From the NCBI GenBank assembly GCA_946699065.1, contig CAMPDV010000945.1, forward strand, positions 62,001-126,000: DNA of 64,000 nucleotides. The letters are read 5' to 3'. A program made the translations under genes and the position numbers. Below are positions 1 through 64,000 of this stretch, one piece after another (position 1 is the stretch's first letter; each line of letters opens with the position of its first letter). This stretch comes from Loxodes magnus. Its lineage: Eukaryota > Ciliophora > Karyorelictea > Loxodida > Loxodidae. The notes beneath the pieces were generated by a model, which was not told the DNA's origin, did not search any database, and was given only the letters and a program-made list of their open reading frames with translations.

Positions 1-501
1 TATATCTAATAGCATAAAACATAATAATTTCTATAATTAAGGTAATAATAATTAAGATTATATATTATATTTAATAAAAAGTAAAGCATAAGATAAAAGA
101 AAAACTTATTTTAACTAGTTAACTTTATTTAAATTATATTAGTTGTATTATCTAATTTCTACTATTCAGATACTCACTATATTTAGCAATTATAATAAAA
201 TGTCTTAATGAACTAAAGAAAAATTAAGTTTCTAATTATTTTAATAAATCTATTTGAAACTAAAATTAAGACAAGCTCTAATAACTATAAAAAGACTAGA
301 TTATATAATAAGAATAAAATAAAGCTAAAAAATTATTAATCAAAAATGTAATAATTTATCTGAATTAATTATAAGCCTTTAGCTTTAACTTAGTTACATG
401 TCTTTAAGATTTTAAGTCTAAGAATTATCTTTATTTATAAGGTATTTTAGTAGATAAAATTAAGGCTAAATTTTTAATAATGCTAGATGTTGCTGTTAGA
501 A
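1..501. repeat. Terminal direct repeat, left copy
   Basis: Bases 1-501 recur as bases 63500-64000, an offset of 63,499; every block I compared was identical. The match runs into both edges of the window, so its true length cannot be seen. It may reflect a circular or wrapped contig, a long-period tandem repeat, or an assembly overlap. It ends just inside the start of the 487-1116 gene. Confidence 0.95.
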
Positions 502-1116
502 AATAAAATTGTAGTTAGTTAAAATTATTCAGGATAAGCTAGCAGGACTAATATGATTAAAAACTAGATGATAATCTTAATTCCTAAAATCTAATAAAAT
601 GAGGAATTCATTAAATCGACCAAAATAAATTATACCTAAAAAATTAAAGAAAAGTAAAAACTATTTAAGTTAAAGCCGAAATTTGAGAAGGCAATTCTGA
701 AGAAATTTCCTTCAAAAGCTGAGAAGTTATATGAAGAAACTAATTAATAATTAAATTTTAGGAAAGATAAATAGCATAGAATTAAAAGATTACATGAGAG
801 GGACAAAAATAACGAAAATAATAATTTAGAGATAATTAAATTACTACAAAATTAAAAGAATACATAAATCTATTGAAAAGTTATTCTGTGTAATTTTCAG
901 CTAGATATCAGCACTAAAAGAAGAAAGAAATTTTAAATGCTGAATATTAACATGACTATGAATAGAAAACTAGAAAAAAAGGCTGAAAAACCTCAAAATC
1001 AAGTAATACAAGTTTAAAATGAGTAGAATTAGGATTCATTATATTACTGTAGAAATTCACAGAAAATAAATTAGCACAGGAATTAGCTCTATTTGCGACT
1101 TCTAAAGAAATTATGA
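487..1116 (+). CDS. Basic, Lys/Gln-rich protein of about 209 residues, function unknown
   Basis: Under the TAA/TAG=Gln, TGA=Trp code one frame runs from ATG (MLLLENKIVV) to a TGA at 1114-1116, exactly 210 codons. The protein is basic and helical (PSKAEKLYEE, LHERDKNNEN), with a YYC..H-type patch near the C-terminus that recalls, but does not complete, a zinc knuckle. A Trp codon TGA lies inside (residue run IYWKVIL). An alternative upstream ATG at 200 exists in another frame and looks less protein-like. It converges on the minus-strand region ending near 1130. No family recognised. Confidence 0.5.
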
Positions 1117-1129
1117 TAATTTTGAGTGT

Positions 1130-1830
1130 GTTTCTTTGGTTTATTTAAGCCTTTAGCGTTTTTCAAACCTAAATTTTAATTTAATTTTTCCTTTTTTTAT
1201 CAAAAAGCTAATTATGCATTTCTTTAATTCTTAAGTACTTCCCTTTCCAATTTGTACATTCTCATAGTTCTTCTATTTCTTAACATTGTAAGTTTTACAT
1301 TAAAAATCCCAACAGTTGAAGAAATATAATATCTTAAGAGTCTTAAGATATTAATATTTGTGAGCCAATGAAGACTAAATTATATTAATAGGTAATTATC
1401 TTCCAGTACCTATAGATATTTATTTACTTACTTAAAATTTTGACAATTCAGTTTTCTCTGATTTATTATAAACTTTAATCTCTTTATTAAAACTTTCTTA
1501 AATTGATGGATTCATTATTTTTACTATCTTAGCATTTAAGATTCTTATAGCTTTATGCTTCTAATCTTTCTAAATTTATAAATACTTACTCTTTTATTAT
1601 TTGAAGAATCATGCTATATAGATTGTCTTTCGTCTTTTTTATACATTATATTGTTCCATCTTTCATAAATTTTATTCTTCATTTTAGCTCTAATAGGATA
1701 TTTCAATAGGAATGTTTAGTTGTATATGTAAATATTCAGGCTAAATTCTTTTTGGAAAATAAAGTCTTCAAATATCTATTTCCTGCTTACTTGAAAAGCT
1801 TAAACCACCTCATTAAATTTTTAATAAATT
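1130..1830 (-). CDS. Unrecognised coding region, approximate limits
   Basis: On the minus strand the ciliate code gives a long coherent frame with normal charge balance, for example PSIQESFNKEIKVYNKSEKT and ENVQIGKGSTQELKK. The start is not fixed; good coding character is lost above about 1830-2000. It converges with the 487-1116 gene. I see no domain, signal peptide or membrane segment. Composition is the only evidence, so the limits are rough. Confidence 0.35.
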
Positions 1831-1949
1831 AAGATTTCACTGTAATGAAGGTTACTTATGAACTCTTTTCACAAGCTCTATTTTAATAAATAGACACTTA
1901 CATTTTTTAAATTTTTTAATTAAATTTATTAAAAAAGGAAAAGCTGAAC

Positions 1950-3660
1950 CTTAACTTACTAAAGCAAGGTAAATAATTATCTTCTTAATAAAAATTACTA
2001 AACTATCTTATTAGCTGTAGAGAATAAATGTTATTATAAGAGAGCTATAGAATCAGTTAAGTCTTCTATTTTTTGTGATATTATATTAAAAAGCAAGTTG
2101 TGACAGTTAGTATATAAGATTGAAAAAAGAGATTTAGTTCTTAATAGAATAATATAAACATTAGAAGTAGCAAGTGAAGATTAAGATAAGAACACTTTAA
2201 TACCCTTAATATGTACATTTATAACCTAATTGAAAAGAAACTTAAAGGCATAAATTTCAAGCTCCTCTTAGGATTCTTTGCATGGTATCATGCTGAAAAT
2301 CGAACCTTAAAAATAACAGAAATTAATTTGAAAGTTTTAAATTAAATTCAAGGATTTTATAATTGTGAAATCTCAATAGGCCGGAATATCAAGAACTCAA
2401 AAATTAAAAATAACTAAAAGGGAGTAGAAGTGGAAAAAGGAAAAGTTTAAGATCATAATATAGATATGAAATAATGTCTTAAGCTTACAAGTTAAATTTG
2501 ATTTATCTAATAATTTTTAATTTATTGAATTATTTAGAATAAGATCATTAGCTTGCTTGATTATCTTTCAAACATTATTTAAATTTAAATCTTCTAACCA
2601 TAAACATTAGATTCAAATAATAGTATCATCTTAATATAAATAAGGGTTTATTAAAATAATAATAATGAGACTCAAGTTTAGATAAAGAGAGTTAGTATAA
2701 TTTAAGGATAAGGAAAATAATAATTAGTAGACTATTAAACTAAAAGTACTTCTATTAATTAATATATTAATATATCTTCAATTTAATATACATCTTAATT
2801 AAATTAAAGAAAACTTCTTATTTCACTTTAATTTAAAAAAATTAACTGGGAACAATCAAAGTTTGAATCCCTTAGAAATTTTAATTAACATATTATCTGC
2901 GTCTAAACTAACTGAGAAGCTATTCCAAAATTAGAATTGGCGACTTAGCTTATTAAATAAGAGTGATTATGATAATTTGTAAATAAGAAAGTTTAAGTCA
3001 TAAATCTAAAAAAAATTAATAGATATTACAAAATTAAAATCTTAAGACTTTAAGGATTTACTGAAGCCATTGAAACTATTTTTATTTGAAAGAGAAAAAA
3101 TATTAATTGGGCAGAATAAGTATAAAGCACTATAAAATATTCGCTGAAAGTAAATTTAAGAAGTATAAAATAAGCAAGAAGAAAGTATTATAATATGATT
3201 AAATTTCATTTAGAGATTCAGAAAAATCTTCACAAAAAGAAAGGAATGCCTCATTAAATAATTTGCAAAAATGACAAAAAATAGATATAGAAAAATAATT
3301 TAAGACCATAAAAATGAGCTACAGCTTTCAATTCTATAAATGGAAAGAGAAAAATATAATTTAAAGAAAGATATTTAATGTAATAAAAAATATAGGAAAT
3401 AAGACAATTAAAATTAAATCAATCTAGAAAGCCAATTTTAATTTTCTCTAGTAAAATTCTGTTAGCATGTACTGATAGGAAATGACTGAGGGATTTTTAT
3501 CAACTATTTCACAAAATTATTTAAGATATCTTAAGTTTAAATTAGGATTATAAAACTTACCTTTGGATCTTGCAAAAACTGAAGAAATTTAAAAAGATAA
3601 ATGCCAGAATATAAAGTTTAAATTTAACTATATTTAAGTTATTATTCTTATCAATCTTTA
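1950..3660 (+). CDS. Gene P: helical, Lys/Gln-rich protein, function unknown
   Basis: One frame (codons such as TTA at 2011 and 2842) reads through about 570 codons with TAA/TAG as Gln and TGA as Trp, for example IQTLEVASEDQDKNT and LNPLEILINILSASKLTEK. Predicted largely alpha-helical; no catalytic motif seen. The start is uncertain, with no clear ATG in frame near 1950. From about 2490 on it is copied in inverted orientation at 18.99-17.91 kb; bases before 2490 are not, so the right copy lacks the N-terminal part. The gene is followed at 3690 by a GC-rich insertion that may have altered its 3' end. Confidence 0.5.
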
Positions 3661-3674
3661 AAATTTAAACTTTA

Positions 3675-4630
3675 TAAATAATAAATAAATTATATAAAAT
3701 GGTAGAAGGATTCAAGAAAGGCTTTTATACAACCTCCTAAAAAGGGGAGAGAAAGTAAGAACCCTCGTCTCTGACTGACGCGTCTTCTTCCTAGAAATAA
3801 TCCTCTTCTCAAAACCTTCAAGAATAATAGACTCAACTAGGAACTTCAAGATCAGCTTAAAAGATGGGATGAAAGCGCCAAAAGGCTACCTCGATGACAC
3901 CAACTGAAGAGGAAGGACCTATAAAGGTGCTGGAGACGCAAGAAGCAGCAGCCGTGCGAGAGTTTGCGATGCCACAGTTCCAGGAAGAACAGGCATAAAT
4001 TTTAGTCGCATTCTCTGACCTGAAGGAGGAAGTAAAGAAGCTACGATTAGAGAATAGAGCTCTAAAAAATCAAGTTACTGAGCTCAAGGAATGGAAAGAA
4101 AGCTTCTGGGAAGTCTACGATCGAGAGCAAAACACTTTCTTCAGGGAAATGGGATTGCTACAGCAGAGAACAACTGTGCTTGAAGAGAACAACAAGTAGC
4201 AACAGTAGACAATTCAAGATCCAATGGACATAGAAGGAGCTATTAATTTACCGAGGAATCCAGACAAGAAATGAATTAGGAACAAACCAATATGTTTTGT
4301 ATGCAAACAAACTGGACATAAATATAGACAATGTTAGAAATTGAGATTAATTAAATAATAGTACTAGAATAGAAAATAATAAGAAAAATAATAGTACTAA
4401 TATTAGGATAAGATTAGACGAGAATTCTGTAACTAATTTTATCCGTCAGGAGGTCAAATCTACAAACCGAAGTGGTATACAATCTAAGGCGACTGAAGAA
4501 AGAGTCCTGAAGGGAGCTGGTTCCAGCCAGGTTATCAAACTGGTCCTGTGAACACGAGGTTGAAAGTCCTCCAAGTTCACTAAACTCCAATTTAAACTTT
4601 TTAATTTTAATTTAATAAATAATAAATAAA
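3675..4630 (+). mobile_element. Insertion A: GC-rich retroposed element carrying a Gag-like gene, looks whole
   Basis: A 926 bp segment (3690-4615), clearly richer in GC than its surroundings, interrupts the left arm. It is flanked by 15 bp direct repeats TAAATAATAAATAAA (3675-3689 and 4616-4630), whereas the right arm has only one related copy between the matching flanks. That is the signature of an insertion with target-site duplication after the inverted duplication arose. It carries one long plus-strand gene and ends in an AT-rich tail. No terminal repeats of its own and no polymerase gene are visible. Likely young, because the target repeats are identical. Confidence 0.8.
3699..4578 (+). 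CDS. Gag-like coiled-coil protein with CCHC zinc knuckle (insertion A)
   Basis: From ATG at 3699 one frame gives a Ser/Thr/Gln-rich N-terminus (residues 1-95), a coiled coil (SDLKEEVKKLRLENRALKNQ), a short acidic linker (PMDIEG) and a CX2CX4HX4C knuckle, CFVCKQTGHKYRQC, at 4293-4334. A Gln-rich stretch and an aromatic C-terminal part (GGQIYKPKW, GSWFQPGYQTG) follow. Gag and LINE ORF1 proteins use such knuckles to bind nucleic acid. Several Gln residues are TAA/TAG and Trp residues are TGA (KKWIRN, GDWRKSP). There is no in-frame TGA at the end; the stop may be a TAA near 4579. The same architecture occurs at 35131-35988. The frame looks whole. Confidence 0.8.
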
Positions 4631-4666
4631 AGAAGCACTAAATAATTTATAACTACTAAATGCATT

Positions 4667-5013
4667 TAATTATAAGGAAATGCCTATAATTAAAAAGATG
4701 GTGGGAGCTGAGATTGACCTTCTGAATCATACTTTCTGGTTTTATGGCTAGGAACAAGTTCCTTTCCTGTCGCTGAGAAAGTCCCTGGTCAAAGTCAACC
4801 TTTGCAAGGGAACGCCTTCCTCTTGATTATCCACTCCTGGTAGGGGCTTGAAGACTGGCTGCCCATAGCGATGGAGCTCCCTGGCAGCTGCTTTTCGAAA
4901 GCAACAGGATATCCCCGTTATCCCATGAAGGGAGTGTTGGGGTCGTTAAACTGCAAGAAGTTGCAGTCCAAAAACTCTTTTAGTTTAAAATTAAATATAA
5001 TTATAAGGAAATG
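4667..5013. mobile_element. Insertion B: short GC-rich element with target-site duplication
   Basis: A 315 bp segment (4683-4997) near 50% GC sits between two copies of the 16 bp TAATTATAAGGAAATG (4667-4682 and 4998-5013). The right arm has the target once, near 17800-17810. Like insertion A it begins close to an AAAATGGTxG-type sequence and ends in an AT-rich tail resembling A's (AAACTC...TTTAGTTTAAA against AAACTCC...TTTAA), so the two may be moved by the same machinery. Too short to be autonomous. Confidence 0.75.
4690..4985 (-). CDS. Partial protein encoded in insertion B
   Basis: The minus strand of insertion B reads as a convincing Pro/Gly/Ser-rich protein fragment of about 100 residues, for example FNDPNTPFMGQRGYPVAFEK, SSSPYQEWIIKRK and KGWLWPGTFSATG. 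The style resembles the aromatic C-terminal part of the Gag-like proteins in this window, but no alignment is demonstrated. The plus strand of the same stretch is also open from an ATG at 4698 (MVGAEIDLLNHTFWFYG), and I cannot exclude it. Start and stop are not defined; probably a fragment. Confidence 0.4.
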
Positions 5014-5795
5014 TCTATAGCTAAAATAATAAAGTATTATAACTAAATAAAAGAAATTAATAATAAAATTAAAGTTAAAAATAATAGCATTAGTAAGCTT
5101 ATATATGTAATTTAACTAAGGCTTAATAACTAATATTAAGAAGCTTATTATTTTAAAATTAACTAATAAATTAAATATTCCTTTCTTAAGTTAATATAAT
5201 CAGAAGATATTTTATATTACTATTATCACTATTTATTTATTAAACGACATTTCCATTAAAATAATTGAATGAACTACATTAGCTGATAACTATCTTAAAA
5301 TATTAGAAAGATACTAAAGATTTTAAAATAAAATATATGAAACACTATGCTTGATACACAGCTAGAATAATTAAATAAAATAATGATAGATATAATCACT
5401 AATATAACTAATAATTATAAGTTTATTACCTATAGTATTTAAATAGTGTCTTAATTTCGGATGTAAGGTTGATTAATAGAATATACAAGTTAAGCCTTAA
5501 TTATTTATTTGGTTGGATCTTAAGAAAGAATTTAAATAAAAATAAGAAATACTTATAAATTTAGAATAACAAACTCAAAAATAAAACTTAGAATATTAAA
5601 ACCTAACTGGAGATTATTATTTCTATAGAGCTAAGATTTTCCTCTAACTTTAAGATTCTTTTTTATTTAAATATATTGATATATTTAAATAACTTTAATT
5701 ATCTCTTAACTTTAATTCTACTCTAAAAATTTGTTTTAGATGTAATCTAGCTTAATAACTTTTTTAATTCTAGTTAATTTGAAAATTTGAAAATC
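5014..5795. other. Intergenic AT-rich stretch of the left arm
   Basis: About 780 bases between insertion B and gene Q. They align in inverted orientation with 17000-17800, so they belong to the duplicated unit. Poly-A/T blocks dominate and no frame has normal charge balance. No RNA gene or repeat is visible. Confidence 0.6.
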
Positions 5796-5799
5796 AAAT

Positions 5800-8190
5800 A
5801 AAATGGATAATATTCAAATTACAACATAGAAACACTAATCCACAGAAAAAGTAAAGACTAGTTACCATTTAGAAAATAAAGAAGAGACGAAAGATTAATT
5901 TTTCTATTTAAAATAACTAAATTGATAGAAGATTCTTATTCTAAATCCCATCTGATACTTTTACTCTGAAAAATACTAATCTATGTTAAAGAGCTAAAGC
6001 TAAAATAGAATTAGGAAATCTAGAGACGTCTTCAGTGTATTTTTTTCTAATTAATCAAAGATTAAGTTAGCTTTGATCTCCAAGAAAAAAAAGCATCTCC
6101 TTAAAAGCATAATATTTATAGTATTAAAGACTAGGAAAGCAATAGATTGGAACTATCTTTCGATCAAAAAATACTTAAAGGCAAAAGGTGATAAGACCTA
6201 AAAATTTTAATAAGAGTAGAATTAGTTTAATGACTTTAAGATGAGTTAATTTAAGCAGACATTGGAATATGCCTAAAATTTTATCAAATATGATGATTTT
6301 TTTAGAAGAGTCTGAATTATATAACAATTAAAATTCTGAAAAGCACTAAGACTTCCTGTTGATACTAAATTAAATTGAATCACATTAAGTTCATAAAAAA
6401 GTAGAGTTTATGCATATCTTATAGCAAATAAAGAATACTGTAAGTATTATTTATTTAGATGCTACAAAATATCTATTTATTCTAGAACTTGCCAAGCTTT
6501 TTGATCTTAAAAGTTCAAGAGGCTTAGTTCTATAGCAAGCTGAAAAAAACAGAAGCTATTCAATCTAAAAAGCAATTATGAGCTTAAAAATGGATTCTAA
6601 GAGATAATTTATAGCTTGGCAACAAAATTTGAAGTATATTAAAAGAGATATTAGAAAAAATTTATTTCCTTTTAAAAAATCGACTTCCAATATTTTTATT
6701 TCCTCACTAGTAGGTTTGTAATTTTTAGCATAATATATAAATAGTTATAATTAATAAAGTAGAGAAAAATAAGCAAAGTAATAAAGTAGTAGCACTCGAC
6801 ATTAAAAGTTCAAAGAAAAAGTGAAGCTTATAAGTTTCTTAGTCAATTCTTAAGAATTAAAAAAAACAGATTCATGGTGCTGAGTGCGAGGGATAGAATT
6901 GATAAGTTTTAATTACTTTAGAACATTTGCCGAATGTAAATAGTCCCTTTATAAGTAGGAAGAAGAAAGCTTTGTTGTTTCTTTAATAAACTAAGAAACA
7001 TCTGGATTATTAATTTAGCATAAAAAATAAAATTTCCTTGAATAAATATTGAATAGTCAGTAGCTTTAAAAAACACCCGAAGATTAAATTAAATTAAATT
7101 GGAGCTTTTAGCATTCAAACTCAAACGTGCGCTAATTTTATGCAAGTTAATTCTAAGAAATTTTGATTGACATTCCTTAGAAATAAAAGTACAAAAAAAG
7201 AAAGCAATTGATTAGACTCTGAATAATTTAGTAGAGCTTGAGAGCTTATATATTAAAATATATCTGAAATTTTACTCAAAAATGACATAAATAACGAAAA
7301 ATTTCACTAAGAGGAAAGTGTATGGTTTCTAGCATATCCTGATAGAAAATCTAAACAAGTGCTCAGTTAACTATAAGAATATTATAGCATTATAAATGAT
7401 GAAAATTAGGACAAATTTAATAAAGGCTGCAGAAAAAACTACTTATCAAAAAATTAGAAACGACAAATTGAGAGATTTTTAAATGACTCCAACTAAAATA
7501 GAGACTTAATTACTAGGAGTGGAAAAAAATTAGCCACTAACTTTATAAAATATTTGAAGAACTCAAGAAGATTAGTAGTCATTAAATCCAATCAAAAGCG
7601 TAAAAAAAATCCTATGAAATAATAAAATCATATTATCCTGGCGCTTCGGTTTTTATAGGGAACTCAGGGATACTTTAGAAAAGTTTTTCAAGAAATTAAC
7701 GAAGCATATTATTTAATCAAATAGATCTTATCAAATATTTTGATTATTTCAGCCTAGCTTAAATTAAATCAAGGGCTGAAAATTGCAAAATTAGTTTATT
7801 ATTTTGATTGGATAAAGCAAAAGTTTACAAAAGAAATAATAATCATACCAAAATTTTTAAAAATAATTTTTAAAGTTGCTTGAGAACTTCTCAAAAGATT
7901 AATTGAAAGCAATTTTTTGCTTTTGCTAACATTTAGAATTAATTCCTGGATAAATTAATACGAGTATATCAAAACAAATAATAAAATCTTGATTAGCTAT
8001 AAATGATAAATGAATAATTCTATCTTTGCTGATTATTTAAGCTAAATTATTATATAATTTTAAATTATAGACTGATTGAGTTGCCAATTATTCAAATTAT
8101 CTTCAAAACTAAATCTATATGGCTTATTAATAATGCTTCTTCTTAATTATACTTATAACAACATTACAGTTCATCATTTACTAGTCTCTA
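5800..8190 (+). CDS. Gene Q (left copy): large helical protein, function unknown, frame changes
   Basis: Coding is supported by comparison with the inverted copy. Around 6020-6050 all four of the first differences between the copies are synonymous in one frame (protein RKSRDVFSVF), and around 5870-5930 the differences fall in third positions of another frame (RRDERLI.LFKITKLIEDSY). The protein is Lys/Ile/Gln-rich and alpha-helical; I recognise no domain. The best frame changes near 5960 and again later (for example at an A8 run near 6860), where the right copy has different run lengths, so this copy is decayed or carries indel errors. An ATG at 5803 lies in a competing frame. The end is uncertain. 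Confidence 0.45.
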
Positions 8191-8269
8191 TTTATTATAC
8201 ATATTTATTCCTTATTTAAATCATTACTTCCTAACTAACCATAGTCAAACTAACCTTAACACTTCTATT

Positions 8270-10437
8270 TCATTTTCTCAAATTCAGTTACCTACTATTA
8301 TTACTACCTTTTTAATCTCTTTTCAAATTATAAAAAGAAGCTTATTTTATGCTAATTTTAAAAGAAAATATCATAAACATATGAAAAGATTCAACTCTAT
8401 GATTAACTTTATTGTATAGCAAACGCTTATTATTAAGATTTAGCATATAACGGACTCTTGTTGCATAATCTATATATAAGAACTAGTTAAAAAGAGGTAA
8501 ATTACAAGGGAATATTTATCAAAAATGCTTTTGCTTTACTTACTAGAAGATTTCAGGTTGGTCTAAGAAAATAACTGGAGAGCTAACCATTTAGAAATTA
8601 GGAATTTTACTTCAAAACTAGTGCTAATAAAATAGAAATCAAGAAATTTGGAAAATCTTAAAACCTTTAATAAGCGTTTATTGGCTGCATTTATCTGATA
8701 AAGTGTAGAAATTTCAGTATTCATTCTGGCTTTTCATTTCCTAATAATAGGAAATCAATCTTTTGCATTCTAACCACTAATAAAATTATCAAGTATATTT
8801 ATAGGCTGAGTTTTGAATGCATTAAGCTTTTTCGCAAATCTAAATTTATTTCTTGGAATAGCTTAAATTTATTTTAGCTGAATTTTTTCAAAAATGATTA
8901 CGATAATCCAAAATTTAAGCCTCTTTTATTATTTCCTTCAAGAACTCTTTACTATTAAAACTTTATGTTACAGCTATTTTACCTAAAAGCTTTCTTACTA
9001 AATATGGCTCTTTATCTAAGCTTTTTAATCTTTATTCCAGCTAGGATTTTTAAAAAAGAAAAAGATAATTCAGTAGTGCTAATGTCAAAATTTCTCTTTG
9101 CTTATAAAATTCTTCTACCATACTTAATGACAGATAATAGTCAATCAAATCTAGCTAATTTTATAAATCAGCAGGCAGAAGTCTTATTATAAAATGTAGA
9201 GCTGAATGAACAAGTTTACTGGTAATTTTTAACTTCTAATGCATCTAGTTTTGTTAAATGGACCATTTCTTCTCTTTTTGTTATGAAGCTAAAATACTTT
9301 CTATTATTTGGTGAATTCACTAATCACTGATTTCTTCAATGCGGTTTCTTCTACCCAGTTGCATTGTTAGAAACTTACTTCACGATAGGATAAGCAAAGC
9401 GACATTTAGAGTAGTGTTGTTTCAAGACAGCGACCTCTTTCTATGTCTTCTACGTCTCTTTACACGCCAGATAAAAATCAAACTCAACAGAGTCTTCTTT
9501 CCCTGCTGGTCATGCCAAGCTCGTCTCCTTGGTTGGTTGAGACACTTTAAATTCTTGTATATTCTTACTAATAAATCTAAGCTAAAATAATCAAAGCTCT
9601 TAATGCTTCTTAGTATTCTAAAATATTTGGAACTTCTATCAAAGTACCTAAAAGAGCTAGCAGTTGATCATATATTAGATTTTTATTATTAGATTGAGTC
9701 AATTCAAATTTCTTTAAGAGCTTAAATATTTCCAATTTAAAGTAGTAATTAGCAAGAATACCTTTGATCACTTTATAGCATATTCGTTACAGAAAGACTA
9801 AATTTTCTCTAAACTTCATCTTTAAGTAAAAATTTAGAAACTTCTAGCGTAAGCTGAGATTATTCCTTTTTAGTTACCAAACTTCTACATTAATTAGAAA
9901 CCATTTTAGCTTACCTAAACTTACTATTATATATTTAGACTGTTTTAAAATTAATTAGAATCTTTCTTTATCCAAAATCCTTATTGTAAAGAATCCTTTT
10001 ATAAGAAAATAATTTTCCATTTTATTTGGAATAAGAGAAACAAAGCAACAGTTAATCAAAGACTTGAGAAACTTAAAATGAAGATACTTGTTTATTAATT
10101 CTATTGCTATTTCCGTTTCTATTCTGTAGCATGACATATCACTTTTTTATTTCAGAAGAAAAAATCCCAGATAACTCTTGTCCAAAGCTTTTAGAGTCTA
10201 GAAATCTATTAATTCTAATGATTTAATCTTCTCTTCTCTTGCGCTTCTAAGCATTTACCAAGTATTTGATATATCTGTATAAAGATTTTTTTAGGCTTAA
10301 GTTGATATTTCAATTTATTTAGTTACAATTAAAAAATTAGCTTTAATTTTTAGTAGCGTTTTGCTTAATACCTTCACTAATAGTCATTAAATTAATAAAT
10401 TAAAAAAGTAGATACATAGTAAATAATTTGAACACAT
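8270..10437 (-). CDS. Gene R: alpha-helical-repeat-like protein
   Basis: Starts at ATG 10437-10435 (MCSNYLL) and runs minus-ward, through MLRSAREEKIKSLELIDF and NKNLIYDQLLALLGTLIEVP. After a change of frame near 9400-9560 it continues through MQLGRRNRIEEISDQW, DLIDYYLSLSMVEEFYKQRE and KEFLKEIIKEAQILDYRNHF to a TGA at 8272-8270. Runs of amphipathic helices suggest a HEAT/ARM-type solenoid of roughly 700 residues. The frame change coincides with a GC-rich patch (9340-9560). It lies entirely between the two arms of the inverted duplication and converges with gene Q. No family recognised. Confidence 0.5.
9340..9560. other. GC-rich patch inside gene R, possible insertion
   Basis: This stretch is about 45% GC amid 20-25% GC. 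It coincides with the loss of gene R's frame and has its own protein-like minus-strand frame (KEDSVEFDFYLACKETQKTQ). The composition matches insertions A and B. I could not find convincing flanking direct repeats, so an insertion is only suspected. Confidence 0.3.
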
Positions 10438-10439
10438 TG

Positions 10440-10900
10440 AGTTAAGAATTTTAAATAGATTTAGCATATATAGATATATAATACTACCTATAACTAAACA
10501 CAGTACCTAACTAATTATATTATTACTTCATTCCTTAATATCTTTATACATACACCCTTCTTATTACATTATTATATACTACTATATTCCAAATTACAAT
10601 CTATCATAAACTTAAGATTAACACATCTTTATTATACTGCTCTCATTATCATCTAGAATCTTACCAATACATTATAAATCTCTAAGTCTTCAAAATGACA
10701 TCTATTAAAATATTAAAAGGTATAGATAGTTTAATTATTGTAAGCTTACTATTATGAAGCTATTATTTTGCTTATTTACATTTCTTTCTAAAATTAAGAT
10801 TTCTATTTGTGCTTCTTAGTTCAACTTATATCATTAAGATTTATACCTCTTCGTAGTATAGAGAGATTACCTACTAAGATAACTCTAGACTGTATATCAT
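10440..10900. other. AT-rich intergenic region upstream of gene R
   Basis: Poly-A/T and ATATAT blocks with scattered TACC/TAAC words; no supported gene. It lies upstream of gene R and would contain its promoter. No recognisable element. Confidence 0.5.
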
Positions 10901-11506
10901 AGTGATAGAATGTCTTAATGATAGATTGAGAAAGAAATTTGCCTAGTTTTAGGTAAAAACTATCTTCATAAAATGAGGTAATTATAAGGAAGATAAAAGA
11001 AACGTTTCAATTCCTTAGATCTATCATTACGTTATAAGGATAATAAATTCTAATATGAATATTCCTTGAACTTAAAGTAAGTATTTATCTCGGCTACAGA
11101 AAATAAGACAATGTTAAAGTGAACTTAAATATAGTGTGTAATAATTTAACTGGAGTTTCTAAAGAAATACAGACTAATTACTAAAACATAGTAAATCCAG
11201 CTAATGTCTTTATAAAGCCGTCAGTTATTTCTAATTCAAATTAGTAAATTATCATTTTCTTGATAGAACAGTCCTGTCCATATTTGATAGGCTGTTTCCT
11301 TCTTTGCCACTACTTTATTAATATAAGATGATGCTTAAATACATGAGTGAGGAAACTACTAAATATTCATTACCGAGGAATAAAAAGTGATTAAATAAAC
11401 AGATTAAATATTTATTCTTGTTAAAGAACTCGGCCATTTTAAAACTTAATAGAGAGATCTCAAAAATGATAAACACTAGACACTTTATTACTTTAAAGTA
11501 CGACAT
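10900..11506 (-). CDS. Possible gene T, hydrophobic protein, unrecognised
   Basis: An ATG at 11506 opens a hydrophobic frame without any TAA, TAG or TGA for 62 codons (MSYFKVIKCLVFIIFEISLL). Further along, another frame becomes more protein-like (CSIKKMIIYQFELEITDGFI, LETPVKLLHTIFK). It could be a small membrane protein or the start of a longer decayed gene. Support is composition only. Confidence 0.3.
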
Positions 11507-11816
11507 TTTTATTTAGAAGGATATTATCCCTTTAAATATCAATTTTTATACTTATTAAAATTCAATCTAAATTCACTTATAATAAGATAAGAAAGTGTAG
11601 CATTAAATAATATTCACTGAACTTTATAAATCCTACACTTTAAAAAGTTTATCGATTCATTTTTTCAAAAATCAGATTGTCTTTATAAAGTTTATTTTTT
11701 CAGATGATTGATATGAGACCTTAAAATAAAAATAAACTAATATGACGTTATAATTATTTTCTAAGGAATATAGCTTCTTAAGTAACTACTACATTAGGAA
11801 AAATAGGAAAGAAATT

Positions 11817-13740
11817 ATGTATTTTTAATAGGACACATTTGCAAAACTAGTCAATTTAGAATTAACTTTATATTAATCCAAAACAAACATTATCATCTTA
11901 AAAGTTTAAAAAATTGAGTAAAAGTTTAGAAGATCTTTTTAAGACTCTGGAACTGAGGAAAAGATAAATTAGTACTCATAAAATAGAAAGGATGAAATAC
12001 ACAAGCTGAGCAAATAAATTAACATCTTAAAACGTAAAAAATAAAAGTTTATACAAATTATCTAGGACTAAATTTTTTACATCATTTCAATAAAGTACAC
12101 TTCTTAAAATGGAATTCCACTTATAGGATTTTTGCCACGACAAGAACTTCTGAGTAGCCTTTATAAGTTAAAAAATATTAAAAATATTTAGAACGCTTAA
12201 TAAATGTAAATAAAACCTTTTAATTGCTAGAAAAATGCGATTCTAATTAACGATGAATTTAGAGAAAAGAATAAATTCTAAAAAGCAAAACGCAGAAATT
12301 ATGAGGAGAACTCTGAACTATATATCAATAATACGCTGCATTGATACTAAACTGAATATTGAATCAAATGCTGGCTTAAATTCTTTCAAAGCTGATTAAT
12401 GAAGATGAAATTAATAGTGATATATAATTAACAAGACTCCGAAAATTAGTTCTTTCTAGCTGTAAAAGAGGAGTGATGATATACCAGTCAATATTACAAA
12501 TATTTCAAGTGCAAATTATAGAAACTTTTCCCTATTCTAAAGCAGAAAGAGCAATCTTTAATAATATTATCAAAGCTTTCTAAATCCTTAGAAGAAGAGC
12601 TAGTTTTCCTCAAAATTTATTTTACAAATAGAAAGAAAATTTTCAGGGAAATAAATAGATTATTTTAGGATTACAATAATATTTTTTGATCGTACTACTA
12701 AAGAATTTAACCTAATGCATTCTCTCTTTAAGGTAACAAGTAACAAATCAACGTAATTCAAAATAAAACCTAAGTAAGTCAAAGTCTTACAATAGCGAAA
12801 CAATTGAAGAATTAAGGAAAAAACAAACTTACTTAGAAAGAACATTTAAAGTAATCCTCTACAAGTATCTTCAACTTATCCTTAGTAGGAATTAACTAAT
12901 CATAAGCAAGAAAAAGAGATTTACTAAAAGAATGCCATCAGAATAAGAGAATCAGTAATTACTCTTTATGAAGTCAGGATAACTATAAAAGCTAATCTTG
13001 GCAATCTTTAATAGCAAGCATAAAGCATTCACCCCTTGAATAATTATTTTAGACTCAATTAAATCAGATTCTTTTAGGAAGAAAATAATATAAAAGGTTA
13101 TAGTCAATTATAATAGATTTCTCTTAATACGACATGCAACTAGATTCAGATACTATTGAGATCTTTAGTGACTAATTAGTAATTTAAAACATTATAGCCT
13201 ATTTTAAACTAGGCTATTAGTAAACTTGAACGAGGTCTTGCTTATGGGATACTTAAGAAAGTGAAATTTATCGTAGCAGCTAAGTATAGTGTAAAGAGTA
13301 TTTTAAATGTCTAGAAGAAAAAGAAGATGGCTTGCCTAATAATAAGATTTTCCAAACTATCTTTTGTGCTGTGAAAATGATAAAGTACAAGGAAGCGGGG
13401 AGATGATTAGAGACTTGCTGAAGTAAATAAAATACTCTTAAAGAAACAGAAACACTTCAAGAAATGGCTATTTGTATTCTACAAAGTAGCTAAATAAATT
13501 TAGCATTGAAATTTCTTCAGATAAAGAAAAAGAGTAAATATTACAGTAGAGACGACCTAAAGAGTAAACTTTCTTTATTTTTCTTATTCATTTTATAAAA
13601 TCGATTAAAGATATTCTCCAACTAAAATTGTTAAACATTAAAAGACACTATAATAAAATAAGTTTAGAGGATTTGAAGTGACTAACTTTAACTAAATTCG
13701 TATCAAAAGTATCTTATGTTGTTACTACTTAACTGTGAAG
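11817..13740 (+). CDS. Gene S: alpha-helical solenoid-like protein, single frame
   Basis: From ATG at 11817 (MYFQQDTFAKLVNLELTLY) one uninterrupted frame of roughly 640 codons reads as a soluble helical protein. Examples are RRSFQDSGTEEKINQYSQNR, LSKSLEEELVFLKIYFTNRK, QLDSDTIEIFSDQLVIQNII and LQEMAICILQSSQINLALKF. The C-terminal half has TPR/HEAT-like helix pairs. Gln is often TAA/TAG, and Trp is TGA in EAGRWLETCW. There are no frame breaks, so the assembly is accurate here. It lies between the arms of the inverted duplication. An in-frame TGA near 13660 could be the stop; otherwise the frame runs to about 13740. No family recognised. Confidence 0.65.
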
Positions 13741-13759
13741 ATTCTTTAATATTTGATTT

Positions 13760-14500
13760 AAATTTAATAGTCTTTGTCTTATTATTGAATTATATTACTA
13801 AATAATCTTTCTAACTTTAATATCTTCGATATTAGCCCTTCACCTAGTTAAGTATTTTAACTTATCCTACAGTTAGATTTCATTCTTACAATAAAATAAT
13901 TCGTTATCATTTAACTGTCATTAATACATAATACAATAAGTAAATCACTTTAAATAAAAAGATTTAAGTGACGCTTTATATATTTAGGACTGGTTTCACA
14001 TAATTAATTTCTCTATTATACTCTTAAATAATTAAAAAGTATTGTATTTATAAAATAGACACTTAAGTATATTAAAACCTATTTTCAATGAAGATATCTT
14101 TAATTTATCTTAGTGTTATTAATATCCGTCTTGTATATGTTTAATAATAATCTACTTATTTAAAAAGCCTTAGAAAGTTATCTTTCATATATTAGTATTT
14201 ATTAACTTAATAGCTTCTATTATATATAATTAAACTAAATCTTATCTTATTAACATTTACAGCTTGTAGATTTATGATCATTATTTATAGATATTCATTA
14301 TCGATATTTTGCTTACCAAGTAATTATAGAGCTGTTTTTATAAATTGATATCATCTTTAAACAAAATATTACTTCTCTAACTTCTTCAATTACTAGCCTA
14401 AAAAATCAATATTCTATCATCTAAATTGAAATACCTTAAGGTATTAAGACTATCAATTTAACTACCTTAGACTTTTCTTTCAGATTCGATAAAAGGTTGT
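13760..14500. other. AT-rich intergenic stretch
   Basis: Between gene S and the kinase-like fragment. Long A/T runs, no coherent frame, no RNA-like structure noticed. Confidence 0.5.
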
Positions 14501-14513
14501 AAATATAAGATAT

Positions 14514-14800
14514 AATGAGTAGAGTGGTATATTTATTAAGATGTTCTGCTATTGATACTAAAACTGGTAAATATGCTGCAATTTAAATACTAAAAGTTTT
14601 TAAACATAAGATACATGCTAAGAAGCTCTTAAAAGTAGAAAGATATAAAGACTTCTTAAGCATAGAAACATATTAGTACTGCTCTGATATTAATCTATCT
14701 TAAGACAAGGAAATAGCAGATATATATTCAATTTTTAGCTAAATTAGTGAGAATAGATAGAGCTGATTATTAATCATGATAACTAGCCAATAATTGATTA
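14514..14800 (+). pseudogene. Kinase N-lobe-like fragment
   Basis: From ATG at 14514 a frame reads MSRVVYLLRCSAIDTKTGKY followed by AAIQILKVFKHKIHAKKLL. The pattern A.D..TGKY.AI.IL resembles the end of the glycine loop and the beta-3 strand of a Ser/Thr kinase, but the position of the catalytic Lys (AIK) reads Gln (TAA) and no catalytic loop follows. It stops at the inner end of the right arm near 14800, so it may have been truncated by the inverted duplication. Weak homology by eye only. Confidence 0.3.
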
Positions 14801-16970
14801 TTATAATTTGATATTCTCGTGATGTTATCAAAAGGAATAAATCCTAAAATTTTAAAGCTAAAGCAAACTTTAGAAATTTTATTTAAGAATTTTTGGCATG
14901 ATATTATATCTTTTAAAGTTTTTACTTTATTCAATTAAAATGATAAACTTAATTTTATATTCTTCAGCCCTTGATTAATTTAAGTTATGGCTTAAGATAA
15001 ATCAAGATATTTTTTAAGGTCTATTTAATTAAGTGACTATATCTCCTTATTTTTTTGAAGAACTTTTAAAAAAATATCCCTGAGTTCTCATAAGTAGCTA
15101 GGCACTAATAATTAAAAAATCTTATTATTTCATGTGATTTGTTTTTTACTCTTGCTTATTATATTTATTTATTTCTAATATCCTTGAATCCTCCAAATAT
15201 TTTAAGGAGTTGGTGTCTAATTTTTTTCAATTCCTACCAATTTAGTCTTTATTTTAGTTGCAGTCGTTTAAAAATCGCTAAAACAGTTTATTATTATTTT
15301 TTTGCTTCAATTTAGCAAATTTTTCTGCAATACTTATTAAATTTGCACTAATTGGCACGCATCCACCTAGCTAGAATATTCTTATAGTAAGCTGAGTATT
15401 TGTTTTAGATTTTTCAGCAAGATATATTAGGAACTGTGAATTTTTCTTTAAGTGAAATTTTGTAGATATTTATGTCTCTTCCTAATATAGTTTCAGATAT
15501 CTTTTATCAGATAAACTCCCAAGCCCAACTAAGTTATTAAAAGTAGTTTTCTACAATTTTTCTTAATTTTATTTCTCAATAATCTGAAATCAAAGCTTCT
15601 AAGAATTACATAAACTTAACATTCATTTAAGTTTGAATACTAAAAATTCCAATTCAGTCTACTTTAATTTTTGGGTGCTCAATTAGAGCTACTGATTACT
15701 CAATATTATTCAGGAGAAGTTAATTTTTTATGCTAAATAAATAATCCAGATGCTTCTAAAGTTTATTTAGGAAACTATAGGGTCTTCTTCATATTTATAT
15801 AAGGACTATTTTCAGTCGGTAAATGTTCTAAAGTAATCAATCTAGCTTTTTAAAAACTATCGCTATTCTTCCTAGAACTCAGTTCCATGAATCTGCTTTT
15901 TTAATTCTTCAGAATTGACTAAGAAACTTATGATTTTCACTTAAGCTTATAATTTTCCTTTCAAGCATTACTATCTCTAGTACTTGCTAAGCTTTCTCTC
16001 CTTTATTAATTAGAGCTGGACTCTATATATTATCTTACAAGTTCTAAAATTAATTGTGAGGAATTAAGAACACTTGAAGTCGAGCTTGCTAAAAGAAAAA
16101 GCTTAATTTCTAATATCTATTTATAGGTACTTAAAATATAGCTGCCAAGTAATAATTATCTCTTAGAATCTGCTTTAAAGCTCATAATTGCCTTTTAGAT
16201 TGAATAGCTGCTATTTTTTTCAGCTTGCTATAGAGCTAAGTTATTTGAACTTTTAAGATCTAAAAGCTTGGGATGTTCTATAATAAAAAGGGATTTTTCT
16301 AGCGTCTAAATAAATAATACTTACAGTATTCTTTAGTTATAAGATATGCATAAACTCTACTTTTTAAGAACTAAATGTGACTCAGTTTAATTTAGTATTT
16401 GTGAGAAACCTTAGTTTTTTTTTCGAAATTTTGACTGTTATGAAAAATTCAGACTCTTCTAAAAATGTCTCAAAGCTTGATAAAATTTTAGGCATTTTCA
16501 ATGTTTGCTAAGATTAACTCATCTATTGTCACTGAACCATTTCTGCTCATATTAGAAGTTTCAGATCTTATCCTTTTTATCTATTCTTATTTTTTGATTG
16601 AAATATAGTTCCAGAATTAATGTATTTTGCTACTCTTTATTACTATTAATATTATAATTTTAAGGAGATTCCTTTTTTTCTTGGAGATCAAAGCTAATTT
16701 AATCTTTTATTAATCAGAAGCAAATACGCTGAAAACATCTCTTGATTTCCTAATTCTATTTTAGCTCCAGCTCTTTTTACTTAGATTGGGTCTTTCTAAT
16801 ATATTTAATTGCAAAACTATCAGATGGACTATAGAATAAGAATCCTCTATCAATTTAGTTATTTTAAATAGTAAGATTAATCTTTCATCTCTTCTTTATT
16901 TTCTAAATATTTACTAATCTTTATATTTTCTGTGGATTAGTGTTTCTATGTAGTAATTTGAATAATATCC
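14790..16970 (-). CDS. Gene Q' (right copy): helical protein, function unknown
   Basis: Inverted homologue of gene Q. From about 16970 one frame runs further than in the left copy: YIETLIHRKYKDQ, RRDERLILLFKITKLIEDSY, SKKSWSQNRIRKSRDVFSVF, TIDELILANIENAQNF and NKGEKAQQVLEIVMLERK. Third-position differences from the left copy show that both were constrained as protein after duplication. Around 15800 a second frame is better (EHLPTENSPYINMKKTLQ), so at least one indel separates the halves. No recognised domain. The end is near the inner arm boundary. Confidence 0.45.
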
Positions 16971-16999
16971 ATTTTATTTGATTTTCAAATGCTTAAAAT

Positions 17000-17900
17000 T
17001 AACTCAAATTAAAAAAGTTATTAAGCTAGATTACATCTAAAGCAAATTTTTAGAGTAATATTAAAGTTAAGAGATAATTAAAGTTATTTAGTTGTATTAC
17101 TATATATTTGAATAAAAAAGAATCTTAAAATTAAAGGAAGATCTTAGTTCTATAGAAATAATAATCACCAATCTAGTTTTAATATTTTAAGTTTTATTTT
17201 TGTGTTTGTTATTCTAAATTTATAGTATTTCTTATTTTTATTTAAGTTCTTTCTTATGAGTCAACCACATAAATAATTAGGCTTAACTTGTATATTCTAT
17301 TAATCAATCTTATATCCAAAATTAAGACACTATTTAAATACTTAAGGTAAAGTAATTTATAATAGTTAGTTATATTAGTGATTATATCTATCATTATTTT
17401 ATTTAATTATTCTAACTGTGTATCAAGCATAGTGTTTCATATATTTTATTTTAAAATCTTAAGTATCTTTATAATATTTTAAGATACATTTCAGCTAATG
17501 TAGTTCATTCAATTATTTTAATGAAACTGTAGTTTAATAAGTAAAAATAAATAATATGCTAATAAAATAAATAGTAATAATAGTGATATAAGATATCTAT
17601 TAATTAAGATTAACTTAAGAAAGGAATATTTAATTTATTAGTCAATTCTAAAATACTAAGCTTCTTTATATTAGTTATTTAGCCTTAGTTAAATTACATA
17701 TATAAGCTTACTAATGCTATTATTTTTAGCTTTAATTTTATTATTAATTTCCTTTATTTAATTATAATACTTTATTATTTTAGCTATAGACATTTCCTTA
17801 TAATTAAATGCATTTAGTAGTTATGGATTAGTTAGTGCTTCTTTTATCTATTATTTATAAATTTTATATTTTAAAGATTGTAAAAAACAATAATTTAAAT
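17000..17900. other. Intergenic stretch of the right arm with the empty insertion sites
   Basis: Aligns inverted with 5014-5790 and with the bases flanking insertions A and B. The single copies of the targets lie at about 17790-17810 (B site) and 17845-17865 (A site). No coding frame is supported. Confidence 0.6.
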
Positions 17901-17909
17901 ATAGCTAAC

Positions 17910-18990
17910 TTAAATATTTATATTCTGGCATTTATCTTTTTACATTTCTTCAGCTTTTGCAACATCCAAAGGTAAGTTTTATAATCCTAATTTAAACTTA
18001 AAATATCTAAAATAATTTTGTGAAATAATTGCTAAAAATCCCTCAGTCACTTTCTATCAGTTCATGCTAACAAAATTTTACTAGAGAAAATTAAAATTGG
18101 CTTTCTAGATTGATTTCATTTTAGTTGTCTTTATTTATGTCTTATTTCCTATATTTTTTCTTACATTAAATATCTATCTTTAAATTCTATTTTTATCTTT
18201 CTATTTATAGAACTGGGGGCTGTAGCTCATTTTATGGTCTTAAGTTATCTTAATTTATTTATTTTTGCTAATTTTTCAATTATTTAATGCATTTTTTTTT
18301 ATGATGATTCCTCTGGATCTCTAATTAAAATTCAAAATGATTATAACACTTTTTATTTATTTAAACATCTTAGATTTTGCTTCTACCGAATATTTTTAGT
18401 GGTTTATACTTATTCTACTCAATTAATTCTTTTTCCCTTTCAAATTAAAATAGCTTCCAATAGTTTCAGTGAATCCTTAAAGTCTTAATATTTTAACTTT
18501 CTAATATCTATTAATTTCTTTTAGCTTTATGACTTAAACTTTCTTTTTCCGAATAGTTTCTCAGTTAGTTTAGATGCAAATAAGATTTTAATTAGAATTT
18601 CTAAGATATTAAAACTTTGATTACTCCCAATTAATGATTTTTAATTAAAGTGAAATAGGAAGTTTTGTTTAATTTAATTAAGATATATATTAAATTAAAG
18701 ATATATTAATATTCTAATAATAGAAATACTTTTAGTTTAATAGTCTACTAATTATTATCTTCCTTATTATTTAATAATATTAACTCTCTTTATCTTAACT
18801 TAAGTCTCATTATTATTATTTTAATAAACCCTTTATTTTTAAATAAGATTATAATATTATTTTGATTTAATAATTTATAGATAAAAGATTAAAATTTAAA
18901 TAATATTTAGGAAACAATCAAGCAAATTAATAGTCTTATTTAAATAAATTAAATTATTGCAAAAATTATTAGATAAATCACTAACTAATT
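17910..18990 (-). pseudogene. Gene P' (right copy), lacks the N-terminal part
   Basis: Inverted copy of 2490-3660. The homology ends near 18990 inside the coding region, so the N-terminal part of gene P is missing. A block matching left bases 2920-2985 is also absent, and small indels disturb the frame. Shared protein words include ASKLTEKLF and LESQFQFSLVKFCQH. Most likely a duplicated, truncated copy rather than a functional gene. Confidence 0.55.
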
Positions 18991-18999
18991 TATATTCAT

Positions 19000-19610
19000 A
19001 AAAAAACATTAAATGCTAAAGGGCTTTATTACTTTAATTAATAACTTTAGTTATAGATAGTAAATAGTAGTATTATAGGTATGTTTAGAGTAATCATTTT
19101 AATAATTATAAATTTAACTAAAGCTACTACTTATTTAAATATAATAGCTATTAACATTAATTATCATAATAGATCATATTACATTAGATTAAGCTACTTA
19201 TTTTATTTACTTTTAATCTAGTTTAACAAATCTTTTACCTAGTTTAATTTTTAAGCTGTTCTATTGTAAATAAAAGGTTAAGTGGCTCTTTAATTTACTG
19301 TCTCTTTAATTCGATCTTTAAAGAACATTTATAAATAATTAAAAGGTTTGATAATAACTCTATCTTAAGCTTTTGAAAGATTATATTTATTAGTTTCATT
19401 AGTTATAAAATCCAGGATAAATTAACTTTTAATATTATTAGGAATTAAGCTATATTTAGTTAACCATTTTTTAAATAGTAACTTAAGTTCCTTTGCTTAT
19501 ATTAGCTTAGTTTACTTCAATTATTAATTTCTATCTTTTGCCAAATATCTTATGTTGATTCTTATAAAATACTTAAGTTATTAATTTAAAGTTGTAATGA
19601 TGATAGATGA
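19000..19610. other. Intergenic AT-rich stretch
   Basis: Outside the right arm, downstream of the kinase gene. No supported gene or structured element. Confidence 0.5.
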
Positions 19611-19613
19611 ATA

Positions 19614-21893
19614 TCATATGATTTTAACTTCAGAAAGTGCTGAAGTTAATCAAGGATCTTTTAGTATTTTCTTGACATTTGGTCGTTTGCTAGAGTTTAA
19701 TACAAGCATTCTATTTATAATAGCCTTTGAAATTTCGATCAAGTATTCTCCTAATGTAAAATCACTTTTGATAATCTAACTGTAAAGCTCTTTGCCGTTT
19801 TTCCTCTGAAAGAGATAAAATCCATTAAAGCTGACAAAAATAAGTACTCTAATCGCTCAAATATATTCTTGTAAGCCGCTATGCTCTTTATCTCCAATTA
19901 CTTAAGGTGACATATAACTAAAAGGGCATCAAAACATTTCTACCTTCTAACCAGGTGGAATTTTTGTTGAAAAGCCAAAGTTAATAAGTTTGACGCCTAA
20001 CTAATAATCCGATTTATTGTTCTAAAGCAGAAAATTTCCTAGTTTAATATCTCTATGCGCAATGTTTAAATCATAGCAATAATCCAGAGCTTATAGCAGC
20101 TACTTAATTATCATTTTTGCGATTTCTTCTGGAATCTGCGTTTAGTTTGTTTTTGAGAAATGTATACAATTCAGGTCCATCCATATATTTAGTTACCAGA
20201 TTATTTGCTTATTTTAACTAACTACCTCTTATAGCTTCGCTATGTTAGGATACCTTAGCTTTTGTAGTACTAAAATTTCTCATTTACTGATTTCATTCTA
20301 TGTGTATCCATAAGCTTAAACTTTTCATATACTTTTATAGCCACTTTTTGTTCACTGTACTTGTTTTTTCCATAAATCAGAGACGCATAAGCACCACGTC
20401 CAATTAATTTCCCTAGGCAGTAGTTATTTAGTGAGATTTTTCTCCCTGTAAAATTGCTGAAGGATTTAGAATCAGCTTATATAACTCATTTATCAGCTGG
20501 TTTTTCTTTCTCTACTTCATTGTTCTGAGCAAAATTTAACTGCCTCATATTGTATATTCCTGGATTATTTTTTCTTTTATTATCTTCTTCTAATTTTGAA
20601 CAAAATACTTTGCTTAGATTTAATTTGTTGTATTTGATAGGAGACATTTTTGTTATTTATGGAATAAGAGAAGACCTGAAACTGGTATCAGAAGTAAAAG
20701 ATGGAAATTAACGATGTAGATTTCACTCTGAACCTAAGCGGCTGATGTTATTTTCTGCTTTCCTATGTAATTAGCTCTGAAAGCCTAGTTTATTGAATGT
20801 AATTTAAGGCAGCTGCTTGATTTCCTCACTATTATTCTCTTCTTTGGCAGTCTATATTGGAGTAGCTCTTATTTCCTCTTAGCTTTCCTTTATACTCTCT
20901 AATATATTCTCAAAGTAATTATATTCTACTTAACTTCTTTATACTTCTTCAGAATTCGTTAGAGACTTGTTTCCTTTTCATTATTTTTGGAATTTGATAC
21001 TTCTGCTTCTTTGGTGATTTCATTATATCTAAAAAAAGATGTTCAATTAAGTACTTAGCTAGGTTGCCTTGATAATTACAAAGGTATTTTTTAACTATGT
21101 ACCAGATAAAGGGCGTTACTAAGCTTTTTGCCTCTGTTTGAAAATCTATTTGCTAGGTATAATTTACTATGGTTAAACGAGACAATCTTGTTGATATCTC
21201 AAAGATAATATTCTTTCCTCTTCACAGTGCTAGAATTAGACTTTTAAATAGCTACTAGAAATTAAGGAATTAAGTATACCTCTTCATTGAATTTTAAATT
21301 TTTCCCTACAGTTTATTTAAGAGCAGTCTTATTAGAAGGCAAGCTACTTCTAACTCCTATTCCGTTTCCATTATTTACAATAAATAATCTTTATGGTAGT
21401 AAGTTGTTGAACTGTCATAGCAGAGAGTTGTTTTATGTCTTATTTTTTTGAATGTGATAAGTAAATGATTCTAGAAATTAGAGTTGAATGTAGCTAATTA
21501 TTTACTATTTTATCTCTAGTTGAATATTTAATTACCTAAATAGAAGAATTAAGCGATAGATGTAGATTTTATTTTCTAATTATTATAATTGCTCTTCAAT
21601 TCCATTTTTTTAATAGATTTGTTTTTTATATTTAATATTGCATGAAAAATTAAGACTGTTGCATTAAGTGTATTTGTATTTTCTTTCTTTATTCTTGTAT
21701 TGCTACTAGATACTAGATATAAAGGCTATCCTTCAAATTTATATCCTTCTTATTGCTAATTTTGCACTGTATTTGAATTCGTTTGCAAGCATTTAGTTTA
21801 AGAACTTGAATTTTCTATTTGAATATTCTACAGTTAATATTCAAATAAGTAATGCTTAATTAATAAGGCTATATAAATATAAGCTATATACAT
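19614..21893 (-). pseudogene. Ser/Thr protein kinase gene with long N-terminal region; NFG in place of DFG, several frame changes
   Basis: ATG at 21893 opens an N-terminal region of about 400 residues (ENSSSQTKCLQTNSNT; EEQLQQLENKI; EEVQRSQVEYNYFENILESI). A C-terminal kinase domain follows: GRGAY glycine loop, VAIKVYEKF (catalytic Lys), LVTKYMDGPELYTFL hinge, AHRDIKLGNFLL (catalytic loop), then VKLINFGFST where DFG is expected, a PE-like SPQ, and XI RPNVKKILKDPWL. Two invariant Trp positions (YIWAIRV and DPWL) are TGA. The Asp-to-Asn change would remove the Mg-binding residue. About five single-base frame changes occur (near 21610, 20960, 20285, 20200 and 20125). Probably a decayed CAMK/ULK-like kinase or pseudokinase. 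TGA at 19616-19614 is the likely stop. Confidence 0.7.
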
Positions 21894-22039
21894 TGATCTC
21901 ACTTTAACTTTATTTTCTATATAAGATTTTATATTTAAGCTAAAACTATTTAGCTTCATTCTTTTACCCCTTTCCTGTCTTAAGCTTTTAACTGTACCTT
22001 ATCACTAGAATTAATAATAAAAATAGAAAAAGAAAATAA

Positions 22040-23173
22040 GTGAATCTTAAGTCTAGAATATGGCTAAGTTTCATGCTTCTTTTAAAATCTACAGAGAAGC
22101 AATTTATCACCAAGAGTATGCTTAATTTAGGCTATTTGAATTCTCAGCATTTCTTCCTTGTCTTCCTACTTCGGATTCGAATTGTAGAAAGTATATCTGA
22201 ACTTCAAATGATTCACTATTGATTGATTAGACGAATTCATAAAAAACTAATATGAATTCTTTAGATATTCCTGACATCCTTTTCGCCAAAATAAATCTTT
22301 CTAGCTTTTATTTTATCTGAACTGTTATATATTTTTCCTTGGTGATTAAGTTATTCTGGGACTCTTTATCAATTCATTGTAGTGATTGCCATTGTTTTTT
22401 CGAGTTCAATTTTCATCCTTTACGTAAACTCTAAAAGTGCTTCTAGTTGAAAGATGCAAATTTTGGGGCTTGAACAAAGGGTTTTGCATGTCTTTTAGTA
22501 ATTGTTGCTGTATATGGCATAGTCTACATATTCCCTTTTAACTAATAAATTTACTTATTTTGCTAAATTCTATTTCTATTTCTAATTTCAAAGAAATCTC
22601 TAATGCCAATCTCTTAAGCTAGCATATTAAGCATATCCACAGTCTTCAGAGTCCTAGATCTGTATTCAATTTTATCTACAGTCAGTCTCTTGATTCTAGA
22701 GACTGTGAATATTTATCGACTTTTAGGTTGATTCAACTACGAGTAAGTTATAAAAACTTCATTTGGTTATTTGCGTTAAAATTCCTAGTTTCAGTTTAAA
22801 TACGATGGCTAAGAATTAACTAGTCTTTCTCGACATTTTTTTCTTAATTAAATGTTCATATAATTTGCTGTTTCCTAGCTATTCTTAAGGATTTTTTAGT
22901 AAACCCGAATCCTTTAGTGTTATTAAGACAAACACTAAGGAAAAGTTCTAAAGTTCAGGTTCTATTAGTTAGAACGTTTCTAGATGAATGGTAAGAAATG
23001 TTTATAGGTTATTGATTTCTAATTGCTTATGTTCTAATACATTTCTGTTCATTAAGGACTTTACTATTTTAATCTCATTCGTTTTTATAAATTTAAAAAC
23101 GATTGAAATGGTAGATAGTAATCTTTCTAGTGAATATAAAACACTCAGATTGGAAAATAAATTAAATGCCTGA
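22040..23173 (+). CDS. Multi-pass membrane protein, unrecognised
   Basis: One frame (phase of 22040) runs to a TGA at 23171-23173. It starts near MLLLKSTEKQFITKS and contains hydrophobic helices such as FIVVIAIVFSSSIFILYV and DFTILISFVFIN. It ends in a hydrophilic tail, MVDSNLSSEYKTLRLENK. The first and last 60 codons contain no TAA, TAG or TGA at all, which is unusual here and supports coding. In the middle (22540-23060) another frame also looks protein-like (RDCEYLSTFRLIQLRV; VRTFLDEWQEMFIGYW), so a frame change cannot be excluded. No family recognised. Confidence 0.45.
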
Positions 23174-23207
23174 GCAGGAAAATTGCATATATTAAATCCT
23201 CTTTATT

Positions 23208-23730
23208 ACATTTATTGGTCCTTCTATATCAAATATTAATTGTAAATACTGTAATTAAACATTATAATAGCATTGGTAGTTCAATTCCTAGAGAGTAATA
23301 ATTTGAGAGTCAGTTTAATGGATGTATGCCGCCATTAAATGTTAGCCAATAATCTTGAGCAGAAATATGTCTGCAATGACGGATTGGACGCTAGGGTTCA
23401 TGCTAGCGCAATCCTATATAGTCTAACTCAGCTACCTGCAGGATAGATTTGACTCCACAAGATAATCGTAGCTTTACCAGTGTACTTATCCACAAGGCAT
23501 ATGAAATATATAGGCTATGATAGGTGTTCTATGGGGTACGGTCGAGTAACATCTTTCCCATACCAGACTAATACAGGGATAAGTGTAGTTACACAAAAGA
23601 TATATTAGTAGTATTATCCAAAAATGGTTGGTTTCCCCAAATTTGTATTGGAAATTTTCAGTTTAACTCATAAGGAAAATCTTTCAATACATTTATTGAT
23701 GCTTCTATATGAATTATAAATTACACACAC
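23208..23730. mobile_element. GC-rich non-coding insertion between diverged direct repeats, SINE-like
   Basis: The flanks 23208-23246 and 23692-23730 share TACATTTATTG and CTTCTATAT with similar following bases (about 38 bp, roughly 75% alike), like an old target duplication. The interior is much richer in GC. It holds a hairpin (CGCTAG...CTAGCG near 23391-23411) and a sequence close to a Pol III B box (TAGTTCAATTCC near 23279). No frame looks coding. A SINE or other retroposed small RNA is the best guess; no A box was found. Confidence 0.35.
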
Positions 23731-23739
23731 ATTTTCTTT

Positions 23740-24704
23740 ATTATTTTATTTTTCCATATTACTTTTGGTATATTAAAAATCTAAGTATTCGTCAAAATTT
23801 AAAAAAAAATGTTTGATAAAGCATATTATAAAAAATCATGGAGTAATGTAGCAAAATTATGATAATTGTTTGATATTTATTGCTAATGTTTAAAAATTCA
23901 GAAATAAGGACTATAAAGATTTATAGTTCCGATTTAAAAATGGGAATTTTAATGAATCTAAACTTTTCGAATTTATAAAATTTCTTGGTTATTTTTAATG
24001 ACTTTTAAATTTCATTTGTGAATACAATAAAAGAAGACAGGGAAATTAAATGATAGATTTTGTTGCTATTTTTCCATTAAGTTAATAATAATAAACTATC
24101 ATTAGATTTAAATGAAATTTAAAGAAATTTTTTGTTTCCATTATCTTCTCATAACCAAATTAAATTTCTGAACCAAATCTAGAAATGCAGACACCAAAAG
24201 AAAGAATTAATTCTGTTATAAGTTAAATTCACAAGGCAGAATTGAAAAGTTTTAGTACTTCATTATTCGTGCATTCCATAAAATCGCCAGAATATCTTAA
24301 ATTTAACCCATAGCTTGTCCATCCAAGGATAAATCCACTATCAAACAAAAAGATGACTAGTAAAAAGGTTCATAAAGACAATCGTTTATTGAACCATAGA
24401 CATAGTAAATTAATCTATTGTAGAGCGTTGAGTATGAAAAATACGATAAACCAAGACCTTATTTTATTTGTCACATCTTCGTAATTTTCATAATCATTCC
24501 AATAATCAAAAGTTACAGTAAAGCACTTATAGTTATAAGAAAGAACTACGATACTTAGTATCTTGAAACAACATTCACAAGTATCAGTACAACTGAGAAT
24601 ATGATTTTAAGTACTTATAATCAACTTATTGAAGGACGTTTATTAGTCTACTACTATTGGCTTTAAGCTTCTTCGTCAACAGAAGTCAATGGCTGAGAAG
24701 ACAT
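23740..24704 (-). CDS. Membrane protein with Gln-rich cytosolic N-terminus
   Basis: ATG at 24704-24702 starts MSSQPLTSVDEEAQSQQQQT, an acidic Gln-rich head. Hydrophobic helices follow (LKIIFSVVLILVNVVSRY and FFLITISALLQLLIIGMIM), then a polar region (YNRLIYYVYGSINDCLYEP) and a third hydrophobic segment (FFLLVSAFLDLV). Several Gln residues are TAA/TAG and Trp residues TGA. The N-terminal 200 residues are convincing; the frame continues toward 23740 with weaker character. A two- to four-pass membrane protein of unknown family. Confidence 0.55.
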
Positions 24705-24719
24705 TTTGATTATATTTAT

Positions 24720-26040
24720 AAGAAATATAAAGATGTGAAGTTTATAATTAGTTATTTGAATATAAAATTGGTTAAGGAAATTTAGGAAATTAGTATTCTT
24801 TTTTATTTAAAAATATAAAATGGATATCTGACTAATGCTTTATTAAAGCTATTAAACTAAATTTTTTGTACTTGAGATATTTTTATTTTTACAGTTCATT
24901 TTATATAATTTTGTTCTAGTAAATTTTGAATTTTGCCTTTAAATAGACCAATAATTTATGAGGAAACTATAGATAATTTTATTTATCAAAGCGTAAATAA
25001 AATGATGAAAGTCATCCTTGAGAATTTATTTATACTTAATGTCTAGCAATCATATTGAGTAATATTATTGAAAAATTTATATTTCTCATTATTATTTTGG
25101 TTGCTAGCATATGTTTCTAAAGGATTAATAACTTTGTTATGAGATAAAGATCTAGCAACCATATTAGAGCTATAAAATAGTTATTAGGCTTAGTTAACAA
25201 CTAAATATTAATAAAGACTCCTTAGACTCCTATATCTGCAAATACACTAATCGATCGTTATCTTAAATAGCAACCAATCATCCAATTCTTCCATTTCAAT
25301 CCCATATTAAAAAAAATCAAAATTCCCTTAAACCACATACTATTATTTCTATCTTAACTAGATAACACTAAGAGAATTTTAAATATTACAATGCAGAGAG
25401 TTAATTAAAAATAAAGTAACTAAATCATAATTTAATATTAGAAAGTAAATCATAAGACTTTACTGCTATTACAATACTTAACTCTACTTTCTTATTAACT
25501 TTTCATTCTTTTAGCCATTCAATCATATCTGAGAACATTAAGTAAGTATGATAATGAAAGTACCTTAACTATTAAAGGGTCATCAAGAAAGGGCTTTTTT
25601 ACATTATCTCTTATTTGAAACTTAAATAGACCAATTAACTCAAATAAATAGTCAAAAACTAAATTTTAGGGATAGAAATAATAGATTGATGAAAAGATAT
25701 ATTCTTAATTATTAATTATCTTCTTAAGCAGAGTGAATGCATAGGATAATGCAAGATTAATTCTAAGTTTAAGTATTAAAAAAGATACACAATTAAAAAC
25801 ACTGGAAATGATAAATATGAATACTATAATGCAGAATTATAAATACTTTATAGACTTTTTTTATTATATAGTAAGATATTTTTCTGGTAGGAGTGAGGAT
25901 GAGACTGAATAACTAAAAAATCACAAAATTAAATTGATCTCTATTTTTATTATAATAATAATATCATTAATTAATAGAATGTCAAGCAACATTATAAGAT
26001 CAATAAAGATATAAATGATAAATATTAAAATATTTAGATA
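24720..26040. other. AT-rich intergenic stretch
   Basis: Upstream of the membrane gene and of the rearranged LINE. Short A/T-rich repeats and scattered TAACC words; nothing that I can support as a gene or RNA. Confidence 0.5.
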
Positions 26041-26248
26041 GCTCTACAATTTTGAAATAGTCTCTCGATTACCAACGTGCCGCCAAAATTTAGTTGAGGA
26101 CTATTTGGATAAGCACTCATGGACGTGTAAAAGCTAATATTATGAAGTAATAAAAAGATCAAACTACAATAATTAAATTTTTTAAATATTCCCATAATTT
26201 GTGTATGTAGGAAAAAGAAGTAAGGAGTTGCTGGATAAAAAAAATGGC

Positions 26249-27100
26249 ATGGAGGAGCTTAACAACAGCCAGGAAAACTCTTGGATTCCTGAAATAATCA
26301 CTCCCAATTCAAAAGCGGGCTTTTGATAGATAGTACATAAAATATCCATTCATAAAGAATAGAAGTTGTTAATTTAAATATATATCTAAAGCAAAATAAA
26401 AAAATTATTTTTTAAAATAGGAGATGTGCAAAAAGATGAAGTAATTAAGTAATTTCTCTAATATTTAAGACGAAAATACGAATAGTGCATTAAAATAATT
26501 AAACTGCTTCCTTGTAGAATTATCAATATCTTTTCAATAATAATAATCAATCGAGAATTCGCCTAAATAAAAGAATGACAATAAAAGATGTAATCTAAAC
26601 TCGCTGAAAAAAGAAAGTTTTAATAGTTTTAAGATATCATTAAGAATTATCAATTACATTGGAAATTCGATATAGGCACTTGTTTGAGTTAAGTAGAGTT
26701 GAATCTATAGCATTTTGGAGCAATAAAGCAGACAGATATACAAATTGTAAAATAAAAAACGTGAGTGAATGGAAATATATCTAAATAATTAGAGCTATGT
26801 AATGAAGAGAATTAAAAAAATCTCAAGGGAATTAATTTTAGAAGGATGGATTACTAAAATCAGTCATCCAACTATTTTAAATATGAAGCATGCCAAATAT
26901 CTGGACTCAAACAAAATAAAGCAGAAGGAATGAAGCTATAATAGACATAGTCAAAAAGGCCGAAAAATTTTAAATGCAAACTTTTCAATAAGTAAATAGA
27001 AAAGATGCTTCCTCTAAAAATAGTGAGAATTTGGAAAATATAGAAGAAGGAAATAATGTGAAAGTAATGAGAAAATAGCATAATAATAAAAGGTAAATTT
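26249..27100 (+). CDS. LINE ORF1 (rearranged copy), decayed zinc knuckle
   Basis: ATG at 26249 starts MEELNNSQENSWIPEIITPN. Homology to ORF1 of the 42-47 kb LINE is clear: VQKDEVIKQFLQYLRRKYEQ matches GQDEVIQEIFKQLKQNYDQ, and YQLHWKFDIG...VELNLQHFG matches YPVHYNLDID...VQLKKFGKI. In both copies TGA gives Trp before (V/L)NG. At the zinc-knuckle position this copy reads ACQISGLKQNKAEG, with the second Cys, the His and the last Cys lost. ORF1 proteins bind RNA in the retrotransposition particle; this one could not fold its knuckle. Confidence 0.7.
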
Positions 27101-27117
27101 AAGCAATAAAAAGTAAG

Positions 27118-27145
27118 AATAAGTTCAATTTATATTGAACTTATT
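27118..27145. repeat. Perfect 12 bp hairpin inside the rearranged LINE
   Basis: AATAAGTTCAAT, a TTAT loop, then ATTGAACTTATT. It lies between the ORF1 and endonuclease parts. Stem and loop are exact; no T-run or other terminator context. Confidence 0.85.
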
Positions 27146-27514
27146 CACAGACAAATATTATCTTTTGGGAGCGCGAAAAGTCATTTAAATGAAAAGATAT
27201 GAAAACATGGACTTTCTTAAGAAGATGCAAAACATGAAGTAAAACATAGTAGTAAAATAAGGTAGAAAAAGCAAGAATATAATGAAGAATAGAAATTTTT
27301 TAATAGAATAAAGATCGTTACCAAGAATAGACACAAATAAAGTATAATGGCAAAAAAGAGAAAAATAGTTATGCAATTAAAAAACATGACACAATAGAAA
27401 CCACAAACGCTAGAAGATTTTGGATTTTGTAACTCAAAATAAACTAGATCAAAAAAGAAGAAATCTAAAATAAAGAAATAATAAATTAGACATAAGCAAG
27501 CATGATATTTTTAA

Positions 27515-28140
27515 ATCAACTAAAATTAGGAACAGCAAACGTAAGAGGAATCAAGTCAAACAAAATAGAACTAAGTAAATTCTTGCAAGACAAAGAAATA
27601 GATTAAATAGCGATTTTAGAAATTTTTTGTGAATAAATATCGAAATACCAAAGATCTTTGGTTATCAGGCAATAAAAAACAGGATAGATATACACAGTAA
27701 GGGAGTAACCTTCTATAAAAAGAGCAAATTATAAACAGAATAAAAGAATGAGATGCAGTTGGACTTAATCAAGCTGAAATCATTTAGAGAGGAAGAATAA
27801 TTTGCTTGTGAGAGGATAATAGGATAGCAATAATAAATGCATACACGCCCACAAAACAGAGCTGGAATAGTTAAATCCTTTTTATGTGGAATTAAGACAA
27901 TTTATACGCATGACAATTAATCAAGGATTATAGACATTAATTCAAGTTGATTTTAATGCGCATATTCTGTAATTCTTACCTTATGAATTAAATCTAGCAG
28001 GATAGCAATTATCGGATTTAATGAGAGAATTTAAACTCAAATGCAAAGATCCAATCCAAGATCCAACTTTCCTCGATACATAAAGAAAAATAAAATTAAA
28101 AATCTCTACTTTCTAACTGATCAATTTGTTACTTTGTAAA
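27515..28140 (+). pseudogene. LINE endonuclease (APE-type) fragment, rearranged copy
   Basis: Reads LGTANVRGIKSNKIELSKFL then IAILEIF, aligning with the N-terminus of the endonuclease at 45.5 kb (GTSNIRGIRSNK ... IMALQEIH). Further on, RIAIINAYTPTK and LKCKDPIQDPTFLDT match LAIINIYAPTT and LTCKDPTQDPTYI. The QEIH glutamate motif is altered (LEIF) and the frame is broken by small indels. APE-type endonucleases nick target DNA for target-primed reverse transcription; this copy is inactive. Confidence 0.7.
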
Positions 28141-28159
28141 TAATTAGTACTAAATTTTA

Positions 28160-29180
28160 CCAAAGAAGGGTTTATTTGCTTAAATAGTCGAAGATCTATG
28201 ATTTTTAGAATGTGATTAAAATTGATTTCGACCTATTGTTCTTAGGATATTCTATGTTTCATTTTTTGAAACAGCACTATATAAGATTCTTTAAGTTGTT
28301 ACGGTATTTTCTCTGAATGTAAAATTTTCTGTATTTTTTTTGCTGCTAAATTTAAAAGATTTTCACCACCTGCTTTTATTTAGTCTGATTTAGCAGCCTT
28401 TCATTTACTTAGTTTATTTATATAATTTATTATGTCTTTTATCTGAATCTTTATTTTAGTTTTATTTTTAAATTGATCTGGTAATCTGCTTTCACCTTTC
28501 TTGTATAGTTCTTTTCAGTAATTTTATAAATTTCTAAATGTTTTCTTCGTTTAGTAGTATTCAGAAAGCATATTTTCTTTATTTGAACCACTTTTATATA
28601 TTTTTAGTATCATTTAGGCTTCCTTGATTTCCCTTATCAAGAAAAATATTGAATTAATTTCTTCTGTTTTTTCTTTCTTAAATTCTGTATCTACTTCTTT
28701 CTTCTTGTCTCAATTTTATTTACCGATCTATGTAAAAGTTTCCTTATCTTATCAACCTTTTAACCTGCTTCTCTTACTTTCTAAATTTTTTTTGTCTTAT
28801 TGTTTCTATAGAGTATTTTATTTTCTCATTGTGTATGCTATATATCCACATGTTTCTTAGATTCTTCCTTACTTTTTTTCCTATCATTTCTAATAGAAAT
28901 GTTTGCTGTCTAGATTTAAAAAATCTTACATTCTATCTTTTCTGCTCATTTTTTTAATTTTTTATGAACTTTTTGTCGTTTTAATCCTTAGCCTTTTAAA
29001 TTTTGCGTTTTACCTGCTTTTCACAATAGTATATATTTAATTACTGTTTACTATTAAATTTTATATAATTTTCTCTTTAGGGTATTTTAGATCAAGTTAT
29101 TGATCAATTTTCTTGCTTACTTTCTATTTTTCACTTTTTTTATTCTATTTATTCTATTTTTTCTTTTTAGATATTAAATA
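28160..29180 (-). pseudogene. LINE ORF2 middle fragment (linker and start of reverse transcriptase)
   Basis: Minus-strand protein QVKRLIRQGNFYIDRQIKLR, NQFNIFLDKGNQGSLNDT, KWFKQRKYAFWILLNEENI and LSKWKAAKSDQIKAGGENLL aligns with the LINE at 44.0-44.6 kb (VKQLIRQGELETIREIKLRQ, NQFNIFLDKINKGNLNDT, RWFKRGKIAPWTLVNEEDI, LAQWKAAGPDQIQTG). It covers the linker and the first reverse transcriptase blocks and stops before the catalytic motifs. TGG at 28588-28590 aligns with TGA at 44348-44350, and CAA at 28705-28707 with TAG at 44468-44470, giving an internal test of the code. Confidence 0.75.
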
Positions 29181-29189
29181 TTTGCTTCT

Positions 29190-30555
29190 TAATTGGAAAT
29201 GCTTAAGATTTTTGAGACTATTTTCTTAAACTTATTAAGTATTTATTTATAAATTAGATTATTCTTTTTACTTTTTAACAAGTTTACCAAGAAAGAAACT
29301 ATTTCTTAGGTGATTTTTATTGCAATTATTTAATAAAAAACTAAAAAATAGAAAAATAAGAAATAATAGGCTTTTAAGCGGATTTGGAAAAAGATCAAAA
29401 TTAATTATAAATCACTTCTTAAAAAAGCTAAATTCAAAAAATGTAGAACTTTTATACTAATAATTGATACTTTGAGCGAAAGGTTTTTATCTAAAATTCT
29501 AGTAAATAAAATAAGATCCAAAATCTCGAGAAAAAGAAATAAAATCTTGCTAAAAGATTTAAGGTTTGCAGAACAAAAGTAAGTTGTTAAACTATTATCC
29601 TAAGCTAAAATAATAAAAAGTGTTATCAAGTAAATTTTTCAGTAATTTATGCAACATTGATAGAGCTAAAAAGAAATAGCAACTCCTTTTAAAAAGTAAC
29701 AATTATCATTGATTTCCAAAATTCAACATGCATTATAGAGATTTTAAGAAGTTAGAAAATAATAGAAATAAATTAACTAAATTTGAATGAAATAGTAATA
29801 AGAAATTAGATAGATAAATTATTATATTTTATAGATTAAAAAGATAAATATAAAATTCTAAATATTCTGAATAATTGCATTTATGCATATATTATTTTTT
29901 AATCAAATTAATTACTAAAAAACTTTTTTTATTTAATATTTAATAAAATAAAAGCTAAAAGTATTAAAAGGATGATTAAATAAAAGTAAAAATGTATAAA
30001 TAAATAGCAGCTTCAAAATAATATCTATGTATTATTTTACTTATCATTAAATAAGTTTGTAAAAATAAATAAAATTTTTCTTATAAAAAGGCTTTTTAAT
30101 TAAAATAAAATAAACTAACAATACAAAAAACAAAAGAAATTAGTATAAAAAGAATAAAAATTCAATTAGATAATTTTTGATGTAAATAAATAAGATCAAA
30201 GCACGTAGTACCATAATTGAACGAACCATTAAATAAGATTTAAAAAGTTAAAAAATTCATTATGAAGTTATACACTATGCAGTGTTCTTTTTGAGACTTA
30301 AATGCTAATTATATGATTGGAATAAAAACTCAAGAACTAAATCTTAGGCATTGTTCATTAAGAAGGCTATTTATATCTTTTTGTCTTTGTCTCCTCTGTC
30401 AGATCAAAAAAGTTTATAGTCTATCTCTTTGAATATTGGAAATTGCTGATACTCGATTTAAAACCATCGTCAGTTAAAGATTGCAATTTGATAAATTTTA
30501 ACAAAATAGCTACAAAAAGAACAATGATAAGTAAAAAAAATAAAAACATTTAGAA
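29190..30555. other. AT-rich stretch with one weak coding candidate
   Basis: A plus-strand frame around 29470-29760 (SKILVNKIRSKISRKRNK, LKDLRFAEQKQVVKLLSQ) is lysine-rich and could be a gene remnant. The rest is A/T-rich without coherent frames. No RNA gene seen. Confidence 0.25.
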
Positions 30556-30561
30556 ATTAGC

Positions 30562-31300
30562 AAAAATTAAATTTAAGTAAAACTGTTTTAATTTACTTAA
30601 AATTAAATTTAAGTAAAACTGATTTTAATTTAATCAAAATTAAATTTAAGTAAAACTGATTTTAATTTAATCAAAATTAAATTTAAGTAAAACTTATTTT
30701 AATTTACTTAAAATTAAATTTAAGTAAAACTGATTTTAATTTAATCAAAATTAAATTTAAGTAAAACTGATTTTAATTTAATCAAAATTAAATTTAAGTA
30801 AAACTTATTTTAATTTACTTAAAATTAAATTTAAGTAAAACTGATTTTAATCGACTCAAAATTAATTTTAAGTAAAACTGATTTTAATTGACTCAAAATT
30901 AAATTTAAGTAAAACTTATTTTAATTTAATCAAAATTAAATTTAAGTAAAACTTATTTTAATTTACTTAAAATTAAATTTAAGTAAAACTGATTTTAATC
31001 GACTCAAAATTAATTTTAAGTAAAACTGATTTTAATTGACTCAAAATTAAATTTAAGTAAAACTGATTTTAATTTACTTAAAATTAAATTTAAGTAAAAC
31101 TTATTTTAATTTAATCAAAATTAAATTTAAGTAAAACTTATTTTAATTTACTTAAAATTAAATTTAAGTAAAACTGATTTTAATCGACTCAAAATTAATT
31201 TTAAGTAAAACTGATTTTAATTGACTCAAAATTAAATTTAAGTAAAACTGATTTTAATTTACTTAAAATTAAATTTAAGTAAAACTGATTTTAATTTTAA
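30562..31300. repeat. 37 bp minisatellite, about 20 copies
   Basis: The unit is AAAATTAAATTTAAGTAAAA followed by CTGATTTTAATTTAATC, 37 bp, repeated about 20 times. Variants at the right end (AATTTAATC, AATTTACTT, AATCGACTC, AATTGACTC) recur in a fixed order, giving a higher-order pattern of several units. TTAAGTAAA and TTTACTTAA make parts of the unit self-complementary. Since 37 is not a multiple of 3, it is not coding as a repeat. Confidence 0.95.
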
Positions 31301-31329
31301 TTTTCTTACAAATATAAATACAAAATTCA

Positions 31330-32900
31330 TGGCTTGTATTTTTTGGAGATATTTCATCTCTTTTCCTACATCCTCTAGATTGTCCTTGACTCTAAATTCT
31401 AAAACTTCAAAATTTCTCAACTCTTCTCCTTTATATGTATTTTATCCTTGATTTTTCTTTTGCCTAGATAGTTATTGGTATCTATTTTCTGTAATTTTCC
31501 GAATTTGTTGTATTATATATTTCTCTTTTTATTTTTATCTTATAAATTATTTTCTTTTTGTTCTACAGCTTCTTCTAGTAGTTTCAGAGCTTTTAATAAT
31601 AATAGATAAAATTGTTTGGAGGTCTTCTTAGATTTTCACAAATTCCCTCTTTCCAACCAGAATAGTCTGGTGAATAAAATGAAAAGTTTATTGTTTCATT
31701 TATTTCTTGTCTTAAATCTTGTATTTCTATTCTCTCTCCATCTTTCATCTATCTACCTTGCTACTATTCTTTTTGCGCTTGTCTCTTTAATTTGATAAAA
31801 AGATCCTCTCTCAGTAATATGAATTCTTTCTTTCAGTCTCTTAACTCTCTAATTAAATTCATTCTTGAATACATAGAAATTTCTATACTATTTGTATTAG
31901 TGTCCTTTTTTCTTGTAGTAATTAGCACTTTCTACTCTTCATTGTATTCTGATAAATTTTTGGTCTTTTTTCAATTTCCATTTGACAACCTTGCTAATTG
32001 TTTTAAAATTATTCTTAAATTTGATTTTGCCCCAATATCGCAATTGGTCATGGCTATTATGCACGTTCTGTTTATTTAATTAATTATGATTATGAGTTTA
32101 ATTCCATTTATTATATTTACTAAGAGCAGTCAGTTTTAATATTTCAATAGGCATCCATTTCTCTTTTTATTTAATTAATCTATCTTCTACGTTTTCACGA
32201 TTCTCTAAATATTTGATTTTACTCCTTAAGCTTTTTAACCTCATTAAGCAAAATTTTTACAAATTCTGTAAATTATTCAATGCTATCAATCCTCATTAAG
32301 ATTAATTAGAACTCTTAATAAAGTAATATTTCTAGCTTTTTTCTATAGTCGTGTTTTTGAGATGCTGTAATAATATCTTTTCATTTCTCATTTAGGTTTA
32401 AACCTGCAGTTTTTAACCTTCTATTATCATTGGTTTATTTCACTATTCCTTTAGTTTCATTTAACGCTGCAATTTTTGTTGATTTATTCTATTTTTTCTA
32501 TCTTTTTACTCAGTTCTTTCTGCTTCTATTGCTATTTCTATTCTTGGTTGTTCTGTTCTTGTGAAATATTTCAGGAGACTTAAGTCATGAATCTTGATTC
32601 TTCCTCCTCTACTATTTCAAGTTTTTCAAAAATCTCTTATTTCTTTTTTTTTTAAACTTTTTCTGGAGATTCAGTTCCATTTTTATCAGCTAGCCATAGC
32701 TTATTTACTACTCTGTGGTGAAATTTGAGTTTCCCAAGCGTATAATAATTTTAGCCAATTTTCTAGGTTCTCTTCAGTGATGGAACTTTTGATCTATGGG
32801 GAACCTTTTAGGAACCCTTTCCCTGGTCCTAGTTTTTCTAAGATGTTATTAACTCCTGTTATCTTAATACCTTTAATTAACTTTTCAAAGCTCAAGCATT
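31330..32900 (-). CDS. Coiled-coil protein, unrecognised, approximate limits
   Basis: From about 32900 the minus strand reads SFEKLIKGIKITGVNNILEK, LGPGKGFLKGSPQIKSSI and TEENLENWLKLLYAWETQIS, a soluble N-terminal part. A long Lys/Gln/Glu-rich coiled-coil region follows, ending with NLIRELRDWKKEFILLRED, GERIEIQDLRQEINETINF and FYSPDYSGWKEGICENLRR. At least one frame change separates these parts (32690-32450 is ambiguous). It could be a host gene or an element ORF1; there is no zinc knuckle. The 37 bp minisatellite begins just beyond its 3' end. Confidence 0.45.
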
Positions 32901-32939
32901 TAATTATTTATACTCATAAAAAATAAAATAAATAAAATT

Positions 32940-33345
32940 GATTATTGAGCGCGTAGCACCTCATTGGCGCGCAGCTCTTTCAATATTAATATTTAATATT
33001 AAGGAAAATGTTCTCATTGTTCTTGTTAAAATTCTAGAGGTCCGATGAGTTATGTCAGCTTCTCCAAATGGGGAATCTTCTTATCAAAATTTATTCTTAA
33101 ATCTTGAGTCAAATGCTTCAGTCTTCTTGAATAAGGTCCAAATAAGAATTAGTTATTAAGTCGGTAATTAGAAGACTCGTCAGTCAAACTTTCATATTGC
33201 TAGAGAGTTTTCGGGGTAAGTTAGATATGTCTCAACGGAGCTTATCCACCCTTCCCCGTGGAGGCATCAAGTGCGAGATTACTCACAATACAGTATACAC
33301 TGCACCAGATTACCTACTAATTTGTCTGACGCGGCCGAAATCCAT
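32940..33345. other. GC-rich non-coding block, possible structured RNA or retroposed element
   Basis: Two parts stand out: GAGCGCGTAGCACCTCATTG near 32947, and 33030-33345 with ACGGAGCTTATCCACCCTTC and GTCTGACGCGGCCGAAATCC. The composition resembles the 23.2-23.7 kb insertion, and both contain CTTATCCAC followed within about 20 bp by GGCAT. No frame looks coding. It ends sharply at ATTTTATATAATATATAATA. Confidence 0.3.
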
Positions 33346-33379
33346 TTTATATAATATATAATAAATACGTAAAAATATT

Positions 33380-34030
33380 AAAACTGACATTTGAATTAAT
33401 AAAGAAGAAGTTGATGCAAAAAAGATAAAAACAGTAAAAAGCTATTTATTCATATAATTTAATGAAGAGACTAAATATAACAGTAGAATAAATCAAGATA
33501 TCAATCTAAAAGTGAGATCTATACTCATTTAAAGCATATCACAAACAAAAAGCAAGCAATCTAAAATTTAGCAATAAAAGCTAATAGAACTGGGAGATAG
33601 GCATGAAAAAGTATAAGAAAATTGGCAAAATGCAATTGAAAATCAAAAAATGACAAGCATAATAGCAGGAAATAGAGGATAAATAGACCTGGAACAAGAT
33701 AATGTTCCTGCACAAAAAATTATCTTAGTTAATTATGAAGAAATGCTATTTCTTGCATAAGCGAAAAACACCTTTATCAACAGTACTAATTTTTCTATAA
33801 AAGGTAGAGCTTATTGAGAAGAGAGATACTGATTAGAAAAGAAAATATCATAATATTTTAGGAAGATGTTCTGCTATCCCTAGAGAATTATATATAAGAA
33901 GAAATTGACACTTAATCGGGAATTAGAACAGTAGAGAAGAGTAGATTGGAGAGTAGAGTAGTTCTATCACTGATAAAAATTGACTACTTGGAAATGGGTT
34001 GTAAATCCCAGAAAATGAGTAAACTTCTTA
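33380..34030 (+). CDS. Soluble helical protein, unrecognised
   Basis: A single plus-strand frame with good charge balance: DIWINKEEVDAKKIKTVKSY, NEETKYNSRINQDINLKVRS, KLIELGDRHEKVQENWQNAI, GQIDLEQDNVPAQKIILVNY and GRAYWEERYWLEKKISQYF. Gln is frequently TAA/TAG and Trp TGA. No frame breaks over about 200 codons. The start lies between 33350 and 33400 without an obvious ATG. The end falls where the frame runs into the AT-rich block near 34030. The Trp/Glu-rich segment vaguely recalls separase-type regions, but no catalytic His/Cys region follows. Confidence 0.5.
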
Positions 34031-34034
34031 CATT

Positions 34035-34420
34035 TAGCCTATTTTAATGTCAATATTCCTTTTATTAAAAAATTTAAATTTATTTATTTTAGAATTAACT
34101 AAAGTCTCTTTAATTAAGTAAAATACTTATTACTATATAGCTTGTCTAAGCTATAGAAGGTTATAGATCTAGTTATGATTATACCTTATATTGAGAAATA
34201 ATTTTTATCTTATTATAAAAATATAAACTATAAATGCTAGTATGAGCAAATGGACAAGAAATTTAATGTCTCTCAACTATTAAAGATATAAAATAAACTT
34301 TAGACTACTTGTTATAAATTCTAGTTACCTTATATATTTACCACTTTATGATTAAGTAAGTTAATATTTTACTTAATTAATCCTTTTGCTTTCGTTTTTC
34401 TTAGAAATCAATTAAGCTAA
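34035..34420. other. AT-rich intergenic stretch
   Basis: A/T blocks between two plus-strand coding candidates. No structure or gene recognised. Confidence 0.5.
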
Positions 34421-34424
34421 ATAA

Positions 34425-34980
34425 AATGGAAAATATCAAATTCTAGCAACCCAAAAATACTTGTTAACTATGAATCTAAGGCTTAGCTATGTTTAAAAGC
34501 AAAAAAAGGATACTGAAGAAGATTATTTTATCTACTAAGATGTTTCTACAACTAGGATCACGAGATATAGTGCACTGATATTTCTACTCCTGAAATTGAA
34601 TAAAAGCAAAGTCTAAATAAAATGAGTTCTTACTAAAAAGAACTTAATAGCTATGATTTTTCGCTTTAAGACTTCTGCTTTCGATTAATTATACTAAATC
34701 ACCATATATACTCTTATAAGATATAAAGTTATTTCCTTAGAATTAGAATCTCTAAGTAAATAAGAGAATGATATTTACTTTTGTTTAAACCAGGAATTAT
34801 AGAGTATGAACATGAGGTAAATTAAGTGTAAGTAGATTTATTATAAAAGAAGAAACAGTTGATTGAACTAACATTGATACAGTCTTAGCTTAAACTAAAA
34901 TGATCTAAATGCATCATTAAGCGTAATGAGATTTCTCCAAAATCTAGACTATTATGTATGCATGATTTTCTAAACTTAAT
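34425..34980 (+). CDS. Weak coding candidate
   Basis: ATG at 34425 (MENIKFQQPKNT) lies in one frame. A neighbouring frame carries more charged residues (KDTEEDYFIYQDVSTTRITR, VISLELESLSKQENDIYF). Composition suggests coding with a frame change near 34490, but no family is recognised and limits are not defined. Confidence 0.3.
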
Positions 34981-35130
34981 ATTTACATTTTCTAGTTAAG
35001 AATTTTAAATTGTAGGCTTATTATTTTCTTAAATTAATTTAATATCTCAAATGTTTTAGATGACTAAGCTACTAATAATCTAAAGTTTGAAATATCAGAA
35101 AATTATGATATAATAATGAAATTAAAATGT

Positions 35131-35988
35131 TCAACAGTGCCAATCTGGACACCGTTTAAAATAAGTTGTTTTATCAGCAACATTTCTCATCATTCTTGAC
35201 TTTCTAATGAAATTATCTTCACTAAGGCCTTCTCAGTTTCTTTGATTTCTTGTTCTTATTATTTCAAAAGGTACTTCACATCATTTTCTTCTGTAAATAT
35301 CTCCATGCTAGTTGCAATAGAGCCTCTAGTATTTTGCTTATTCTTTATGCCAAAATTTTTTCTTGAAATTCTAAAATTTTTAGCAATTCTTGTACAAATG
35401 TCACTTACTCTTACAGTAGTAGCATTTTAACCTTACTTATCTCATTGGTTTTCGATTTATAACCTCTTTTTATTCTATCTCCATCTAATTTGTCTAATTA
35501 GTTATGTTTGTACTAATATTGTTTTGCTTAATAAACTCCAACTCTTGTTTTTATACGATATTTCCAAGCCTTGCTGTTTCTTATCTATGTTCAGTTTAAA
35601 TGTTCCAATATGCTTGGAGTTCCCTTTCTTAATTAATAATTCTAATCTCTAAGTTATCTTATCCAAGCAATAATAAGTTTCTTAGTTCTTAATTTTCCTA
35701 CTTAAGCACTTTAATCTCTTCCTAGAGATTGGATATTTAAAATACTAACTGTTAAATATTGATTTCCTTTTTAATTATCTTTGATGGAAGTTCTTTTCCT
35801 GTTATTATATTAGATTCCTTTCTTTTTATTACTTTAGGAGGTGTTTATTATAGTTATTAGGTTCTTTATTAGTTTTGTAAGTGAGGAGAAGAAGACTCTT
35901 GATATTTTTTTTATGCCTGCTTTTTCTCTAGAGCTTTTTTCTCTTCTTTGCTCAAGAAAAAGCCGGGAACAAGATTTTAAGACTCCAT
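35131..35988 (-). CDS. Gag-like coiled-coil protein with CCHC zinc knuckle, stand-alone, looks whole
   Basis: ATG at 35988 to TGA at 35133-35131 gives 285 codons in one frame. Order: basic head (MESQNLVPGFFLSKEEKKAL), Gln/Pro-rich stretch, coiled coil (ISNLQEEIKVLKQENQELRN), acidic linker (NQMEIEQKE), CX2CX4HX4C knuckle CYYCKSKWHLYKNC with its first Cys codon at 35424, then an aromatic tail (YCNQHGDIYRRKW). Insertion A has the same order and matching words (FCNQFYPSGGQIYKPKW). One knuckle Trp is TGA, yet the frame also ends in TGA. No polymerase or terminal repeat is seen around it. Such proteins bind nucleic acid and form particles in retroelements. Confidence 0.75.
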
Positions 35989-35999
35989 TTTTTATGAAA

Positions 36000-38900
36000 A
36001 TTATGATATTTAAACTTAAAATTGCAATTATTACTTATCACATCCTACACTTTCTACCTAATAATTTATGCTTATAATGGCTTATGCTTTTAAACATTTC
36101 TATACATAATTTATTTTATTTTGTAGTTTTAAATAAATTTAAGTTATAAGGAGCAAAAGTTGGTAAATTAAGAATCATTTTAAATAATTTGAGTTTAAAT
36201 CTTACGTTATGCTTAACAAAAGAACTTTCTTGGTAATTACAATTTGTTTTTCACCTAATCTCCTTATATATTTTTGCTTTGATTGCTTAATAATTTAATA
36301 TTTAATTTAGATTTTTTAGGATTTTTCTTTATCATTTTTAAATTTCTATTCTTAAATCATTTTTAGTTCTTCATTTTAAAAATCAGCAAAAATTCAAAAA
36401 ATTCAAAAAATTTCTATTTATAAAGAATAGTTTTATAACTATAACGAAATTATCAAGATTTATTATATGTTTTAACTTAGACATAAAGATAGCCTAAGTT
36501 ATTTACTCCAGGTTCTGTTAACATTTCTATTAAAACTTTGGTTGCTTTTGATTTTACTCTATTAAGTTTATTGATATAGTTAACTCAAAATAGAAGCTTA
36601 AACTTATGAAAATGATTTAATTTATCTAAATTATTTTAATTATACTTAATAGATTTAATTAATAAATATAATGATAACTATAACTCTAATTCTAATGCTT
36701 ATATGTTTATAAATTCTAGCTCATAGAATATTCTTAGCTTCTATAAATCTAAGAATATAAATTTAAACTATTTTTATTAAATAATCTTCTAATTTACCTG
36801 CTTTAATCTAAAGAAAATTATATTATAATATTTCTACAAATCTAAAGTTTTTAAGTTATATGATTGCTTAAAAATATTGAAAAACTCCATTTGGCTAAAT
36901 AAACATTCTATCTAAATAGATGATTATGACTTTATTATGAAATTAGATTTTAATTCTTTTATTTTTAAGAATTTGGTCCATTTTTAATTTTTTTAGTTAT
37001 TTCTGTTTTAAATATTTTGGTTCTGTTTTTTAAATTTAATTTCAAAGAGTAATTATTCATTCAAACCTTAAATTTTGCTTAATATCAGAAATAGAATAAA
37101 GATCAGAGTAAATTTCTTTTAAAATTTTCTTTCACTTCACCTAGAAATGAAGGAAATTTAAAAATGCTAGCTTATATAGGAGTATTTAAAGCTTAATATA
37201 TATTATAGAATTATTATATTTAGTATTTAGATTCTAACTAAAATAGCTCACTAGATTAAACATTGATATATTAGATTAAAATTTTATAGAGTGAAAAAAC
37301 TAAAATTATGCTTATATATTTATATAATAAAGTTAACTCTACTCAACTTTATCGTATAATATTCATTTTCTTTCAAATACTTTCCTAATCATTTTCTATA
37401 TTAAAGCTCTAAATAATCCTTATTAATAAATCGCTACCATTTATTTCTTTTCTACCTAGCTTTTCATTCGTATTTATCACATTCATAAACAGATGTTTAA
37501 TTTACCATCTGCATATTTAGCAAAACTTTAGTTAATAAACCTTTTAGTCTTTTTTTAAGAAAACAATTCAAGTAGATGTATCTAGAAACCAGAATACCTA
37601 ACCCTCACAATTTTATCCAGAATAAACTATCATAAATGTTTTTATAGTAAGCTAAATTATCTCAGATATCTAGCATAAGCCTAGGATATCTAGAGTCTTT
37701 TAGTTAAAGTAACTTAAAAAATAGAGTTTGTTTCACTATTAAAAGTTTATATAATTTGAACTGCAAGATAAAATAGCTTACTAAGCAAACTCAAAGCTTT
37801 AATTAAATTTCAGCTTATAAAGTATTGAAAAAAGCTTTTATAGAAATAATTATCTTGGAATTTACTTAAATCATAAGGAAATTTTGTGATCTAATTTTTC
37901 CAAGATTGAGGCTATATTTATTTAGATAAAAATGTTTAAAAAAAGAGTAACTTGAGATAAATTGATCGTATGCTACAAAGTGTTCATTCTATAAGATTAA
38001 TAAAATAATACTTGATATAGTGAAGATTTGAAATGATAAAGAGGGGCAGCAATGCTTTTATCTTAGTGACTAAAATATTTTTTATTTTCTAAGATTTAAA
38101 ATTTAATAATTTAAGCATAAAAGATAAAAAAGGAAATATAGCTTGATAAATATAATAGTGTTGATATAAATATATCTAATTTAAAATAAACTTCATTGAT
38201 TACTTCACTTAAATCAGATTTATTTCTTAATATATTATATCTTATTTATATATAAAGGATAAGTAGTTGTTAATAAATCTACCAAGTTATTATAGATTTA
38301 TATACATTTGCTTACCTATTTATTCTGATTATTTTGCTAGGTAATCCAAGATAATAAAAAAAGATTGATATTGAGTATTTGCCCTTCAAAATGAAATAAA
38401 ACTAAAATAAATTGATTTTACATTTGGTAACTTTATATAGTTATTCTTAAAAGAAAAATGGAATTAACTAGACATAATTTATATAATTAAAGCATAAGAA
38501 GATTAAAAAATGTAAATTCTAAGTTTAAAGTGATATATGAATTATCATGCTTCTTCTTTAATTAATTATAGCTATTAATTTGCTATTTATAAACTATCTC
38601 AGATAATGATTCTTATATTTATTATTTTTTATTAATCCTAGCTAGATAAATAGAATTTAGCTATTATTTTATTTAACTTTAAGAAATTAGTTATAAATAC
38701 TTTCATAGGCTTCTCATTTAATTTTTTAATTTCCTTATATCCTACTTAAAACATCATCAAACTTGTAATTAAAAACAAACTAAAAAACTTAAAATTTCTA
38801 AAGTGCAGTCATGAAGAGTATTTAGGTTATAGATATTATTTTTTAATGCTAGTTATTTATTTAAATTAAAGTTCTAAACTAAGAAAAGTTAAAGATAAAG

Positions 38901-39955
38901 ACACTATTTGTTAATTTTCTAAAATTCCTATATTTTTTTGTTTAATTGATTAAAACTAAATTAAAAGGTAATCCCTTAAACCTAAAATTTTAAATTATAA
39001 TAACTTAAAGAATTAATTATGAATAGTTGTATGCTTCTTAACTTAAAGCAAAATACTAAAAATATATTTTATAGCTAAAGAGGTTAAAATTTATTATTCT
39101 AATAGCATAAAAAAGAGATAAGCTTATTATTTATTAATGATCGCTTAACTCAGTTTATTCAAAGTTATTTTTATGATAGAGCTGAAGTAAGCTTAATATG
39201 GTTAGAAAATAAAGCAACTTAACAATAAAAATTTATTTAAGTAACCTTAATTTTTATAAATAATGATATGATATTTAATATCTAACTAATTATTATTCAG
39301 TCTTAATACATTTAGAATATATTAAATTACATATAACCTAACCAACTAAATTCTTAAGTTCTTAAAAATAAAATTGTTTATTTAAAATTAAATCAACTTG
39401 CTATTAACTTCTAGCTAACTTTTACCTAATTTTATATTTTTCAAGCCATAAAATTAAAAAATATTTTATAATATTCTAATAAAAAAATCCTTAATAGTAC
39501 TAGATTTTAGTCTAAGAGAATTATAACTTAGATACCAAAATCCTCACATTAGATTATGAAATCAAATTAAAACTAAAAATTAACAATGAAATACCAAATT
39601 TATTTATCAACTTATTACTAAAAAGCATTGCTTTTTTATTTAAAATAAATCCTAATTTATTCTTTTTTTAAGAAAATGCAATTGAATACTTGTTGTAGGT
39701 ATCCTATTATTATAATTTTCATTTAAAGGAAAAAACAGAGATTGCTCAAATGGATATTTAAATTTATTGTTCAGAATTTTATTGATTAAGATATAGGAGG
39801 CATTCACTTATGTATTACAAAAGTTTTACATTATAACTCTTTTAAACTTTATGATATAAAGGTTAATATTTGTGAAAAAGTATTAGTAAGTCATATTTAG
39901 AATCTTACTATAAATTCAATTAATCAAGTTTAAATATTAATCAAATATAATCTTT
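36000..39955. other. Nearly 4 kb of AT-rich DNA without supported genes
   Basis: Long A/T-rich stretch with poly-A/T and TTAATTAA-type words. I looked for coherent frames on both strands and found none with normal Asp/Glu content. No hairpins with GC-rich stems and no tandem repeats were noticed. A gene could be missed here because no frame contains a firm stop. Confidence 0.4.
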
Positions 39956-39959
39956 TAAA

Positions 39960-40032
39960 TCCACATTAGTCTAGCAGGTTAGGATATTCGGCTTTCACCC
40001 GAAAGACCCGGGTTCGAGTCCCGGATGTGGAA
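39960..40032 (+). tRNA. trnE(uuc): tRNA-Glu (anticodon UUC)
   Basis: Cloverleaf: acceptor TCCACAT/ATGTGGA (39960-39966 with 40025-40031), D arm around TCTAGCAGGTTAGGA, anticodon stem TTCGG/CCGAA with loop CTTTCAC (anticodon TTC, reads GAA), and T arm GACCCGGGTTCGAGTCCCGG containing the B box GGTTCGAGTCC. The discriminator base is A at 40032; CCA is not encoded. No intron. The arms stand out as the only GC-rich island for several kb. A T-run follows at once. Confidence 0.97.
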
Positions 40033-40038
40033 TTTTTT
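40033..40038 (+). terminator. Pol III terminator of tRNA-Glu
   Basis: Six T immediately after the discriminator base, the standard RNA polymerase III stop. Confidence 0.85.
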
Positions 40039-40039
40039 A

Positions 40040-41730
40040 TTTGATTTTTAATTTATTTGATGAAAGAATCAATAAAGTAAAAGTACCAATTTAGTTATTA
40101 TTAAGATAAATATAAACAATTTTATTTACTTTAATAGTTCTTTTTTAATAAATAAGAAATTTAGTTTATCTAAATATTAAAAAATAGTATACAAAAAAGT
40201 TCTTTTCTCTAAGCTATTTCAAAAAGAATGAATTTTTTAGTTTCTAATTATGATATAAGTTATTAAATTGTTTATTAATTATTCAAATTGCTTAATTAAA
40301 AAATTGAGTTATATAGCTATAAATTATTAATACTTAAAATAAGCTTAATGATACATGTATTTAGATAAAATTTTATATTAGAAAGAGTAGTTTACTTATG
40401 CAGTTTTTAATTAATTTTTTAAATTTAAACTTTATTTATTAGATATTTATATAACTACATTTACCTGATAGCTTTTATGTATTAAAGTATAATTATATTA
40501 ACATTCTAAATATTCAACTTTTAGCTTTGGTTAAAACTTTTCCAAAGTTCCTTCTATTAAAAATAATTTGTAAATAAGATATTGATACTATCTTATAAGA
40601 GATTATTGATTAAATGAAAGTGAATCTATACTCTTTTATAAGATATATCAATATCATATAATACTAAGCTTATTTTAGTAAAATAAAGCAAAAGTTTAAT
40701 AATATTTCCCTAAAATTTAAATTATATTTACATTCTAAAATAAAATTATAAGGTTAAATGATAAAGATAAAGTTGTTCTCTAATTTTTATAGTTAGTTCT
40801 TTTCATTTAAGCTTGCTAAAATATATTAATATATTATTTAGATATAGATAGAATAGATTTCAGATTATTTATAGCTTATTTTTATAACATAATATTTAGA
40901 ATATTTATCATTTTAATACTAATTTTATATTTATATTAATTTATTTTCAGTCTTTTATAATGATAAAATTATAATAAAATTAATCTTATAATATTTTATA
41001 AGACATTTCAATAAACAGAGAAGCAAGTAATGGGATAGATATAATTATCCTATTTCTTTTACTTCATACATCTATTTAATTCTCAATTATCACCTTTTTA
41101 TTTCTTTCCATCACTTCTTATAAATAATAGTTTAAATATATCATCATTATTATTTATTATATAACTACATCTTATAAATATATCTAGAGTATTTAAGAAT
41201 AAATTATAATTCTTCTATAACTAATGCTTCTTTATTAAATATATATTTTCGGTTTCTAACTTTAAACTAAAAAAGTATCCAATTACTCTTTCTATTAACT
41301 TATAATCTTAATCGTTTATAAATATAAATCTATTTAAAATGTATGAATAATTAAATTGGCTAAGAAATATTAATGTAGCAATCTATATTATATACAACTA
41401 ATTATTTATGCTTAATTTACATTTTATAATTCAAGTAAACACTTATTCAAAATAAATTAGCTTTGCTTTTCTACCTATTTCATTTTTAGTCTAGCCTTTA
41501 ACACGTAAATATATAATAGACACGAAGTTTTCGTATTTTTGATGTGTTAACACATTTATAAATTTAAAGTTGTAAGAAAATAAAAGTTAATAAATGTTTA
41601 AGCTTCTACTCCTTATTGCTATAATTGTAGAAGCTATTTAAGCAGAATATCTTAAGAATATGGAGTATAAATTCACCTACTATTAGTATTAATAATAGTT
41701 CTCTATTAATAGTTTTATTTTATCTTATAA
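40040..41730. other. AT-rich intergenic stretch
   Basis: No supported gene. It holds a near-palindromic pair at 40580-40660 (TATTGATACTATCTTATAAG and its approximate inverse ATAAGATATATCAATATC) and A/T-rich filler. Nothing RNA-like beyond the tRNA. Confidence 0.45.
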
Positions 41731-41734
41731 ATTA

Positions 41735-42000
41735 ATTAATTAAATTATCGTGGTACCACCTTTATTTGGATCACCACGGAAGTTAAAGAAACCAAATTTA
41801 TATGTTAATAATAGGCTAGAAATGATTCTAGCTTCATCTGGTCTCTTTGAATTTCTTGTGCTTCATCAAGTTCCTCTTCTAGCATATCTAATACCTACTA
41901 ATTTGAGAGTTCAGGATCAATTTCTTCTAAAAGATCTCTTTAGAGTAATTGAGCGTCAATTATTATTTATTAAATTTTTATCTTTTTGCTTGTTTATTTA
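41735..42000 (-). CDS. C-terminal part of an acidic helical protein
   Basis: Minus-strand frame DAQLLQRDLLEEIDPELSNQ then QVLDMLEEELDEAQEIQRDQ is strongly acidic and helical, unlike the LINE next to it. A neighbouring frame ends in NFRGDPNKGGTTII before TAA near 41735. The upstream part is not seen because the LINE begins at about 42000, so the LINE may have inserted in or near this gene. Family not recognised. Confidence 0.45.
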
Positions 42001-42109
42001 ATTACATTTCATCTGTATGTCTCTTTTTTGTATTTTTTAAGTTTTATTCTATCTATTTGTCAAATAAATTTCATTTTCTTTTTTCTACTTTTTATTTTTA
42101 TTCATTGAC

Positions 42110-45100
42110 TAGCTTTTTGAATATTCAAGTGTGCTTACTTGACCCAGCTCTATAATCCTTACCTATTATTTTATTAAAAGGAAGGATTTTGTTTATATAT
42201 CCCCGTCTTCTTTTTTCTAGTATGCTTTTAATAAAATCTTTAATTCATGCATCTATTGAGCTTCTCTGATCTATTTGAAAAGACCGAATTCAATTTTCAA
42301 ATTCAAAATTACCTCAAACTATTTTGAATAAATTTAGTTTGGTCTACATAATATTTATTTAGGTTTAATTTTGTTCTATCGTATTTAATTTTTATTACAA
42401 TTCTTCTCTTTCTTATTAATATTATTCGCATATCTCAATTATATGGGCCTCATCATCTATCCCATTTCTGCACATATTACATATGTTATTTTCTATTAAA
42501 TGCCTTACTTTCATTGTCTGTGCTGCACCGCTACATTTAGCTCTTAATCTGAATAGATAACAAATTTCTTATTTTCTATGCTTATTATATCTTAGGTAAT
42601 TTGGAGGACCTTTTATAAAGGATTCAAGTCATTGGCTTCTATAAATAAAGGTTGTTGTCATGTTTTCCATGCGAGTTAAAGCCTCTACTTTATTATGGAA
42701 TTTTATAGCATCATTTATTATTATTTTTATTTTTTAACCATTTCACTCGTCTTGCATTAAAATTTGATCGTTTAATCGTAGTTTTTCTAGCACTTTTTAT
42801 GAGTAGATTTCAAATAAAAAGTTTTTTTATTTTGTGATTTAGCACATTCAACCATCCATAGTTGTTTCCTAGTTTAGGAGTAATTTTCGTCTGAACATCA
42901 GCATACGTTATCATAAATAGTATTACATCTTAGTAAATTGTAATTCATTTTCAAGTATCTCGTTTTGAATACAGAATGGAGCATCTATTATTGCTCTAAG
43001 AGATCTTCGTTGAATTATTTCTAGTTTCTCTAGAATACTTTGTCCTATGAATTCTTCTATAAATGGAATGCATTCACTTCCATATCCAAAAATTTAGTTT
43101 ACAAAGGCTTTTAGTATCATTTATGCATTATAGGCGGTGATACCTTTTTATATTGTGATCTTGTTTAAGATTCATGCTTGTGTTTTTTGACATTCAGAGA
43201 TTCTAGATTCTAAGTGCTTTTCAAAAGATATTTCTTCCTGTAATAAATGTCCAATATATTTAAAAGTTTTCACCCTTTCTATTTGCATTCCATCTATATT
43301 TATTATTGTTTAGTTTTTTATACTATTTCCATTTCATAGTATTCATTTCGTTTTATCTGCTATTTACATTTTGTATTTTTTAGATCATGCTGTTAGAATA
43401 TCACTTAGTTCTTGTATTTGTTCCGGTTGAACTATGCATGCTATATCATCCGTGTAAGCCAACGTACCACAATATCTTTGCCTTATACAGTATTCTGTTT
43501 CGAGTTCCATTGTTATTCCGATCTATTTTTATCTTAATTCTTTTAAAAGTATATTTATTATAATATTAAAAAGATTAGGGGAGCATGTACATCCTTATTT
43601 AAAACCTTTCTCCGTTTCAAACTTATCTGATATAAGATCATTTATTTTCAATTTGATGTCCTCTTCTCTATATATTTCTGCTAGTAATTTTATTAGTTTT
43701 TTTGGGACCTCGATTTCATTTAGGAAATGTCATATATCTGATCTTATTACAGAGTCTAATGCTTTCTTAATATCAATAAGTATTACTACTACTTCTGTGT
43801 TGCTTTAGTAGAGCCATTCTTATATTGTCCTTATATTGAAGATTTGTTGGGCGCAAGATTTACTTGGTTTAAACCCATATTATAATTCATCATCCTGTCG
43901 TATTAAATATGAATTTAGTTATTCAAATATTCATATGTCTATAATTTTTAAGATATGGTTAATAAGAGAAATGGGTCGATAATTCATTGGATCATTTGAG
44001 CTTCCTTTTTTGTGTATAAGTACTATGTATGATTCTTTAATTTTTTTAGGAATAGTTCCTATCTCTAATATTTTTTTAACTAGTTAGGCAATTACCATTA
44101 TCAATTACTTCCCTCCTGAGATAATTGTACCTGTTTATATTTGGTCAGGCCCGGCTGCTTTTCATTGGGCTAGTTTTCTGATGCATTATTCTATATCAGT
44201 AATCTTGATTTCTATTGATTGCTAATTTTTGAATTAGTTTGGTAGATTGTTGTTTCCATTCTTATAAAGATTTTATCAGCTTATTTTGAAATGTTGAATG
44301 TCTTCTTCATTTACTAATGTTCATGGTGCTATTTTCCCTCTTTTAAATCATCTCCTTAATCCTTTTCATGTGTCATTAAGGTTCCCCTTATTGATTTTGT
44401 CGAGAAAAATATTGAATTAGTTTTTGCAGTCTTATTTCATATGTAATCTATATTTGAGCCTAAGTTCCTATCTTAGTTTAATTTCACGAATTGTTTCTAG
44501 CTCGCCTTGTCTTATTAATTGCTTTACTTTTTTTGCTTAGCTTTTGAATCTTTTCCTTGCTTACTTCGTTTCATCTGAGTAATAATGTTTTCTTGCTGTT
44601 TAGGTAGTGTGACCACATACTAAGACTGCGTTTTAATAGATTTTTTCTTATCATTTGACATAAAATTCTTCAGTGCTTAGATGTGAGAACCGATTTATGT
44701 CTGTTTCCTCAAACTATTTCTGAAATTTTTCTTAGACCAATTCTTGTTGGAGTTTTATAAATCAAATTCTCTTTTTCTACATATATTCACGACTTTTTTT
44801 AACTATTTGTAATATTAATCTTCCAGTTTGATGATCTCCTATTGTGCTGCGTTGGTAAAATTAAGTGTTAATGATATTGGGTGATATAAATGGATCTGTT
44901 AAGAAATAGTCAATTTTGAATTTGCTTCTACCTTAAATTGTGATGTATGTTGGATCTTGTGTTGGGTCTTTGCATGTCAGATCAAATTCTTGCATAAAAT
45001 TTAGTAAATGTTACCCAGCTATATTTAGTTCATTTGGTAGAAATTATGGTATGTGAGCATTGAAATCACCCACTACTATTATTTGAAGTCCTAGACCGAT

Positions 45101-45507
45101 TGCTGTGTGTACAAATTGTCGTAAACCGTCATAGAAAATATCCAGTTGTGCTTACTCTTAGGTTGTCGGAGCATAAATGTTTATTATTGCTAATCTGCTA
45201 TCCAGATTTATACCTATTATACGACTGCCCTGGTATAGTTCTATTTGGTTGAGACCCTCTATTTCTATTTCTTTTACTCTATCTAGTCATTTTTCTCTGA
45301 TATAGAGTGCTACTCCTTTACTATGATTTGTGTCTAACTTTATACACGCTCTGAATCCAAATAGTTGTGGCATATCTTCGAATTACGCTACATGTATTTC
45401 TTATAACGCCATAATATCTATCATTTTTCTTCCATAAACTTTAGTAGTTAAGCTTTGTTTGATCTTATTCCTCTTATATTGGAGGTGCCTAAATTTATTC
45501 TTTTCAT
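42110..45507 (-). CDS. LINE ORF2: APE endonuclease, reverse transcriptase, C-terminal CCHC
   Basis: ATG at 45507 (MKRINLGTSNIRGIRSNKAQ) begins the endonuclease, with MALQEIH, SKGVALYIREKW, IVVGDFNAHIP and SKFKIDYFLTD as its motifs. The reverse transcriptase has NYRPISLI, IDIKKALDS (motif A), GFKQGCTCSPNLFNI (B) and AYTDDIACIV (C, YxDD). The C-terminus has CNMC...EAHIIEIC, the CCHC typical of LINE ORF2. From 45424 to about 42110 the frame is single. At 45424-45430 the N-terminal frame meets AAA-TGA-TAG and the sequel is in the -1 frame: a one-base loss in an A-run, or frameshifting. Length about 1,130 residues. Confidence 0.85.
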
Positions 45508-45509
45508 TC

Positions 45510-47008
45510 TATTTGAGAAGAGTTATTTATTGAGTTTATTTGGGTATGGCTGATTTAATCTTAATCTTGTTCTATATTAGATTAGTCGCATGTGATATTG
45601 ATTTTTGGTGCTATTACTTGTTCAACTTTTTGTAGGTTATTTTGTGAAATTATTTGTTAAGATTTAAATCCATAGTCTTCAAGGGTTTTATTCTTTTTTT
45701 AAATTCAAGTATATGTTTTCTGTCGAGATTATTACTGATTAGTTCTTTAGTTTCATCAGTGTTTTGGAGCTCAGCTTTGTTTTCTATGTGTTTTTTAAGT
45801 GAGATATTTCTTTTATCTTACAACTTATGTTATTTATTCTTGTAGTTATATATCACTCTTCTTACCATTTTTCGTCGGCTTTAGAAGTTTGTCTTGCATT
45901 ATAAAGCTTGTACTAGAAGCTCATGAGATTAGAAATAATTCCATTTTGTTTAAAATTAGGAATATTATTTTATTGATTATTGAGGAAATTACTTAGGATT
46001 CTCTTACATAACTTGTTCTTCTTTTTTAATTCCTATTTTTGCTTCTTCTTTCACATCCTGCAAAGAATTGCTACTTAGCTCAATCTACATCACATTGTTC
46101 TGAAGATTTTCTGCATCCTTTATAATTGCTTAGATTGATTCCCTTCTTTTACACTGATATGTGCTATGTCCTACTGCTTAGCAGTTCTCGCATTTTCATA
46201 TAGCTGAGTGATTTAGTCTAACCGTCTTGTCCAGAATTTTTATTGAGTTTGGGATTTTCTAAGTGTCTTCTTGTCTTTCAAGTTGCAAGTATACAGTTAT
46301 TTTGCCATTTAATCAGGTTGTATTTTCGTAGGTATTAATGACCGTTTAGATAATTTTACCAAATTTTTTTAGCTGTACTTCCGTTTGGGCCGTTGTTAAG
46401 TCAATATCTAGGTTATAGTGTACTGGGTAGTTTGAGTAGTTTTAATATTAGTCTATATTTCTTTTTTCAATTGGTATAACCAACGTCTTATATTTCAATT
46501 TAGTTTTTTATCCAAACTGTTCATATGCTTCTGAGTTTTTAAATGCTATAAGTACTATTCCTGTTTGTAGGACTTAAACCCTTGCAATGTTTTAATCGTA
46601 ATTCTATTTCAGTTATTTAAAAATTTCTTGGATTACTTCATCTTATCCAATAATTTAATTATTTATGTTTTGATTGCCGTATGCCTGTTAAAGGTAGGAG
46701 TTAAAGTAGGCGACTCCTATTAATTTGGAGAAATTTTACTGAGCATTTCATGCACAGTTTGCAGATCCTATTGCTTATTCGTGCCTAATATTTGGACAAT
46801 TTCTTCATATTCATTCTTTTGTACTGTTGCTAGAGCCGTTAGTTTTTTCCTATATTGTCTCTCGTTTTTTTTGGTTATAGATTTGTTGTTGTCTTTCCAT
46901 TCCTCCTTATAGTGTTTTACTTACTTCAGAAGTAATACTATTTTTTAGTGCTTTAGTACATTATAGTTTCCAGCGTATTTTTGGGGTGAGATGAGAAGGC
47001 TCCTTCAT
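45510..47008 (-). CDS. LINE ORF1 protein with CCHC zinc knuckle
   Basis: ATG at 47008-47006 (MKEPSHLTPKIRWKLQCTKA) opens one frame through an RRM-like/helical region (LQTGIVLIAFKNSEAYEQFG) to the knuckle CENCQAVGHSTYQC starting at 46192. A Glu/Lys/Gln-rich tail follows (LQNNVMQIELSSNSLQDVKE). ORF1 proteins bind element RNA. Gln is often TAA/TAG and Trp TGA. The stop is not evident; the frame stays open to the ORF2 start at 45507 and is then in phase with the rest of ORF2. The rearranged copy conserves the central part. Confidence 0.75.
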
Positions 47009-47219
47009 GTCTTTGGCTGTTCTTTATTATCTACTGCCGATTTGAGCGACATGCGAAGGCAGAGGATAGTTTTCAAATTACTAAGATCTATTTAAAAATA
47101 TATTAATTTAATATAATTCTATAAAAATAATTATATTATAATATTTTCTTTATATTCATCTTTTATTCATATTATTATTATTTAACGTATATATACGTGG
47201 ATTTTGTTTAAAAGGAAAT

Positions 47220-47415
47220 TTTTTTTAAAAATTAATAATGTAATCTGAAATGTCCTAGACAGCTAAATGTCTTTAGTGTCAAGGAGATTTTAATGGGTAG
47301 ATGTAAATCCCAATGTTGTTACCTTGCTAACACAACATATGCTATACCTGCGTCCAGGATTAGTTTTACAAAAATTAGGCAATCAAATGCGTTTACTAAA
47401 ATTGCTAAAAAGTTC
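47220..47415 (-). CDS. Weak small membrane-protein candidate
   Basis: A minus-strand frame starts MNLMNFLAILVNAFDCLIFV and goes on VKLILDAGIAYVVLARQQ, with no TAA/TAG/TGA for about 40 codons. It lies between the LINE 5' end and the divergent ubiquitin-like gene, where a promoter would also be expected. Unrecognised and short. Confidence 0.25.
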
Positions 47416-47483
47416 ATAAGGTTCATCCTATAAATTTACAATAAGACACTTAGTTACTCAAGAGTCTTGAACAAAAGAACCTC

Positions 47484-48293
47484 ATGGACAATATAACGAC
47501 GTTATAGAATCAATCGTCAAGAGTTCGTCAAGCATAAACTTTATTGTCCGAGGTCTACAGTCTTTTTACCTAGTAGTTAGTAAAGCACGTGAATACTTAT
47601 TTGTTTAAGGAGAATATCAGCTTACAAAGACAGTTGGTTTAGCAGGATAAGTAAATCTAATAATAGTTGAGGTCTTTCAAAATCTAGAAATAGCTGATGG
47701 ACAAAAAAGGGAGTAGCTAGTAGTAGATCATTATTTAAGACTTTCCATAAAGTGAGCAATAAGTTTCCAAATTGATAGCTGATGTTTAAAAGACCATCTA
47801 GAAGAGCAATCAGGTATCGGTTAAAGTTTTTGAGGAGCTAGACTCTTGCAAGTTTAATCTAGCTTAAGTGACATAGGAAAATAGTTACTTGAAGAATGAG
47901 ATGTAAAACTTGAGTAGTTAAATCTAAATTCAATAATAGCAGTTATCATCTATGCAAGTTCAGTTAAGCTAATAGTAACAAGTTAAGCCTTAGGTGATAT
48001 AGCCTTAATAGATTCAATAACCTCAAAATATCTCGGTTAAGCTTTAGGACATCTAGATAACTATAGTATCGCCAAACAATAGAACGGTATCGTTATCAGT
48101 AAAACAAGAGACAACTATCGGTTAGATAAAGCAATAGATCTAAGCTTAAACTGAGTTATTGCCTGCCGGTTTGAGTATCGTTAAGAATAAGGTTATCTTG
48201 GATGACGGTTAAACAGTAGCGAGTTAGAATATGTTGAATGGTGAGAGGTTGCAAATGGAATTTAGTAAGTTCAAATTTAATTTTCTTAAATAA
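47484..48293 (+). CDS. Coiled-coil protein with C-terminal ubiquitin-like domain
   Basis: ATG at 47484 (MDNITTLQNQSSRVRQAQTL) opens one uninterrupted frame of about 268 codons. First comes a coiled coil (LIADVQKTIQKSNQVSVKVF, FEELDSCKFNLAQVTQENSY), then a Gln/Pro-rich linker, largely TAA/TAG (QPQQIQQPQNISV). The last 75 residues have the ubiquitin fold pattern: TVSLSVKQETTIGQIKQQIQ, LPAGLSIVKNKVILDDGQTV and NMLNGERLQMEF, matching ubiquitin's I44/G47/D52 region. No C-terminal diglycine, so probably not a conjugated modifier. Not one TGA is used. In-frame tandem TAA at 48291-48296 is the likely stop. GTAAG repeats begin right at the 3' end. Confidence 0.8.
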
Positions 48294-48529
48294 TAATATA
48301 GACAGTAAATGAATTTTATAACTTTAATAAAGAGAAAGGTGAGTTTAAGATTTACTATATTTAAAAGGATGTAAGTCTTAAACAATAATAGGGAGTAAGT
48401 ATTAAGTTATAATATTTAGATGGTAAGTTAGTATTTAATAATTATTTAGCATGTAAGTTTCATTTCAAATGTTTCGCGATAAGATTGTAAGTATCGATGT
48501 TAATAAATTTCGTTTAAAGGGAGTAAGTT

Positions 48530-48799
48530 TCATTTTAATAATTATTACTTAATTTAGGTAAGTTTCATTTATAAAATTAACACTTAATATAGGTAAGTTT
48601 CATTTTAATAATTAACACTTAATTTAGGTAAGTTTCATTTTAATAAGTATTACTTAATTTAGGTAAGTTTCATTTTAATAATTAACACTTAATATAGGTA
48701 AGTTAAATTTTAATAATTAACACTTAAGATCGTAAGTTTCATTTTAATAATTAACACTTAAGATTGTAAGTTTCATTTTAATAATTAACACTTAAGGAT
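48530..48799. repeat. 35 bp minisatellite with GTAAGT core
   Basis: About eight units of GTAAGTTTCATTTTAATAAT followed by TAACACTTAATTTAG, 35 bp. Looser relatives start near 48270, with GTAAG every 25-60 bp. Units drift into the 32 bp family at 48800. The bases just before GTAAG vary (TAG, ATC, ATT, GAT). Confidence 0.9.
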
Positions 48800-49119
48800 G
48801 TAAGTTAAAGTTTAAGGTGAAAATGAAGTTGGTAAGTTAAAGTTTAAGGAGAAAATGAAGCATGTAAGTTAAAGTTTAAGGTGAAAATGAAGTTGGTAAG
48901 TTAAAGTTTAAGGAGAAAATGAAGCATGTAAGTTAAAGTTTAAGGTGAAAATGAAGATTGTAAGTTAAAGTTTAAGGTGAAAATGAAGATGGTAAGTTAA
49001 AGTTTAAGGTGAAAATGAAGGGAGTAAGTTAAAGTTTAAGGTGAAAATGAAGATGGTAAGTTAAAGTTTAAGGTGAAAATGAAGCATGTAAGTTAAAGTT
49101 TAAGGTTACATTTAGAACG
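48800..49119. repeat. 32 bp minisatellite with invariant 29-mer and variable triplet
   Basis: Ten units at exact 32 bp spacing; GTAAG starts at 48800, 48832, 48864 and so on to 49088. Each unit is a 29-mer (GTAAGTTAAAGTTTAAGGTG then AAAATGAAG) plus three bases that differ from unit to unit: TTG, CAT, TTG, CAT, ATT, ATG, GGA, ATG, CAT. The 29-mer itself is almost invariant (only GGTG/GGAG). Since 32 is not a multiple of 3, it is not a coding repeat. Confidence 0.95.
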
Positions 49120-50290
49120 TAATGTTCTATTTTAGGTTGTAAGTATTTTTTTATAGTTTATTTTTCAGATCGTAATGTGTTTAATATTGATTTAGGTAGT
49201 AAGTGTAATTTTATGGTTAATATAGAATGTAAGTAATTTTAGAATTATAAGGGGGTAATGAGGTCTTTTAAATAATTTTAAAGGATGTAAGGGATAATTC
49301 AATGTTATGTAGTGTTTTGAGAGTGAAGGACTTTACGAACAAATTAAAACTTTACTTAATTAAGAATTAAAAAATATTTATATTTATAAATATTATTTTC
49401 TTTTAAAGGTTAGGTAGTAAGTATATTTTATGTATTTATAAGTTTACTCTATAAGTTTACTCTATAAGTATATGTTTTTAAATAATAATAATAATTTATA
49501 TAAGTTTATAATTATTAGATAATTTCTAAGTAAGTATTTGGATATTATGTTATTATATATTTGTTTAAAATTGAGAAGTAGGGTTAACCTTAATGAGAGG
49601 TTGTTAAAGAGTAGTTTAGAGAGTTAGAGTAATAAATATTGTAAAATGACTGTGATGTGGGTGAGTATAGGTGTATAAAGTTCCTATTATTATTAAAAGT
49701 GTATATTTTAGTTTTTAAAATTTAATTTATTTCTTAAGGTTTTAGTTGTAAGTATACAATATGTAAATTATTTTGTTTGAATAATTTAAGTTTGAAGTAT
49801 ATTATATATTTAAGAATGTGAATATTTAAGTAAAATTAATATAATAAGTTTTTATAATTTTAGTTTAAAATTTTGGGAGTATTAGGTATATAAAATTTTA
49901 AATTTTATTTTTTTTGTAAGTTACTTAATTTTTTTTTTTAGAAAAATTTTGAATTTTAAATTTATTTAAAATTTATGGATAGAATTTTTTTTAATTTTTT
50001 TTAGAATTAAGTATAAAATTTTTTTCAATTAATTGAGTTTGAATTTTTTTTAAGTTATTTAAGAATTTTTTTTTCGAAAATTTTTTAATTTTAGGTTTAA
50101 TTTTTTTTAGATTTTGTTCTATTAGAAAGTTTTTTTTTTTTCCAAGTAACGGGTTAAAAAGTAAAAAGAAAATTTTTTAAAGTGTCTGAGTATATTTTTT
50201 TTTAGTATTATGTTTTTTTATTTTTTTTTAGTATAATGTTAATTTTTTTTAATTGTATTTGTTGATTTAAATATTTTTATTATTTGAATT
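49120..50290. other. T-rich region with scattered GTAAG words
   Basis: NNNGTAAG words continue with decreasing order (49193, 49231, 49288, 49417, 49749). Beyond 49900 it turns into long T-runs on the plus strand. No coding frame or RNA is supported. Confidence 0.45.
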
Positions 50291-50299
50291 TGTATTTTA

Positions 50300-51250
50300 A
50301 GTATCTAAATTTGTAAAAATTTTATATTTGTTTTTTTGCTCAGCGTTTTGCACTACAGGAGATTTTTTGTGATGGACCAACCTTGCGTGAATTGGGATAA
50401 TTTTTTGAATGGTAATAGGGGAAATTAAAAAAATTAAAGTGTATGATTGGTGATAAATTTTGAAAAAGGACTGAAAAATGAAAAATGAAAAATGAAAAAT
50501 AAAAATGGATTTTAATTTAAAAAGTTTTTTCAAAAGGAAAAACGGAATAAAAGTTATTTTAGAGATTTTTTTTAGAAAAAGTTTTTAAATTTTTTTTTTT
50601 CAAATACAAAAAAAATTTTTTTCGAAAGAGAGATTAAAAATGGATTTTTTTAAATAAGCGATTAAAATTTCCGTAATTTTTTTTTGTTTTTAATTTCAAT
50701 TTTTTTTTTAACAAGAACATTTTTTTTCGGATTTTTAAAATTAAAAAATTTTTAATTTTTTTGTCATAAATTCAAAAAGGATATAAGTTAAAAAAAGCAA
50801 AAATTTTATTTTTGTTTTTTTGCTCAGCGTTTTACACTGCAAGAGATTTTCGGGACGGAACAAACTTGCATGAATCGGGATAAAATTTTTGGAATGAGAA
50901 TAAGGTTAATGTAAAAAGTAAAAAGGTATTTTTATTGATATTTTTTAATAAGAACTGAATAATGTGTAAATGATTTTTTTATTTAGATAGTTTTTCAAAA
51001 GGAAAAACGGAATAAAGTAATTTTAGGACAAAAGTTGTAGAAAAAAGTTTTTATAAGCAGCTCAAATTTAAGAAAGGTCCAATTTTTTAATTTAATTTTT
51101 TTTTTTGGATTCAGTCTATTTTTTTTCAATACAAAGCTATTTTTTTCGGATTTATATAAAAAGCAAAGCTTAATTTTTTGGACTTAAATTCAAAAAGGAT
51201 ATAAGTTAAAAAAAAGCAAAAATTTTTCGGGACGGAATAAATCTTTTTCA
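50300..51250. repeat. Tandem duplication of about 484 bp plus a partial third copy
   Basis: TTTTTTTGCTCAGCGTTTT occurs at about 50330 and 50814, 484 bp apart, with surrounding similarity (GGAAAAACGGAATAA, AAAAAGGATATAAGTT, GGGACGGAA). A third, truncated piece begins near 51190. Around the GCTCAGCG block the plus strand reads FFAQRFALQEIFCDGPTLRE in the first copy and FFAQRFTLQEIFGT in the second. Several differences are silent in that frame, so a small conserved exon is possible. Confidence 0.7.
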
Positions 51251-51259
51251 AAAATTTTT

Positions 51260-54200
51260 ATGTCTGCAAATATTTTTATCTAAGAAAATCATTTAAAATT
51301 TAAATTTTTTTTAGAAAAGATGAAAAATAAAGATTTTTTTTTATCGTTTTAAATTTCTTACTTGTTTTTTTTTTAAATGCAATTTTTAGCATAATCATCT
51401 TCAAAATATCTAGAATGGTTTTCAATGAGTTTTAAATTTACATAAAATATATTTTGCTTACCTAATTTTAAAAAGAATTCGAATGAGAAATAATAATATT
51501 CTTAGATTTTTTATTTATTTTTTTTAAATAAATTAAGATCTAGTTTAAAAAAAATACATATTCTGTTTTTGAAAATAAAAAAAATAAAAATTTATAAATT
51601 TTAAAAGATTTAATAATTAAGTAAATAGAAAAAACTGTATCTGAAAAAGAAGTTAAAAACTAAAGCATAAAAAATCTGAACCTATCTAAAATAAAAATAT
51701 TGCTCTTACTTAATTTAAATTGAAAATATTCAGAACTAAATACAAAAAGAACTTTATATCGAAAATAAAAAATAAAACAAAATTAGAATCTTAGTTGAAG
51801 TAAAAATAAAGACATTAGTTGTTATATATATAGCTATTTAAAAATAAGATTTTGTTAATCTTTAAAAACGCTTAGAAAATTTTAGATATAGTTACCTTAA
51901 AAAAATAGTTTTTAAATTCGTCATAAAAAAATTAACATTTAACTATAAACCACTAAGTTAAAGGTAAAAAATCAGAACGCCCTGAATTTAATTGAAATTT
52001 TTCATTAAAATATAATGTATCTTAATTAAATCTATTATATCTAATATATTATAAAACATCGTTAAAGATTTAAATTTACTTAATTCTCAAAACAAATAAA
52101 TTACTTAATAAAATGTTCTAAATTTCTTATAATGGACTTAGATGAGAGTAACATATTAAAAATCCTAAATGTAATAGAAACTATTGATTTAATCATAGTT
52201 TAAGCATAAAATTATTTTAATTTAATTTTTATAAAAAATAATATATCTATTTTTGATAAAGGTAGATTAATAGAAGAAAATTAGTTCACAGTTAAATTCT
52301 CTAAGGTAAATATTTAATAATCTTTTTATCTTTTAATCAAGATTCTTATGTACTAAATTTTTACAATTTAAATATTTGAGTGAAATATAAATTCCAATTT
52401 ATTTATAAAAGTCTTACTCTACTACTGTAATGTTTTAAAACTTAATAGAGACATATAATTAAAAAAATTAGCAAATAAAATCTTTAAATTCATTATAAAA
52501 CTTTAACCTATAATTAAAAAAAAGGCAATCAATGAATATTCATAGGAAATTTTATTAACATTTAATTAATCAGAAGTACATTTTTTATAATAATCATTTA
52601 TGTATTCTTTTTATCGAATAGTATTACAGAAATAGTAATAATGAAAACATAACCTCGAAAAGTATTTTCTCATATTAATTTTATAAATTTATTTAAAATA
52701 GCTATAAATAAATATTATTAAATCATAAATAAAACATTTAATTAATACTATCTAAAATATTATTAAACTCTATTTAAATAAATTTAATAATAGTAATAAC
52801 AAATAATATAAAAGAAGTCTCTAAATAAATAGTATATTAAAAATAATTTTCGGACCAAATTCATCAAAATTAAATGAAATTATAAAAAAAGAGTATTTAA
52901 CAAAATTTCGATAAATTATTAAAAAATAAATTATATTTTGATCAGAATTTATAGAATTAATTTTAAGTAAAACTAAGATCAATTTTTATTTAAATCTATA
53001 ACTTAAAATCTTAATCTAATTTAAAACTTCGTTTTAATATATAAACTAATTTAATAAAAAAAGAAAAAAATCTTTATTGCAAATAATAAGAATTAAATTA
53101 TTCTAATTATTTAATAAACTGATAATCGAAAATAATTTTCTTTATCTTAGATAAGATCAAATAAATTTCGCAAAAAAATTAGTATCTAAAATTTGTTGAA
53201 GAAGATAAAAAAAAGTAAATGAAAAAAAATAATTAGCAAAAAAATTACATAAATTTAATAAAATTTTCCTTTGCGTATGTACTTTTTTTTAAATTGTAAT
53301 AAAATACTGCTATTTTTTCTAAAAGATTATTTTTGACATGCTCGTATCTTTAAAATTTTATAAATATTATTAAAACATTTTAATAATTTTTAAATTTTTT
53401 CTACATAGGTAAATTTTAGACGTTCTGACCTCTGTCACTTTTTAGATATTATTAAAAATGTTTAAAATTAAAATAAATTTTTTTTCTGCTTTCTATTTAT
53501 ATAGTTTATCTAAAGATCAATTTTAAATTAAAAAAATTATTACATCATAATTTTTCTTCTGAAATTAGTTTATAAATTATCAAACTTCTAAATTAATAAA
53601 GAAAATATCGACATCACGTATATTTTTTTTAATAATATCGAAAAGAAGCAATAAGAATTATTTATATATTATTTATTACTGAAAAGGAAATGAAAGTAAA
53701 TCAAAGTTAAAAAAACTGTAAAAGCATACAAAATTATAAAATGCATATTTTTTTTTTATTGTAAAAAATTTAATAAAAAATTTACAAATTCTTGAGAAAG
53801 TAAGAATAGTTTGCTTTTAAGTTTATTTTTAAATTTTAGTATAAAGATAGCAGAATACTATTTTAGGGACATTTATTTATAAAATATTTTGATTGAGCCT
53901 TATTAGCTCATATTATTTATTTAAACTAGAAAATTCTTCTTGCTTAGTAAACAATAATATAAATGTATTCAAAGATATTCTATTTATAAGAGATATTAAA
54001 TTTATTTAAGAAATTACATTTGAAGTAAACGCGGTACTTTTTTTTTCATGGAACAACTCTCAGTTTTTAAGGCACATTACAAATGACATAAATGTTTCAC
54101 GAATGAAACCTTTATTAAAATGGATATCTGTTAAACTTAAAATGAAGTTATAAAATTAATTATTTGAAAAATTCTCTTAGTAAAACTAAACATAGTTGAA

Positions 54201-54350
54201 TTAGATAAATAGTAAAAGTGATTTTTTGATTTGAGTACGGAGCATAAAAAAAAGTCTCAGCTTTTTATCATAAAAGAAACTCTTTTTAGTTAAAAACGTT
54301 CGAATAGGCAATCAATAGAAGATAAAAAATTGCAATTTTTTTAATGTAAT
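51260..54350. other. Extremely AT-rich DNA, no genes seen
   Basis: Mostly A and T with few G or C. No frame with normal amino-acid balance, no hairpin with GC stem, no tandem order until 54358. Probably non-coding spacer. Confidence 0.5.
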
Positions 54351-54357
54351 TTTAAAT

Positions 54358-57118
54358 AATTTAAAAAATTAAATTTATTTATAATAAATATTTTAGTTAT
54401 TTTAATATCATTTAAGATTCTTATTTACACTTTATTTAAACTTAAAATGAGAAAAAGCATTTTTATCTTTGATAGTAACAAAAATTCTAATAGGTAATTC
54501 TTAATCTCTTTTTTCATCTTGAGAAATTAATAATTACAAATTTAGAAAAAAACTATTTTAAAAAATAAATGCTTCCTAATTTTTATTTGATATAAATGCA
54601 AAATTATTTTTATAAAATTTCTTGTATTTTGATAAATTATTTCTTCGAACTTTTAAATTAAAAAATACAGTAAATAAAATTAATGAATTACTTTTATTTA
54701 AATCCAATTAAAAGAGATTTTAAATAACTTAAATTCAAAGAATAAAAATTTTATTTTTTTAAACAAATAAATACATTATTTTCACAATATTTTTATGTAA
54801 TAAAAAACATATTAATATTTATAAATAATAAGAAAAGTATTTTTTAAACAAACAATTACAAATGTTTAACAAAATCTTAAATATGGAATAACAAAAAAGT
54901 TTATCTTAGTTTAATTATAAATCTTTTTCCAATTTTTATAAAATTTGAAAAACATATTTAAAATGTGAAATTTTTTAAATTTAAAGAAAAATAATCATCA
55001 TTTTAATTTTTATTAAATTATTTTTAATGATTAAAGAAATCTTATTAAGCAATAATTATAAAAAATAAATTATAATTTATCACTAAGATAGAAAAATACT
55101 GAAAATTCAAAAAAGCATTTAAAAAAATTAAAAAAACATAAAAATTTATAGATAAAAATGTAAGAAAATATTGAAGGATGAATATTTTAACCTGAATATT
55201 CTTTAGTTATTTTAATAAAATTTATAAGCAAAAGATATTTCATAAAATAATTATGAAGGTAACAAATAATTTAGAAAACATTAATTTAGTTAAATTTAAA
55301 AAATTAAATTTATTTATAATAAATATTTTAGTTATTTTAATATCATTTAAGATTCTTATTTACACTTTATTTAAACTTAAAATGAGAAAAAGCATTTTTA
55401 TCTTTGATAGTAACAAAAATTCTAATAGGTAATTCTTAATCTCTTTTTTCATCTTGAGAAATTAATAATTACAAATTTAGAAAAAAACTATTTTAAAAAA
55501 TAAATGCTTCCTAATTTTTATTTGATATAAATGCAAAATTATTTTTATAAAATTTCTTGTATTTTGATAAATTATTTCTTCGAACTTTTAAATTAAAAAA
55601 TACAGTAAATAAAATTAATGAATTACTTTTATTTAAATCCAATTAAAAGAGATTTTAAATAACTTAAATTCAAAGAATAAAAATTTTATTTTTTTAAACA
55701 AATAAATACATTATTTTCACAATATTTTTATGTAATAAAAAACATATTAATATTTATAAATAATAAGAAAAGTATTTTTTAAACAAACAATTACAAATGT
55801 TTAACAAAATCTTAAATATGGAATAACAAAAAAGTTTATCTTAGTTTAATTATAAATCTTTTTCCAATTTTTATAAAATTTGAAAAACATATTTAAAATG
55901 TGAAATTTTTTAAATTTAAAGAAAAATAATCATCATTTTAATTTTTATTAAATTATTTTTAATGATTAAAGAAATCTTATTAAGCAATAATTATAAAAAA
56001 TAAATTATAATTTATCACTAAGATAGAAAAATACTGAAAATTCAAAAAAGCATTTAAAAAAATTAAAAAAACATAAAAATTTATAGATAAAAATGTAAGA
56101 AAATATTGAAGGATGAATATTTTAACCTGAATATTCTTTAGTTATTTTAATAAAATTTATAAGCAAAAGATATTTCATAAAATAATTATGAAGGTAACAA
56201 ATAATTTAGAAAACATTAATTTAGTTAAATTTAAAAAATTAAATTTATTTATAATAAATATTTTAGTTATTTTAATATCATTTAAGATTCTTATTTACAC
56301 TTTATTTAAACTTAAAATGAGAAAAAGCATTTTTATCTTTGATAGTAACAAAAATTCTAATAGGTAATTCTTAATCTCTTTTTTCATCTTGAGAAATTAA
56401 TAATTACAAATTTAGAAAAAAACTATTTTAAAAAATAAATGCTTCCTAATTTTTATTTGATATAAATGCAAAATTATTTTTATAAAATTTCTTGTATTTT
56501 GATAAATTATTTCTTCGAACTTTTAAATTAAAAAATACAGTAAATAAAATTAATGAATTACTTTTATTTAAATCCAATTAAAAGAGATTTTAAATAACTT
56601 AAATTCAAAGAATAAAAATTTTATTTTTTTAAACAAATAAATACATTATTTTCACAATATTTTTATGTAATAAAAAACATATTAATATTTATAAATAATA
56701 AGAAAAGTATTTTTTAAACAAACAATTACAAATGTTTAACAAAATCTTAAATATGGAATAACAAAAAAGTTTATCTTAGTTTAATTATAAATCTTTTTCC
56801 AATTTTTATAAAATTTGAAAAACATATTTAAAATGTGAAATTTTTTAAATTTAAAGAAAAATAATCATCATTTTAATTTTTATTAAATTATTTTTAATGA
56901 TTAAAGAAATCTTATTAAGCAATAATTATAAAAAATAAATTATAATTTATCACTAAGATAGAAAAATACTGAAAATTCAAAAAAGCATTTAAAAAAATTA
57001 AAAAAACATAAAAATTTATAGATAAAAATGTAAGAAAATATTGAAGGATGAATATTTTAACCTGAATATTCTTTAGTTATTTTAATAAAATTTATAAGCA
57101 AAAGATATTTCATAAAAT
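54358..57118. repeat. Tandem triplication of a 935 bp unit
   Basis: The block starting TTAAAAAATTAAATTTATTT occurs at 54361, 55296 and 56231, exactly 935 bp apart. The copies are identical in every stretch I compared, and the third ends at 57118. The unit is over 80% AT and has no convincing frame. The homogeneity means very recent amplification, gene conversion, or an assembly repeat. Confidence 0.95.
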
Positions 57119-58365
57119 TATTTTTACTTATTCGTAAATTTCTGGTTTAATGCCAATAATTATACATTTATGTCTTAATATTTAAATATTTAATATCTTA
57201 TAGTTTATTATTATGCCTTATTATTTAAACTTTTAATAGTGAATTAGAATTTTAAAATATTAATTTTAAAAAATCAAAATAATTTATTTTAATGATTAAT
57301 ATTTATTTTATAATTTTTAAGTTAAATGTGTGAATTTTTAATATAATTGTTTATCTATATATAAATTATTAATATGATAGAAGAATTAAATATAATCTTC
57401 TACCATTTATAATATTGAGGGATTTTTTAGTTAAAATATGTTTTTAAATATGAGAAATAAAGTAATTTAATTTTCGTTAAATATTTTATTTAAGTATAAT
57501 TTTCCGATTATTAACAATTTAATAATAATAACTTTTTTAAATTTCTTTAACTGACAATGATAAAATAATTAATTTTGCATAATTATAATTATAATTAGTT
57601 TAATTAAATTTTTAGTTATAAATTAAAAATTTATACTTAACTTTAAAATATAATAAAAGTTAGTTAAGATTATTATTATAATTACTTATATTATTTAGAT
57701 CTAAAACTTATACATTAATTAATTTTATAATTATTTATAATACTTTATTAATTTAATTTTATACAGTTATCTCTAAAGATTTGTTTACTATATTTACTTT
57801 TTAATTCACTAAATTATTGTTTTAATTATGGTAGTCATTAATTATCAAATGTGAACCTTTTTATTTTATAATCTAGTAATCAAATGCTTTTTGTTAACCA
57901 ATTATTAAAAATTCATATCAAAATTATGAAAAGCTTCCTTTTTATTAATTTTCAATTGATACAAAGATAATTAATTCTACCTAAACATATAATTATTGAA
58001 TAATTTTAGATTTTTGATATAGTGTTTTTAATATTAATATCTTACTATTATAAAGTATTATTTTAATTATATTTTGTTATCATTTAGAATTTTATATTAT
58101 TAAAGTCATAAAGCTAATGTTTCGTTTGCTTTACTTAGAACTTCAATTCCTTTTAGATATTTCTTCCTTTATATTATCTATGTTTTATTAATTATAGTTA
58201 AATAAAGAGTTCTTTAAATGGCTTTATTAGCAATTTAATTAGTTTTTAGAATTTAAATTTTAATATGTATTTATAAAAATAAATGGTATAAATTAAAGCT
58301 ATTTATTAATAATATTTACTTTAATAAAAGAGTTATTGTAAGAAACTGTTTATTTATATTTAAAA
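57119..58365. other. AT-rich intergenic stretch
   Basis: From the end of the 935 bp array to the 3' end of the coiled-coil gene. No supported feature. Confidence 0.5.
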
Positions 58366-58369
58366 TAAA

Positions 58370-59704
58370 ATAATTTTAGACATCTATAACTGCAAGAATT
58401 GCTTCCTTCAATGAGACTCTAATAAATGTTTTTAATGTTTTTTAATAATAATCTTGATCTCATCAATTTTTAATTATTCTTGTTTCAGTTTCTCTTTTAT
58501 GTCTTCCTTTTTTACTTTTTCCATTTCATATAAATCTAAACTTTTTGACAAGTGAAAACGATTTTTAAGGGTAAAAGGAGGTTTATAACTTTTTGTAGGA
58601 GTTGTATGTGGAATTTCTGATCGGAAAAGGCAGGGATGGGAGGAGTAGGCAATGACAAGAGAAAACAATTTTTAGTTTTAAAATATTTCATCAAAATTAA
58701 GGTTTATTTATTGAAGTATGTTTCTTTTTTTCACACTTTTTAGATTTAGAATTTTAGAATTTTTTCAATTACATATTCAGATTTTTTTAATCTCTTTTTT
58801 AGTTATAATACTGTCTCAAATCTCTTGCAGCTTACTTTCAGAATATTTTTTTAGCCCTTTATTTTTTTTATTGGCTTTATTTTCTGATTAGTTTTTTCAT
58901 AAATTTTTCCGATTTTAAAACTTTTAAGACATATAGCTTTTTTTGATTTTAAATTTTTCTCTTTGTTTTTTTAAGCGCTAATGAGTAAGTACTTCTTTTC
59001 TTTAAAGTAATTAATTTATTTTTTTGAGTATTAACTTTTTTTATATTTTAAATCGATTTCACTCTTCCTTCGTGACTACTGAAATAACTTTTATTTAAAT
59101 ACATTTTAGGGTTTTACTTCTATTTCTTCTTCGTTTTTTTTTAATCTTTCTCTGTTCATTTAAGTGTTTATCTTTTTTATTAAATCCTTTATCGCAGAAA
59201 CTTTTTCTCTTTATTTTCTCAGTTGCCTTTTTTTCCTCCTTATTCTTATTCTTATGTTATTTTTCTTTTTCTTTTGTACTTATTTGATCATAGAATTTTT
59301 TGCAGTTTCTTCACTCAGATTTCTTTCGAATCACGAAAGTTCATTTCTTCACTTTTTTTTTGTTTTATCTTCTTTTTCTTTTACTTATTTTTTTTATAGA
59401 ATGTTACTTTCTGCGCTTGTCTAGATTCTTTTTAGTTTTTCCAGTCTATTTTTTTGATCTTTTTGTTTTTTAGCTAGTTTTTTTTTTCGGAATTTTTTAT
59501 TATGTTTTTTAAATTTTTTTCATGATGGTCTTAGTTCTCTTTCTCAAGTCATAAGATCAATTTTATTCCTTCCACTAGGCTGAGTTTTACCATTCGCTTC
59601 TCATTATCCTTTCTCAGTTTCCTAACCTCTGCTTGGTGGTTTATCACTATTTAATCAGCCACTCCAAGCTCATCTGGCTAGAATTTTTAATTTCGGACAC
59701 ACAT
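58370..59704 (-). CDS. Basic coiled-coil protein, possibly microtubule-associated
   Basis: An ATG at 59704 starts MCVRNQKFQPDELGVADQIV, followed by NHQAEVRKLRKDNEKRMVKL and a very Lys-rich coiled coil (KNRLEKLKRIQTSAESNILQ). The C-terminal part reads AYSSHPCLFRSEIPHTTPTK, YKPPFTLKNRFHLSKSLDLY and EMEKVKKEDIKEKLKQEQEQ. The PPF...NRF pattern before a charged helix recalls TPX2-type microtubule-binding motifs, but this is only a resemblance. At least one frame change lies in the A-rich part. Its start overlaps the end of the NACHT frame by a different frame; which gene owns 59690-59704 is unclear. Confidence 0.45.
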
Positions 59705-62560
59705 ATGCCCGATAGATCCAAAGATGTAAATTAGTAATTCATCCGATTCAATATCGTTATACTATTAGTTGCCACTATTTATAAAGAAACATTAGTACTG
59801 GACATTCTCACTATCTCCAATATATTTTATTACACACTTGAATTATTATTTGCAGAATTTGAATTATAAATCTCTCCCACAAACTATAGTATCTCCAGAT
59901 TGTCCACTATCAAAAATTTGTTTATATTGTGAACCTCTATTGCTTATGCCTTAGCGGATGAAACTAAATCTATAATATTTTTTGCCACATAGTAATCTCT
60001 TATCAATGCATGAATAAACTCAAACCTCTTTTTATTATTCTATTCCTTTGTCTATATCAAACGCCCTATATGGTTTTAATCGTCCGTAAACTACTCTATC
60101 CACTTTTGATTCACTTCATCAAAGCTTGATATCTCCACCGAACCCTGTAACATCTCCCATGCCGCATTCACTTAGATAGTTTCAAACAACTTTATTTACT
60201 AGTTGAGCACCTTACTTTTTAAACCCTGATTTTACAATTTTTCTTAGGTTCTTTTGTTTCACTAAACTATGAAAATCTCATATATTCTAGACTTTTAAAC
60301 TACTTAACCACTTTTTAAATAATCTAATATCTCTTCCTCACTCAAACAAATATATAGCAGAAAGGGATTACTGATAATTTCATCAGACCAGGTATTCTCT
60401 ATATTAATGCCATCATCTCTTATATTTAAGATGCTTCCACTTGACTTGCACTTTATTATTACTGGTTCTTCTTAACTAGGACTTTTTCTATATATTTTTC
60501 TATCTAGCGATATCGAATGGCTTTATATACAGTTCCTATAACTCTTATAATTAAACTCTTTCGCTACTGTATGGTGAAAAATAATGTTGGTAATTTTTTC
60601 TTTTAATACATAATTTACCCTACATGTTATTATATATTTTGCCTGAGGATACTTTTGCTTTAATTTATTACTACTTATAATAGCCTTGCATTCTCCCAAC
60701 TCATCATACGCGTCAAATAAGAACAGAATCTTTCTAAATTTCAATGTCTCATTTCTTTCTATTTAATAATTATCTAAAGCAGATTCTATTAATTTGTTTT
60801 CGAATGCTTTTATAGTTGGGAGATACACATATATGGATAAGTATTCATGTTTCTAGTCTAGATATTTTAAGGCTAAAATCTTCAGGAACAAGGACTTTCC
60901 AGAACCGGAATCTCCCAGAAGTAATAATCCTGTCTTAGTATCGTTTTCTAAAAATTTCAAAATTTCAAGGTCAAGATCATCCTCAGCTTATGAATTAGGA
61001 TTAGGAGCGCAAAGTAAGCTTACGTAATATTCTTGCTTCTCCGAAACCTCTTCTTTTAAAGTCCTTATCATATTTTAATATATACTACTGCTAATGCCCT
61101 TAAATGCCAACCAATTCTCTTCTATTGTTTAAGTAAATAAAACAAAATGCTCTGGATCCATTAATAATTCTAGAATTATCTAACGCTCTTTTACATTCTT
61201 GCTTAAGTTCTCTTTTTTTAACTTAAATATTCTTTCCTTATAAGTGCAAGCTATTTGGTTCTTTTCTAAAGTCAATTCCAAAAATGTCTTCATTGCATAG
61301 TACCTTATCTACTAATTCTGTACTAGCTTACGGGTTTTTTATCATGTGTTATAGAAGATAGCATGCTCTAAATCTTAAGTCTATTTTTCTTTCAAAACAA
61401 TATCTCAAAATTGGTAAAAAATTTATTTTGAGTATTGTCTAAATAAATCACATGCAAGAGCATCTAAGACTCGTAATCTAATAATCTTTTTATAGTTGAG
61501 CTTCTAATTTACCCAACCTTTTCCTCATAAGAAAAACTCCTTTATAATAGAGATCGCTTCTGACCCTATAACTCCAACTTCAAACGTCAAGGCAATTATT
61601 CATTAAGCAACTTTTAAAATTTTACATAGAATTCCAAAATATTCGGTTTCTTTGCTATCTGGAATATTCTCCAGAATCATCAAACTAAATCTTAAGTACA
61701 AATCTGGTTCTGGACCTCCAATCCTATTTTTATTTTTATTTACTAACTTTAAGCTATCATTTATTTTTAAAATGAGCTCTTCTTTTGTTTTTTCATTTAT
61801 AAAGGAGTTTTACTCGTTCTTCTAAAGCAACACAGCCAATAACTCAGGAAGATTTCGTACAAGCTACTCCTTCAAGAGCTAAGACCATCCTTCAGCATAC
61901 TTATGGGAAATAATTTCAATGAATTGATTTATAAGAACTAATGGATCATTGATATTGGCAAACTTATTCTTTTGAATTGTTTGAATTCCTTGTAGAACTT
62001 TAACCATCTTTTATTCATTCAAGCCTTCTTTTAAGAGCTACAATCCTTCTTGATAATCTTTTGTTCCTTATTACCAAAAATTTGTTCATTTTCTTGATAT
62101 TTCTAACTTTTATCATTGCTTAACCCTTATTTTGATACTGGCTAATTACTCTACTTATCTTTATTTTTTTAATCTTTAAATTTTTTATCCTGAGAACCAC
62201 AACAATCTCAACTTTTAGCTTCATTCTTTTCTAAATATTTAGCTTATCTCTTTTATTAGAAATAAGCTTAATTTTTTAATCTATAAGATTCATTTAATTA
62301 TTCTAGCACTTTGTAATTACATGTCTTTTTGAATCAGCAAAATAAGAAATGTTTTGAAGGAAGTTATAATATTCAAATTGTTGAGATTACTATAAAGAGA
62401 TCTCTATCTAATTATTTGGAACTTGTTCATCTTATGAATCTAGGAAAGTTTAACTCTCTTTATGATTCTTGTATTCATATTCATTCATTTAATTACTTGA
62501 AGTTTAGCGTTCATCCCTTTCTAGTGTCTTTTGATGATTATTAATCGTCTTCATAAAGAA
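59690..62560 (-). CDS. NACHT-domain NTPase (STAND family), NLR-like
   Basis: N-terminal polar region (SNDKSQKYQENEQIFGNKEQ), a helical part (VLQGIQTIQKNKFANINDPL to ILELLMDPEHFVLF), then NACHT: Walker A LLLLGDSGSGKSLFLKILAL (about 60890-60920), Walker B RKILFLFDAYDELGE, sensor IITCRVNY, and the winged-helix end FEFIHALIRDYYVAKNI. The end reads TNSITILNRMNYQFTSLDLS, the lead-in that in ciliate NACHT proteins usually precedes pentapeptide or WD40 repeats, which are absent here. A single frame runs about 2.3 kb with one apparent base loss near 62060 (A-run). STAND NTPases oligomerise as signalling switches. Start uncertain; C-terminus probably lost. Confidence 0.8.
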
Positions 62561-62569
62561 AGGAGAGCC

Positions 62570-62930
62570 AAATCGGATTAAAAGAACATGTGACTTTAAG
62601 AATTCATTTTTCTAGCTTTATTACTGAAAGCCTTGATAGTTTCTCAGAACTTAACTGAAAAGATAGCAATTCGAATTGCAAATTGCAGTAAACATTTTAT
62701 TATTTTAAAGACTAAATTCTCTTAAATACCTTAAATTATATAAAACATTAAATACAATCAATTAATATTAGCTTTATCATCTTTAACTGTAAAAGCTAAT
62801 TGTCTAAATAATTAATAATTAAATCATTTTATACTCTAACTCTATAAACCTAAAACTAATTAAAGTCAGCTAGTTTTAAATTAAGTCTATTAAATAGATT
62901 TAATTCTTAAATATAGAAAAAAGAAAAAGA
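62570..62930. other. Intergenic stretch upstream of the NACHT gene
   Basis: AT-rich; would hold the divergent promoters of the NACHT gene and the small plus-strand ORF. No motif recognised. Confidence 0.4.
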
Positions 62931-62935
62931 ATCTA

Positions 62936-63190
62936 ATGAATCACAATTAAAAAGCTAATAAGTAGATAAATAGCAAAGTATCAAATTGAAAAACAGCTAA
63001 TTTATACGTGGTAAGCATTAAATTTATTAATTTAATAGGCTTTGCTGATAGCATCTTATTTGATATCCAAGTAACTTATAAAATAGCCAGATATTTACTT
63101 ATTTTTGACATAGCTTAAAATAAATCTAATAATTAAGTCTAAAATCTTTTATTTTCTATTTTACTGAGAGTATTTTAAGTTTCTAACTGA
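62936..63190 (+). CDS. Small protein candidate of 84 residues
   Basis: ATG at 62936 to TGA at 63188-63190, exactly 85 codons: MNHNQKANKQINSKVSNWKT, then a hydrophobic part (VVSIKFINLIGFADSILFDI) and a polar tail. One Trp is TGA inside the frame. It could be a single-pass membrane protein; support is the ATG-to-TGA frame and composition only. Confidence 0.35.
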
Positions 63191-63199
63191 AAAATATAA

Positions 63200-63499
63200 T
63201 TAAGATATTAATTGTAATACTAATTGAAGAAATTCTACATAATTAAAAATAAATAGTTCGTTTCAAAACAAATTCTTCCCTAAAAAAGAAAAATCTAAAG
63301 AAGACAGTCTTTTAATAAGCTCAAAAAATAGATTTAAACTAAAAAAGCTTTTTATTAGTTAAAGAAGGAAAATGATTACTATTCAATATATTATTTTCAC
63401 TAAAATTTCTTAATCATAAAAATTAAATAAATAAGCAAAAGAAGCTTATTATTCTTATTAAGAAAGCTTTTAAATAAAGTTTTAATAATAGTAGAATCA
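63200..63499. other. AT-rich intergenic stretch
   Basis: Between the small ORF and the terminal repeat. A/T-rich with a few AAGCTT words; no feature recognised. Confidence 0.4.
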
Positions 63500-64000
63500 T
63501 ATATCTAATAGCATAAAACATAATAATTTCTATAATTAAGGTAATAATAATTAAGATTATATATTATATTTAATAAAAAGTAAAGCATAAGATAAAAGAA
63601 AAACTTATTTTAACTAGTTAACTTTATTTAAATTATATTAGTTGTATTATCTAATTTCTACTATTCAGATACTCACTATATTTAGCAATTATAATAAAAT
63701 GTCTTAATGAACTAAAGAAAAATTAAGTTTCTAATTATTTTAATAAATCTATTTGAAACTAAAATTAAGACAAGCTCTAATAACTATAAAAAGACTAGAT
63801 TATATAATAAGAATAAAATAAAGCTAAAAAATTATTAATCAAAAATGTAATAATTTATCTGAATTAATTATAAGCCTTTAGCTTTAACTTAGTTACATGT
63901 CTTTAAGATTTTAAGTCTAAGAATTATCTTTATTTATAAGGTATTTTAGTAGATAAAATTAAGGCTAAATTTTTAATAATGCTAGATGTTGCTGTTAGAA
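63500..64000. repeat. Terminal direct repeat, right copy
   Basis: Copy of bases 1-501 at an offset of 63,499. The preceding bases (AGTAGAATCA) cannot be compared with anything because the window begins at base 1. If the contig is circular, the gene at 487-1116 lies downstream of this point again. Confidence 0.95.

Follow-up and report, generated by a model that had tools for sequence, protein, structure and literature searches.

Architecture of the window

The window, that is, the whole 64,000-nucleotide stretch of DNA analysed here, is repeat-rich nuclear DNA of Loxodes magnus, the macronuclear assembly of which comprises 706 Mbp (PMC11441545). It contains a non-LTR retrotransposon (LINE), a damaged protein kinase, a RING finger gene with a C-terminal ubiquitin-like domain, a NACHT STAND NTPase gene, CCHC knuckles and a tRNA gene (Table 1).

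Table 1. Features of the window, in order of position.
Feature	Position	Strand	Evidence
CCHC knuckle in GC-rich stretch (3700-4965)	4293..4334	+	Pattern; Pfam zf-CCHC E 0.074, below cut-off
Protein kinase C-lobe	19647..20282	-	Pfam Pkinase 123.7 bits; MARK4 alignment
CCHC knuckle containing internal TGA	35383..35424	-	Pattern alone
tRNA-Glu, anticodon UUC	39960..40032	+	ARAGORN; Rfam 66 bits
LINE ORF2 reading frame, approximate ends	42134..45514	-	Translated frame and codon counts
RVT_1 reverse transcriptase domain, LINE	43247..44017	-	Pfam RVT_1 102.1 bits
APE-type endonuclease domain, same LINE frame as RVT_1	44828..45424	-	PF14529 42.2 bits, PF03372 35.7 bits
CCHC knuckle upstream, LINE ORF2 frame	46151..46192	-	Pattern match alone
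RING finger and C-terminal ubiquitin-like domain gene	47268..48260	+	Pfam ubiquitin 27.3 bits, zf-RING_UBOX 23.6 bits
NACHT STAND NTPase gene	59650..62100	-	Walker A GDSGSGKS; Pfam NACHT 25.2 bits

Under the standard code the longest open reading frame with an ATG, GTG or TTG start measures 95 amino acids, as the initial annotation had stated, and four such frames reach 80 amino acids. Read from stop to stop, the longest frame is of 133 codons, and 11 frames have at least 80 codons, compared with a mean of 12.6 (range 7–21) in 20 block shuffles. When TAA and TAG are taken as sense and TGA as stop, 21 open frames of at least 300 codons are found, against a shuffled mean of 19.25 (range 14–23). 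Since this openness is at the level of chance, recoded open frames were rejected as evidence, and the case for recoding is carried by domain matches that run across the codons in question. Codon signal across the window is patchy and weak: scans by hidden Markov model and by frame contrast responded most strongly in the LINE and NACHT regions, and an iterated codon-usage segment scoring, which came to follow composition and failed to single out a frame, was abandoned.

The RVT_1 match, which displays a YTDD version of the YxDD motif in translation, extends over 257 codons and crosses eight TAA, one TAG and five TGA, the longest stop-free piece being 45 codons. Scored under 10 codes, it does best when glutamine is assigned to TAA and TAG and tryptophan to TGA (runner-up 99.1 bits), and falls to 93.5 bits if TAA and TAG are given as glutamate. 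The whole ORF2 frame comprises 1127 codons, including 21 TGA, a single TGG and 55 TAA or TAG. Its endonuclease domain matches Exo_endo_phos_2 (PF14529) and Exo_endo_phos (PF03372), and the combination of Exo_endo_phos_2 with RVT_1 agrees with published descriptions of L. magnus LINEs. The CCHC knuckle upstream possibly marks ORF1 of the element.

The kinase match crosses 11 TAA or TAG and four TGA in 212 codons, with a longest stop-free piece of 41 codons. Alignment with MARK4 places two of the four TGA on the two invariant tryptophan sites that had been singled out in the initial annotation, YI-TGA-AIRV and DP-TGA-L; of the remaining two, one is part of the activation segment and the other is at the margin of the Pfam match. 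The same glutamine and tryptophan assignments again score best among 10 codes (runner-up 123.1 bits). However, the N-lobe (around 20283–20440) is in a different frame from the C-lobe with no intron-sized gap between them, so that this kinase is likely to be a pseudogene or an assembly error, and its DFG motif is replaced by NFG, which lacks the aspartate. Because of this damage, genome-wide data provide better evidence for the code than this kinase does.

The ubiquitin-like domain exceeds its Pfam cut-off of 25.4 bits across six TAA or TAG, whereas the RING match of the same gene is under its cut-off of 25.2; TAA and TAG occur in frame in this gene and TGA is absent. The NACHT gene has a Walker A motif, and its Pfam match, which spans two TAA or TAG and no TGA, is just below the cut-off of 26.7 bits. 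The gene is a copy from a large genomic family (57 genome matches), some members of which continue into WD40 repeats (L118, L121), where the signature tryptophan is encoded by TGA or TGG in turn. Three CCHC knuckles had been reported and three are found by pattern, only one of which scored in Pfam, weakly.

Meaning of TAA, TAG and TGA inside genes

The genome assembly comprises 705,730,643 bases in 7,843 contigs. At least 131 reverse transcriptase matches were found, and all 131 listed hold in-frame TGA, TAG and TAA. In-frame TAA, TAG or TGA are likewise present in 135 of 136 scored kinase domains, the best 136 of 5,592 candidates, the top 68 of which were used for an analysis of alignment columns. 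In these 68 domains, three columns with a tryptophan majority take 49 of 66 TGA and 81 of 110 TGG; one of them also has two TAA. Tryptophan is enriched 80-fold in TGA columns, as calculated over the 48 of 66 TGA with at least 20 comparable sense residues. Glutamine is the most enriched residue in both TAA (4.3-fold) and TAG (5.0-fold) columns. The commonest residues there are lysine and glutamate, as they also are in CAA and CAG columns, and it is therefore by enrichment alone that glutamine is indicated. In-frame TAA and TAG extend to histone H4 genes, where they occupy a glutamine site in four of nine, and to actin and eRF1 genes.

Code-variant scoring in the window and kinase columns across the genome thus support a code in which TAA and TAG would specify glutamine and TGA tryptophan. 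RVT_1 and Pkinase matches run across all three codons instead of being confined to the intervals between them. This code is not new: it is the ambiguous code already published for karyorelict ciliates (Parduczia, Loxodes; NCBI table 27).

No suppressor tRNA was present among 48 tRNA predictions, made in loci that cover a tiny part of the genome, and the tRNA-Glu of the window, with a UUC anticodon, is not a suppressor. The Rfam tRNA model gave at least 63 scored matches among 42,786 candidates, at 30 loci; the 10 loci scanned each contain a tRNA-Lys(UUU), two with an adjoining tRNA-Ala, and no suppressor. A single tRNA-Gln DNA query had no match in the genome.

TGA as the main stop at gene ends

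The ends of 120 genes (histone H4, actin family, H3-like, other histone-fold and Ras/Rab) were read by sequence only. TGA closes 104 of them and TAA six; none is a clear TAG, four, in which a TAA stands shortly ahead of a TGA, are ambiguous, and six are not assignable. All nine histone H4 genes finish Gly-Gly-TGA, and TGA ends 18 of 20 actin-family, nine of 11 H3-like, 17 of 20 other histone-fold (three ends lie beyond the stretch) and 51 of 60 Ras/Rab genes. The sample includes near-identical copies, among them nine of the 20 actins and several histones and Rabs, so that the 104 TGA ends are not 104 independent cases. The initial annotation, in which all three standard stops were sense codons, was correct for the interior of genes but omitted this second role of TGA, which appears to be tryptophan inside genes and the main stop at their ends, depending on context.

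According to the literature, UGA is read as tryptophan when it is sufficiently upstream of the poly-A tail, and the Loxodes tRNA-Trp(CCA) has a 4-bp anticodon stem, of a type that raises UGA read-through. The release factor is altered in this genome: eRF1 has RAQNIKS in place of TASNIKS and FLCENTF in place of YLCDNKF. Two eRF1 genes were recognized (L010 and L011, the latter by near-identical translation); a further candidate (L009) was dropped, and by eye we take it to be pelota. Close to the 3′ end of the message, and only there, eRF1 might outcompete the tRNAs, in which case the final part of a gene would be kept free of codons that eRF1 can read. Taken together, it is almost certain that L. 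magnus uses the published ambiguous code, in which glutamine is encoded by TAA and TAG, and TGA means tryptophan within coding sequence and is the main stop near the message end.

TAA as a possible second stop

The six TAA ends, in two actin-related proteins, two histone H3 variants and two Ras/Rab-like proteins, do not fit TGA as the only stop and suggest that UAA may serve as a second stop, minor and dependent on context. Under a strict table 27, TGA would be the sole stop and these TAA would be glutamine codons with a short unconserved extension or a hidden intron behind them, or would lie in decayed genes, an explanation that we consider somewhat doubtful. In the L. magnus paper UGA is described as the sole stop and, in the available part of a 2019 study, all sampled karyorelicts stop at UGA and UAR is glutamine in Loxodes (PMC6935857). 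Four Rab-like genes have CC-TAA-(0–1 codon)-TGA, readable as a CCQx tail, and in L150 a TGA lies four codons downstream of the TAA. Comparison of relatives points the other way. The Cys-Asn-Cys tail that precedes TGA in L197 is followed by TAA in its relative L210, and the CaaX-like CLIF tail of L206 also runs into TAA. At the position of the TGA of L151, its relative L153 carries TAA-TAA-TAA, and the 44 codons read past the first of these TAA include no TGA. In two actin-related paralogues TAA falls at the same end, and the sequences beyond it are unrelated. Moreover, GC content drops from 0.41 to 0.08 past the TAA of L206 and from 0.29 to 0.22 past that of L210, a fall also seen past TGA in others. 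An alternative frame of L220 and L226 with CC-xx-TAA ends was set aside for a TGA-ending frame conserved between both, and a CC-TAA in a shifted frame of L213 was not assigned because there is no relative for comparison.

UAA, and not UAG, has been described as depleted before stops, a difference that UAA termination, if true, would explain. In 23 Ras/Rab tails, TAA makes up eight of the last 460 codons (20 per tail; 1.7%), close to its frequency in kinase domains (330/17,410, 1.9%), so that its scarcity holds only in comparison with TAG and with the stretch further upstream; this similarity favours TGA as sole stop.

A Condylostoma-type code (NCBI table 28), with TAA, TAG and TGA each both sense and stop, is highly improbable. 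It shares with our data the sense reading of all three codons and termination at TGA and probably TAA, and two genes ending CCK-TAG-TGA (L185, L186), counted as TGA, could be TAG stops. However, TAG is absent among the other 108 unambiguous ends, leaving no clear case in 110; a TAG directly before TGA in L220 aligns with CAA in its relative L226; and TAG is not depleted near ends, being commoner in the last 20 codons of the 23 Ras/Rab tails (23/460) than further upstream (11/388). That the window is a pseudogene graveyard, its stop codons reflecting decay under the standard code, has next to no probability and is already contradicted, for although retrotransposon copies are often dead, the window kinase is broken and codon signal is weak, decay would not put TGA at tryptophan columns in 68 kinases, TAA and TAG in histone H4, actin and eRF1, or all three codons in every listed reverse transcriptase match.

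With somewhat better than even confidence, the gene ends thus favour a code in which TGA (tryptophan/stop) would be the major and TAA (glutamine/stop) a minor terminator, at about 5% of sampled ends, and TAG purely glutamine. A 2022 paper on the karyorelict code reportedly raised the possibility of UAA stops and mentioned a small fraction of transcripts that possibly stop at UAA.

Comparison with other codes and implications

The inner meanings of the three codons and termination at TGA are those of table 27, which does not allow the TAA found at six of 110 unambiguous ends. As far as the available part of its description goes, Condylostoma magnum (PMC4967479) likewise has 64 sense codons and context-dependent termination, whereas here no clear TAG ending is seen and TAA endings are rare. 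The nuclear code of Blastocrithidia, in the part of the account at hand (PMC12153298), also has all three codons as sense and TAA able to stop, but TAA and TAG are glutamate there; glutamine is indicated here by the RVT_1 scores and by enrichment in 68 kinases, while the window kinase barely separates the two (0.6 bits). A stop set of UGA and UAA without UAG, as proposed for L. magnus, is in neither table 27 nor table 28. It resembles that of bacterial RF2, which comprises UGA and UAA and not UAG.

A standard-code gene finder would miss genes written in such a code, and a code with every codon sense and position-dependent stopping puts to the test the way in which a cell distinguishes a stop from a word. 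The present analysis adds support at the level of the genome for TAA as a possible second, minor stop, drawn from relatives with different codons at one and the same site. If true, TAA termination would link the published depletion of UAA towards the ends of genes to termination itself; the changed RAQNIKS (TASNIKS) and YxCxxxF regions of eRF1 would be the place to seek its cause, and the specificity of eRF1 would provide a clean test.

Domain matches across TAA, TAG and TGA

In this AT-rich DNA, the longest standard-code open reading frame has 95 amino acids, in line with the ceiling of 95 codons given in the initial annotation, and the longest stop-to-stop frame has 133 codons. There are 11 standard stop-to-stop frames of at least 80 codons, where 20 block shuffles give 12.6 on average (range 7–21), and the 21 frames of 300 or more codons that open when TAA/TAG are sense are likewise at chance level (19.25 in shuffles; range 14–23). 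As both counts are at chance, frame length proves nothing, and the evidence is therefore drawn from domain matches that cross the three codons.

Features of the window (positions in nucleotides unless marked kb)
Feature	Position	Strand	Basis
Protein kinase	19647–20282	minus	123.7 bits; 11 TAA/TAG and 4 TGA crossed
37-bp tandem array, about 20 copies	30563–31297		
LINE-type retrotransposon frame (endonuclease, reverse transcriptase)	about 42–45.5 kb (42134–45514)	minus	domain matches
RING and ubiquitin-like gene	47268–48260	plus	profile matches; RING under its cut-off
Adjoining 35-bp and 32-bp tandem units, G-skewed stretch	48523–49106		
Repeat of about 935 bp, present three times	about 54.6–57.1 kb		
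NACHT gene	59650–62100	minus	profile match just under cut-off; relatives in genome

The recoded reverse transcriptase proposed earlier is borne out by an RVT_1 match that spans 9 TAA/TAG and 5 TGA codons, the stop-free pieces being at most 45 codons long. When the same DNA was scored under ten readings of the three codons, RVT_1 scored best with TAA and TAG as Gln and TGA as Trp (102.1 bits), ahead of Cys (99.1 bits) and Arg (97.9) at TGA, and of Lys (94.1), Glu and Ser (93.5 each), Leu (90.9) and Tyr (88.1) at TAA/TAG. The kinase reaches its tabulated score under this same best reading, followed by Glu (123.1 bits), Lys (121.0) and Ser (118.0) at TAA/TAG, and by Cys (115.6), Arg (113.5) and Gly (110.1) at TGA. 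TGA as Trp is top-scoring for both domains, and Gln is clearly ahead of Glu only for RVT_1, not for the kinase. Alignment to MARK4 places two of the four kinase TGA codons at the two Trp sites named in the initial annotation. A frame break ahead of the C-lobe and NFG in place of DFG indicate that this kinase is probably a pseudogene or holds an assembly error. Of three claimed CCHC knuckles, all match the pattern but only one obtains a Pfam score, a weak one. Trp-type codons in the LINE frame (about 1,127 codons) are nearly all TGA (21 TGA, 1 TGG); 68 host kinases contain 66 TGA and 110 TGG.

NACHT family and its apparent pairing with the LINE

The NACHT family has at least 57 genome matches (61–94% identity), a count that includes the window's own match and in which a few are fragments of a single copy. 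Two of three paralogues tested (L118 and L121, not L119) run on into WD40 domains with at least 9–10 closely alike 42-residue repeats, 54–62% identical one repeat apart, whose signature Trp is written now as TGA, now as TGG; the end of the window copy differs from both. Fungal NLRs with a NACHT–WD40 architecture are known, and L118 and L121 resemble them; a literature search for NACHT–WD40 in ciliates returned no paper on such genes, judged by title. Among 33 near-complete copies of at least 131 reverse transcriptase matches, compared with 55 of the 57 NACHT matches listed, 6 have a NACHT copy 13.6–15.5 kb 5′ on the same strand (window 43.2–62.1 kb; contigs C945, C678, C868, C333 and C83). The window's contig carries two such pairs, 61.5–63.5 kb apart. 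Because distance and strand are alike in these 6 of 33, LINE and NACHT seem to lie together in one large duplicated unit.

Codon meanings across the genome

The assembly that contains the window comprises 705,730,643 bases in 7,843 contigs, and codon columns were surveyed in the best 68 of 136 scored kinase domains. The claim that TGA encodes Trp holds: Trp is the majority residue in three columns, and these take up 49 of 66 TGA and 81 of 110 TGG, with 2 TAA in one of them as well. Enrichment was computed on columns holding 20 or more sense residues, which retain 48 of the 66 TGA; Trp is enriched 80-fold in TGA columns and 88-fold in TGG columns. On the same basis Gln, the meaning proposed for TAA and TAG, is the most enriched residue for both (4.3- and 5.0-fold), as it is for the standard Gln codons CAA (6.2) and CAG (4.4), although Lys and Glu are the most frequent residues in each of the four column sets.

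Two eRF1 genes (L010 and L011, contig C196) show RAQNIKS for TASNIKS and FLCENTF for YLCDNKF, L010 having been aligned with human eRF1; the Q of RAQNIKS is a TAA codon in both. A 4-bp-stem tRNA-Trp(CCA), a type that raises UGA read-through in reporter systems, is described for Loxodes in PMC13092985 (2026). Genes for tRNA on contigs C78, C103 and C158 are regularly spaced (1753, 527 and 1752 bp); other loci scanned on C78 and C103 are tRNA-Lys(UUU), one beside tRNA-Ala.

TGA at gene ends

The proposal that all three codons are sense stands for the interior of genes, but TGA also closes 104 of 120 gene ends, taken from families whose C-termini can be recognised or whose members have close relatives; 6 end in TAA, 4 are ambiguous and 6 are left unassigned. 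Since near-identical copies are included, these are not independent events. TGA ends 9/9 histone H4 genes, 9 of 11 H3-like genes (TAA in 2) and 17 of the 20 others among 31 histone-fold matches, 3 ends lying beyond the fetched stretch, as well as 18 of 20 actin-family genes chosen from 96 matches (TAA in 2). About 40 full-length actin genes have nearly equal scores, many on the same few contigs (C266, C711, C437, C707 and others).

Prenylation Cys motifs of Rab and CaaX proteins must be terminal. Among 60 Ras/Rab genes from the best 70 of 150 matches, TGA follows such a motif in 40, in 11 of these only in a shifted frame, taken to mean a short intron, and stands at ends common to relatives in 11 more; two CCK-TAG-TGA ends were entered as TGA. 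The remainder are 2 TAA ends, 3 left unassigned and 4 ambiguous. The last (L211, L229, L230, L237), related Rab-like genes in shifted frame, end CC-TAA-(0–1 codon)-TGA, where TAA is either a Gln codon close ahead of the terminating TGA or itself a stop that TGA backs up.

TAA as a possible second stop

Two actin-related paralogues share the end GKR-[VI]-LH-[SY]-KT-[FC] followed by TAA, past which their sequences are unrelated and GC falls from 0.30–0.44 to mostly 0.18–0.34. The H3 variants L150 and L153 have LTDM-TAA against TGA in their relative L151; L153 carries three consecutive TAA, with TGA absent from 44 codons read past the first, and L150 is the weaker case because TGA occurs four codons on. 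Among Ras/Rab genes, L210 ends CNC-TAA against CNC-TGA in L197, and L206 ends CLIF-TAA with a downstream GC of 0.08.

The last 20 codons of 23 Ras/Rab tails contain 8 TAA and 23 TAG, against 20 and 11 further upstream (Fisher p = 0.005) and 330 and 159 in the kinases (p = 6e-6), p values that are optimistic because the tails include paralogues. However, the TAA share is equal near Ras/Rab ends (1.7%) and in kinases (1.9%), which counts against TAA depletion. TGA is absent from these tails, both in the last 20 codons (0/460) and further upstream (0/388). The tails agree in direction with the published finding that UAA and UGA are depleted ahead of stops and UAG is not.

The abstract of Seah, Singh and Swart on the karyorelict code (2022) reportedly allows for stop-UAA in a small minority of transcripts, and the literature on karyorelicts and Loxodes, in the portions accessible, held no further statement on it. 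The code found in window and genome is the one that Swart et al. (2016, PMC4967479) published for karyorelict ciliates and that is stated for Loxodes in PMC11441545; given these reports and that abstract, the recoding in the window is the karyorelict code, already known. Judging from the sequences of its gene ends, TAA may serve Loxodes magnus as a second, minor stop.
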